This document shows, piece by piece, positions 1 through 60,000 of a DNA stretch of 60,000 nt. Source of the stretch: Membranipora membranacea (lineage: Eukaryota > Bryozoa > Gymnolaemata > Cheilostomatida > Membraniporidae); contig OU612072.1 of the NCBI GenBank assembly GCA_914767715.1, positions 19,594,001 to 19,654,000 on the forward strand, written 5' to 3'. The notes under the pieces are model-generated. The model saw nothing but the letters and a program-made list of their open reading frames with translations, was not told where the DNA came from and searched no databases. Position numbers and translations under genes: made by a program. The number at the start of each line of letters is the position of its first letter. Within the stretch, counting starts at the first letter, position 1.

Positions 1-471
1 GTGATGCCTCAATATCATGAGTTCAAGGAGAGCGTTGGGAACGAGACGAACAAAACTATCGTCTTAGATAAACAAACACCACCATCAATAGATATCTCTT
101 GTGATTTGTTCGTCAGTTCAGAAGGCTTAGTTTATGAATGGTTTTACAACGGATGGAAACTGAAAGAGAAAAAGGAAACATTACAGATAAATCTAACTAT
201 AACTGATCTAAAAAATGATGATAAATCGGACTGTATAGTGGGTTTTGGTAATAGTGAAACATCTAAGCAATACTCATGGATATTTAGAAGAACCGAGAGT
301 AAACAACTATCATACCTTCCCGTAATTCTGAGATCTGTGGCTGTTGTTGTTGTAGTTGTTGTTATTGCCCTTGTATTGTACTACAAAGGAAAACCACAGG
401 CACAAAGCAAACCAAGAAACACCGTAGCATCAAGAGGCAATCTCTTAGCTATAAATAAACCTCGCACATAA
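1..471 (+). CDS. Last exon of a three-Ig transmembrane receptor-like gene (copy A, 5' end outside window)
   Basis: The reading frame is open at the first base of the window, so this is the 3' part of exon 3 and the upstream exons lie outside. It encodes the third Ig-like domain: ISCDLFVSS with the first cysteine, the tryptophan of EWFYNG, and DKSDC in the F-strand cysteine position. Then come the conserved QYSWIF motif, a valine-rich transmembrane helix (about residues 107-128 here) and a short basic tail ending TAA at 469-471. N-glycosylation sequons are present (NLT). It is the closest relative of the broken copy at 19.9 kb (shared VKTIVL/NKTIVL and KQTPPSI segments). The sequence just after the stop still resembles a longer tail in the same frame. 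The role as a cell-surface receptor is inferred from architecture. Confidence 0.85.
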   Translation: MMPQYHEFKESVGNETNKTIVLDKQTPPSIDISCDLFVSSEGLVYEWFYNGWKLKEKKETLQINLTITDLKNDDKSDCIVGFGNSETSKQYSWIFRRTESKQLSYLPVILRSVAVVVVVVVIALVLYYKGKPQAQSKPRNTVASRGNLLAINKPRT

Positions 472-1078
472 CGAGGCGAAAATGAAGCTGGCTTGAAGCT
501 CATGACATCTGCCGATTAGTCTCACTTCCCGCCACGAAAACAAACTTCCACCATGATGCATCCAGCAGAGATTACAAATTTACCGCTACAGCAGCAGTAT
601 AGTCAAACCCAACAACTGCTACATATGGACTATTAGCGCCTCAACCAAGTGATGTAGTTTAACTATTATCATTTTATGCAGCAACAAGACCTGCAACGCA
701 TTCGGCAACCAATCCAATAGGCAACAACTGGTGACCAAATATCATACCAACCGGGTGGAAAAGAGTAAATGCAGCAAAAGTTGAGCCTTGAGCTCCGACC
801 TTATTGTGCATGTCACTGATAAAAAAGGCCGTGCTAGCGTCAGCCTAATTCTTCCATGTCAGTTTTCGATATGAGCTCATGTAAGGAGGTCAGAAAATGT
901 CACAACTAAATGGACAATTTCCTTTTTCAGACCTCGCTGGTGTCATCATTAAAAACTCTTCATTTTAAAATCAAAAGATATTGTTTGTTTTATGTTTGTT
1001 TTGTTTTTAAAGAGTTCAGGTGTTTAACAAAATATACAGTCATAAATCTCGTTACATCAATAATCCGGCTCAACTATA
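472..1078 (+). repeat. Conserved 3' flank of family copy A (first half), with decayed tail coding sequence
   Basis: This stretch aligns with the downstream flanks of the copies at 14.8 kb (16813-17440) and 19.9 kb. The first 250 bases, read in the frame of the preceding gene, give LMTSAD, then MHPAEITN and LQQQYSQTQQL with interrupting stops. These match the intact tail of the gene at 56 kb (ALSPADQ, MDAADITN, LLQQQYLHDQE). The block ends near 1078, where the alignment jumps to about 3265. Confidence 0.6.
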
Positions 1079-1348
1079 GGTATACACATGTGGCCTGTCT
1101 GCATTGAAATTAACGTTAAGATAATTAATCTATAAGAGTTATGTGTCCTATGTTATGCTTGTGAAAAATCTTGGGAATCCCCAGTAAGTAAGCTCAAAAA
1201 TGTAAACAATGACGTCAGGGAGTTAATTAGTGAAAATACTAGAGTTGAAACTGCAGGCAATCATGACCACAAATTTATGGCCAATCAAGATACTGTCTTG
1301 CTCATCGCCCTATAAATCACAATGTGTCAAACTTCAATCGTCTGAACC

Positions 1349-1664
1349 AGGGGTTCCCAACCTTTTTATTGCGGGGGGTCGCATCTACATATTGCAATGT
1401 CCCTGGGGGACCGCAACCTCACCGTAAATTAAACATTCATATATCGGTGTGCAGTGTTTTCATATCTGTAGTTGGGGATTTATTTATTGGAGCTCACCCA
1501 AATGCAATGGTTTGGGAATTATTATTGTACAAATGAGGAATGTAATAAATATAGGGATGAAAATTGTTTTCACGACAACACAATTTTCTAAGACGAGATG
1601 GGGGCCGTATTAAATTGGGTCGGGGCCGTATGCGGCACCAGGGCCACTCGTTTGGCAGCCCTTA
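1349..1664. mobile_element. Probable hAT-type MITE
   Basis: The left end reads AGGGGTTCCCAACC and the right end is a diverged inverted match (GGCTGCC, reverse complement strand). The element is flanked by TCTGAACC at 1341-1348 and TCTAAACC at 1665-1672, an 8-base target duplication with one mismatch, as expected for hAT elements. There is no transposase open frame, so it is non-autonomous. It sits inside the larger insertion that splits the 3' flank of copy A. Confidence 0.45.
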
Positions 1665-1685
1665 TCTAAACCATCAAATTATGCA

Positions 1686-3187
1686 ATGTCAGGCATTGAA
1701 AATAAATGTTTAATGACTTTCCTGACTGACATAAAAGCTATACACCCTCTTCAATTAGGATTCAGAAGTAATTACTCTTGCTCTGATGCTGTACATAAAG
1801 TGGTGTCAGATGTGCTCCACCAAAAGCAAAAAAATAGGTGTGTTATAGGAATGTTCTTGGACTTCTGTAAGGCTTTCGACTGTGTAAACCATGATATCTT
1901 GTTTAATAAACTCGCTTCTTATAAAATAATTGGTCCTTCATTGAAGTTGATAAAATCATTTCTTGATGACCGGCAACAATATGTATTATATAATCGAATT
2001 GCTTCAGAAAAAAAACCAATTAACATAGGTGTCCCACAGGGTTCAACTTTAGCTCCAACTTTATTTCTTGTGTTCATAAATGATATGTTAAATTTACCCC
2101 TGTCCTCAACTGCTTATGCGTATGCAGACGATACTGTATTTATATGCCATCAGAAAGATCCACAGTCTCTGGAGCAACATTGTAGGGGTGACTTGGGTGT
2201 CATCCAAGAATTGTGCTATAATAATCGGATGACCATAAATATAAAAAAATCCCATTACCTTGTTTTTGGCAATGCAAAACATAAATTTGATTTAAAATTC
2301 TCCAATACCACCCTGTTACGATCATCTACCACTAAACTACTCGGATTTACAATTAGTGATTCGATGTCATTTGATAATCATATTGAATATATAAAAACTA
2401 AAATACAAAAAAATACCAATTTGTTACAATTATGCAGAACATTTTTGACCACACAATCAGCCAGACAGTTTTACTTTCAATTCATACATTGCCACATCAT
2501 AAATGGAATACAATTTTTCTTGAATATCAGTCTAAAATATCAGCTAGATTGACTTTATGTTTATCAGAAAGCTGCGCTAAGAATTATTGCAAATATTCAT
2601 TACAATCCAGTTCAATTATCAAATACGTTTTTCTTATGTCGTACTTTAAAAATATTGCCACTTCCAAGTCTTCTTATATATTTTAGTTCTCTCTATGCCT
2701 ACAGAATAATGTATAACAACACACCTAGCTATATTAATGATCTTTTTCTTTCTAGAAATCGAAGATACCCCAAGCGCGATAATTTTCTTATTTTACCTCC
2801 TAATGATAAACTAAACATTGCAATTGCTTCATCTTTTAATAATCTTCCTTTGTCAATACGCTCACTGAGCAAAGTAACATCATTTAAATCTGGCGTATTC
2901 AAATATCTTTTGTTTCAATTATAACGTTATCTTTTTATCTCTGCAACAAGTTTTGCCTCTGCACAATACTATAATGAAAATATCTTAACATTTTTATTTT
3001 CTCTCTTCTCAAAGACATCCTGTCTATTTCCACCTCACTACTGAAACATTTTAACTCATCTTCAGTCTCAAGCTTTCCTTTTTTTCTCTTTTCCTTTTCC
3101 TTTTTTTTTCGGCACTACTTGGAAAACATTCCGCTACTGGAATGAAATAGACTGCCAATAAAAGTGTAAAAAAAAAAAAAAAAAAAA
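1686..3187 (+). mobile_element. 5'-truncated non-LTR retrotransposon (CR1/Jockey-like LINE)
   Basis: The first frame (1686-2552) is a reverse transcriptase domain: LGFRSNYSCSDAV, LDFCKAFDCVNHDIL, IGVPQGSTLAPTLFLVFIND and the catalytic YADD in YAYADDTVF, followed by NNRMTINIKKSHYLVFG and LLGFTISD. Near 2550 a frameshift moves the rest of the ORF2 C-terminus into other frames (KAALRIIANIHYNP, then 2655-2924 with SLYAYRIMYNN and a final FKYLLFQL). A T-rich, pyrimidine-rich 3' UTR follows, ending in AATAAA-like sequence and a 20-base poly(A) at about 3168-3187. No endonuclease domain is present, so the copy is truncated at the 5' end and dead. The clade call comes from RT motifs only. Confidence 0.85.
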
Positions 3188-3264
3188 CTAACTAGGGACC
3201 ACTGGTGTTTTACATAACCTTACTAAACTAAATAAAACAGCGAGAGAGAGCATATGCGCGTTAT

Positions 3265-3570
3265 AATAGTCATTGTTTCACCACCTTTATTTGTTGCCCA
3301 CAGGATTATATTGCCTCTGTCCATACGAAAGCCGACAGCAATGCCAGTGCACGTTCTTCAAGCTTTAACATCAATATCCAATTAAAAAATGAATCCTAAA
3401 ATTATATTTATCAAATATTTCCCATGAAAACAACAGCGATAAATTTCCATCACTTAATCACCATCAATCATAGGTGGTTATGTGTTTCAACAGGTTAACA
3501 GAAAATGGTATCATAATGGTTTTGAAGGAACTAAACGTTCTGAAAATTTGCTTGAATACTCAGATATCCC
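3265..3570 (+). repeat. Conserved 3' flank of copy A (second half, after the insertion)
   Basis: This aligns with 17440-17820 behind the 14.8 kb gene (GGATTATATTGCCTCTG and onward) and with about 22470-22600 behind the 19.9 kb copy (AATCACCATCAATCAT, GTGTTTC, AAAATGGTATCA). It continues the block that stops at 1078, so about 2.2 kb was inserted after the duplication. From 3571 to 3923 I see nothing recognisable. Confidence 0.55.
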
Positions 3571-3923
3571 ATCACCTTGTTACTTTTTCCTTCTACCATG
3601 TAAATGAATTACATGTATCTTATGTGAGCTTGCTATCCTACTACACATCTCCACCAATAATTTTTTAAGATAGATTTGCTGTGTGGTTATAACTCCAGTT
3701 TTCTATAATCATATTGTAGCAACCCAAACGCCACTCCTTGCTAATCCACTTCACATCATAAGACGAGCTGACTACATGGTCATAACAATAAAATAAACCT
3801 ACTACCCCATGTATGATTATAAGTATCCTGTTACCATATTATATTCAGTAAGTGCATTCTAGGTTAATATAACATACTGCTCTCTCTGTATAAAATATTC
3901 CCTCGTTCGTGTTAATACCGCCA

Positions 3924-4900
3924 CTATTCTAAAAAATAGATCGCATTGGGGTCTCTATTAAGTCTAATGCGTCTTCTCAAATTATATGGAACTTCTTTAT
4001 TCCTATGTTGTATGTGAGACTCAACATTTTCTGGTTCTAGAGATATGGTGGTACCTCTGTTTAGCATTGGCAATTCACCTACCTCTCCATTTGATATTGT
4101 TGGGTGAGCTGTACCTTCAAGGTCACTTACCCCAATGTCCTCAGTGTCCTTAGGTGTACACATTTTGGGCTGTTGTTTGATTTACAGAGGGGTTTGATCT
4201 GTGCATTTGTGTCAGTGACCCTTGAGACAAAGAATAATCCTATCCAGTGGACTATTAGTTTTGTTGATAACCCTTGTTTACCTACTGGGTTGTGTTTATA
4301 GAACCTGTCACCTTTACCTGGGAAGGTGTTGAATCTGTATCATAATAAAGCTTTTGAGATTATAAAGAAGCTGTCATATACGCCCTAGCTAACTACCAAA
4401 CTTGGCAAGTACAAATTTCATTTTGAGTAGGGTAACCCCCCTCTATTCCAGCTTGAGCAGGCCTTGGCGACAGCAATTTCAAGGATGTGAGTAATGGTCA
4501 TCTGAAGAATATATAAGCAGGCGAGTATAGTGGATGCATGCCACGACCGATTGATATCAAATCCGATGAAAGGAATGTGTTCAATCTTGTTGGGTTTCCC
4601 TACAGCAACAAATAATAAGCTAATTTTGCTTTCACCAGTCGAAATACTCTTTCTACTTTTTTCCCCGGTAATATTTGGTTGTAGTCTTTTTGGTAATATT
4701 AAGTAGATTATCTACCTGTCCCATCAACTCTCTAAGGAAGTTGGTACCTCTGTCTGAAAGTATGCTACTGTCTCTGCGGTCTACATACCTTGTGAAATGA
4801 TCTACACCGCACAGCAGATATTTGTCACACTCTCTGATTCAACTAATTGTCCTTCTACATGGATTGATACCATCTGCATTGGGTAGTCTGCTTGTTGTGA
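3924..4900 (-). mobile_element. Ty3/Gypsy-type polyprotein relic (integrase and its C-terminal end)
   Basis: Read on the minus strand from about 4900 downward, broken frames give integrase-core-like pieces (PMQMVSIHVEG, then SDRGTNF and LRELMGQ). Farther along is a C-terminal segment resembling the end of Gypsy pol (GLSTKLIVHWIG, FFVSRVTDTNAQI, CVHL) and a basic tail (YNLRRRIRLNRDP) in the open frame 4163-3924. Stops and frameshifts separate the pieces and no LTRs were recognised. Ty3/Gypsy fits better than BEL because of the HWIGPF-like module, but this rests on memory of the families. The relic abuts the broken Ig-family exon starting at about 4930. Confidence 0.6.
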
Positions 4901-4929
4901 CTTAAGTGGTACTTCCGTACATATCGATT

Positions 4930-5484
4930 TCCCCGGGTCTAAAGCAAATGGTATTAAATGGAAGCATATCAAACCTTTGTATGTTGGGTTCAAGGGCAGC
5001 TTCGGGGAGGAGACAGTTAAAACCATTGGCTTATCAACCATTGGATCATCTATAATTGAGCTCTCTTGTGATGTTTTCGTAAGCTCATCAGCATTAAGCC
5101 GTGCATGGTTCATCATTGGAGTAGATCAAATAGATCAAAGGGATGAATTGAAGATAGCTCTTAATATATCTAGCCTCAAAAGTAATGATAAGGTTGACTG
5201 TAGAGTGAGTTTGAAGGTTGGTCAATACTACCTAAACAATACACATGGTTATTTAGAAGCTATGAACTTCCGTGGCTTTTCCACTTATTTTGGAAACAGC
5301 GGCTTTTGTTGGTATAATTACTCTGGGTGTTTTAATTTTACCTGCAACGTATATCAAACTACAACCACAGAGTGCTGTCACACCAAAAGGAATAATTCTG
5401 AAACAGAAATCTACCCCAACAGCCATGACCCAGGCTGACCGATCTCATCTCTTGAAGCAATACAGAATTTCCTCGGATATGTAA
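4930..5484 (+). pseudogene. Exon 3 relic of the Ig-receptor family (copy I)
   Basis: Only the last exon is present. It starts in the middle of the conserved FPGSK motif (IDFPGSKANGIKWKHI), with the KVQR...GINISCTD segment missing, right next to the Gypsy relic. The third Ig domain is well kept (IELSCDVFVSSS, RAWFIIG, DKVDCRVS). A frameshift at about 5225-5250, where VGQ should lead to QYSWLF, breaks the frame. The transmembrane and tail parts continue in another frame (5272-5484: AAFVGIITLGVLILPATY ... ADRSHLLKQYRISSDM). The tail is nearly the same as that of the intact minus-strand gene at 31-33 kb (ADRSLLLKQYRIPSDL), its closest paralog. Confidence 0.85.
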
Positions 5485-6250
5485 AGAAACCAAACAAATG
5501 AAAACTGCAGCAACAACAAATACATAACCGGGAATGTTAAGAAATAGGGTCAACAAAATGAGTAATAATCTGTCGTCCTACAGCTAATCTGACAGAAAAT
5601 AGCAAACACGGTAACGAGACTCGAATCTCTATCTTGCATCCTGCTGATATTAATAGCCGTACTTTCTCCTGCCAGATTTTTCAGCCAGTTTAAAAACATA
5701 TGCTATTATGACCAATGGTTAGAGGATGTATCAAAAAATCATAATATCCAATCGTATAGGCTGAGCATGAAATCACTTTAAATGTCACTGAATTTCTTTT
5801 CAATGTAATCTAAGGCAGAAAGTTAATTTATGTTTTTCGTATCTTAACTTTTCATCTGTTTATCTTTATTTAGAAAAATACAGTTGGTAAATCCTATTGA
5901 GCTGTGAATCATTTGTGTTAGGGGTGGTGACTCAAGCCATATACTAAAACTGTGTTTCATAACACAATTAAGCTTAAACTAGCAAATATTGGCTTCAAAC
6001 ACATAACTTGGCACTATATACTAACACTGTAAAAGTTTTTCTGTTGATAAAAATCTTCATGCAAATCTCTATTTAGACTATTCATTGTTGCACCCAAGAA
6101 TCTCTCAAGATCGAACATTGCAATCTAGCATTCAGCGAAATTCACAACCCATCGAGCATCAAAATCAACATTTTCATTAATCGTCACACCTTAAAGATAT
6201 TGCAATCTTTTATGGCACAAATGTCCAATTGAAACGGATCCGCCCAATTT
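5485..6250 (+). repeat. 3' flank of copy I, shared in inverted orientation with 31225-30640
   Basis: Segments such as CATAACCGGGAATGTTA, CTGACAGAAAATAGCA, GAGACTCGAATCTCTAT and CATTGCAATCTAGCATTC recur on the minus strand downstream of the intact gene at 31-33 kb. The duplicated unit therefore covered the last exon plus over 700 bases of flank. No gene is seen in it. Confidence 0.6.
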
Positions 6251-6540
6251 TCCAATGTCACTTACCCACCAAGCCATTTTCCCACCTCCAGTTTTCCAAC
6301 CGATCCGTTAGGCTACCAGAATATTTTCCCACCAAGCCATTCTCCCACTTGGATGATACCCACTCTGCCACCTGGTTGTTCTCCCACCATCCTATTTTCC
6401 CACCTGGATGTTTTCCCACCAATATATTTTCCCACCTGTACATGTTCTGAACAAGCTGTATTCCCAGCAGGGTGCTTTCCCAACATGCCATTTTCCCTCC
6501 GAGACAAATTCCCATCGGACCACTTTTCCAACGAGAATAT
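6244..6540. repeat. Degenerate minisatellite, TTTTCCCACC-type units of about 16-20 bases
   Basis: About 15 imperfect units contain TTTTCCCACC or a close variant. They create overlapping open frames of PTKPFSH-type peptides on both strands. The units drift in length and run through all frames, so I treat this as non-coding. The same repeat, in opposite orientation, is at 12891-13145. Confidence 0.75.
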
Positions 6541-6734
6541 ATACCAGTGCTATTATTTTTCACAGTTTTTTCTGTAAAGCCTTATTTACAAGCTAAGCCA
6601 TTCATATTGAGAGACAATCCAAAACTAAACTCCTTGGCTATATGATACACGACACACCTTCATGGACTGATATCTAATCTATGGTATTCATATTTACTAT
6701 AATTTAGCCCTTGCTCACATAACAAATCCAATAT

Positions 6735-7185
6735 TTTTACTACAGAAGCGGGCTTTTAGGCTTATCGCCTTTGTTAATTTCATTCCAAAGCATCTGATAT
6801 CAACACAGGATCTTTCAAGATCATTAAATCTTCTCCCCTTACCACAGCTTGCCAGTTATATCTCTGCCATTTATGGCTATAAAATACTTAATATGTTGGC
6901 TCCATGTTATATATGTGAGCAGTTTTCATTTAATATACATCGTTTTTAGATGAGAGACATGCATTATCTTAAACCTCCATTGAACAATTTTCTTTGCAAT
7001 CTTTCTATAATTTTCGATAGCCTTCCGCAACATATCAGGTCTGCAAACAATTTAAAGATATTCCGACAATATGCATTTATGTATTACATGTCTAAGACAT
7101 ATCCATTTTCATTGTCAGTCTTTATCTTCCATATTTCTTCGTTATTTATTTATTCCACATTTATTTATTTTTTTCTTATCTTGGC
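6735..7185 (+). mobile_element. 3' fragment of a LINE ORF2
   Basis: Broken frames give the ORF2 C-terminal pattern of the LINE at 1.7-3.2 kb: QKRAFRLIAFVNFIPKHL, SRSLNLLPLPQLASYIS, IYGYKILN and then NNFLCNLSIIFDSLPQHIR with FRQYAFMYYM at 6950-7090. At least one in-frame stop interrupts it. No RT catalytic motif is present. From 7190 to 8465 I find no gene or repeat that I recognise. Confidence 0.6.
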
Positions 7186-8465
7186 ACAATAATAGGAAGA
7201 CCATCATTTTAATGACGAAGATTGAAAAAAAATATATGTCATGTTGCTTTAAAGTGGTTGAGTTAATTATATCCAACATATTCACTTCAAGCCAACATTG
7301 TAAAAAATGGCTTTGGAGGTTGAGCTTAGTGGGTTGATTTTGATTTGAGGTTTCAAGTGCACAAATATTTACATGTGGCTGATTTCGTGAAACTGGGCTC
7401 GTTGTTACAGCCAACCAAATTCATCATACCTGTATTATTTTATGTACCGATCAATCAAATCTGCATGATTGTTGAGCATAATCGAATAAATTCCAGAACA
7501 AGGGAAAGAACCTAAATTGTGGAGCCTAGAATTCACGATTTGGACATTTTCCCACGGGCGATGAAGGTTACCTATGTGTGATGCCTCCTGCATTTTGATA
7601 AATTTTGTTGTACAATTTAAAACTAAATCGACAATCAACCAACAAATGATTCAAAGAACATTAGGCCCATTTCATGTATACAATTTTTTCCGAGACAATG
7701 CCATATTATTGAAGCTACATCAATTATTCGCTTTGACCGTATCAACCATAAACAATATGAATACTCTTGACCGGAAACTTTTGGCTATTTGATATGGGCT
7801 CATATCCTCTCTTATTTAGTGCATTTCTCCTGAAGCATCAGTATTTTGTTATCCGCTGTATGAGAAATAGTCATTTGATTATTAAGAAGTGAAGGTTTTA
7901 CTGAATTAATTGCATCTGATGGAAAAGACTGATGGACTTTTGTTCCCCATTGTTGTTCTTTTTGCTACCAATCGAACTTTAGTATGGTGAACATGAAAGC
8001 TATCCGTACAAACACCACAAATTCAAGAGACACAGTGGTTATACCACAAGCAAGTTACCTTTACCCTTTTGTATCATATATCACATCAGATAATCTGATC
8101 TTTAGAATTGTTTACCATTGACATCTATAGAACAAGTTTGTTCCCTCATCGGAGCTGGAGGGGTATTTGAAAGGATTGCACCGAATCAGGGAGGATGCTT
8201 TCAATCCTGTAGCGTCCAGATTGAAGTATTTATATTATGTTGATGGTATCAATTTGAAATACCTTTCGAGACTTTAGAATTGTTTCCTGTTGTGCAAAGA
8301 AGGGACAACTACCTACAATGAGATGCCATTGTGATGACGGATGAGCGTGAAAATTGCATTGAAGAATCCGCGCTTGCATATATGAGTGGCCATTCAATGC
8401 AGGCCAGACACAGATGATGTCTGGTAATCTATAATTATAAGCAAAAGACAGATTCTCTCTCAGTT

Positions 8466-10115
8466 GTGGATAATCTCGAAGCCAAAAAAGCCACTGGTCC
8501 GGACAAAATCTCGTCACGAGCGATCAAAGAAAACAAGCTGATTATCCTCCCAATATTGGCATATCTTGTAAATTTGGTCAATGCGAATCCTGTGTTCCCA
8601 GACTGCTTAAAAATTGCACAAGTTACACCAAATTTTAAAAAAGGGGACACACAAAGTACTAATAACTATCGCCCAATATCAATCTTAAGCACTATTTCTA
8701 AAGTAGTTGAAAAAATTCTAAGTAACCAGATAATTGATTTTTAGAGACCAACTCAATTTTAACTGACTGCCAGTTTGGATTTAGAAGAGGCAAAAATACC
8801 ACCACTGCTATAAACAAGCTCATGGAACAATTGTATGAGAATTTTAACCGCTGCAACAGCACATTTGGCATATTATTAAATTTTTCAAAGGCGTTTGCTA
8901 CTATTAATCATGAAATTTTAGTCAAAAACTACCGTTTAATGGATTTTTACCCTGTGCCACATCTCTGATCGAAAATTACCTCAAAAACCGTAAACAATAT
9001 TTTATTGTAAATAATACTGTATCTCACTACCGTGACATCAACATAGGAGTACCCAAAGGTTCAAACCTGGTGCCACTTTCATTTTTGATTTACATAAACG
9101 ACCTCTTGAATGCAGCGCCTGCATTAAATTACATAGTGTATGCAGACGACACTAATATTTTTTTGTACATACCATGCTATTTTAAGTCAAGAATTAAACA
9201 AAGTTGAAAATTGGTGCTCAGCTAATAAACTAGTACTTAACTATTCCGAAACTTTTCAGGTAATTTTTAAATTCCCAAGAAAAGCTATCAGTGCCGATGA
9301 TCATGTTATCAAACTGAATACCAACACCCTTGAACTGAAAAATGAAGCTAAATTATGAGGTATTATCCTTGATTCAAAATTACTTTTAAGTCGCACATAA
9401 ATGCATTGTGCCAAAAATTAAATTTGGTTGTAATAATGATGCGTGTAGTAAGGCCATAAGTTGACGAAAAAACAATGATCGAACTATATTTTTCATTTTT
9501 TTACCAGCACCTGCTCTATGGAATAGAGTTCTGGGGCCATGCTGCTGAAAATGACCTTAAACAAGTAATAGTCCTCCAAAAACCTTGTGTGAGAGTGATT
9601 TTAAAGAAAAAAACCAGAGATCATGTTTCAACCCTTTTTAAGACTTTAAATATAATGCCTTTGAATATGCTACTCCAATACTGCTCTTTAAAACTATTTT
9701 TAAGCATTTTTGAATGAGTTTATCAACCCTCTTAAATCAGAGCATGATTATAACACAAGATTAAATAATTTACGAACAAAAAAGACCATAAACAAGCGAG
9801 GTGAGAGGTCCCTGTTGTGCCATGGTGTCAACCTGTACAACAGGTACCTTATGGGAGTGGAGACATGTACTCGGTCTGGTTCTTTGGGTGGCCTGGCGGC
9901 GCGCCTGTGGGTGGAGGGGGTTTGATTGTGTGCAGGTTGCGGATGTTTCGAGTGCGAGTGTGGCGCCGAAAGTTCTAGTCGGCCAGTCTCTGCTCTAGCT
10001 TCGTGCTATCTGACTGTCCCATTGCTTTTTAACTTTTTATATACCATTGATACCGTTTTACTCATTCTAGCTTTTATAGTAAGCAATAAACACACATAAA
10101 AATTTTTTTTTAAAT
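8466..10115 (+). mobile_element. Degenerate LINE with reverse transcriptase (second family)
   Basis: Consecutive broken frames carry RT motifs in order: LEAKKATGPDKISSRAIKEN at 8475, FPDCLKIAQVTPNFKKGD, NNYRPISILSTISKVVEK, then CQFGFRRGKNTTTAINKL, INIGVPKGSNLVPLSFLIYI and YADDTNIF near 9140. ENWCSANKLVLNYSE, GIEFWGHAAENDLKQV and RVILKKKTRDHVSTLFK follow, with a last frame to about 9925. The 3' UTR ends with AATAAACACACATAAA and a short A/T run near 10110. At least four frameshifts or stops make it non-functional. A second fragment of the same family lies at 46990-47640. Confidence 0.85.
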
Positions 10116-12567
10116 ATCTATACACAGCTTGTTATGGCGCAAACTCAAACGTTTTCAGTGAAATTAATATCGATTACATACAGGATTATATATAGACACT
10201 GTTTCAGAAGACTACAGCTAGTTGATCGGAACCCTATGTTTCTATAATCTCACTCGATACCCAACTAGAATACTCTAGTTCAAATTCTTGTTATTACACA
10301 CATTGCCATACAAGACGTTCACTCTGGATTTTTGACATTTCAGTTTATTTGCCTGTCTGTGCAGCTTCTGTTTAAAAATAATATGGACAACAGTTCCTTA
10401 TTAGGGAGGACCACAACCAAATGTTTTAATACAAGGGATTTTACTCGAACAAATTGGAATTTTGTAGAAGAAAAAGAAGCAACAAAATCTTTTATGACTT
10501 CACTCCAACATTACTTTTGATGCAAATTTCGAACACTTGAAAAAGAAGTTTCACCCTCATGATGATGCGAGCACTCCATTCAATTGTTCACCAAAACTTG
10601 ATGGCTGACTTATGATATAGTTTTTTATCCCCGTTTGATTAATGGATTGGAGTTCTTTGGGTCACTCAAGTGATGGCCGCGATGATCAACCCATCCATCA
10701 TATCTGGTGTAACACGACTCGTGTTGTCATTACCCATTTACTTTTGATCTGTATTCTACTACTGTTTAAAATACAATGCATTTACCCACATCAAGCAAGT
10801 AAAGAATTCAAAGACTTTTTTATGTAAAAACAAACTGCTAATTCAATTTCCTAGATAAAGTTCATAGTTACTGTACTGGAAACAACAATCGCTGGTCTTG
10901 AGCGACATAGTGCTAATTGTCGCCTTTGTCAAACTGAGATAGTTGGCATTTCGTGTTAAAATGTATATAGTACAGGAAATTTTCATTCATGTAGCTTATT
11001 TAACCATTTGCGTTTTGTATTTTGGTTTTGGTCCACTTACAAGAAACAATCTCAGGAAAAAAAAATGGTTTTAACTACAATGATTTGGTTGCGCTAAGAA
11101 AATCTCATCAAAGACAGATGTCCTTGATGAGTACTGGTACTGATTTTTCAACTATTTATATACTTCAAACTATGGAGCAGGACCCTGACTATTCCATAGA
11201 GATCAAATTTTGAAAACAATTTTCGGGTAATAACTTTTTAAATAGCAGTCAACTGCATACGCAGCAACCGGCTACTATGATGCACATCTTAGATTTCTTT
11301 AGGTAAAATTTTATAGACTTTATGTGTCACCGGTAGAATTTGATAGTCTTCAAAAGTTTTCATGTCTTCTGCTGATTGGCTATCGTTTTTTACAAACTTT
11401 TTACATACGCGACACAGTGTGAGATTCCGGATTACGGAGTCACCACTCTCCGCGACTGAGATCTGTGCTCATGAGCTCGGTGTGATGATTCTCACTATGT
11501 GACACTGACTTATTTACATGCGATCTCCTTTGATTCGATTAGACACTTGACTCAAGAGCATGCCTTTTAATTCTTATCAAGTTTAACATCAAACGCAATT
11601 CAACTTAAACAATGCATGTCTTATTTCAACAAGTTATACTATCTAGTTAATGATGCCATGCATGCTCAATTTAATTCATTTAACTAAATTAGTTGATGAT
11701 ATACATAATCCAACTAGATGTTATACTGTGCCATTATCAAATAATAAGGCAAGTTCTATTTCCCTATAAATATCACTAACGTACAATATATGAAAATATC
11801 ATGATAACAACTTGTAAAACTTTCATGTTTAAAAAAACTGACCTGTCTCCAAATGAAGTTGCAAACGAAGAGAGGAGCTGCATGTGGACCAGATGGTCGC
11901 CAAACAGATCAATCATGCTTTTCCATTGGTGAACCATGCTCTTATATAGCATGGTTCCGGACACATTAAGAAACTGATGACGCTCATCAGTAAACAAACA
12001 CAAGAAAAACAACAAAACACATCTGCCCCAAGAGTGGGTTGATCGGTCCTAAGAGTGGGTACAGATATTAAAATTAGCACTTTGATTTAATTCAGTTGCC
12101 TTTGATCGATGTTCACTTTGATTCAGTTAACTTTGATCTGGGTTAAATGTCCTGTCTGTCACTAGTGTGTCCTCGAGTCGAGTTTGAGTGTACTGATGAT
12201 GATGCTGGCTAAGATATTTGATGTTGATATTGTGTCTGATGTTGGTATAGAAAATTCTCCTGTTTGCTGCTGTAGATGTGACAGCAGCGGCACACTTTTT
12301 TGATCACATATAAGCTTTTGATGTACGATGCTAAGTACATACATAATTTTTGTAAGTAGCTGGTATGATTGTTCCACAAAAGTTTTGTCTTACTACATGG
12401 GGGTTAAAATGCTGACATTTGAGAAAAAATATTTCTTCAGGCATTTGGATTGTGGGGTGTTCACACATAAGACATTAGCATTGAACTAAGAAAAAAACAG
12501 AAAGAAACTACCAGCATTGAGTTGATGGCTTGCCCTTGGATAATAGCAATTGTGAGAAAATGGCAAG
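10116..12567. other. Long stretch without a recognised gene
   Basis: Only short open frames occur. One at 11022-11213 (+, 63 codons, containing KKNGFNYNDLVALRKSHQ) has protein-like composition and could be a transposase scrap, but I cannot assign it. Near 12030-12140 there are partial repeats of CACTTTGATTCAGTTAACTT-like sequence. Nothing else stands out. Confidence 0.4.
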
Positions 12568-12890
12568 CGGGAGGAAGTGGATTGTCGGTTAAGGGTATGA
12601 TTTTATGATCCAGTTTGAATTCCCGGCACCGGCAGTCATATCTGATTTGGCACTGGCAAGCCATTCACCCTAGCCACGTCTGTTCCGATCAGGACCATAA
12701 ATACAGGAGGTCAACTGTGTGGTTGCATGCAGTATAAAGATCCCCATCTGCTTCTTCGAAAAAAAGAGTAGCCGACTATGGCTGGCTAGAGTATAAGGAA
12801 CTACCCCAAACAAGCCACCTGAGCTTAAGGGGGCCCGTAAATAGGGCGGTCAAATAAGACCTAGCACATAGAAAGAAAAAAAAAGAAAAT
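12568..12890 (+). mobile_element. tRNA-derived SINE (family 2), plus orientation
   Basis: The head has a tRNA-like promoter: GTCGGTTAAGGGT as A-box region and CAGTTTGAATTCCCGG as B-box region. The body holds AGTATAAAGATCCCCATCT and GGGGGCCCGTAAATAGGGCG, and the end is an A-rich tail at about 12871-12890. The reverse complement of 52257-52567 aligns along the full length, which defines the ends. The minisatellite begins immediately after the A-rich tail. Confidence 0.7.
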
Positions 12891-13145
12891 ATCTTGGTAG
12901 GAAATTACCCTGTTCGAAAAATGTCTCCTTGGAAAACGGCACTGTGGGAATTTGCCTTGGTGGGGAAACAGCTAGGTGGGAAAACACTGTGGTGTGAAAA
13001 CGGATTGCTGGTAACGCGTCCTGGTGGGATCATTAATATGTGTGAAAGCTTCCTGGTGAGAAAACAGTTTGGTGGGAAAAAGTTCCGAAGAGGAAATGGT
13101 TTGGTGGGAAAAAGTTTTGATGGGATAAAGAGAGGTGGGAAAATT
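12891..13145. repeat. Degenerate minisatellite, GGTGGGAAAA-type units
   Basis: About 14-16 imperfect units (GGTGGGAAAA, GGTGAGAAAA, GATGGGATAA and similar) recur every 16-20 bases. This is the reverse complement of the array at 6244-6540. The long frames it creates on both strands are repeat-driven and not taken as genes. Confidence 0.75.
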
Positions 13146-13375
13146 GCCGGATACCATAGAAGCACCAGATGAGTATATTTGACATGATTCCCACTATGTG
13201 ATGTTTTACTTTGACTGATAACTCAATCCAAATTACGTAATCCCAAACTCTTTTGGAACTCCAGAGGCCATAGCCAATTTTATCAGATAAATGAAAAAAA
13301 CACATAGATACATGCATACAACAAAATCTTTTGTTTAGTGAGGGCTTTGCAACATAAATCAAGGTCTGATTTTAC

Positions 13376-13850
13376 ATAATCCAATTGGTTTTACTCTTTT
13401 ATTTGCTCATTTGCGTCATTTGCGCCCTCTCTCTTCTCTTGGGAGATAGACCCTTACCACTTTTGGTCTTGAGTGTATCTATTGTCTAAATTTTTCTTAT
13501 AGTTAAATTTCTAATTTTTGATTTATTTACAGTCCAGATAGTTATGCAGGTGGCGTACTCCTTGGTCGCAACTGCCCATTTATTGATTGCTTTTACCGAA
13601 TCCCCTGCATTAGGTACCTGTTATAATCTTTTGCTGTAGTACCCTTCCCCATCACCCTCACCTTCATATGCTGCATTTATCTCTCCTCCATGTCTATACA
13701 ACTGCTTTTCCAGGACTCCAATTATTTTTTCCATCTATAGCAGAAAATTCTATTAATATTGTCATTGTTATTCAACATAACGAGATATGCACTTTTTATT
13801 TAATGTGCTATGGGAATTAGGTAGAGTAGACAGTAGTGCCCAGTGATATA
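13376..13850 (+). repeat. Block upstream of the 14.8 kb gene, duplicated upstream of the 56 kb gene
   Basis: It shares TGATTTTACATAATCC, TCTCTTCTCTTGG, TTTTGCTGTAGTA-like and TTTAATGTGCTATG-like landmarks, in order, with 54829-55235. Both blocks lie about 0.9 kb before the start codon of a family gene, so the duplicated unit reached well upstream. A 123-codon minus frame at 14188-13817 overlaps this region but is not conserved and is not called. Confidence 0.45.
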
Positions 13851-14547
13851 TTTATGGATAAAGAGAGGATATCTGCAGATTCGGTTTGGGATATATATTT
13901 TAGACTTATTGCGAACAGGGAGGGTATGGGAGGGAAACAAGAGCACTCTCCCATAGAAATTCTTTTGGTATTGAGACTGAGGGCGTTTTGGTACATACTA
14001 GAACCCATATGCCAATTGACAAAAACTGAACTGTCATCAATATAATAAGAAAATATGCATAGAGTGAGTAAAGTAGAAGTGTACTTAATTACCTTACTTT
14101 TTGATAAAGCAGATGAATCGGAATCGGAAAAGAGTGAAATTAAAGTTAAAAGAGTAGAGCTGGCAGCCCTGCATATCTGACCCTTCACAACATTATATAG
14201 GTGATATTATAAATAGAGTTAAAAGTTTAGGAGATAAATAATTATTTTCTAACTTTTCAAGCTGAAATGAATTTCCTTGCTTTTTGTACACAGACAGACA
14301 GGTGTAAAAGTAAGGCTTTTTACATCAGTTTTTTTGTGAGCTCATACTGCAACAACACCAATAAAAGAGTTCTTAGCTATCCACTGGAGTGTTGATTCTG
14401 TTGGGTCCTGAATCAAATTGAAAGGATATCTCCTTTTACTTATATTCGGTATTATATAGCAACTAAGGAAGATAACTCTTACAAACAAACCTTGTTTATC
14501 ACGAACAAAGTCTGTAGTCAATAAACTTTTGCGGTGAAATTACTGAG

Positions 14548-14715
14548 ATCTCGCAGCTGTTAATATCTTGACGTTGTCAATTATCAACAGGACAAACAAT
14601 GAAAAGTCTGAATGTGTAATGTTGTGACATGACAGTATGACCTGAGAAGAAGTGTTGGTTATGTCGTTTATTTGTGTTTTAGTTAACATGCGCTACTTGT
14701 CTGGCAAACTAAATA
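14548..14715 (+). promoter_or_regulatory. Conserved proximal promoter / 5' UTR block of the 14.8 kb gene
   Basis: This roughly 170-base block aligns with 55855-56020 before the 56 kb gene and with the minus strand at 28470-28330. Shared elements in order: CAGCTGTTAAT; a CAAACAAT box; TGTTGTGACATGAC (14620-14633, about 140 bases before ATG); TGACCTGAGA; and CTACTTGTCTGGC (14693-14705, about 70 before ATG). Variants of the last two main boxes occur before the minus-strand copies as well. No TATA box is obvious. The promoter role is inferred from position and conservation. Confidence 0.5.
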
Positions 14716-14766
14716 ATGGTTAGAAAGAAATCATTCACCTTCAAATATAATTGCATAAAGAAGATT

Positions 14767-16812
14767 ATGAAGCTAGAATTCATGGTCATCAATCTAGTAA
14801 TTTTACTGGGTATCGGAGGAAACAATCGATATGTATGGAGTTACCAGGGGCCTCAAGGAGTAAAATTCACGTACAAACCTTCTACATCTTTTTATGAAGG
14901 GCAACCATTCGAGTAAGTGACAATTCATGCCAGATGCAAAAAAAACTTGATGTTCACGCATTTTGTTTTAGGTCTGTCAAGTTATCTTCAGATAAAAAAA
15001 GGCCTAAGAGCAAAATTTTGTCATGTCAACATATCAGTCAATCCTGGAAGACAGTAAAGTTGGAATCATGTATGTCACTACAAAAGTTGGTATTAATATG
15101 TGTGGTTGCCAAGATTTAGAGCGTAATTTTGCAGAAGAGAGACAACCCCTACATTTTTATCCATACCTTCCATATAGCTCTGATGTTTATATGTCATCTA
15201 CCAATTTGTTCTGCTGTTACTTGCTACTGTCCGTGGCGGTGAAACTTGCATAGATAAACACAATTATTTCTTTGGTTTACTGCCCAACTGATTGAATCTG
15301 AATTCATTACCAGGCTAGAATAAAACTGTGCTCATATGAATCAGGTTATAATATTAATTACATATTAGATATGATATAGTTGATTAGATTTCTGGTATAC
15401 CAATGAATTTTTAAAATTTGTAGGTTCACTTGTGATGCCGGGACAGGTAACAGTACAAGCTATAAGGATGCTTTACCAATAAACAAACCAGAATCAATTT
15501 ACTTAAAATTCTTCAGTAAAGATTCAGGGACATATAAAACGAAAGGTTGTCAGTACAAGGGGGATCCACGAGAAGCTTCAGTTCGAAGTGGACCACAAAT
15601 TTCTCAATGGAACAACCTTACCTCAGATGAGTGCGGGAACAGAGACCAAAAGCTTGATAAAATCACCATAACAGGAAATATCACTAAAGCCATGCAGAGA
15701 GAATATTCAAATTTTAGTTGCATTGCAAACTACAGGATCGTTGGATACAACACATTCAAATATAACAATTATCCCGTAATCAAATATTCCAAACATCAAG
15801 AAACTTTGAACACCATCCCGGATCTGAAGTTAGCTCCACAGAATCTCACATTGAGCCTCAGTGATGTGGTTGAGGAAGGAAAAAGGTTCAACTTTTCGTG
15901 TGAATCTGTTGGAGCAAAACCTAGCTCCAGATACACCTACAGTAAGTTTAAATATTGTGTTAAATTCTAATTTATATGTATGAGACACTTATAATACCAC
16001 CCACTAGTCTAAATATTATGAAGGGAGCCTGTCCACATTAGCTGTTGATTTGGGGAAAGTGACAACCCAATATTGTTTCGAAGCGCCCGAAAACATAACC
16101 TTCGATTTTAAATGTTTTAAGGATGTTTCATGTTATCATTTAGACCCATACTTCAAGGAAATGAAAATAACTAATGTCTTTACAGCAGCAATAAGTATTT
16201 ATCACCAAAAAAAGCCTTGCAATTATGTGATTACGTTGTTTTGTTGCAGAGGTTCAGAGAGTCAGTGGCAAAGTGTTCTTAGACCTTAATGATACTTCCT
16301 ATGAGCCTATCAGACCAGACAGGGAAGGAATTAACATTTCGTGTACCGACAAGACCCATATCAATTTCCCTGGGTCTAAATCGAATATTATCAAATGGAT
16401 GCTTTTGATGCCTCAATATGTTGAGTTCAAGGACAGCATTGGGAAAGAGATAGTAAAAACTATCAGCTTAGAAAAGTCAACTGCACCGCCATTTATTCAT
16501 CTCTCCTGTGATATATTCATTAGCTCAAAAGGCTTAGGTTATGTATGGTATTTTAATGGATTGGAGCTGACAGAGAAAAAGGATAAAGTGGCGATAAATC
16601 TAACTACATCTGATATCAAATATGGAGATAAAGCCGACTGTAAAGTGGGCTTTGCAGGTGGTCAAGCATCTAAGCAATACTCATGGATATTTAGAAAACA
16701 ACTACCATGGCTTCCAATAGTTTTGGGATTGGTGGCTGTTGTTGCTGTTGTAGTTGTTGCTTTTTCCCTTCTATTATTTTACAAATACCACAGCCACCAG
16801 GCGTACCAATAA
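14767..16812 (+). CDS. Three-Ig type I membrane glycoprotein, complete gene (copy B, 408 aa)
   Basis: Exons are 14767-14912, 15424-15941 and 16250-16812. Junctions are GA|GTAAGT..TTTGTAG|G (phase 2) and ACA|GTAAGT..TTGCAG|A (phase 1), giving exactly 409 codons. The start MKLEFMV is chosen over an in-frame ATG at 14716 because it begins the signal peptide and matches the 56 kb paralog. Ig1 (about residues 32-130) carries FTCDAGTG, GCQY, DECGNRD and NFSC. Ig2 runs from FNFSCES (exon 2) to GINISCTD (exon 3). Ig3 has HLSCDIF, VWYFNG and DKADCKV. The transmembrane helix is at about 373-398 and the tail is only about 10 residues (KYHSHQAYQ). There are many N-glycosylation sequons (NLT, NFS, NIT, NIS). 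I do not recognise a named family; a surface receptor or recognition role is inference. Confidence 0.9.
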
Positions 16813-17830
16813 ATACCATACAACCAAGATGCAATCCTTAGCCACAAATGAACTGCCCCTCACAAAGAGGTGAAAACAGAACTGACTCGAAGGCCATGAC
16901 ACCTGCTGATTAGACACTCTACACACCAGAGGATACATATACACTGCTACAGCAACAGTACAATCATACTCAACAACTGCGATAAATGGAAGATCAACAT
17001 ATCAACAAAATTATGTATTTAACTAACACTATTTGAATCCAGCAGCAAGACCTGCAACCAAATAGGCAACACCTAAACAGCAGACAACCCAGTGACCAAA
17101 TATGTAACAAACCAGACAAAGAAGTGTAAATTACGTGAAAATTTACCCTCAAGCTCTGACTTTATTGCGCCTGTCACTGATATAAACAGCTGTTTTAGTG
17201 CCAGCCTTATTTTTCCATGTCAGTCTTGGGTTTGAGCTCATGTAAGGAGCTTTCAGAAAATATCATAACTAAGTTGACAGTTTTATTTTTCAGACCTAGC
17301 TAATGTCATCATTCAAATACTCTTCGTTTTGAAATTAAAAGATATTCTTTGTTTTATGTTTGTTTAGTTTTTCAAGAGTTCAACTGCTCAAGTGTTCAAC
17401 AAAAACAAATCTCTTGATATCGATAATCCGGCTTTACTAGTCATTGTTCGAGCACCTTTGTTTATCACCTGCAGGATTATATTGCCTCTGCCCATGCAAA
17501 AGCTAACAGCAATATCAGTGAAAGTTTTTCAAGCTTAAACATGATGATGATGATGAGGATGTGTTTATTTGTCTCATCAATTAGAGAAATAAAATGCTTC
17601 ATGTGAGTGCTCTCTTGTTAAAAGTATGGACGGTAAAATAAATGGATAAAAATTCATATAAAATGACAATCAGACAATCTCCAAATAAACAATTAATCCT
17701 TACATTATATTTATCAGATATTCCCCATGCAACAAATAGTGATAAATGTCCAGCAATTAATCATCGTCAAGCTTAGGTGGTTGTGTTTCAAAAGGTTATC
17801 AGAAAATGGTATAATAATAGTTTTTATAGA
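16813..17830 (+). repeat. Conserved 3' flank of copy B, with relic of a longer tail
   Basis: This aligns with 472-1078 plus 3265-3570 (copy A) and with the flank of the 19.9 kb copy. Near 16890-16990 another frame still reads MTPAD and LLQQQYNHTQQL, matching the longer tails of other family members. A segment of about 150 bases at 17537-17690, containing ATGATGATGATG and an AATAAA, is absent from copy A. From 17831 to 18430 I see nothing beyond an ATA/TAA microsatellite-like run near 18035. Confidence 0.55.
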
Positions 17831-18430
17831 TAAGAAATCGGGGTCATTCTTGTTAGCATGCTTTTTGCATTTAATAATCGAAGCGAATAAAATATAATCT
17901 ATTATAGCCACAATTTCTAAAATTGCAAGATGCATACCCGTTTGTGTTGACTAAATAAGCCATCTCAAAATTACAAGGAAGATCTTTCCGAATCCACAGA
18001 GTCAGTATATTGTGGAGGCATGTGTCATGTGAGATTATAATAATAATAATAACTATTCCCTTCATGGTTACACTAGCTTGCCATGCACTTCTAGTAGCTT
18101 GGCTCAGGAGGCTCTACTGGTCATGGAGCAAGTCAATTAAATTGTATAAAACTCAACCACTTTCTCAACAATCAAATGTTTGACAAAGGTGAAAAAACCT
18201 TTATGAACATGGAAATTACAACTAAACTACACATGAATAAAAAATCTTGTTGAAATATTAAACATTGAAATAAGATGGGAAACCAATCAAAAGCAATTGT
18301 GCCTTAGACTTATTTCCACATTTAATGTTGAATGATGAGATTTTCTGCTAAATTACTGAATCAGAATCAGCACCATCGATAATTTATTTCATGATCAGAA
18401 TATTTTGTAAAATGTAGTGGTCACCGTTGG

Positions 18431-18990
18431 TCACCTTTTAGGGCCATGGTTCTGCGCGGGTGGCGGGTTTGTGCTTCCAAGTTCTACCAAACTCCTCCAT
18501 CGCACTCGATCTTCAGCATCTGATCCATCTAGATCAAGCCATCTAAGGTCTGAGTTCACCGTGTCACACCATCTTTGTTTCGGTCTACCCCTAGGTCGCA
18601 CTCCTTCGATTGTCATCTCTGACACTCAACGGATGTCGTCCTCACTTTCTCTCCGTCTAACATGCCCTAACACTGCATTCTCTTTCTCCTCATCAGATCT
18701 TTAATTGGCAATACGCCGGCCTCTGCTGTTATTTCTTCATTTCTCTTGTGGTCCTCTAGACTTATGCCCATACAATAACATAACATTCGCATTTCGCAGG
18801 ATGACATCTTATCCGCCAGAGATCCTGTGATTGGCCATGTCTCATTTCCATATAGCAGAGCTGGTCTGATAGCTGTTTTATACATCAGCAGTTTCAGCTT
18901 AGTAGGCATTTTCTTGTCACAGAGCACACCACTTATTCCAAGCCTAGGATATTCTCAGCTCTATCTCCTTGCGGCAACCTCCAACCTCCT
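18431..18990 (-). mobile_element. 3' end of a LINE ORF2 (RTE-like C-terminus), minus strand
   Basis: The minus frame 18927-18667 reads KLKLLMYKTAIRPALLYGNE, TWPITGSLADKMSSCEMRML and GISLEDHKRNEEI. After a frameshift, 18625-18431 continues with EGVRPRGRPKQRWCDTV and DLRWLDLDG. This is the usual order at the C-terminus of RTE-type RT proteins. The break between the two frames and the missing RT core mark it as a truncated relic. Confidence 0.75.
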
Positions 18991-19902
18991 CATTTGTAAA
19001 ATGTAGTATTGAAAATTGATAAGCTTTGGTTTTAACAGTATTAGGCTACCTGTAGCACATTATAATTGTACTTTTTGCATTTGGGACATAGGATTATTGT
19101 GCCTCATACATTGATTGAATTGAAAGCATGTTATAGAAGGGGCTTTGTTTAGACAAGGATGTATATCAAAGGCTAAGGTCTATGGTGTTTTGTGCAATCA
19201 TGAGCATACATCAGCCTACTTTTGAAAAATAGATTTACATGTTACACTTTGCTTGTATGCCACTTACAATGATGCAAAACTCGGCACATCTGGACAGCCC
19301 TATTCTAAGCAACCAAAAAGATTTGGAAGAAATCGGACTATCGGAAGTACGTGTGCGATACATTACTTTGTTAGTAACGGCCGCTTTTTATAGATTTCCT
19401 TGAAAAATATCATTTTTTTAAATATTTTGTGGCCCATTGGGTTGATATTGGTTTAATACATAATTATAAGTGGGTTTAATTCACCTATGATAAATAGACT
19501 TCCCTAGAGTGAAATTCAAAGTTTGGTCAGGAGGAGATAATCACCGAATTTAGCCAATAATTTTAATGAACTGAGTGGAGTTCTATTAAAGAGTAATATT
19601 GCCACAAATTCAGTTTCAGCCATCATAATACTTCATCCCTACCTGTGATGATGTTTTTCCCAAAGTCATAATGTCATTGTTTCTTTTAACAGGATGGTGA
19701 ACATTGATGTTTTTTTTTCGGATTATTTAGATCTCAAATGATGTGCTTCTGCTATTATGGCTGACCTTGCAAGCTGAAGTATATATGCCTCTATATGTCT
19801 TTTTGTATTTTACAGCAAAGCAAAATTGTCACAGCTTCGTTATTTGCATGTGCACATTATTTGTAGCGAGATTTTTCTCATATTCATTGCATCGTTGCAG
19901 AC
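18991..19902. other. Gene-free stretch before copy C
   Basis: I looked here for exons 1 and 2 of the broken copy that follows and found no EGQ-F, FTCEAG or KVQR-type sequence on the plus strand. Short open frames only. Confidence 0.4.
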
Positions 19903-20713
19903 ATCCCATATCAATTATCCAGGCTCTAAATCAAATATTATTAAACCGAGACATGTAAGGCCTCAGTACCTTGATTTCAAGGAGAGCGTTGGTAAGGAGA
20001 CCGTCAAAACTATCGTCTTAGAAAAACAAACACCACCATCAATACATATCTCTTGTGATTTATTTGTCAGTTCAGAAGCTTTAGTTTGTGTATGTTTTTT
20101 CAATGGATGAAAGCTGCAAGAGAAAAAGGAAGACTTACAGATAAATCTAACTATAACTGATCTAAAAAATGATGATAAAGCCTACTGTAAAGTGGGTTTT
20201 GGTAATGGTGAAACTTCTAAGCAATAGTCATGGTTATTAAGAAGCACCGAGAGTAAACAACTATCAAGCCTTCCCGTAATATTGGGATCTGTGGCTGTTG
20301 TTGTTGTAGTTGTTGCTATTTCCCTTGTAATGTATTGCAAAGGAAAACTACAGGCACCAAGCATACCAATAAACACTGCAGCATCAAGAGGCAATCCCTT
20401 AGCTACAAATAATTTGCAGATCAGTCTCGCTTCTACCCACCAAACCGAACTCCCACTATGATGCATCCATCAGAGGTTACAAATGCACTCCTACACCAAA
20501 ACTCATGTGGACAGCCTGAGGGGCAAGAGCGAGTCTTTGTCTTTCACACAGATGAGGTTTAACTATCAATATTTTACCCAGCAAGCAAGCAGCCAAACCA
20601 GCAACAAATTCAGCACCCAACCCAATAGCCAACACAGCGACCTAACCAGCAGACAGCTAAGCAACATAATATACAAAAGACCAGGCAGAGGAGAAATTAT
20701 AGCAAAAGCTTGA
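19903..20713 (+). pseudogene. Exon 3 relic of the Ig-receptor family with a tail ORF (copy C)
   Basis: The sequence starts at SHINYPGSKSNIIK, with the first part of exon 3 and all earlier exons missing. It continues through VKTIVLEKQTPPSIHISCDL and the transmembrane valine run. In-frame stops lie at 20108-20110 (after CVCFFNG) and 20225-20227 (TAG in SKQ-SWL). Copy A is the nearest relative. A separate open frame at 20483-20713 (76 codons) reads LRGKSESLSFTQMRFNYQYF and a Q/N/S-rich stretch ending EIIAKA. It aligns with the tail frame of the minus-strand relic at 34698-34510 and looks like the ancestral C-terminal tail. Confidence 0.85.
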
Positions 20714-22600
20714 TCTTTGACCTTCGACCTTATCGCTCATCTCATCGATATAAACAGTCGTGATGGCTGTTCTAGTATTGGTGTATTAGAGTTGTGGCTA
20801 CAGTGATGTGTGGATGAGTTTTATTTCACATCAATTTATTTGTGCCTTGGAATAAAAGCAAAGAGATCAGTGATAAAACAAAGATGCAAAATTGTGTGGT
20901 ATTACATTTATCTACCATTGAATGACATAAGTTATAGCGTATGATAATTCTCAAAGTCATACGCTGTGAAGCATCTATTATAAATCCAGGGAATTAAATG
21001 AATGACAAAATGACAAGTGCAAAACGTGTTTGATAGTGAACTTACAAATATTAGGAGGATAAATCCACCAATACGTAGAGCTGAGTAAATACTGATAGGT
21101 TATCTCAGACTGCCCCGATTATCTAAATAGAATAGTAGCCTAATTAATTATCAAGTAAATTGTAATGCCTTCAACAATCATGATTACATCAAATTGTGGA
21201 TCGGCATATGGAATACAAAAGAAACACAGAATGTGAATTAATAAAAAGCAAAACACATCGCCAGACTCACATCTTAACTATGCTCTGTGAATAATCAGAG
21301 TAGACGCTAATCATTACGATATCAGAGGTGACGACTAGTCGAGTGCGTTGGTGACGTTAGAGGGCTACTGGCATCCTATAACAAAAGTGCTTGATAAGTG
21401 AATGTATAATAAAACTCAGAAGATTCGCATTACATACAATTGACGAATCAATGAATATCATAGTAAATTTACAGCTGGAATAATTTCAACCTAGCACACT
21501 AAAAATACATGGGGTAAAATGTTTCTCGCCTAATAGTGCTGTCATAATAATGTTGGACGTTATAAAATACCCATGAATAAAGTTGGATGTAAATAATAAA
21601 GTGCCACAGAAATTGCTCAGCACTGGTGCCCTGCACAACCACTAGTGAAGAGCTTAGTCATGTTACAAATTTTAGCTATTTTCTGTATTACCATATGAAA
21701 AGAAAGCTGAGTGATTACATCTAGGATCATGTGGGGATGATTATAATGCTAGGTTATTATGTTTGAACAATAGTGTAATTATAATCCATCCCAAAACAAT
21801 GGCATCTGCTAAATTCTTCCATGTCAGTTTCAGGAGCTTTCCGAAAATGTTAAAAGTTTTTTTAAGACCTCGCTAGTGTCATTATTCAAATACTCTTCTT
21901 CTTGATATTAGAAAAATACTTTGTTTTGTGTTTCTTTTGCGTTTTAAGAGTCCAAGTGTACAAGTGTTTAACAAAAATACAATTATCAAATCCATATAAG
22001 ATGTTGAGTCTGTCCCAAAAAGTCCATTCCCTGATTTATCTTCCCATATTTTATTACCTCTCTCCAAACAAAGGCCAATGCCAGTGACAATTCTTCAATC
22101 TTCAACATATAAAGAATACTGCACACAGGTGTGTTTTTCACTCACCCCTATAGCAAGTTCTTTAGAGGTCTAAGCCCTGCCCCCCTGCAGGCTGCGATAT
22201 TTACTCGTTAGCAGCTGATTTAGCTTTGACAATCTAGCAAAAGTGAGCAATAAAACAATCCAATCGTTCAATTAACAGTTGTCATCACCATGATGTTTGT
22301 ATGATGTTTATGACAGGAATCATTGAAAGACTTAATAACATATTTATGACATGTTTATAATATACAATTGGCTGATAGCTCACCTTATGATTCTCTTTCT
22401 ATATCCTATATTTTTCTTCACTAGCTCATTTTTGTTAGCTGGTCTGTGGACAGCTTTAAAAAACAATCTCAAATTAAACAATCACTCATACTATGATTTT
22501 TATAAAATATTTACTATGAAAACAACAGTGATGAAGTCCAAAACTTAATCACCAACAATCTTAAGTGATGATGTGTTTCGAGGGGTTAAAAAAAATGGTA
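20714..22600 (+). repeat. 3' flank of copy C, interrupted by insertions
   Basis: The flank matches copy A and B flanks at 20714-20790, again at 21805-22100 (CTTCCATGTCAGTTT, GACCTCGCTAGTGTCAT) and at 22460-22600 (GAAAACAACAGTGATGA, AATGGTATCA). About 1.0 kb (20793-21800) and about 350 bases (22110-22460) are extra relative to copies A and B. No terminal repeats or genes were recognised in the extra pieces. Confidence 0.45.
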
Positions 22601-22747
22601 TCAGCAGGGTGTGCTAGTTTAGAAATTGGGGCTTAGCTGTAATTATTGAAGTTCAGGCGATATGATAAAACATTGAAGGCTGAAATATTTGGGGTTCAGG
22701 GTTCAAAGCTGATCAATTGGTTGAGAATATTTGGATGAGAGCCTGGA

Positions 22748-22986
22748 GGGTCTTTCAATAAGAATCAGCCAAAATCGCAATCTGATCGCTCACTCACTGA
22801 GTGAGCGATACCTGTTAGGCTCTCGCTTTCAGATCGCTCAGTCACTTAATGGAACTATATAGATTCGGAGTGAGCGATTTGGGAGCGATTTTGTCTAATT
22901 GAAAAACCAAGTTACTGATAATTTTGAGCGATGTGATAATGATAACTTGCTTTAGTAAAGGATCACTCTTTCTAATTGAAAGACCC
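22748..22986. mobile_element. Small MITE with 17-base terminal inverted repeats
   Basis: The left end GGGTCTTTCAATAAGAA (22748-22764) is the inverted match of TTCTAATTGAAAGACCC (22970-22986), one mismatch. Inside are several copies of GTGAGCGAT or GAGCGAT in both orientations. There is no open frame. The target duplication is not clear. Confidence 0.6.
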
Positions 22987-23436
22987 CCCTGATAGCTTGT
23001 TTGTGTTATAGTTTGAATACTGAATTAATCATCACACTTGAAAACAGTAAGATATGAATTTGTATGGCACTACTTGCTCTACTCACTTGGAATCTACAAG
23101 TTTTATTAACACTAAAAAGGAACAAAATATTTTATCGGATATTCTATTCACTACGGATCGAACACTAAAGCAAAACAGTTGTCAATTTATTACAACTGGT
23201 TACGTCTCTTTGGAGTCATCTAATTCTGCTCGGTCAATGTATAAGTCCATACAAAAAGTGTGAGGTTTTATTGAACCCTGCTTAACTCTACTTGTTACGC
23301 AGCCTGAATATGCCCTCAGTGGGAGGGGAGAAGGGAACAAAAGAGATAAAAAGGACGGAAAGGAAGTTATTCCCCACTATTGAAATAAGGGAGAACTCTT
23401 GTTGCCGCAATATTAAGCTCATTTTGCTTGGTGATA

Positions 23437-23947
23437 GACAGTTTTCTGAGCTCTTATTTAGGCCTCAATTTGAAATTGTCCTCTCTCCAGTTTGGTACTT
23501 TTAACCAACGCCGCATAGGAACAACGTGCAGAATTGAGAGTTATCTTGAAAATCGCTTATAATAGGATAAAAATTTTGATTTTGATTCAGAATCTGCAAC
23601 ATTGAAAACCCATAATGAACAATGTTTTGTAAATAATTTTAGTATTTGGATAGTCAAGTATAGCATTTTCTGCCAGTTTTGCGGACAATTTGGTAGAATC
23701 TTTCCTGAATTTCGTCACTAAAATTAAGACTTAACAACAGTCAAGCCTCCAATGATTTGGAAACCCTGTCTCCCAGGGTTTTCAATGGTGCAGACTCTGA
23801 ATGAAAGATCACTTTTACCCTAGCATCAGCGGCTTTCAATAAAACCCTCTTTCAGCAGATTTTTCCTATGCGACGTGGGTTAAAAGTACCAAACTGGAGA
23901 GAGGATAACTCCGAATTGGGGCATAAAAAAGAGCTCAGAAAACTGTC
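23437..23947. mobile_element. Fold-back MITE with TA target site, copy 1
   Basis: The element is a long imperfect palindrome of about 511 bases. It begins GACAGTTTTCTGAGCTC and ends GAGCTCAGAAAACTGTC, with TA on each side. The outer 90 bases pair well (CCAGTTTGGTACTTTTAACC against its complement) and the inner parts also pair (CAGAATCTGCAACATTGAAA against TTTCAATGGTGCAGACTCTG). The TA flank suggests a Tc1/mariner-type relationship. A second copy is at 29710-30201. Confidence 0.7.
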
Positions 23948-25745
23948 TATTACCAGACACTTTATGTATTTTAAACCTAGCCAAGACACCATATTTGGCT
24001 TTAGCATTAAGACACCTCACAAATGGATAGGAAATTGGTGTGGTAACAGCAGCCTTGCTCTCAACACAACAACTCATGATGACTGCAATTTGGAGTGAGC
24101 CGATGCTTGATTCCTCTGGAAGTCTCGAGAAGACGTATAGCTCACCAACAACATAAATTACCCCCAACCAACTAAATAAATTAGCAATAGTTAACTCGAC
24201 GCTAATATAACATCCTGTATTTTATCATTTTGTTTTGATCAGCTCTTGTGATCCAGTTACCGCAGCATTTCAGCTGTTGACAAGACAACTCAACATTATC
24301 AGTTATCCAAACGTCAAATGTATAATTGTGTTATTACTGCACTCAGCACTGCCAGCACTTTGATTGACGATAAGTACTTTATTATAAATCTAAATCAATC
24401 TGATATGCGATAAAAATAATAAAATAGCGTAAAAATTATTTGATAAAATTTAGATTATCACAATCATTAGGCATCAGCTAGGCAGATATACAGACATGCA
24501 GGTCATGGCCATGGTCAGAGGGTGGCACTCATATCTGCATTTCTCCACAAGGTTGTCGACATGGTGAGAGAAGGATAGATGGGAGTCTATAATTTCACCA
24601 AGTAATCGGAAGGTGGAGAAACTCTCGATGTTCTCATCTCTGGTCGTCATTGTGTCAACAGGTGGAGCACCTCTGAAATTAAAAGTCTTGATTTTGGGCT
24701 TTTTTATATTCTTGGAGAAGTGATTACACTCACTCCAACTTGAGATATTATTAGCTGCTGCGTTAGTGTTGAGGTATTGTTGGCGGTTATATCACAGTAT
24801 TATGTCCTGTCATTTGCATACTTCATAACACTAGCTATCTCTGCTGATTCTGCCCAACTTCGCAAAAACGGGCAGAACTTGATTACAGCGCATTGTCATC
24901 AACAAAGAGATTTCATTGGACAGGTCATAGAAGGCTACCTCGTTACATTCAAATTCACAGTTTGATCGTTAGATTTGATGTCTGCTTATCTTATCACCAC
25001 AGGCGCTGCTCTGGATTATCTCGATATTTGAATCCCCTAGTCCCCTGGTATACATTATATTATACATTATACAATAATATCAAGAGCCATGTTAACAAAG
25101 GCTTAACAACAGTCAATAAGTATTGTGTGAATACCTTTGATTTGTTTTTCATCCAGTCCCAGGCCAGCTTCAGTGTTAAAACTGACTAGAGCACCAGTAC
25201 ATCTTTTCCAGGTGTATATCCTAACTGTTTAGGCTGGATTTTGACTTGTCACACCTTTTTGACTATAAAATGTTCCATGATTTTTCCACAGTGCCATAGG
25301 AGTGAGATAACTGTAGTCACTTCGGGTTTGTTATGATGTGGTTTTTGGTATCGGTTGAATCTCAGCGGTTTTCCAGAGTGTAGGGAACACTCCACCTCGG
25401 AGGCAACAGGTGATAATGTGCTTCAGCGGTTCGCACAGAAATTCAGCATCGTTCCTGCTGATCTCTGTTGGGAATTCACTACTGTGATTAGCTTTCTTTG
25501 TGTTGATTTGTCAGAGCCAGTTGTAGACTTCTGCTTGATTTGTGGTGGTAGAGGCAAGGCTGATTTGATCTTGTTGGTTGATGGTTGCAGTTGATGGCAT
25601 AGCAGGTAATGCGTTGTAGTGGTGTTGCTTTTCTACAAACTCTTACATATTGTACAGGTATAGACATCAAATCTATCAGGTTATTATTGTTGTGTAAAAT
25701 TACAATAACAAATTGATAAATCAATGTTTTTTCTGATATTTCTAG
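23948..25745. other. Gene-free stretch before copy K
   Basis: Around 24240-24345 there is weak similarity to the family promoter block (CAGCTGTTGACAAGACAA, TTATCAGTTATCCAAACG), possibly the decayed promoter of the relic at 25.7 kb. No exon 1 was found. The rest holds only short open frames. Confidence 0.3.
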
Positions 25746-25862
25746 GTTCACTTGAAAGGCTTGGCAATGGTACAAGTTATGAAAACGCTTTACCGTCAAA
25801 CATACCCATATCAATATAGCTAAAACTAGAAATGGATGTAAGTATTATTTAATGGATGTAAT

Positions 25863-25899
<37 letters not shown>

Positions 25900-26372
25900 G
25901 TTACTAGTGATATAAAAGTCTGCACATCATAGAAATATTATCTTTTGAAGAAAACGGAGTTTAAAAATTTTACACATTGTGCTCTAAGGCATTGTCTCCG
26001 TAGCTCTATCCTACATTTGATATTACAGTAGCGCCCTGATGGAAGCGTAGCTAGGGCTTATATTGGCTCATTGTCTGTTGCATACATACGAAGACAACGG
26101 TTCTTAAAAACACTGGTAAAAACCTCGGAGATTGGCCATAAACTACTACAGTTGATGTTGGACTTCCCATTCCACAGTGGAACTCCCTGAGTCAGAGTCA
26201 AAAACCCTGAAAAATTATGGTAACAGGAAACACAACACAGTTCATGCAACGTAAATATTCAAATTTCTCGCCTATGGCATACTACAATGTCATAAATAAT
26301 AGAATTAAATTATCCAAAGAGAGAAATATCACAATCCCGGAACTGGAAGCAGCACCTCCTGACATTATGTCA
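25746..26372 (+). pseudogene. Exon 2 relic of the Ig-receptor family (copy K)
   Basis: After a good acceptor (TTTCTAG|GTTCACTTG) the expected FTCEAGTG start is broken by a stop (TTCACTTGA). One base out of frame it reads LGNGTSYENALPSN. Then come a (TA)n run at about 25866-25895 and unrelated sequence. The second half of exon 2 resumes near 26190: KIMVTGNTTQFMQRKYSNFS, with the expected cysteine replaced (FSPMAYYN). It continues to TIPELEAAPPDI at about 26370. No exon 1 or exon 3 is seen nearby. Confidence 0.8.
25866..25895. repeat. (TA)n microsatellite
   Basis: About 15 TA dinucleotides sit between the two halves of the broken exon 2 of copy K. Confidence 0.9.
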
Positions 26373-28204
26373 TATGGTAACATTAATTATAATGACTTAA
26401 TCAGCACCAGAATAAAAATGGAAAATATATAACTTTATATCGTATGAGTTTGAACTGTTAGGTACCCTTACTACATTCCGTATTACACAAGCTGATAATT
26501 CATCAATTTTAAATTCCATCAAACTATGTTGCAACTTCCTTTGCAGAGGTGTATAATCTTTGGTGTTATTTTCAATCCTGATCAGAAAAGAGTCAGCGAT
26601 GTATTTTATGTATCATTATCAGATGTATTTGTATTTGACGATCACTTTGATGCTTTGTTTACTACGTAATACACCATCATCATATCGTTATATTTTCTTG
26701 GCTATTTATGCCGAGCAGAGGCACTTTATTTGCTGTTAATCTCCTTGCAAATTACATCTAGTGATTTTCTTAACCTTTGATGATATGAGCCAGAATGTCA
26801 ACATTACAAAATGAACACAAAATGTAAAATTTAAAATCTAGATTCAAAGCCATTATGTTAGCATTCTGATATGGTCTCCACATCAATCAGGCCTTACTCA
26901 TGACGCAGAGAAAAGGCTGTATCAATCACCTGTCGGCGGCCTGTGCTCAATGAGATTAAAAGCCAAAGCAGATAGGATTGTGCACTACTTCGTGTGGACT
27001 GGAGAAACATAACATAAGGGGTAATAACTGCCATCGGAGTCAGTTAGGGTGGATGAGTTGGGTGATTTGTTGACTGTGGCACAAAGAGTTTTGAGCCTCT
27101 GCTGTAGGTCATAGGCTATGTTCCTTGACCCCAAACCTTTTACCTCAAACCATTACTCAAAATAATCAGCTCTAATCTCAATATTCTCATCGAAAATTTT
27201 TCAGTTTTGAACCCCAAACACTAATTTGTTTCAACATTTTATCTTGTCCCCTAAACCTCAGTAATTTTATTTAAAGCCTGATTCCTAATCTTGAATATAA
27301 TTATTCTGCTAAGTTCTTGCAACGCATCATACCTATTAAATCGAAAATGTTAATATCATTTGAATGATGAAACCAGCAAGGTCTTAAAAAATAACTGCCA
27401 ACATAGTTATGAAAATTTCGCACAGCTACTTATATGAGCCAAAACCGAAAACTGACATGAAAAAATTTGGCTGGTACTAACAGGACTGTTCATACAATTG
27501 ACGTGTGCAATACGATTCAGATTGAGGGCGTTGTTGTTAATGTAAAGATTTAGTCAGTTCGGCAGTAAACAAAAAAGAAATGATTGTGTTCATCTATGCA
27601 AGATCCACGGCCATGGACAGTTACAAGAAACAGCCATAAAAAATTGTCGATGATATATTTCACTGCTTTAACTGGAAACGCAACAACTTAGCCCCAGCCA
27701 AACTTAGCCCGAGCAAAACTTAGCCAGAACGAAAACTCAGCCCGAGCCAAAACTTTAACTGCACAAAATTCAAAGATACAAAGATAAATGTTTCATAAAC
27801 CATGTCCACCGTATTTGTTGGAGCGTTTCAGGAAATTTCACTAAGTCAATCTAAGAGATTAGTTTAAATTGCACCCTTCAACAAATAATCTTTTGGACAA
27901 TATTATCGTGTCCTGTTATATCATATTACCTTTAATCTTGTGTGCCACTAAGGCTGTCAGTTTATTCAAAATTCATTCTTCCAAACATTATTATTCACAG
28001 ACAACATGATAATAGTCATTCTGTCAATATACTATTTATGTATTTTTTTTCTCTTTATTTTCAGGGCTAATATTGTAAAATGAAAATTATGCAAATAAAG
28101 TATTAAATATAAGTATCAACACCAGAGCGATGTGAAAGAACATATAATATGTTGCAATATAATCAAATCACTGTTGTGGGAGGACATTCAGGTATGGATA
28201 AAAA
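26373..28204. other. Gene-free stretch with a short tandem repeat
   Basis: At 27684-27756 there are four imperfect units of about 18 bases (AACTTAGCCCGAGC-like). No coding sequence is recognised in the rest. Confidence 0.4.
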
Positions 28205-28263
28205 ATGTTTCCTCCGATACACAGTAAGAATGCTAGACTGATGACCATGAATTCTAGTTCCAT
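28205..28263 (-). pseudogene. Orphan exon 1 relic of the Ig-receptor family (copy L)
   Basis: On the minus strand, ATG at 28263-28261 opens MELEFMVISLAFLLCIGGN, almost the signal peptide of the 14.8 kb gene (MKLEFMVINLVILLGIGGN). The match stops after the GGN codons and the expected FVWSY strand is absent. The upstream sequence (28264-28498) matches that gene's promoter and 5' UTR, including KKSFTF-type codons before the start. No exon 2 or 3 follows on this strand, so the fragment is a broken or displaced 5' end. Confidence 0.75.
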
Positions 28264-28498
28264 GATCTTCTTTATACCAATTTATTTGAAGGTGAATGAT
28301 TTCTTTTCTAAACTTGATAAGGTTAGCCAGACAAGTAGCACATGTTTGCAAAAACAACCAAACTACATCACCAACACCTCTTCACAGGTCATACAGTCAT
28401 TTCATAACCGTACACATTCAAACTATTCATTGTTTGACATGTGGATCATTGAAAATGTCGAGTTATTAACATCTGCAAGATCTCAGTAACTTCACCAC
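28264..28498 (-). promoter_or_regulatory. Conserved promoter / 5' UTR block of orphan copy L
   Basis: The reverse complement follows the 14.8 kb block almost element by element: TTACTGAGATCTTGCAG, GTCAAACAATGAATAG, TTATGAAATGACTGTATG (variant of the TGTTGTGACATGAC box) and GTGCTACTTGTCTGGC. It drives no complete gene here. Confidence 0.6.
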
Positions 28499-29245
28499 AA
28501 TTGCATCTCTCCTTTCAGGTTCATATTTATACAGCAAAACAATACTCCAGCGGGTAGCTCAGAACAATTTGCTGGTTGCTGATGTAGAATGTCTGTGAAA
28601 TTTAAATTACAAAATAGTTAGTTTGGTAAGATTTAAAATGCAGTTTCCTCTCACTAGCATTAAACACAAATTACCAAAGCATATTTGTGACTGATATACC
28701 AGTGTGACTGCTTCACAGCGGCTTAGATCCTTTGCCATTCACTGGGAGTTGTGCCTAATTGGCCATAGCTGCATAGCTTTGGACGGTACCGGGCTATTGT
28801 GTTTTGTGTCCAATTGTCAGGCTCAGTAAATTTGAGTTGTGTATAAACTTTAACTATATTTATCTCTTTTTCTGGGCAAAGGTGATATTTGGGGATTTAC
28901 TAAGGGAGCAAAAAGGTATGTTATATATTAAATTCTGTTTTTCTGTAGGTTAAGATAATTCGACTCCAAGTTCACTTGACGTAATATTTCTTTTATTTCT
29001 GGGTACATTCAAAATTAATTAATAGGGTTAGATTTGTGTTTATTTGATCTTTGAGCATATTGTTCCTTACAGTTTGCGATAAATTGCAAATTTTATGCAC
29101 CACATTAACTTCAGCTTTTTCATTCCAGTTTCACGGAACCTTCGGGGGATTAGAATAAAACCTGTGATCCTGTGATACTATAATTAATCTCTAATATCTC
29201 ATGTAAATGAATCAAGAAGCCTTGTAGTCCAGAAAAACAATCCAA

Positions 29246-29400
29246 AGTTTAGTCCTGTGACCAAGGTACCACTGAGGAGTTAGTTATCTGATCATAGTCA
29301 TAACCAGGAGCTAGTCATGTGACCAAGGTACCAGCCAGGAGTTAGTCATGTGACCAAGGTACCATCCAGGAATTTGTCATGTGATCAAGGTAGCATGTAG
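29246..29400. repeat. Minisatellite of about 32-base units
   Basis: Four to five imperfect units contain CATGTGACCAAGGTACCA and AGGAGTTAGT. The region 28500-29245 around it has no recognised gene. Confidence 0.7.
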
Positions 29401-29709
29401 GTGTTGGTATTTGCGCCATAAAAAAATCATTGGACTGTCCCTGACGCACAATCCATGTCAGTGGTGCATATGTTGAGTTTAATCGATGAATGGAATCCTA
29501 ACTTCCTGGATAGAATCACAGATTGTTGACACCCTCTGGTTCTTTCCTCTTTACCTCTTTTGTGACTCACCGCCTCCGAGTTAGCAAGCAGTTGGTATCA
29601 TCATGAGTAGTACTTGTAACTGCAAAAAAGATAAATGTATTCACTTACAAAATCAATGAAAGATCTTGCTTGAGATTCCCAGGTAAAGGCATAAAATTAG
29701 CCAAGAATA

Positions 29710-30201
29710 GACAGTTTTCTGAGCTCTTATTTCTGCCTCAATTCGGAGTTGTCCTCTCCCCAGTTTGGTAGTACTTTTAACCCACGTCGCATAGGAAAAA
29801 CCTGCTGAAAGAGGGTTATCTTGAAAATCGCTTATGTTAGGATAAAAATGAAATTTGATTCAGAGTCTGCACCATTGAAAACCCTGTGGGACAGGGTTTC
29901 CAAATCATTGGAGGCTTGACTGTTGATATATCTTAATTTTAGTGACGAAACTCATGAAAAGTTCTGCCAAATTATCCGCAAAACAGGCAGAAAATGCTAT
30001 AATTGACTATCCAAATTAAATTATTTTCCAAACTATTGCCATATGAGTTTTCAATGCTGCAGATTATGAATCAAAAATAATTTTTTATCCTTTTTACCCT
30101 CTTTTCAGCACGTTTTTCCTATGCGATGTGGGTTAAAAGAACCAAACTGGAGAGAGGACAACTCAAAAAGGAGGCCTAAATCAGAGCTCAGAAAGGCAGT
30201 G
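29710..30201. mobile_element. Fold-back MITE with TA target site, copy 2
   Basis: This is the same family as 23437-23947, with the inner arms in opposite order (CAGAGTCTGCACCATTGAAA is now in the left arm). The left end GACAGTTTTCTGAGCTC is exact, while the right end is altered (GAAAGGCAGTG). TA lies on both sides. Confidence 0.7.
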
Positions 30202-30639
30202 TATTTCCAGCAGAACATTAGTTTCGATTGCCCAGCCACAGCAATGTGATCAGAATACCCTAGTTTGCGTTGTGTTGAAATGGCTCTCACAATTAAAATG
30301 AATGAACAGTTAGTTCATTACACAACTGACAGTTTCTCTACCTTGCAAGTTGATCATGATGGTGAAATGGCCATTTGATGTAAACTTTACCAAGTGTGGA
30401 TCAGAAGGTATTGATGCTTGTATGCATCAGAAAGAACAACATTAGCTGCTAGCATGCTATGATTCAATCCTCCAGGGCTCCGAAATGGCTGCGGTTAAAG
30501 TAATTTGACTTGATTTATCAGTGCAAAACCAACAGTTAGAATTTTGGGAAATTTTTGTCAAATTTAATTTTTTGGTATTTAAATTGTTCTTTCTGTTATG
30601 CAATTGAGAAATCGGATGCAAAATCTGCTCGGCTGTATC

Positions 30640-31225
30640 AATCATAGACAATATTTATTGCAATGCCTTTTAGATTTCCACTTTGGTTGAATGCTAGATT
30701 GCAATGTTTAAAGGCAAAGTTCATTTTAGACTATGGCTCGAAACACCTCCCCTTACCCAATTGACTAACATCTTGATAGAACTCAAGGACTTTATTTTTT
30801 GACTATACTTGAACACATAAAACTTAAATCTGAAAAAAATACATAAATGCAACTTTTAAAGTGATGGTATGTTGAGCCTAAGCGATCAAACATTGATGGT
30901 GATGTTACTTCCTCTAACCAGTGGTCATTATAAATGCCGTTACTTTGGCTAACATGGCCCAAAATCTGGTGGGAGAAAGAATGGCTGTTAGTATCGGTAG
31001 GATGCAAAATAGACATTCGAGTCTCATTTTTGTCTATGCTCTTTTCTGTCAGATTCATTATATTTGCTTGTGGGTGCGTCTGTTGCCGGCTTCATCGCTC
31101 TGTCAGTTGTTCTGTTGGGTGAGAGATCTGCTGCACAAAGATCAATTATTACTTGTTTCTACCCTATATCCTAACACTCCTGGTTATATATTTTTTGTTG
31201 CCACAGTTTATTCGGTTGGTCTTCT
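30640..31225 (-). repeat. 3' flank of copy D, shared with the flank of copy I
   Basis: On the minus strand it carries AATAAA directly after the stop codon (31212-31207), ATAACCAGGAGTGTTAGG, GAGACTCGAATGTCTATT and CATTGCAATCTAGCATTC. These match 5485-6140 in the same order. No separate gene is called. 30202-30639 holds nothing recognised. Confidence 0.6.
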
Positions 31226-33133
31226 TTACAAATCGGAGGGAATTCTGTATTGCTTCAAGAGAAGAGATCGGTCAGCCTGAGTCAAGGGTGTTTGGGGTGG
31301 ATTTCTGTTTCGGAGATGTTTTCTTTTTAAAGTCGGATTCCCTTTTGGTGGATTATGTATGTTATATGTTGCGGGTAAAATTAAAACAACCAGAATAATT
31401 ATGCCAACAGAAGCCACTGTTTCCAGAATCAGTGGAAGCCACGGAAGTTCATAGCTTCTAAACAACCAAGAGTAATGCTTAGTTGATTGACCAACATCGA
31501 ATCTCACCTTACAGTCAACCTTATCATTATTTTTAAGGCTAGATACATTGACAGTTATTTTCACTTTATCTTTTTGATCTATTTGATCCACTCCATTGAT
31601 GAACCATGAACGGCCTAACCCTGGTGAGCTCACGAAAACATCACAAGAGAGCTCAATTGAAGGTGACTTTATCGTTGCCAAGTCAACAGTTTTCACTGCC
31701 TCTTTCCCAAAGCTAGCTTGGTAATCAATGTACTGAGGTCTGATGTGCTTCCATCCCACGATATTTGATTTAGATCCGGGAAAGTTGATATGGGACTCAT
31801 CGGTACATGAAATGTTGATTCCAGCCCTGTCTTGTGCATTAGGTTCATAGAATGGTATTTCCAGGTCTGACAACACATTATCTATGTCTCTTTGAACTTC
31901 TGCAAGAAAATAAAAAAATTAAGAAAATATATGCGGCTGGTGCAAATACTGCATTTGTTAAGCTGATGGTTTGTTGGGAAAGGCCACACAGAGAACCTGT
32001 AAACAGGCTTTTATATTTCAAGATTGGCTTTTGAGGTATTAAACAGAAGCAGTCATATAATAATTGCAAATTCTGGTTGATGTAATCAGAGATATGTTAC
32101 CAGTTTCTCACTGTGTATTTGTAGAAGTCCGTTTCAATACGTTGTGCTTTTCGGTTTCTTCCAAACTTAATGAGTGACAAAGTGCTTCCCAGTAACTGAT
32201 AGATTTTAACTATCATACACTTACTGTAGGTGTAGCTGGAGTTTGGTATGGCTCCAACGGATTCACAGGAGAAGCTGAACCTTTGTCCCTCCTCCACAAC
32301 ACTGCTAAGATTCAATGTAAGATTCTTAGGTGCGACTTTAAGATCCGGGAACGACTCAAGCGTATTGTTGCAGAATGTAAATTTGTCATTTCCATCATCT
32401 TCACGATATATTGCATAACACGAGAAGTTTGAAAAGTTTTTCTGCTTAAATTCTGTGATATTTCCTGTGACTATTAATGTATCAAGTTTGTGGTCTCTCT
32501 CGCCGCAGTCTTTATCAGTAAGACGATCCCATCGATGATCCTGATTTCCATAAGGCTCACCGTATCCAAGTTCGTATAGGCATATTACAGTGCTCGGCTT
32601 TTCCTGATTCTTTTCTTTGTAAAATAGGCCTAGTATATATGGTTTGTTTGATGGTATAGCAGTCTCATAACTTGTACCGATGCCAGTCCCAGCCTCACAA
32701 GTGAACCTGTGGATAGTAAATATTGTAATGTTGGCATTGGTGTATGACAACTACTGCTGGAGGTGTGTTGGTCATGAGTCTAATATGCTTGTATTCAAGG
32801 CTTCTCAATAAACAAGATAGTTATCATTTTTGATTGATCAACCAGTCAAATAATGAACTTGATTTTTTAAAGGAAATTGATAGTATTGCATTTCACTTTC
32901 ATTGACCCGGCCAACAAAAACTCGAAATTGCAGTGAACTTGTTGGATAACATATCAATTACGCATTACTCACTGAATCTTCTGTCCTTCATAGAGATTAG
33001 TTATAGCAGGACTGTAAGTCAATCTAACTCCTCGAGGACCTTTATAACTCCAGACAAACTGGTCCCATCCCCCAATACACAGAAAAAGTATCACACTGAT
33101 CAAAGAAGCGCTTTTTAATTCCATCTCTTTCAT
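31226..33133 (-). CDS. Three-Ig type I membrane glycoprotein, complete gene (copy D, 438 aa)
   Basis: Exons on the minus strand are 33133-32973, 32706-32225 and 31899-31226, giving 439 codons exactly. Donors are CA|GTGAGT and ACA|GTAAGT; acceptors are CCACAG|G and TTGCAG|A. The protein starts MKEMELKSASLISVILFL (signal peptide; a second in-frame Met is at codon 4). It continues FVWSYKGPRGVRLTYSP, then Ig1 with RFTCEAGTG, WDRLTDKDCGERDHKLD and NFSC; Ig2 from FSFSCES to GINISCTD; Ig3 with ELSCDVFVSS, SWFINGVDQ and DKVDCKV. The transmembrane helix is at about 366-391 and the tail of about 47 residues ends YRIPSDL. It has many N-glycosylation sequons. No known symbol is assigned. A recognition receptor role is inferred from architecture and clustering. 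Confidence 0.9.
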
Positions 33134-33189
33134 CCTCTATTCACCTTGTTAATATTTTTGTTTGTAAATTCAGCATTCTAATCCCTGCT

Positions 33190-33345
33190 AAAGGTAGCAA
33201 GACAAGTAGTCCTACTTCTGATGAATCAACATTACTACTTAGCCTATTACCTGATGACTATTGGATTGGCCCTGTGTAATGGCACAACATCATATTAATT
33301 GTTTGACATGTTGATAGTTGATTACTTTCAGTCGTCTTATCATCA
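33190..33345 (-). promoter_or_regulatory. Conserved upstream block of copy D
   Basis: On the minus strand it has ATGTCAAACAATTAAT, TGATGTTGTGCCATTAC (about 150 before ATG) and CTACTTGTCTTGC (33209-33197, about 70 before ATG). These match the boxes ahead of the 14.8 and 56 kb genes. Promoter function is inferred. Confidence 0.45.
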
Positions 33346-34509
33346 GGTGCAGGATCTTGGTACTGTTTTACAACGGTATATCTCAATATACCAGGTAAAC
33401 AAGTTTTCAGGTTGACCAAAGGAGAAGGTGCAGGTGGAACACTAGTCTATATGCAAGGGAGGGGGTAAGCCACAGATATACAGATATAAAAATAAAAGGT
33501 GTTAAGGTAATTGGATTTGATTATTTTTTCTCACTGGGAGCAGTTTGTAAGTACCGACCATTAGGACCTACACAAACAAATTTATCGAATAAAAGCAAAG
33601 ATGAAAAATACATTGAAATAGTATAGAGAGTTGAAATAGTAACATCTCAAGTTAAACAATAGATTAATAATAATATTATGATATACATAACTTTTGCCTG
33701 TGTAAAGGGCAAAAAAAATTAATTTTAGAGCGTTTTATTTTTCATTTTAAGATTGCTCTATCACAGTGAAAAATTAACAGTATTAGTTTGGCAGTGATGT
33801 TAAATACAAAGGATTGCGGTATACTATGCGAGTCTCACTCCCATGTATGCCATGTATTGTGTATGTATTGTAAGTATTGTAAATATGTAGAAAACACCTT
33901 ACCTACATTTACTTCTTCCCTTCGCCAATACCACAGCGGTACACTTCTTGTTTTGACTTTTTGATAGTTGATGATACCAAGTTATCTTATTTTGCTGTAA
34001 GATCCAATAAATGTATCACTTAAATTAGTATATTTATCCTCTTGCGTTCATTTATGACCCACAATACCACAGCACAGCACAGGACACTTTGACAGTATGA
34101 TAGAGCTTGGTTTAATTTTAACGATGACTGTTTAAATTTAATTCCATTATCAATTAAAATAAAGTCTTATTTTAATGTCGAAAAGGCATCTTAATGATGA
34201 GTTATTGGTAAATTTAGGTAACAGGATAACCGATCAATATTCAAAAACAAATGTGTCTTTCAAACTTGAGTAGGTAAACGAAACACATTTTGTATTGAGT
34301 TGCCTCCTTTAACGGCAAGGGGCAACTCCATACAGAATAAAACTGATAAGTGATGAATAAAAGAGGAGTGTCTGTTCTGGAGGGATGTTGGGCCTCAACT
34401 AGGTCGAATAGGTGACAGCATTTGGATGCGGCATTGATCTTCCATAGCTTCCTAGCGCAAGTGTTTATATCATTGAAATGAGCTCTCAGGTCCAAGGTCG
34501 AGGCTCAAC
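33346..34509. other. Gene-free spacer between copies D and F
   Basis: The part nearest 34509 is the 3' flank of the relic copy F (GATATAAACACT-type sequence as behind copies A and B, read on the minus strand). The part nearest 33346 (CAGGTTGACC...GGTGCAGG) resembles sequence upstream of copy H at about 43043-43070. No coding sequence is recognised. Confidence 0.4.
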
Positions 34510-35725
34510 TTATGCTGGATTTGCTCTTCTTTGCGAGGTTGGTTGTATATTATGTCGCTGGGTTGTCTGCTGGTTGGGTGTTGCCTTTTGGGTTGGTTGC
34601 CAAATTTGATGCAGGTCTTGTTGCTGGATGAAATAATGATTGTTAATCTTCATCTGTGTGAAAGACAAAGACTCTGCCTTGCCCTTCAGACTACCCATGT
34701 GACATTTGGTTAAGGCGTTGATCTTCCATGTGTCGCAGCTGTTGGTTATGATTGGTTATGATACTCATCAGCAGGTGTCATGGCCTTCAAGCCAGTTCTA
34801 TTTTCACGTCTCTGTGCGCACTGTTCCACTGTAGCTAAGGGATTGCCTCATGATGCTACAGTGTTCCTTGGTACGAGCTTCTTGCCAGGGTTTTCATTTG
34901 TAACACAATATGAGGTAAACTGCAACAATTGCAATGACAACAGGCAAACATCAGAATGCTATGGGAAGCCATGGTAGTTGTTCACTCTCGGCTCTTCTAA
35001 ATATCCACGAGTACTGGTTAGATATTTCACTATCACCATAGCCCACGTTACAGTGGGCCTTATCATCTAGTTTTAGTTCAGATGTAGTTAGATATATTTG
35101 CATTTTATCCTTTGCCACTGTCGCAATCCCAATGCTGTCCTTGAACTGAAGATACTGATGCATCACATGCATCCATATTATAATATTTGATCTGATCAAG
35201 GCACAGAATAGTTGATATTGGACTGTTTAATACATGTTATGTTGATTCCGTCGCTGTCATATCTGGTCGGTACATGGGAAGTGTCATCGAGGTCTGACAA
35301 CAGAGTATCAGTCCCTCTTTGAACTTCTACAACAAATCAGTAAACCATCAAAGACTTTCAGTCACACTTGTGGTTAGTGCATCTATATCTTTTTTTTTCT
35401 AACCTATTAAGGCAGAAGGACACTTTTTATATCAGATATTTGGAGTAGGAATTCATAGTGCCGGCAATAGATACAGATAGTAGTTAAGATAAGAAAACAT
35501 TATCTGACAGCGCTGGTTATTTGTGAATATATCAGAATAACCACCACTTTAACTAACAGACTAGCGGATGTTATTTCTGTTACCTTCATTGATAAACATT
35601 CAACACTTTCCAACTTATTGTATCTGTATCTGGAGTTGGGTTTGGCTCTGATAGAGTCACAGGAGAAGTTGATCTGCTTTCCTTCTACGACCACACCATC
35701 AAGAGTCAATGTAAGATTCTGTTTT
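34510..35725 (-). pseudogene. Relic of an Ig-receptor gene with preserved tail frame (copy F)
   Basis: From the 5' end: the last part of exon 2 (about 35725-35605: KQNLTLTLDGVVVEGKQINF, SCDSIRAKPNSRYRYNK); exon 3 from about 35330 (VQRGTDTLLSDLDDTSHVPT, DGINITC); then a frameshift near 35205. The Ig3 region is internally deleted, with DSIGIATV joined directly to AKDKMQIYLTTSELKLDDKA. QYSWIFRRAES and LPWLPIAF precede a stop at the transmembrane segment. Past more stops, frame 34698-34510 reads LKGKAESLSFTQMKINNHYF, then IQQQDLHQIWQPTQKATPNQ, and ends ANPA. It matches the tail frame of copy C. No exon 1 or 5' half of exon 2 was found. Confidence 0.85.
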
Positions 35726-35766
35726 TGATACTGAAAAATATACACTCTAATGTTACAGCTATACAC

Positions 35767-36651
35767 TGGTGTGTCTGTCTGTCAGTTAGACACTGAATTT
35801 GTTAGCACAATGAGAGGAAAAAGAAAACAAAGCATGAGTTTTCTCAAGGGAGCTGACAATAAAATACCTAAAGGTTAAGGCAAACAGCCAAGCTTTGAAA
35901 TCAAACACTGATAACAATTACGAAGCTTTCCTTATTATTAGCATTAATAGAATTGATAGCATTATTAGCCTTATTCGTCTTATTGCCACTTTTGTCTTAT
36001 TGCCGTATTCTTCTTATGGTCTGAGCTTACACAATATGAGTTATGAGTTACAAAATCAAAGAGTCAGCAGGTGCAAGTGCGCTTGTTCTTGTTTACACAA
36101 TAGGAGTGAGCTGTGATGATGTTATCTCACAACAGGCAGGGAATACGGCTATCTGCTGTACTGTAATAAAGCCGGAATGGAAAATCCAAAGCTTATTATG
36201 TTGACTGTTCTTGACTGTACTGCTACTACAAACACAGTATCAATGTTATTCCAGATACTATTGTTTCTTTTTTTAAGTTACTCGTAAGACTTTTGCATTG
36301 TATAGAGAAAAGGAAGATGTTACATAGTTAAGAGTTGTGTTGTCTATGATCTTGTGGAGACAACTCTCAAGTCTTAGTCACATGTTATTGTCAGCCATCT
36401 TGGTTAGTCTCTCGATGGCCATCTTGAGTACAAGAATACAATATTTACACTCCACAATATACAGACTTGTATAAACATAATAACCATTGTCCAGGGAGAC
36501 GGCTGCCAGGCAGCAGGGTACCAGTCAGGTAGATGAGCGTGAGACCAAAGGTGCATAGTTTCTTATACCTACCAGAATGTCTATCGACCCTCTTCAAAAG
36601 TTTACCTGAGATATAATCGGTGTAAATCTCTATGTAGCTTTTCCCCTACTG
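35767..36651. other. Gene-free stretch
   Basis: No exon of the family, no repeat and no credible open frame recognised. Confidence 0.4.
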
Positions 36652-37370
36652 ATGGGTGCTTTTGAGATCAGACTGGCACAGAGATTGTTTATGATAGTGT
36701 TGTATTATTCTATCTCTAAGAGTGAAATGAAAATAACTAAAATTGTGAAAAGATTGCAATATTGGTGCTCTAAAAACAACTTGATAATTGAATTTGATGA
36801 CATAAGAATAGCGAGCTTGAGTAATTTAATAAAACAATCAGTATCAGTGTCAAACTGATATCAAAACGATGGCTGGGAGGGACTGGACTGGGAATCAGGC
36901 TAATGGTTGCAGTGTTGTAATGGGGGTTTCACTTAGCCTCTACCTACTACCCAAGGGAGGCTACAGTCTAACAACAGAGTGAATACAAGGCAACAATATG
37001 TCAAGGCAGGGAGGTCTGCCAGCAGGCAGAACTCAAGAAACTTACTTCAGTTGGTTAAGTAAGGCACTATATTGATTACTTTAGAGTAGGTTAAAAAGAT
37101 AAGGTATTGTTGCTTCAGCTGCTCACATCCTAACTGGGAGGAACTTATTCCACCTTGTTCAGTTATAAAAGCATAGTAGGTCATGCGATCCTAACTGTGG
37201 AAATTGTCCATGAAAAATGTTGTATTATCCCTATTTTGGAATTCTCAGTTCATGTATACTGGTTGTTTATGAGAGTTGTATTTCCAAACACATGTTCAGT
37301 GAGTCAAATAAAGTCACTTTTGAGCATGGTGCAAAAAGCAACAGCAAGCTTAGTTCAGAAAACTCCATAG
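36652..37370 (+). mobile_element. Highly decayed LINE fragment
   Basis: The frame near 36700 reads LYYSISKSEMKITKIVKRLQ, YWCSKNNLIIEFDD, the usual segment after the YADD box. About 500 bases on, IIPILEFSVHVYW and IKSLLSMVQKATASLVQ match the RT C-terminal region. Intervening sequence is eroded. Weak but ordered evidence. Confidence 0.5.
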
Positions 37371-37859
37371 ATGGCTTGTAATAGATGAAATAAGAAAAGT
37401 TACTAACATGATGACACGGGCAGACAACTAATAATAATAAGAAAGAACGTAAAATTTTTTTTTTCATGTCCAGCTGTGATGGAAAATCCACCACACTCTC
37501 CCTTCTAACGTTTCTTATTTACTTCGTCTTTGTTTTGCATCTGTTGGTACTGTTCCTCTATCTGTCGTAAGGTGTCCTCTGCCACTGTACACCATCGTTC
37601 TGTATGTCCGTAGAGCTGCCTTGTGGTACAGGCGGTATGGGGTTTCGGACAGGTCATCAGCAGTACAGGATGGTGGTAGGGGCTTTGAGAAGGGCTATAA
37701 ATGGGACAGGGAAACTGGGGGCGAGCACATTGAGATAATTCGTGCCTTACAGGGGGCAATAATGTTGATTTTAACTTGGCCTCTCACAGACAGGGTGGGG
37801 AACAGGGAATATGGTAATGCAGTGTTGGTATATTTATATTCTGGCTAATTACATCAGTG

Positions 37860-38400
37860 TATTGGGGCAGGATCTTAGCGCTTTAGAGCTAGTCACTTGG
37901 GCTTTGAAAAACTCCACAGGCTTCATTATATAAAGGTTGGACAAGTATGGGCTTATGGGCAGTACAGGGGGATGGAGTTAGATACCGCCTTTATGTTTGG
38001 ATCAGGCTGTTAGTGTCTTGGATCTTGTCACTTTGGCTTAGGCAAACTCCTTAGGCTTTATTGTATAAGGGCCGGACATGTGAGGGAAATGTGGGCAGTA
38101 TACGAGCGTGGGTTTGGACACCACCTGCTTGTATTGAGTTAGGATGTCAACATCTTTGAGCTAGTCACATGAGCTTTGAGAAACTCCACAGGCTTCATTG
38201 TATAAGAGGTGGATACATGAAGGGATCGTAGCCAGTAGAAGGGAATGGAGTTGGACATCCCCTACTTATGTGGGTCAGGATGTTAGCATCTTAGAACTTG
38301 TCACTTGGGCAAACTCCACAGGCTTCATTGTATAAGGGGTGGGCATTTGAGGGAATATAAGCAGTATGAGGGGTCGGGGTTGGTCAGGCTATGGTATGGG
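37860..38400. repeat. Tandem repeat of about 120-140 base units, four copies
   Basis: Landmark AAACTCCACAGGCTTCATT recurs near 37909, 38047, 38189 and 38309, each followed by a TATAAGGGG..GGACAT-like segment and GGGCAGTA. Units have drifted by substitutions and small indels. No coding role. 38401-39177 downstream has no recognised gene. Confidence 0.75.
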
Positions 38401-39177
38401 TTAGGTTTTAAGGTCAAGGACTGGAACAGTGATGGGTTGGGAGTTGCCAAATAAGGGTGTGAGTCTTAATGGTTACCGTTATATGAGTCAATTTATACAT
38501 CTCACTAGACCAGGATTCCTCGGGGCGGGCGTTTGTAGAGAATGGCATTCCTGGTCCGAAATCTTACATTCACCTGATTGAAAATTCAGTGAATATAGGG
38601 GAGCTGTAAAGTCTCCCTTCCAGCATAAGCTCACCGTGTCTACGAAACGAAATAGCCTGAGGGCTCTTATTTTATTCGGGGGGTTGGGCTTGGTCAATTT
38701 GGGGAGGGAGGGATGGCTGAATAGGGATAGCGGGGTTCGGCTTGATAGGCTTCTGTTGTGGGGATGTTTTGAGTGTTACTATGACTTACTCTCAGCTTCT
38801 TTCTGTGATCTGTGTGACACGGATTGGGTTTCAATTTTCCGCTTCTTATTTATTCAATCTGGACCTGCTGCGTTGTTAGACAAAAATTGAGGAGTCAAAC
38901 TGAGATTTTATCACCAGTTGATCCTCTTCCAAGTTCAGCAGCGCTCCCTTCCAGCATGGAGTGTAGTTGTAAGAGAAAATCTTGGATGGCCATGGTACAT
39001 GGGGCTTTGAACCAGTAACTTGGAATGGGTTAATTCATTAGTGCCTCACCCTGAAGAGCAACGAGTCTGTCGACAGCCTTGTAGTCCCTTGCGCCCTGCT
39101 GGCACCCCCCCACCTTTAACACAGTTGCCATGTACCCTGTCTTGTCAGACTGCTCGTTTTCCCAGCAGATCCCAGCT

Positions 39178-39586
39178 GATACCCGCCACTGCAACCACTG
39201 ACATTGCCTATTTATGCTGAGAATGCAGACTCTCTAAAACGAGTATGCCGACTCTATCTGCCTGTGAATATACCGAGTACGCCAACTCTGAGGTAAACGA
39301 AACGAGTAAGTCGACTCTATCTGAGGGGGAAGGTAACGAGTACGCCGACTCTGGGCATTTGTTTTGCCAGATAAATAAAGCTGCCATATTTGTCCATATC
39401 TCCCCCCGACGCCAACCCAAAGGTCAGGTCAATTATATTCCCAGTCTGCGTTCTCGTTACTTTCCCCATCAGATAGAGTTGGCGTACTCGATACATTTTC
39501 ACTTATATAGAGTTGGCGTACTCATTATAAAGAGTCGGCGTACTCATTAATAATAGGCAATGTGTGTGGTTGCAGTGGCAGGTATC
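39178..39586. mobile_element. Palindromic MITE with arrays of a 15-base subterminal motif
   Basis: The terminal inverted repeats are about 35 bases: GATACCCGCCACTGCAACCA at the left (from 39178) against GATACCTGCCACTGCAACCA on the other strand ending at 39586, both followed by CATTGCCTAT. Inside the left arm are four direct copies of GAGTACGCCGACTCT or close variants (39241, 39275, 39304, 39339). Inside the right arm are three inverted copies (from about 39476, 39510 and 39531). The centre of about 110 bases is not repeated. No open frame beyond repeat-driven ones. Confidence 0.75.
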
Positions 39587-39783
39587 GCCGCCTTAAGGTA
39601 ACCCCCTTAAAATCCTCTACAGTTGCAAATATTCAGTAAATCAACACAGTGTCAATGTTTTACTATGTCATATGACATTAATATAGAAAGTTATTAAACT
39701 GAGTTCAAGATGTGGATTTCAATTCCCTAGTCAATAGCAAACCCAACCAGATTCATTATTGATCTCACTATGCGGAGTAAGGT

Positions 39784-40170
39784 GTGCGGATTGTGCTGCC
39801 ATTCTCTGACAACTACGAGCAGAGTCTGGACCATCTAGCACTGCCACCCATCACAACATTCCTGCACACCACTTGCAGTGAACATTTCACTAGAATAGCT
39901 GACAAAAATAATCACCCTTTGAACTCTCGTATTAAAATAAACACAAACAGAACATCTGCTCGTAGAGCAAAAATAGATAAATATAGGCCATCCAAGTGTA
40001 GAACAACCAAAAGATAAAATACCTTTTTTGAATTTTATATGCGATTTTTTAACTAATACAGCTCAGACTCCTTTTATTTATATTTTTCCATGTATATGCT
40101 GTACATTCGATGCTATCAACCTATCACAGGATGGATTTTAGAATTTAGGCAATAAACAAACTTCAAACTT
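39784..40170 (+). mobile_element. LINE ORF2 C-terminal fragment with 3' tail
   Basis: The frame 39784-40017 ends HPLNSRIKINTNRTSARRAK and KYRPSKCRTTKR, a pattern common at the end of Jockey/CR1-type ORF2 proteins. It is followed by an AT-rich 3' UTR ending in short tandem CTTCAAA units after AATAAAC at about 40150. No RT core is present. From 40171 to 41015 I see no gene. Confidence 0.5.
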
Positions 40171-41015
40171 CAAACTAAAAGGATATGTTCGCCTTCTTTC
40201 ACATTTTAGCAGTAGTGAGATTTATTGCTAGCTTTAATTGATTTCCCAGTTACTTTGTAAGAGTGCCCACCTTAGCTAACCACAGTAATTGGTGCTAGCT
40301 GTTCAGCTACAACCTTGATCACCAAATCCAGCCCAGTTGATATTTACTTTTTTTTTCTAGGGAATGCTTACAATGTGCAATGTGAAAAGTAAAGTACACT
40401 CTGATCATAAAATTCATTGTACAAAGCCATTTTCATTTACCCTCATATTCTTTGAATGAAAATATCACTTGATGTGTCTAATGACGGAGATGTGTTTCCA
40501 AGTTTTGCGCTGGGTTTGAATGATAGTCAAACATCAAGCATTTTCGATCAATCAAAAAAATTATCATCACATTAGTATTATTTAAAATATTTATTTCGTT
40601 ATAACATAGTTCAACACATTAACATTCAAATTAGGTAACAAACACATAGAGGCAAAACTTTTTTTCACATTTGATTTAAAGAAATTTATTGAGTATCAAC
40701 TTCAATGCATGTTAAGCGCAAACAAATGGACAATCAATTTACTTTTGACATTCTGACTTTGCCAACTTGGCCCCTGAAACTGAGCGTGACTGACCATGTG
40801 TACGCTAGATGTTAGATGTGCTCCATTCACACCCATCTGTCTGATTTGTGTGTCAGTTGACAGTTAGGCTGGTTTCAGGGTGGATACTTCTTGCAGTTGT
40901 TGGATATGGTACTAGATCAGTGGCAATGAGAAATATAAAAACCGATACCAAACTATTACATTGTCAGTCCTCTTTATGTATGTGATGTTTTAGCAGCTAA
41001 TTTTTGAGGTGTGCT

Positions 41016-42797
41016 TTACACACCAGAGCGATTTCTCCTCTTCTTCTGGCGTCTGGATCGGCCACCAGGGTCAGTTCTCTGTTCACCTCTATGTTTATTG
41101 AATTTATTACCGACTGTCAGATTATCTTTTGGAGTTACAGTGTTCTGTGGTTTATGTTTGGTATACGCTACAGGTGACATTAAACAACCAGTGCTATTAT
41201 ACAAATAAAAGCCATTGCTTCCAAAATCAGTGGAAGCCATGGTAGTTCATATCTTCTGAACAACCAAGAGTGGATGTTTGACCAACATCAAAACTCACCT
41301 TGCAGTCAACCTTATCATTGTTTTTGAGGGTAGATACATTGAGAGCTATTTTCACTTTATCCTTTTGATCTATTTGATTCACTCCATTGATGAACCATGC
41401 ACGGCCTAACCCTGATGAACATAATAACATCGCCAGAGAGCTTGATTAAAGGTGATTTTATTGTTGCCACGTCAACAGTTTTGACTGCCGCCTCCCCGAT
41501 GCTGCGCTTGAACCCAATGTACTGAGGTCTGATATGCTTCGATCGGATAATATTTGATTTAGTTCCGGGGAAGTTGATATGGGCTTCATCAGTACATGAA
41601 ATGCTTATTCCGGCTCTGTCTTGTGCGTTAGGTACATAGAATGCATCTTCCAGGTCTGATGACACACTGTCCAGTTCTCTTTGAACCTCTGTAAGTAAAC
41701 AATATGTCACATAATTCAATTAGGCTGGCTCAAATACTCAATATTTAAGGCCATTGGTTTGATGGAAAACACTACAAAAATAACTGTAGACAAGCTTTTA
41801 AACCATCATGTAGGTCCATGTTGATAAAAAAAAGAAGCATTCTCATTTCCATGTAATTGAGACCCTTTTTAGCTTACTGTAGGAGTAGCTGGACCTAGGT
41901 TTGCCTCCAACTGACTCACACGAGAAGTTGAACCTTTTACCTTCCTCTACCACTTCACTTAGAGTCAAAGTAAGGTTCTGTGGCGCTACTTTGAGTTTTG
42001 GGATCGAGGAAAGTCGATCTTCAGATTCTTTAATTATTGGAGCGTCGTTGCTTTGAAAATCTCTGTAGAATGCTCTACATAAGAATTTTGAATAATCGCT
42101 CTGCAAGTCTTGCGTGATATTTCCTGTTACGATGATTTTATCAAGTCTTCGATCTCCATTTATGCAGTTGTCATCTGTTAATCGAATCCAAGGATCATTA
42201 AATTTCCCAAAGACCTCAGATTCTTTAAAGTCATAGGTACATATTAATCCATCTTCACTCTTGTTTGTAGTGTAGATGAGGCCCATTCCTAATGGTTTGT
42301 TTGGTGGTGTAGCAGTCTCATAACTTGTACCGATGCCAGTCCCGGCCTCACAAGTGAACCTTTGAATAGAAGGTTGATATTGATATTTTGGTTCTGGTGT
42401 ATGGAATTAACTGTGGTTCGTCCGCCGCACTGATATTGGCCACTGAGTAACGATCACAAAACTTTGCAATCATCAAGGTACTGGCCATAAGTGATGATTG
42501 TTTCAATTTCAGTTCGAGATGGGAAAACAATCATATAGCTGCGCATGTCACTGTGATTGATCCTGCGAAGGCCAGCTTGACAAACTCAGAAAATGACTTA
42601 ATGACAAGTTCTTTGAAAACAATGTTATAAAGTTTTACTCACCGAATCTGTTGGCCTATGTAGAAGTTATTAATAGATGGACTGAATGAGAATCTAGCTC
42701 CTTTAGGCCCTTCATAACTCTTGACAAATTGGTTGATTCCACTGAGTGAAAGTATTAAACTGAAGCAAGATGCGATGTTGAATTTCAGTTCACTCAT
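41016..42797 (-). pseudogene. Ig-receptor gene with intact exons 1-2 and broken exon 3 (copy H)
   Basis: Exon 1 is 42797-42643 (MSELKFNIASCFSLILSLSG, then FVKSYEGPKGARFSFSP, EQ-type end YIGQQIR). Exon 2 is 42359-41878, open throughout (RFTCEAGTGIGTSYETA, NCINGDRRLD, NFSCESVGGKPRSSYSYS). Its acceptor is a weak AAAG. Exon 3 starts at 41688 (KVQRELDSVSSDLEDAFYVP). A net 2-base loss near 41435 breaks Ig3 and its cysteine is changed (KLSGDV). A 7-base loss near 41275 removes the YSW region and together these restore the frame. A third 1-base loss near 41180 causes a stop right after the transmembrane helix (IIALVV). Tail-like sequence continues in another frame to 41016. Closest relative is copy D. 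Confidence 0.85.
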
Positions 42798-42859
42798 CCC
42801 TTTTTTCGGTCGTATACTTAATTGATCGCTTCAAACAAGTTACAATTATAAAATCATGA

Positions 42860-42965
42860 AATTGAGTAGACAAGTAGCTTGGAATGTTACCTGACTGACA
42901 GTCATGACACAACATCCCACTCATTGTTGGCCATTTGGTCAATTGATAGCAGCAGTTGAAATATT
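42860..42965 (-). promoter_or_regulatory. Conserved upstream block of copy H
   Basis: On the minus strand it carries GATGTTGTGTCATGAC (42916-42901, about 110 before ATG) and AGCTACTTGTCTACTC (42879-42864), in the same order as before copies B, D and G. Confidence 0.45.
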
Positions 42966-44106
42966 ATCTGAATCACGGTATTGCATCCTGTTTATCACAA
43001 TTGCATACCACTGGAAATAATGCAAACCTTGATTAGTCTTCAGGTTGACTCCAGGGGCATGTGCAAGGGTTACACTGGTACATGCGCAAGGGAAGAGACA
43101 ATTGCACACATACAGCAAGATCTTACCTCAATTAAAGCAAAAACATCAACACACAACTTAAACACCAAACTCAACAACACAACAGCACAATTTTTATTTG
43201 GATTACTCATTTCATAATAACGTCACCCTTTCGCAAATACTTCCCTTAGCCTTGAAAAAAATTTGAGATGTTCAATAAAAGAGTTGATTTGATTAAAGCC
43301 ACATAAATAGGGGGGTCAGGAGTGCCTATAAGAGAGAGAGATAAACAACAGTACTGCAGAAATCTCATCAAATGATCATAAATGAATCTTGGCAAGAAAA
43401 AAACTCAACAAGCCTAGGACGCAAATCAAGACAGCCATTTGAGAAAAAAAAGAACAACCTAGGTTTGATGTGATAAGATAACGAAAATAAATAAATGAAG
43501 ATAGTTTTATTTATTTTAAACTTATGTCATTATTAGGGAGAGAGAGGGGGCGGCAACAAACCCCAAAAACTGGGACTGAGATTAGTCGGGTATTCTTGCG
43601 GCCCATTTGCATTTTGTTACTCCAAATACAACATAACATAAAACCGCATGCCAGGACAAATGCTGAGTGGGATTAAAACATTTAAAACTCTTTTAGGAAT
43701 ATACTTAAACATAAAACACTTCGACTTCGTCATCATTATAAAAGCACTTGATTATTTATCCACTTGAACTTTCAAGCACCTGAGCATATAGAAACATCAC
43801 ATACCTCTAAGCTAAAAACGTTATTTCAAATCTGGTAATAATATATCTAGAGTTGAGTGGTGATAGGATCAAGACGTAAACTGGTGTTAGTGTGACTGTA
43901 GGTATTAGTATCAACTCTGATAGGCTCATTTAATTCTCTCCATCACCTGATCCAATTTAAGGGCTGGTTTCTTGGTTGATAACTGTTATACGTTTGTTGG
44001 ATGTTTTCTCGCTGGTTGTGATGCGCATTTGCAGAGCCACATAACCATTAATTGAAGCCATTTGTGTTAAAAGCAAATACTCATACTGACCATAGATGTT
44101 GCTGTT
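42966..44106. other. Gene-free spacer between copies H and E
   Basis: The part near 43043-43100 resembles sequence upstream of copy D (CAGGTTGAC...). A short GA-rich microsatellite lies at about 43330-43345. No coding sequence recognised. Confidence 0.4.
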
Positions 44107-46110
44107 TCATGTAAAGTATCTTTTATTGATATGGTTAGGTCGGCTGAACATAACAGCGGGGATTTTTGTCATGTACCTGGAGTTGAGGTTGTTCAGAGGG
44201 TTGTACATGGGGGATCTTTTCACCTCTTGTTTAAGATTTTGATTTACATGAATTGTTCGATTGCCTACGGGTTCTACAGTGATGTGCCCATGTGCCTTTT
44301 TTCTGCTGTATAAAAAGGATGAAAATAAAAAAACTAGAACAATAAAACCAACAAAGATCGCTGCCCCATAAGTCAGGGGAATCAAACGCTGTAGTTCACC
44401 ACATTGAAATAACCATGAATATTGCTTGAATGTATGACCAGTAATGAGGCTCCCTCGACAGTCAACTTTGTCATCCTGTTTTAGTAAAGACACGTTGAGA
44501 GAAATTTCCCTTTTATCTTGCTGATCCTTCATATTCATTCCATTGAATTATTATGCACGGCCTAACTCTGATGAGCTTACAAATACATCACACGTGAGCA
44601 CAATTGAAGGCGTTTCCACTAAGACCAAGTCAAATGAACTGAGATTTCACATGTATCCTTTTGACAATATATGACTCAGGCCCGGGATAATCGATGTGGG
44701 ACATTTCAATACATGAAATGATGATTCCTTCCCTTTTTTGCCTGGTCGGTATGTATGGAGTTTCCTTTATGTATGTGTTTCTTTGAACCTTTGCAACAAG
44801 ACAATAAATCAAAGTCCCTAGTGTCGCTGGTGTAAAAACTGGGCTCTTCTAACATTTGAAGGAACAATGAATTCACGTTGTCACCCTGTAAAAATCAAAT
44901 TCAACAGCTCTTCACTTTATGTTTCCTCATGATTACTTTCAAATTGAGTAAGTTCAAATATTATTACCTGTAATTGAAAGATCGAACTCTGGTACGCTTA
45001 CTGACAGATTTACATGAGAAGTAGACCATTATTCCTTCCTCAACAACATCATTTAAAGTTAATGTAAGACCCTGTGGTGCTTCTTTAAGTTCTGGGATTA
45101 TGTCAAGTTGGTGTTCAGAATATTTAACTGTACTTTTGACGTCATTATCCTTGTACGTAACACGACATGTGAAATTTGAAAAGTCTCTTTGCAGTACCTT
45201 GGTAACATTTCCGGTTATGATTAATTCATTGTATTTTTTCTCCCTTACTCCACAGTCGATGGTTGGTAAGGGGTTCCACCTAGCACCTTCCCAAACAGGG
45301 AATTGTCTTGGTGGGTTGATAGAGCATAGGCATGCTACTGATGCCTGTACTTTTTTTCCGTCCCATTATATCTTAGGGAGCCTAGAATGATTGTCCTCGG
45401 TTTGTTTGATGGTAAAGTATCCCTAAGATTTGTACCAATGTTAGTCCCAGCCTCAAATGCGAACCTGCAAATCGAAGAAAAAGAAAGTGATACCATGGCG
45501 TTGGTGAATATTGTTATATTTTATTGTTGATTAAAAATGATTGATTAAAATCAGGTGGTGATATCAAACTCCACATCTTGATGTATGGGCGATGAGATAT
45601 TTGTTGCTATATGTCTTCAATTTCTGATTCCAGGTTGCTCTCTTTTTGAAGGCTCGTCGGAGCACACTTGTTCTGGAAGCCAACCAAGCCGGAGTATTTG
45701 CTAAACTGCAGTGTTGATTCAAACTCACTAATTTCAACATTTGCATGCTGTAAGACCGGCACTCTAACCAACTGAGCAATCACCAATGTGGTCATTTTTA
45801 AGTTAGTAACTTGAGCTTGTTCTTTACATTGGAAAAAGCTCATAGCCATGAACTTCTGTGTGAAATTCACAGTTGAGATTGAAAAATCACAAAATGACCA
45901 GACTGTGATGATTGTTTTTTAACATTATATTATAAGCCTTATTCACCTGAACTGTTGTCCTTCATAGAGATTGGTATTAGATGGACTGTATGTGAATCTG
46001 ACTCCACGAGGCCCTTCGTAGCACCAGACGAATGGGTTCCTTTCTCCAATACAGAGTGAAACTAGTAAACAGATGAAAGTAGGCCTGTCGACGCCCAGAA
46101 GTTCCATCAT
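44107..46110 (-). pseudogene. Full-length but disabled Ig-receptor gene (copy E)
   Basis: Exon 1 is 46110-45947 (MMELLGVDRPTFICLLVSLC, FVWCYEGPRGVRFTYSP, LYEGQQF; an in-frame ATG also lies at 46125) with donor AG|GTGAAT. Exon 2 is 45464-44968: the first Ig1 cysteine is lost (RFAFEAGTN), a frameshift lies in an A-run near 45352, and the 3' end is one base longer (TACAG|GTAATA). Exon 3 starts near 44788; its acceptor AG is altered (TTGCAAAGG). A deletion removes part of Ig3 (KSQFI then a stop). Stops TAATAA at about 44551-44546 replace the conserved tryptophan. The rest is open from 44538 to 44107 with QYSWLFQCGEL, a transmembrane helix and a tail of about 70 residues. With this many lesions the copy should be non-functional. 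Confidence 0.9.
45565..45786 (-). mobile_element. tRNA-derived SINE (family 1), inside intron 1 of copy E
   Basis: Minus strand head: TTGCTCAGTTGGTTAGAGTG as A box and GTGAGTTTGAATCAACACTG as B box. The body has GTGTGCTCCGACGAGCC and GAGAGCAA, matching the element at 54024-54252. It is more diverged than that copy. Confidence 0.65.
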
Positions 46111-46125
46111 CCGTTTTTCACTCAT

Positions 46126-46989
46126 ATGTTAACACATAACATTTCAGTTTGAACAGGCTAAACCAGATAAAAGTCACTCAGCAATGCAGAAACAGCTACT
46201 ACTTCTACTTAGCCTTTCTTGAATACTTTAAATACCTTTGGTGATTCATGGCAGAACAGTAATTTCATTGTTTACCTTGTGGGTAATTAATAGCTTCAAG
46301 TTCTCTCATCAGCAGCTGCATGAAAGCAATATGCCAACCTGTCTTAACTAGCAATCAAGGAGGTGACATCTTTTACGAACTCTCACAAGTAACCACTTAG
46401 ATTACCCAGTTTTATCTGTGTGTCATGTCATGATCCGAACCTTAGTATTCATGATGACATCAACATTTGTCCAGCTGGTAACCTTCTCAAAAATCAGCAG
46501 AATTTAGTCTTACTTTTCTGTACATTCAGCATACCCAAAGACTTTCTTGATATCTGGATTGTCAGTCTTTAGAGATAGTCTTTATTGGTTGTTCTAGCAT
46601 ATTGAACGCAGGATCTGAGAGGAAGTCAAGGCCATGTAGCCATGTTGTAGATAGTGGCGAGACAAGGGAAACACAGAGAGATACTATAGGTGCTGGATTT
46701 TCATTAGTAGAAATTCAACGCTAAATTGTTCTGTAGATGAGGAGTCTTTGCGTGTTTGCACATCTCACGTCTTGTCCTGTCCTGAAAATTTAGCTTTTGT
46801 GTGGCCTCGGACAATCTTTTGATTTTCCACTTAGACAATGTTGAGAGATTTGAGCGAACGATTAACAAGCACATGCGTTAGTGGCTTGGAGCCTCAACAC
46901 TATGCGCTGTATGCCAGTTCAATTACTCTCTCACTGCCTATGCAATCTCTTCCAGAAGAGTACAAAGCATCAATTGAGAGAATGGATAT
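46126..46989. other. Spacer upstream of copy E
   Basis: A faint variant of the family promoter box (TGTTCTGCCATGAATC on the minus strand, 46260-46245) lies about 140 bases before the copy E start. The frame at 46838-47104 (+) is not a recognised gene and its 3' part runs into LINE sequence. Confidence 0.35.
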
Positions 46990-47640
46990 GATGTTGAACA
47001 AATCACAAAACCAGGTGAGAAGGGATCAGGCAATTTTAAAAAGTGCCAACAATGATCAATTTATATTATACTTTCCTCTAGCCACACCTTATTTAAGGCA
47101 TTGAGTTCAAGGGCCATGCAGCCCAAAATGAATTGGAACATAATTTACTTTTACATAAAGCTGCATTGCGTGTGATTTTGAAAAAACCACCTCGAAAACA
47201 TGTGTCATCAAATTTTAAAAAGGTCAAGATCATGCCAATTTTGATTTTACTTGAATATTGTTATATTCTTTTCTTCTTATAACATGTAAATGAAAACAAA
47301 TCATACCCTAAATCAACCACAACAAGAAAACGTGATCAATTTTGAAATTTCAATCTCAGAGAGCCAACAACTTCAGAGGGGAACGGCCAATGCTGACAAA
47401 GGGAGTTAACCTGTTCACAGCAGTTACCTAATTGGGGAGGAGGAGAGCGGGTCGTCGGAGTTGCGGAGTCGGCTGGCAGAGGATTAGTGGTGGGCTGGTA
47501 TGTAGGGGGCATTTGGTAGATCGAGCTTCCCTGTTGATGGTCGGATCCAGATGGTCCCAGCTTTGTTTAACGGGGTGGACGCCAATCTAGTTTACCTCGC
47601 ATTTTTTATCTTAATTTCAATTTATAATTTTACTAGAAAT
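46990..47640 (+). mobile_element. LINE ORF2 3' fragment, same family as 8.5-10.1 kb
   Basis: Broken frames read IEFKGHAAQNELEHNLLLHK, AALRVILKKPPRKHVSS and FKKVKIMPILILLEYC, then RGERPMLTKGVNLF near 47385. These match GIEFWGHAAENDLKQV, RVILKKKTRDHVSTLFK and RGERSLLCHGVNLY in the other copy. It ends near TTTTATCTTAATTTCAATTT. Confidence 0.65.
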
Positions 47641-47642
47641 TT

Positions 47643-48420
47643 TCAAGCAGTAATACAAAAAGGACACCCTTGATAAAGCCATGCCCGGTAATAAGTCTGA
47701 CTGGAAATTACCCACAAATGATATGGCATCTCAAGGGTTGAACAGGTACATTGGGTATGACTTACCTGGGAATGAATTGATTGACCTACGGAGGTTTGTA
47801 TAGGCATAAGGCACTGCAAGCTTATTGCATCTTGATAGGACCACAATGCACGAGGTGCGATGTTAAAGGAGTCTTTGTTTAGTGTTGTTGAAGTAACAGC
47901 AGCAGTTTTTTTCATCTGCGTGGCTCATACTGTTCATTCTGCTCATTTTACAACCTGGTTCTGATGGAGGTATAACGCTTTGATGCAGATATATCTTTCT
48001 TGGGCGATACACTGCATAAAAAAGATCATCTACAATTGTTTCAATTGAAGCTGCTTGCTGTAGCTATCACGCTCGGAGTAGATTATTTAAAGTGCAGGTC
48101 GCTGTAAGCCTTTGAGTTCTTTCCTACATTTATATGATATGAAGGTGAACCAGGATGTTGCTGCATTTGTACTGTAGGAAAAATGCTTGTAGGCATGAAG
48201 AAGGCTTTGTTTGTAAACGCCATCTTTTTAGTTTAGTAAGGCCATGGCACTTTGACATACTGCTGCTGTTGTAATTCAGGTTACTGTCTAGAGGTACTCC
48301 AAGTAGCTTGAATGTGCTGACATCTTTAATCCGTTTGTTTGCTCTGGTGATGCTCGGAAAATCTGGTCGTTTATTGAGGCTGATAGCCATGGACTTAGTT
48401 TTGTTTGTAATTAGGGTGAG
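47643..48420 (-). mobile_element. Decayed LINE fragment, minus strand
   Basis: Frame 48390-48130 reads MAISLNKRPDFPS and STFKLLGVPLDSNLNYNSS, the segment after the RT catalytic box in many LINEs. Farther on, broken frames (to 47643) give IAPRALWSYQDA and, out of frame, INSFPGKSYPMYLFN. It lies back-to-back with the plus-strand LINE fragment. Confidence 0.5.
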
Positions 48421-48717
48421 GTGGTACTCCAGCTAGAGATTTAAGACCTTGCTATAATCAAAGGGGATGGATTACATTTGTCTACTTTCTTAAGCACTGC
48501 ATCATAAGAAAGTTAACGAAGGTGTCAGTGCATCCTTTCCCTGTATTGCAATGGTTTTCTTGAGGTTTGATGGTTGCAGCACAGACTGAACTAAACTTAT
48601 TTCATCTGTAATTGTTCAAACAAATGCCTTATACTAACAATCCGATACTAAACTAATATCATTGATTTGTTAGAAGAACAGCACTAATATATTTTTGTTG
48701 TTGTTTGTTATTTGTAG

Positions 48718-49390
48718 GTTCACATGTGAGGCTGGTACAGGGGAAGGTACTGATTATGAAGACGCTCTACCATCAAACAAACCACATATAATCGCCCTGG
48801 TCTACTTCAGAAATGCTGGAGCAGAGAAAGAGAAACAGTTTTTAGGATGCCAATACTCTGGGAATCCACAAGCCGTCGGAGTATCTACAGGCAGCCTTGA
48901 CTGGGACCAATTCAGCACTGAGGACTGCAGCAACAGAGACAAGATAATCATAAAGGGAAATATCACACAAGTCATGCAAGATAGATATTCAAATTATGCG
49001 TGTGAGACAGTTTATAAGGATGGTGGGGAATATATAAAAAAGAACTCGACATTTGAAATCGACGCAATCCCAGAACTCAATGTAGCACCACAGAACTTTA
49101 CATTAACTCTCAGTGATGTGGTTGTGGAGGGAACACAGTTCAATTTCTCGTGTGAATCGGTCAGAGCTGTACCTAACTCAAGCTACATCGATCGTACGTT
49201 AATCCAAGATGTATTTTTTCTAGGACATGCGATAATATTTATGCAATTCCCAATACTTATCCAGTCATTAACAATGACACAAATTTTATATCTGTCAATA
49301 TCTGCTAATGTTGATATATATTTGGGTAGGAACAGTGGCAATGTTTCTTATCATAACATTTCAATACATTTAGCAAGGTCTTTTGCTTTC

Positions 49391-49448
<58 letters not shown>

Positions 49449-50387
49449 CAAAAAAAACAATTTACTGCCAGTTCACATTTTTTTGTAATTTTCATAAGCA
49501 AATCAGCATTTTAACTTCACCGGTAGTTGCACAAACTCAACCGAATGTTTGTGAAATAAATTGTTTCTTTACAGATTTGCATGTTTTTTACTATGTAATT
49601 ATATTAAAAGACAACATCTCAACTAATGTTCATTGACCGAAACATTTGATAACCTGAATATACATTTCTAATAGTGAGCCTTGGCTCCATCTCTTGGTTC
49701 CAAAAGTTAAATTGCAATTTCTGCAAGCGCAACTGAAAGTGTTTGATTTGTTTTTTCGTTACAGAGTTGCAGAGAAACGCTGACCTGTCATCGAAAGATC
49801 TTGAAGACACTTCCTACATAACAAACAGGCAAGACAGGGCAGGAATCAACATTTCATGTACAGACATTTCACATACGAACTTCCCCGGGTCTAAATCAAA
49901 TATTACAAAATGGATTAATGTGATACCTGAGTACATTGATTTCAAGGACAGCTTTGGAAAGGAGACAGTTAAAACTGTTGACTTGTCAACCATAGAAACT
50001 TCTTCCATCGAGCTCTCTTGTGATGTATTCGTAAGCTCATCCAAACCAAGCCGGGTATGGTATCTCAATGGGTTGGAATTTAAAGATCAAAGGGATAAAC
50101 GGAAAATGTCTACCGATGTATCTATCCTCAAAAACGATGATAAAGTAGACTGTCGAGCGACTTCTGATACCGGTTTTTCATCAAAGCAATACTCTTGGTT
50201 ATTTGAAAATCATTCAACATGGATTTATGTGGTTTTTGGACTAGTTGGTTTTCTAGGACTAATCATTCTAGTCCTTGTAATTTTACGTGTTTTGTATAAA
50301 CAAAAAGCACAGGGACAACACTCTGTAGAACCACTAGGCGATCCAATAGTTCTCAAATCACGTAAAACGCGTAAACCTAGGCGTTAA
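48718..50387 (+). CDS. Three-Ig type I membrane glycoprotein, exons 2 and 3 intact, exon 1 not found (copy J)
   Basis: Exon 2 is 48718-49193 (acceptor TTTGTAG|G; donor C|GTACGT instead of the family's A|GTAAGT). Exon 3 is 49765-50387 (acceptor TTACAG|A). Phases fit the family. Ig1: RFTCEAGTGEGTDYEDALPS, GCQYSGNP, DCSNRD, YACE. Ig2: FNFSCES to GINISCTD. Ig3: ELSCDVFVSS, VWYLNGLEF and DKVDCRAT. QYSWLF, a transmembrane helix (about 50220-50290) and a basic tail ending KPRR follow. No signal-peptide exon is seen between 46.2 and 48.7 kb, which is filled with LINE pieces. The gene may be 5'-truncated or have exon 1 elsewhere. Intron 2 holds a (CTTG)n run. After the stop, the same frame reads VTPSDQPQLYVLDANFTDAQ, a relic of the longer tail. 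Confidence 0.8.
49391..49448. repeat. (CTTG)n microsatellite in intron 2 of copy J
   Basis: About 14 uninterrupted tetranucleotide units, likely polymorphic. Confidence 0.95.
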
Positions 50388-52256
50388 CATAGATCTGCCT
50401 TAAAGACCGTAACACCTTCTGACCAGCCTCAACTCTATGTGCTGGACGCAAATTTCACTGATGCTCAATGACCTAACAATTAAGCTCAACTATAAAAGAT
50501 ATATTTCGTGAAATGGCAGCATATGGGATCTGATCAAGTCTTCATCTCTCCCTCAATGAATTCAACCAACTGGTGTTTGTCTCTGCAAATGAAGGGCAAG
50601 ACCTGCAACTAAATATGCAACCAAAAGTACACTGGCAAATGAAGCAATCAGCCTGGAAACAATGGGAGCACGGCTGTCCACAGACCAGCTAGGAAACATG
50701 ATGTAAACACTCACAGATGTGCAGTCCCTCTAAGAAGGAGACAAAAACCTCAACTGCCTATCAGACAACATACTGATACATAAAGTCACACCTACACCAG
50801 GCAAAAAGTTGTATTAAAGGTTTCGCGTGCAGGTTATGTTATATGTGATTTAGATTAGTGTTGCTCTTGCTTTTGTTTCAAATGTTTAAGTGTTCAAGTA
50901 TTCAAGTGTTCTTATGTGTTTATGGGTTTATGAGTTTAATTTTGTTTTATGTATTATGTGTATAAGTATATTCTAAATAATAAAACTTTTCGAATTCCAC
51001 TGAGATATAAAGCATTAACCAACTAGGGTTTTGTATTTATAGAACAAAATCGCAAGTGGACAGCATCCTCAGCTATGAGATCTTTCAACACTTTCAACAA
51101 TTTCCAGGCGAAGCGAACCAGTACATATGGTTGACTGTAAGGTACCCTGAATAATGGTTACATCTGGCTCATTTGATTTTTGGTCGGTTTTGCGTGTTGT
51201 CCATTTGTCTTGCAGTCCAGTTGTCATAGAACTATTTGTAAGGTCCAGTTGAATCATGCTGCTTTAAGACTAGCTCTATTAAGATGTCTTTAATTGGTTT
51301 CTTCCCCAAACAACATAGAGGTGACAAAAGTAACAGTCAGGTGTTTGTCATGACTTGTGACAGGGTTGAGGTAAATCAGTTTTGAGCGATTTGAACTCAC
51401 ACCAAATCACCTGGAAAATGGTCGAATCAAGTCAAAACATCATTGAATTTCCAGTTAACAAATCAAATTAAGTTTAATCTGTTAAGGTGTAAATCACATT
51501 CTAAATTTCTGATAATGATTGGCAAATCATACCCATTTAAAGATGGCCTATTAGAGGAGTAAAAATGTGGGTTAAAATGCGGATTAAAATCGCAAGTTTT
51601 TGTCTCTGTCCGAAGACTGAGAAATACAGGTGCGTTAGGGGCGCGGCCGCCATATTTGGCGCCAAGTTGCTACTGGTTTGCAGGCAGGTCAGAACACACC
51701 TGGGGCGTCAATTGGGCCCAGTAGTCAGTAGACTGCAGCGGGATTAGCACCCGAGACATACAACGCTTGCACGTTACAGTGCAGGGGCTCTAACAAACAG
51801 AGTACTCCTAGTCCTTGGTGTATGTATTGATTCGTTATACAGAAATATATTACATAGATCACTGGTCACAGTTCTCAGGAAACCCCTCTCGATTGTGGTG
51901 TTTTTGCAGGGTGAAGTACTGGCTACCTTGTCAGGCAGCTGCAAATGACATAATATAATAGTAGGGCTTAGTCAGTAGGTGGTAAGCAGTCACCGAAGCA
52001 TATAAATTTAACAGTGCCTAATCAACCTGTGGATATAGGCCTCCTTGACAGATAAGTGTACCCTGATGTTTCAGGGATGCCTATATCCACAGGTTTGCAT
52101 TAAAGTTTGCTACAGTGGTTTGGTACTCATTACTACTACAAAATAGGATGTATAGTTAGCACAACAATGAGTTAACAGCATTGGTTGACTTGGTATACTT
52201 GATTCATGGCTGAAGGTCAGGCGGATAAACACAATATAGCGGGAGGACAGCTTCAT
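50388..52256. other. 3' flank of copy J and gene-free stretch
   Basis: Decayed tail codons follow the stop at 50388-50470. AATAAA at 50979-50984 is followed by CTTTTCGAA, like the signal behind the 56 kb gene (AATAAAGTTTTCGAA), and probably marks the transcript end. From 51000 on there is only a hairpin at 52024-52095 and no recognised gene. Confidence 0.5.
52024..52095. repeat. Perfect inverted repeat with a nested hairpin
   Basis: AACCTGTGGATATAGGC (52024-52040) is exactly inverted at 52079-52095. In the spacer, CCCTGA and TCAGGG (52061-52076) form a second stem with a 4-base loop. Possibly a tiny fold-back element; function unknown. Confidence 0.75.
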
Positions 52257-52567
52257 TCTATGCACTAGGTCTTTTTTAGACCGCCCTATTTAACGGGCCC
52301 CCTTAAGCACAGTTGGCTTGTGTGGGGTAGAACTCTATACCCTCGCCCGCCGTTGCCGACTTCTCTTTTTCGGAGAGGCAGAGGGGGATCTTTATACTGC
52401 ATGTAAGCACACAGTAGTCCTCCTGTATTTATGGTTCTGATCCGAACTGACCTGGCGAGGATGAATGGCTTGCCAGTGCCAAATCAGAAATGACAGACTG
52501 CGCCGGGAATCAAACCTGGATCATAAGATCACAAATCAAAACCCTTAACCGTCAGACCACTCCTGAC
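52257..52567 (-). mobile_element. tRNA-derived SINE (family 2), minus orientation
   Basis: The reverse complement starts GGAGTGGTCTGACGGTTAAG and has CCAGGTTTGATTCCCGGC as B-box region. It continues through AGTATAAAGATCCCCCTCT and GGGGGCCCGTTAAATAGGGC to AAAAAAGACCTAGTGCAT. It aligns end to end with 12568-12890 but lacks a long A tail. Confidence 0.7.
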
Positions 52568-54023
52568 TCCATGAAGCACAGGTGATTTTCCTCGACTCTG
52601 ATGTCTGCATCAACCATAGCAAGTGACACGGACCCATATTTCTTTTAGGCGAGATCCTAACTCAGTTCTCAAAATTAATTTCTAATGTGAATATATAGTG
52701 CAAAGTTATGTATTTGAAACCAGTATTTGCTAATTGAAGCTTAAATCTGTTATAAAACCCAGTGGTGTAGTATAAACTGATAAATAATATTTTAGCTTTT
52801 AATTCATATGTAAATGAGGGTTTGTTATTATGGTCCTTTAATTATACCAAAACACATGTGATCCTCCATATTTTTTTACACAAGAAAACATCACAATTCC
52901 AAAAGTGCTATAGCTTCAAAGATGAGAGGGGGAGGGCAGGCTTAGAGGGTTGGTGCAATGGCCTGGGGCTGGGCCCCTGGCCTGGACTTTTTATTTTTTA
53001 TTTATTTATTTTCATTTATAAAGGTTGGCTTGAAAGTATACAAATAATAGATAGTTTAAGGCAACTTTTTGACCTCTCGTGAGCCTCTTTTTAGCCCTTG
53101 CTCAGTATCAACCATCAAAGACCTACATACTATACGTGGTCGAAAAAATACAGGTTAGCATTGTTAGTGTTAAGGAGGATAAAAAAATTGGCTTTTCCAG
53201 CAGTGTCAGTGCCAATGTCAAATGCTTATATTGCATAAATAATTGAAAAAATTCACTAAAAATAGCCTTTCTATTTTGATTGTGGTGCAGATAACGGAGT
53301 ATAGAATGTGTATGCAGGTTGGCTATAGTATAGCATTACTTGGGAAAAGTCTTTTATCTCCATATCACTACTAATCTGCTATAGTATTATTTATAAATCT
53401 TGACTATAAAATATTTTTGTTTCCATAAATTAAAGTGTGAACTGATATTTTTCCACTTTATTGTATACAGAGGCCTGACTAATTAATGTACCACATGGTC
53501 TTATATGCACATGCTTGATCATGAATAAAGAGGATAAATAAAGAATAAATCAATAAATCAATAAATATCTATAAACAACAGATTTGTTTTATGCTACGCG
53601 ATCAATATTTAGATAATGTAAAAAATTACTAAACCACTCTCAATCACCCGAGACCTTGTCCTAGGAAAGGGGGAGAATACAAAAAAATATGGGGCAAATA
53701 TACTGAGGTTGTCTACCTCAAAGGTTTTATAAGGACAGCTATATCTATCTTATTGCTCAGTACACAAATATATGATCATTGTAAATCAACTATAACTAAA
53801 TCTACATCAAAACAAAGTGTCCGTTTCCATTCTCCTGTAGCATTTCTAGTTATTATCATTATTATTACTGATATCTTTATTTGTTCTGTCACAACATTGA
53901 GGTTTGTGATTAGCTGCCATCTACCTAGAGCCGATAGACTTGGTTGGACAGAGATTTCTCCAATAAATTTACCGACTCAAACAGAGCTACCTGCTGAATG
54001 ATAGTATACCTCCTCTTTTGTAG
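52568..54023. other. Gene-free stretch
   Basis: AT-rich, with short A/T runs and tandem AATAAATC-like units near 53540-53570. No coding sequence recognised. Confidence 0.4.
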
Positions 54024-54252
54024 TAGGAGGTGGCTCAGTTGGTTAGAGTGCCTGTCTTCAGCGTGCAAGTGTTGAAGGTTGTGGGTTCGAATCCCACTGC
54101 AGTTGACTGACTACTCTTGATTGTTGGACCCCCGGGTGCGCTCCGACCTGCCCACAAACTGAGAGCAAATTTGCGCAGACATTGCGGCCTAGCCCCTAAG
54201 GCACCCCTACCTCGCAAGCCATTCTATGAGGTGCGGTGAGGGGTGAAAGCTA
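54024..54252 (+). mobile_element. tRNA-derived SINE (family 1)
   Basis: The head reads GGTGGCTCAGTTGGTTAGAG (A box) and GTGGGTTCGAATCCCACTGC (B box). The tRNA acceptor stem does not close (GGAGG has no partner), so it is not a tRNA gene. The body GGTGCGCTCCGACCTGCC and GAGAGCAAATTTGCGCAG is shared with the copy at 45.6 kb, and the head with the copy at the window end. Confidence 0.75.
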
Positions 54253-54828
54253 TGATTTTAACCAACATTTTGTTTTACAGTTCAGCCAGCAAGCGGTGCA
54301 CCAAGAACGCCAGCTACCACAGGGACGACTTTGGTCTTCGTCTCCAACATCTGATCCAACTTTCCTGGCCAAGGTCTGATTTCAATCTTCTCAAGTTTTT
54401 ATCTTTCACTCGGCAATCGCCTGGCACCTACAATGTCTAAAATTACCACTTCCAAATTCTTCTTATCGACAACACCAATATCAAGCCTCTTTGCTTCTAT
54501 TATTCATTCAGTGCATAGGTTTCATAATCCAATAAATTTCTATGTCAAGCATCATCTCCGAATGGTGGTCCTTCCGGTTTTTTCTCTACTGAAGATGTAC
54601 ATATCACATATTTCCAAATTCCCAACTGCAGCCACCCAGTCATTTTTTTTTACTTATCTGTCTTCCGCTAATCCGAAGAGCTTGATTCTAAGTCATTCGT
54701 TCGTTGCGGGTACCCATCGTCAAGGACTTTATCAATTTATCAATCTGCCCATCAGGGTGTCCTGCTTTGCTTCCACCTTGGTCATACCCATTAAACACCT
54801 CCATTTTCGAACCATATTGATATTGGCT

Positions 54829-55235
54829 GATTTTACATAATCCCATTTAGACTGTCCCTTCCAATCGCACAAACTCTTCTACTGATACCATTCTCTTCTC
54901 TTGGAGACACACTCTCCTTTTGCTCTTGGGTGTTTTTACTTTTACTTTTACTATTTAAATTTTCAATTCGCCTACTGTCTGGTACCTTTTAAATTTTTCT
55001 GCAGTAATATATCATCAACTTCACATTAATTTCTCTGTTCGCATCATGTCTGCCTTCAATTGTCGTTGGTGTTTATATGACTCATCTCCCAGGTCTTGCA
55101 TTACTTTTCAGATATTTATGATCAGTATTATTATTAATTATTTATATATTTTAATGCGCTATGAACATGGTAATGAAAATAAAGCACTGCTGGCTAAGTG
55201 GACAGTAGTAACCAGTAACCAGTAGTGCTACAGAC
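54829..55235 (+). repeat. Block upstream of the 56 kb gene, duplicated at 13376-13850
   Basis: Shares landmarks in order with the block before the 14.8 kb gene (TGATTTTACATAATCC, TCTCTTCTCTTGGAG, TTTAATGCGCTATGAA). The 135-codon plus frame at 54433-54840 just upstream is not conserved there and is not called as a gene. Confidence 0.45.
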
Positions 55236-55852
55236 AAAAATTAATGCAGCTGAAGCTCAATTTTTATATGTCCAAAACCACTTGATCACTTCACCGCTTT
55301 CATAAGGAATTACGTGAAAGAGGAGTTCCATTCTTCCTCAATTAGAGAAGACAACTTGAATTGATGAACTATGTTAAAAACCGATATTTAAGAAAAGAGT
55401 TATGATCTCTTTTGATCAGAGAAGACAACTTTGGATTACAGTTTCATTTTCCAATCAAAAGGTTGCAAAATCAGTGGCCTACTCAGGCACCTCACTCAGA
55501 TGTCCGAATTACTACTAAGATTTTCATGCTATCATGATTCAAATTAATTCCAGTTGAAACCTCTCACAGATTTCATACTCAAAAATATAAAACATATGTA
55601 CCTATATATATATAATAATTCATGTTCGAAGTTTGGGAGAGGAAATAAATTTGCAATCCAACCAAATTATCTGCAAAACTCACCTTTTTGTGCACAGCGC
55701 ACAACTGAGACTTCATATATCATCTTTTTGAAAGCTTTTAAATGCAAACAACAGCCAGGACGGAGGTCCAAAATATTCACTGGAATATTGTTTCTCTTTT
55801 GGGTCATGAATATATCTGCAAGAAGTACTATTGTTATTAAGGTTTTGAGATA

Positions 55853-56025
55853 TTGCAGCTGTTAATCATAACTTGATGTTATCAAGTATCCACAAGTCAA
55901 ACAATTGATAGCCTTAATATGTACTGTTGTGACATGACTGTATGCCCTGAGATGAAGTACTAGTAATATAGTTCAGTTGTTTACCAAAACATGTACTACT
56001 TGCCTGGCTTACTTTATCTGATTTA
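55853..56025 (+). promoter_or_regulatory. Conserved proximal promoter / 5' UTR block of the 56 kb gene
   Basis: In order: GCAGCTGTTAATCA, AGTCAAACAATTGA, TGTTGTGACATGAC (55925-55938, about 145 before ATG), GCCCTGAGA, and CTACTTGCCTGGC (55996-56008, about 75 before ATG). The same elements precede the 14.8 kb gene and the orphan exon at 28.2 kb. No TATA box is apparent. Confidence 0.5.
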
Positions 56026-56077
56026 ATCGAATTGGAAGAGAACATTCATCTTTTCAATAATCGGCACAAAGCAGACT

Positions 56078-58951
56078 ATGAAGCTAGCATTCAGTGTCGC
56101 CACTTTCATCAGTTTAGTACTTTTACTGAGTATGGAAGGAAGCAACCACTATGTTTGGACTTACCAGGGGCCTCGAGGAGTAAGATTCACGTACCATCCT
56201 TCTTATGATAATTTCTATGAAGGGCAACGATTCGAGTAAGTAACAATCAACACATAGGAAAACAAGTCAACTTTCATAATAATTCATGCATGTTGTGTCA
56301 GCTCTGGCAGTTGTCATCCAATATTAGAAGGCGCATTCTATCCTGTCGATATATTAGTCAACAGCAGTAAAAATGAAGTACAGATTTATTTACAAATAAA
56401 ACAGTTCGCAGGCTCTGGTAAAAAATAAAATTGAATATCAAAAGAATTTAGTAGCACCATCAAGGAAGTAATAACCATAGACCTTTCCGTCAGTAGTAAT
56501 CATGCCTTGTGGCCAAATTTTACATCTGAGTCAGATCAAATTCAATAACCAGTGTTCATGCAGAATTCAGTTTCAAATCAGATGACCTGAGTATATGAAC
56601 AGGATTGTCATTATAGACAATGATTTAAAGATCAAACAAATTGAAGCTAGTTTCGTTTGATATGTTGCAGGTTCATTTGTGAAGCAGGTACTGGCACTGG
56701 TACAAATTATGAAAATGCTCTTGAACAAAACAAACCAAAAAGGATTACCTTCGCTGCAATCAAAGACAGTTTTGGAAAATTCTCTATAGGATGTTATTAC
56801 AATGGGGATCCTCAAGACACGGTTGTCTTAGGTAACTCGCCTAGAGATTTCCATCGGGACGTTTTAACAGAGGAAAAATGCGGTAACAGAGACAGTAAAC
56901 TTGAGCAAGTCATCATTACAGGCAATATAACGCAGAGCATGCAGAGCAAGTATTCTAATTTCTCCTGTGAAGTTGTGTATGAGACTCAAACTGAGAAAGC
57001 AGAAGAACAACTCGACACAATACCAGCTCTCAAAGTAGCACCACAGAATCTTACAATTACTCTCAGCAGTGATTTGGTTAAGGAAGGAGAGCAATTCAAC
57101 TTCTCCTGCAAATCTGTCGGAGGCAAACCCAGCTCTAGCTACACCTACAGTAAGTTATTGAAAGTTCAATTTTCTTGATGGCAGTAAACAAAATAATGTT
57201 CACTGGTTTTTAACTCTTTCACTCCTGCCCATTGTTAATGTTAATTAGTGGTCGGATACTAGGCGTTTTTCCAAAAAATGCCTAAGTTTACATAGACATT
57301 TCTTTGTAACCAGTTGTGCTATCCACAATCTGTTAAAATATTTGAATTCTCCAGCTCTTTATCTGTTAGGATTTAAATTCTTGTATGCATTGGACAATGC
57401 ATGTATACATACTGCCCATTGACCTAGGGGAGGAATAAAGCATTTGTGATTTCTGAAGTTTTATTTTCAAACTCACTTTATGACATTTAGCCACAGTACA
57501 GATCGCCCAATAGAGTGTCTGAGTTGGATTTATATGCACAGATGTGTTGGTTATTGATTTGCGATATATGATCTTATGAACCATAAAAAGTTTCTCTGTC
57601 TGGCCCCATACCTGTAAAACGAGGCTGGTGATTTGGAAAGTATTGACAACGAAACAGGGTTTACTGACAATCACCTTAAAATAGATTACGATTGTACGAC
57701 AGAGTGTACTTCTGTATTTATCACTGAGATACCCAATTGAAATTAGACAGTTTCCAGGCTGTTCGCTAAAAGTTGGGATACTGTTTAACACATGCAGCAT
57801 CGAAGACAAGTGTTAAAATAGCTATATCTACAGATCTATGGCAGCATGTCAAAAAAACTCTTTCAGATTCTGCATATGTGCCATTGCCAGTCTTAGTCTG
57901 GAAAACTGTCTGAAAAGAATGGTTTTAGTCTTATCTTATATCTTTGTATGAACAATTACTATGCCAGTCACAAATTCAACTGAAATGTTTTGTTACAGAG
58001 GTTCAAAGGAACAGTGACAACCTGCTGTCAGAGCTCGAAGATCATTTCTACGTACCAAACAAACAAGACAGGGAAGGAATCAACATCTCATGTACCGACC
58101 AGTCCCACATCAATTATCCTGGGCCTAATACAAATATTATCAAATGGATACATAGGATGCCTCAGTACCTTGAGTTCAAGAGCGGTTTTGAGAACAAGAG
58201 GGAAAAAACTGTTGAATTTTCACCAACACAAGAACTGACATTCAATCTCTCTTGTGATGTATTCCAGAGCTCATCAGGCTTACACCGTACTTGGATTTAT
58301 AACGGTGTGGATCTCGGAGTTGATAAGGATGAAGTGAATGCAACTATAAGAGTTCCAAACATTAAACAAGATGATAAAGTAGTTTGTAAAGCCAGTTTCG
58401 ATTCTGGTCATACCACTGAAGAGTACTCCTGGATATTTAAAAGAACAGGCAGTGAACTACCATGGATTCCTCTGGTTTCGGGGTCAGTTGCACTTATTGC
58501 TGTTGTTATTTTGGCAATCGTCATTGTTTTGTATTGCAAACGAAACAAACAAAACAGAACAGGAAACAGAGAATTACCAAGAGGCAATCAGTCATTTAAA
58601 AGTAAATCACGTACACAACAAGGAACAAGGAGAACTGGCGTCAATGCATTGTCGCCCGCTGACCAACCAAACCAGATGGATGCAGCAGATATCACAAATC
58701 AACTGCTACAACAGCAGTACCTTCATGACCAGGAACGACAACGTCTACGAGATGAACTGGAAGCCAAGGAGCAAATTCTGAATGCTGCACAGCAGCGGGG
58801 CAGAGAACTGGAGATATTTAGACAGCAACATCAACAGAAGGAAGCAGAAAACGCCTTTCAAATTGATGACAACTATACTGTCTTTATTACCGATCTTGCA
58901 AAAGAGCAACCATCTAAGCAGAAGAGAGTAAGAAAAAAATTAATAAATTGA
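56078..58951 (+). CDS. Three-Ig type I membrane glycoprotein with long Q-rich coiled-coil tail, complete gene (copy G, 529 aa)
   Basis: Exons are 56078-56235, 56671-57149 and 57999-58951, giving 530 codons exactly. Junctions are GA|GTAAGT..TTGCAG|G and ACA|GTAAGT..TTACAG|A. Signal peptide MKLAFSVATFISLVLLLS, then YVWTYQGPRGVRFTYHPS and EGQRFE. Ig1: RFICEAGTGTGTNYENALEQ, GCYYNGDP, EEKCGNRDSKLE and NFSC. Ig2: FNFSCKS to GINISCTD. Ig3: NLSCDVFQSS, RTWIYNGVDL and DKVVCKAS. The transmembrane helix is at about 366-391. The tail of about 138 residues has RGNQSF, ALSPADQPNQMDAADITN, then LLQQQYLHDQERQRLRDELE and further E/Q/R-rich sequence with heptad character, ending in basic RVRKKLIN. Other family members have tails of about 10 to 70 residues. 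The tail suggests intracellular oligomerisation or adaptor binding (inference). Poly(A) signals lie at 58977 and 59217. Confidence 0.92.
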
Positions 58952-59310
58952 GTCCCTGTATCTTGCCTGTCATATAAATAAACATGCTCATATCACATAA
59001 ACTCATACCAGTTAGTTTTGGGGGTTGGCCCAAGTGAAGATCAGTCAAGGAACTTTTCAGCTTCAAATATTTTTGTTTGCATTGTATTATCAGCGCACTA
59101 TGATTTTTGTTTTGATTTCATCAGGAATCGAAAACTGACAAACATTATTTTGAGACATACTTTTTGTGTTATATTGAATTATTTTTAGTTGAATATAAAG
59201 TATCTATCAGGCTAAGAATAAAGTTTTCGAAATCTGAGTCGACAATCAGTATTGCGAGCGGTAATTTCATCACTTATAATTCACTCAATCACTGGTATCA
59301 AATCTTCTTA
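58952..59310 (+). other. 3' UTR and flank of the 56 kb gene
   Basis: AATAAA occurs at about 58977-58982 and 59217-59222; the second is followed by GTTTTCGAA, as behind copy J. No gene. Confidence 0.5.
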
Positions 59311-59784
59311 TCATATGACAACAGTAGAATATGATGATGATAATATTTTTTTATCCTTTGAGTCGAAATAAGAGGTTTCCATGGTCGCCATCAAACCTTG
59401 AACACAGCTGCCAATCAACACAGAAAGGCTTATTTTAGAACAATAAGCTGGTGTATACGTGCCATCAGTACCTTCGGAGACATATTCATGCTCACATCTG
59501 GCAGGTGGATATTTGTTTGCCTCAAAATGATTATGTTGTGGAGGCATACAACAAAAAGTTCTCAGATTCGAGTCAGAAGTATTAGCACTGTGCTTGAAAG
59601 TCCATGATCGAAGGGATTTTTCACTAAAAATGAACTTTCCTTTATAAAAATATGGATTTTCCTGCCCTACTGATAATCCCTTGTTGTCTTGACAATGAAA
59701 CTCTAGACGGAAGATATAATCTTGCATTATAACTACATTATGTCTATTATCTTCACTTTGGTGACAACTGGGAATTGAAATCAT
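59311..59784 (-). CDS. Unrecognised 157-codon open frame, possibly an exon
   Basis: The minus-strand frame reads SCHQSEDNRHNVVIMQDY, FRLEFHCQDNKGLSVGQ, WTFKHSANTSDSNLRTFCCM, PPQHNHFEANKYPPARCEHE and ends STVVI before TGA. It has seven cysteines and normal-looking composition, unlike the random frames nearby. A CCCAG at the 5' side (near 59770) could be an acceptor, in which case upstream exons would lie beyond the window. I do not recognise a family. It could also be a chance frame. Confidence 0.3.
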   Translation of the reverse strand: MISIPSCHQSEDNRHNVVIMQDYIFRLEFHCQDNKGLSVGQENPYFYKGKFIFSEKSLRSWTFKHSANTSDSNLRTFCCMPPQHNHFEANKYPPARCEHEYVSEGTDGTYTPAYCSKISLSVLIGSCVQGLMATMETSYFDSKDKKILSSSYSTVVI

Positions 59785-59930
59785 AGTCTGCCCTTGTGAT
59801 ATTTATAATTATAAACATTCAGCAAACGACGAATCTTAATTGCTGTTTTTGTAGTGGACAAAATACATTATTCTTGATGCCCATATGCCAATTCCCACGT
59901 AGTAAAGTGTCCTTGCTGACCCAACACAAT

Positions 59931-60000
59931 AGGAGTAGGAGGTAGCTCAGTTGGTTAGAGCGCCTGCCCTCTAACGCCTGCACTCTAAAGCGCAAGTGTT
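59931..60000 (+). mobile_element. tRNA-derived SINE (family 1), cut by the window end
   Basis: GGTAGCTCAGTTGGTTAGAG followed by CGCCTG matches the head of 54024-54252, with an internal duplication (CTCTAACGCCTGCACTCTAA). The B box would lie beyond the window. Confidence 0.65.

Follow-up and report, generated by a model that had tools for sequence, protein, structure and literature searches.

Among the closest described counterparts of the locus presented here is the Alr/ARC system of the colonial Hydractinia symbiolongicarpus, where clustered genes for single-pass proteins of the immunoglobulin superfamily (IgSF) are accompanied by many pseudogenes and carry a variable extracellular region, and for which the accessible parts of the reports describe allelic polymorphism, proteins that bind homophilically and a role in controlling fusion (PMC11876637, PMC11067881). 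Multigene Ig-type transmembrane (TM) receptors, Fester and the fester co-receptors (FcoRs) of the fuhc locus, are known from another colonial animal, Botryllus schlosseri, FcoRs being composed, in the available part of their description, of one V-type Ig, two C2-type Igs and a tail (PMC12065747), while excerpts on amphioxus VCBPs, which contain a chitin-binding module, document germline diversity in Ig-like domains (PMC13428168). For bryozoans, colony fusion, perhaps restricted to relatives, is mentioned in the accessible text of one report (PMC11686985); the available portions of the open-licence literature on bryozoan or Membranipora recognition name no allorecognition gene or locus, and those of the Bugula genome paper refer only to sequences weakly similar to Alr1 (PMC7576161).

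Here, we describe a family of genes and pseudogenes densely filling, in mixed orientation, a window of 60,000 nucleotides from the colonial bryozoan Membranipora membranacea (Table 1), a host in line with the invertebrate origin presumed in the initial annotation. Clustering with many pseudogenes on one chromosome is shared with ARC; the phylum is another one, and the likeness is that of organisation. Twelve copies or fragments had been counted initially. Using three spliced proteins as tblastn queries (E ≤ 1e-3), 11 separate copies were recovered, and relaxed search (E ≤ 0.5, six queries) added one weak exon-1 relic (best E 0.002), bringing the total to the same twelve. Alignments of one copy to another attain E 1e-58 where exons are open and 4e-86 in a read-through of one pseudogene, which excludes chance. 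The genes at 14.8, 33.1 and 56.1 kb (G14, G33 and G56) proved to be complete as proposed, each with three exons, GT-AG borders and uninterrupted frames, and their products have the predicted lengths of 408, 438 and 529 aa, respectively; past the stop codon of G14, tail-like sequence with stops runs on. The copy at 48.7 kb (G48) indeed lacks exon 1 only, none being found upstream even by the relaxed search (E ≤ 0.5), while the copy cut by the window edge does run on upstream and turns out to be a pseudogene because its exon 2, located there, has stops. Classification of seven copies as relics held for all except those at 41.2-42.8 and 44.1-46.1 kb, which are three-exon pseudogenes rather than fragments.

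The whole cluster covers some 300 kb, from C8:19,443,001 to C8:19,744,234, and comprises some 26 copies, 8 of its 14 three-exon loci being intact; for C8:19,654,001-19,732,000 the genome search listed no family match. Distant relatives are located on chromosome 5. Next to the cluster lie ORFs of mobile elements and a 334-bp satellite array, and Rfam search gave nothing at gathering scores. The sequence shows that copies are generated by duplication of large units comprising a gene with kilobases of flank, and that many of them are broken.

Table 1. Members of the family in the window (positions are those of the window; C8, chromosomal coordinates)
Feature	Position	Strand	Remarks
Upstream-continuing copy, exon 3 (Ig3, TM, short tail)	1..471	+	Exons 1-2 at C8:19592473-19593236; pseudogene
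Relic, exon 3 only, nearest to the 33.1 kb gene	4809..5484	+	Near-identical database homologue P0003
G14 exon 1 (signal peptide judged by eye, first Ig1 strands)	14767..14912	+	
G14 exon 2 (Ig1 and first half of Ig2)	15424..15941	+	
G14 exon 3 (second half of Ig2, Ig3, TM, tail of ~10 aa)	16250..16812	+	
Relic, exon 3 with in-frame stops	19880..20559	+	
Relic, exon 2 fragments with stops	25763..26420	+	
Weak relic, exon 1 fragment	28174..28263	-	Best E 0.002
G33 exon 1	32973..33133	-	
G33 exon 2	32225..32706	-	
G33 exon 3	31226..31899	-	
Relic, exon 2 and exon 3 pieces	34649..35721	-	
P42, three-exon pseudogene, exon 2 open, exon 3 broken	41177..42806	-	
P46, three-exon pseudogene, match split across frames, stops	44146..46128	-	
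G48 exon 2, intact	48718..49193	+	
G48 exon 3, intact	49765..50387	+	
G56 exon 1	56078..56235	+	
G56 exon 2 (Ig1 and first half of Ig2)	56671..57149	+	AlphaFold model made of exon
Part of G56 exon 2 aligning with the variable Ig1 core of recent copies	56726..56899	+	Strands C, C', C'' and following loops
G56 exon 3 (Ig3, TM helix, 140-aa tail with predicted long helix)	57999..58951	+	

Proteins of the family consist of Ig1 (V-like, at low confidence), Ig2 divided between exons 2 and 3 as supposed before, I-set-like Ig3, one TM helix and a variable tail. This layout, ascribed initially to every copy, applies to the complete ones (with the signal peptide recognised by eye) and not to the relics. 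The expected Ig fold was found in at least one domain, support being fair for the I-set-like Ig3 and weak for the V-like Ig1, whose model has a mean pLDDT of 61 and does not include the strands encoded by exon 1. Foldseek search with the Ig1 model returned no match at E ≤ 0.001; ependymin-related proteins held the top rank with low probability. Assignment to membrane proteins agrees with the hydrophobic 21-mer that nine exon 3 sequences out of 13 contain (the remaining four are truncated), a single TM segment that the predicted model renders as helix 156-184. Pfam Ig models stayed under their cut-offs in all six cluster proteins scanned, and four matches in total, two for exon 2 and two for exon 3, came out of word-based searching through 5.77 billion proteins, in keeping with the family having been left unrecognised. 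Three of these matches are near-copies of loci in the Membranipora genome and the fourth is a U-type gene; the U-type database homologue P0001 differs from U1 in 23 of 158 exon 2 residues and is identical in 28 codons of the flanking intron, the comparison covering one genome. The spliced 438-aa protein had no match at E ≤ 1 in the protein database, and viral contigs contained no relatives of exon 2. In the PDB sequence search, the whole 529-aa protein matched weakly (neuroplastin, best E 0.024), exon 3 matched neuroplastin and Kit (E 3e-5 to 5e-3), and exon 2 had no match below 0.2. By the weakly supported V-like Ig1 and the I-set-like Ig3, the proteins resemble V/I-set adhesion molecules such as nectins, CD200R, Sidekick and Dscam, with sequence identity of 6-24% among the matches listed, and membership in these families is not claimed. 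Unlike Botryllus fester and FcoRs, the six scanned proteins have no Pfam match to sushi domain (E up to 10 in one scan and up to 1 in the other), and none of nine tails contains ITIM, hemITAM, YxxI/L/V or other signalling motif; unlike VCBPs, they possess TM and have no Pfam match to chitin-binding, lectin or other pathogen-binding domains. Since the tails are devoid of ITIM/ITAM-type motifs and unequal in length, signals would be transmitted by adhesion itself, by tail-bound adaptors or by co-receptors.

The recent copies are represented by five units with pairwise identity of 98.1-98.8%. Within 7.65 kb common to them, variability peaks in the 174 bp of the Ig1 core and is matched by none of 6,819 alignment windows outside exon 2 in the control, which ended at alignment column 7,800, a boundary set after seeing the jump of variable sites at non-homologous ends. 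Counted per nucleotide, the core accumulated 20 replacement vs 5 silent changes among the five copies, and the other coding sequence compared 3 vs 6; apart from one stop, no replacement change is present in exon 1 or over the first 80 codons of exon 3. In these five copies variation is concentrated in the membrane-distal V-like Ig1 with exon 1, Ig2 and Ig3 little changed, and exon 2 is more diverse than exon 3, a comparison that the initial annotation had suggested for individuals. The low-confidence model places this variation mainly near strands C, C' and C'' and the loops that follow. V-type domains usually bind their partners via the C, C', C'' face. Silent changes in the core are also raised (5 of 39 sites, p 0.014), so that dN>dS is not cleanly demonstrated, and the peak could have arisen without selection, by a local hotspot or by gene conversion with other copies as donors. 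The claim of dN far above dS, based on 18:1 per variable codon, was dropped on account of the per-nucleotide 20:5 and the raised silent changes. In three of the five copies (U1, U2 and U4) exon 3 is broken and TM absent, and Ig1 is variable nonetheless. In a deeper set of nine sequences, no domain has a median dN/dS reaching 1; M2a gives a weak signal (p 0.053, eight sequences, home-made code without a gene conversion term), and the Ig3 site model was fitted with bounds. Exon shuffling was considered for G48, whose identity values point to M1 as the partner in exon 2 and to G33 in exon 3. The trees do not establish it: for exon 3 pairing with M1 is rejected (p-AU 1.5e-4), but exon 2 is compatible both with the G33 pairing (p 0.21) and with the clade M1+G14+U3+U6 seen in exon 3 (p 0.28).

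Rapid duplication combined with the highest variability of the outermost domain in recent copies is what a self/non-self recognition locus would be expected to show, and the candidacy proposed in the initial annotation gains from Ig folds, TM, clustering, pseudogenes and exon 2 diversity. We slightly favour the interpretation of the array as a family of single-pass IgSF recognition receptors that is specific to the lineage of M. membranacea and diversified in the germline, and that some form of recognition is the use of the family is quite probable. The likeliest use, unproven and in our estimate somewhat short of an even chance, is allorecognition, i.e., discrimination at contact between own colony or kin and unrelated colonies. 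Ig1, which Ig2, Ig3 and TM would keep away from the membrane, may bind proteins displayed by opposing cells, perhaps other Ig1 domains. More tentatively, the locus may be a bryozoan histocompatibility complex, a polygenic and haplotype-variable Ig cluster independent of Hydractinia and Botryllus, with alleles of the V-like Ig1 deciding fusion or rejection and the chromosome 5 genes being less duplicated relatives.

Tandem copies, pseudogenes and a variable outer domain would equally be produced by innate immune or symbiont recognition, if the ligands of Ig1 are microbial or parasitic and the diversity is maintained by host-pathogen conflict instead of self/non-self choice between colonies. Ig-type immune molecules that are diverse at the population level are documented in the available text on amphioxus VCBPs (PMC13428168), and the TM-less copies U1, U2 and U4 could make secreted Ig1-Ig2 forms; yet the six Pfam-scanned proteins have no pathogen-binding domain and the nine tails no immune signalling motif, and we regard this as a plausible though less likely contender. 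The same genomic signature is also expected if these receptors mediate gamete or larval kin recognition in the choice of mate or settlement, and Bugula neritina larvae, according to the accessible part of one report, do recognise kin (PMC11686985), but we regard such a role as improbable.

Recognition may also be irrelevant, with an adhesion-type family undergoing neutral or nearly neutral birth and death in a repeat-rich region and gene conversion making the Ig1 peak. Raised silent sites in the core, numerous broken copies, neighbouring mobile-element ORFs and satellite and overall dN/dS below 1 fit this scenario, which is nevertheless rather unlikely given that the peak falls on the coding sequence of one domain and is unequalled in the control, that exon 1 and the beginning of exon 3 are spared from replacement, bar one stop, and that eight genes are kept intact. 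Finally, the units of about 98% identity might partly be an assembly artefact, e.g., a second haplotype placed in tandem, the assembly being incompletely phased as stated in the available description (PMC10290214). This is very improbable: the same source describes HiFi and Hi-C data with haplotypic duplication curated (PMC10290214), the sole N gap of the fetched sequence (19,436,434-19,436,633) lies outside the array, and the units are five rather than two, all close to one another in pairwise identity and with different exon 3 endings.

Since the candidate is mapped and bounded and the genome is assembled to chromosome level, allorecognition becomes testable by genotyping of colonies at one locus. 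If true, it would add a further, probably independent use of Ig receptors for allorecognition; should the family be immune instead, it would represent an undescribed expanded receptor family in a little-studied phylum.

Searching the whole assembly (339,339,785 bases in 18 contigs, C8 comprising 27,174,903 and C5 29,963,023 bases) with the 438-aa family protein gave 62 exon matches, all 64 candidates being scored, and 59 of them fall within 19.443-19.744 Mb of C8; the remaining three are weak and lie on C5 at 11.188-11.227 Mb. A search with a C5 exon returned 17 places, all on C5 or C8 and none elsewhere. C8, read over 264 kb (19,390,001-19,654,000) and 14 kb (19,732,001-19,746,000) with the 78 kb between them left out, carries 26 copies in total, of which 14 are three-exon loci, one is a two-exon gene, and 11 are relics. 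Eight of the three-exon loci (M1, U3, U5, U6, G14, G33, G56, and R1) are intact with a transmembrane segment. The twelve copies counted in the window (C8:19594001-19654000) by the initial annotation were recovered, 11 at E <= 1e-3 and one as a weak remnant of exon 1 at 28.2 kb, and its three complete genes yield GT-AG-bordered spliced models encoding proteins of 408, 438, and 529 aa. Features noted beside the family members are collected in the table.

Features observed in and around the cluster and on other chromosomes
Location	Feature	Possible reading
C8:19394908-19436433 (L019-L023)	334-bp tandem satellite, tens of kilobases, adjoining the cluster; fills L021 end to end (29.9 copies, 93% matches)	
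C8:19436434-19436633	N gap directly after the satellite, the only one in fetched sequence	
C8:19452634-19458427 (L025)	ORFs of 500, 852, 212, and 406 aa in the interval separating gene M1 from the U array	By eye, resemble an integrase-bearing retroelement
Window 1614-2549, +	Reverse transcriptase ORF (Pfam RVT_1, E 9e-29)	
Window near 6.7 and 8.4-9.2 kb	Further RT-like pieces (by eye, ORF list)	
Window 6258-6581 and 12858-13172	ORFs of repeated GGK/WEN-like peptide pattern	Could be a short-period repeat, now degenerate, common to both places
Window 54015-54107	Single odd ARAGORN candidate	
Window 59938-60000	tRNA-like sequence (GGTAGCTCAGTTGGTTAGAGCG); nothing listed here by ARAGORN	tRNA cut by the window edge, or else tRNA-derived SINE
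C5:11187301-11227800 (L042-L044)	Distant relatives with Ig1/Ig2 signatures in common; two copies 36% alike	Judged by sequence, a small sister locus away from C8
C4:20267985-20378421	Dense Ig_3 match array, open frames up to 974 aa	Might be a titin-like muscle gene

Exon 1 encodes a hydrophobic start (signal peptide judged by eye) and the first strands of Ig1, exon 2 the remainder of Ig1 and half of Ig2, and exon 3 the remainder of Ig2, Ig3, a single transmembrane segment, and the tail. Tyrosine motifs were found in none of nine tails examined; three tails (G56, R1, and M1) are long and Q-rich, that of G56 forming a long helix in the predicted structure.

The five recent units U1-U5 are 98.1-98.8% alike pairwise over 7.7 kb around the gene, with blastn alignments as long as 19 kb, at 97-98%, listed for U1, U2, U3, and U5. 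U3 and U5 encode intact proteins of 434 aa, the U1 and U2 genes break off early within exon 3, and exon 3 of U4 contains a stop. Among them, nucleotide diversity (pi) stands at 0.027 for exon 2, against 0.012 for exon 1 and 0.005 for exon 3; the introns give 0.017 and 0.011, and the flanks about 0.015. The top exon 2 window reaches 0.066, and two non-coding 100-column windows reach 0.048-0.052. Variation of exon 2 is concentrated in codons 20-77, the Ig1 core, bounded after the variable codons were seen, where 24 of 174 sites vary versus 134 of 3,680 non-coding ones (p 9e-8); core-sized windows outside exon 2 hold at maximum 17 variable sites (6,819 overlapping windows, 7.65 kb of ungapped shared columns). 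Twenty replacement and five silent changes occur in the core, three and two in the rest of exon 2, none and four in exon 1, while the first 80 codons of exon 3 contain one stop and otherwise zero changes. Since silent changes in the core are likewise more frequent than changes at non-coding sites (p 0.014), part of this peak may stem from a hotspot or gene conversion. Of the 21 varying residues, 18 map on the exon 2 model to the segment running from the loop that precedes strand C to the turns that follow C'' (eight on strands C, C', and C'', ten in loops or short helices), and the other three to a U-specific stretch beyond strand F.

Pairwise dN/dS across nine deeper sequences has a median of 0.34 for exon 1, 0.43 for Ig1, 0.23 for Ig2, 0.38 for Ig3, and 0.68 for transmembrane segment plus tail; in Ig1, dN exceeds dS for one of 35 unsaturated pairs. 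Home-made site models gave a small class with omega > 1 in exon 2 (p 0.022, 13 sequences) and p 0.053 for Ig1 only (eight sequences), such a class being without support in Ig2 or Ig3.

Exon-length profile searches covering 5.77 billion proteins returned four matches (P0001-P0004), whose source is probably this species or a sister species. P0002 agrees with R1 at 155 of 159 positions, the match extending into the R1 intron; P0003 shares 96 of 99 positions with the relic at 4.9 kb, and P0004 shares 70 of 76 with the copy at 1-471. P0001 is of U type and differs from U1 in 23 of 158 exon 2 residues, with four missing, and in the codon spanning the exon 2 end (R for S); 28 codons of the flanking intron match, 26 of them outright, hinting, on sequence comparison, at strong allelic or haplotype variation of exon 2. 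The two other intron codons, like two of the four P0002 differences, read W where this genome has TGA (true of all four TGA codons checked), which may reflect another code table or a base change; perhaps the source's genes were predicted on animal contigs under a code that reads TGA as W.

The Hydractinia ARC is nearest to the bryozoan cluster in organisation, a similar complex being described in Podocoryna (PMC13119343), and Botryllus FcoRs have a domain order near that of the bryozoan family but also carry tyrosine motifs and a sushi domain (PMC12065747). Provided that it serves recognition at all, the cluster would work like these systems by analogy; likeness is meant, and membership in neither family is claimed. 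In bryozoans, fusion is perhaps limited to closely related individuals (PMC11686985), and a term search of the Flustra genome paper (PMC13326412) found the words immunoglobulin, allorecognition, and immune absent.

The observation of the initial annotation was thus upheld and extended, and its interpretation as a recognition locus is plausible, though unproven. The V-like membrane-distal domain would present a variable binding face, the remainder being kept as scaffold. Copies arise as large units, of which many die, and therefore individuals would differ in repertoire. The signal may be carried by a partner protein, because the nine tails have no tyrosine motifs, three are long and Q-rich, and that of G56 is predicted to be a long helix. 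A variable outer domain, a scaffold, and birth and death of copies together suggest, by analogy, the design of a germline recognition system. Membranipora colonies react to conspecific neighbours. As the host, Membranipora membranacea, an encrusting, colonial cheilostome bryozoan, comes up against neighbours along its growing edge, recognition on contact between colonies would be the first use to test.
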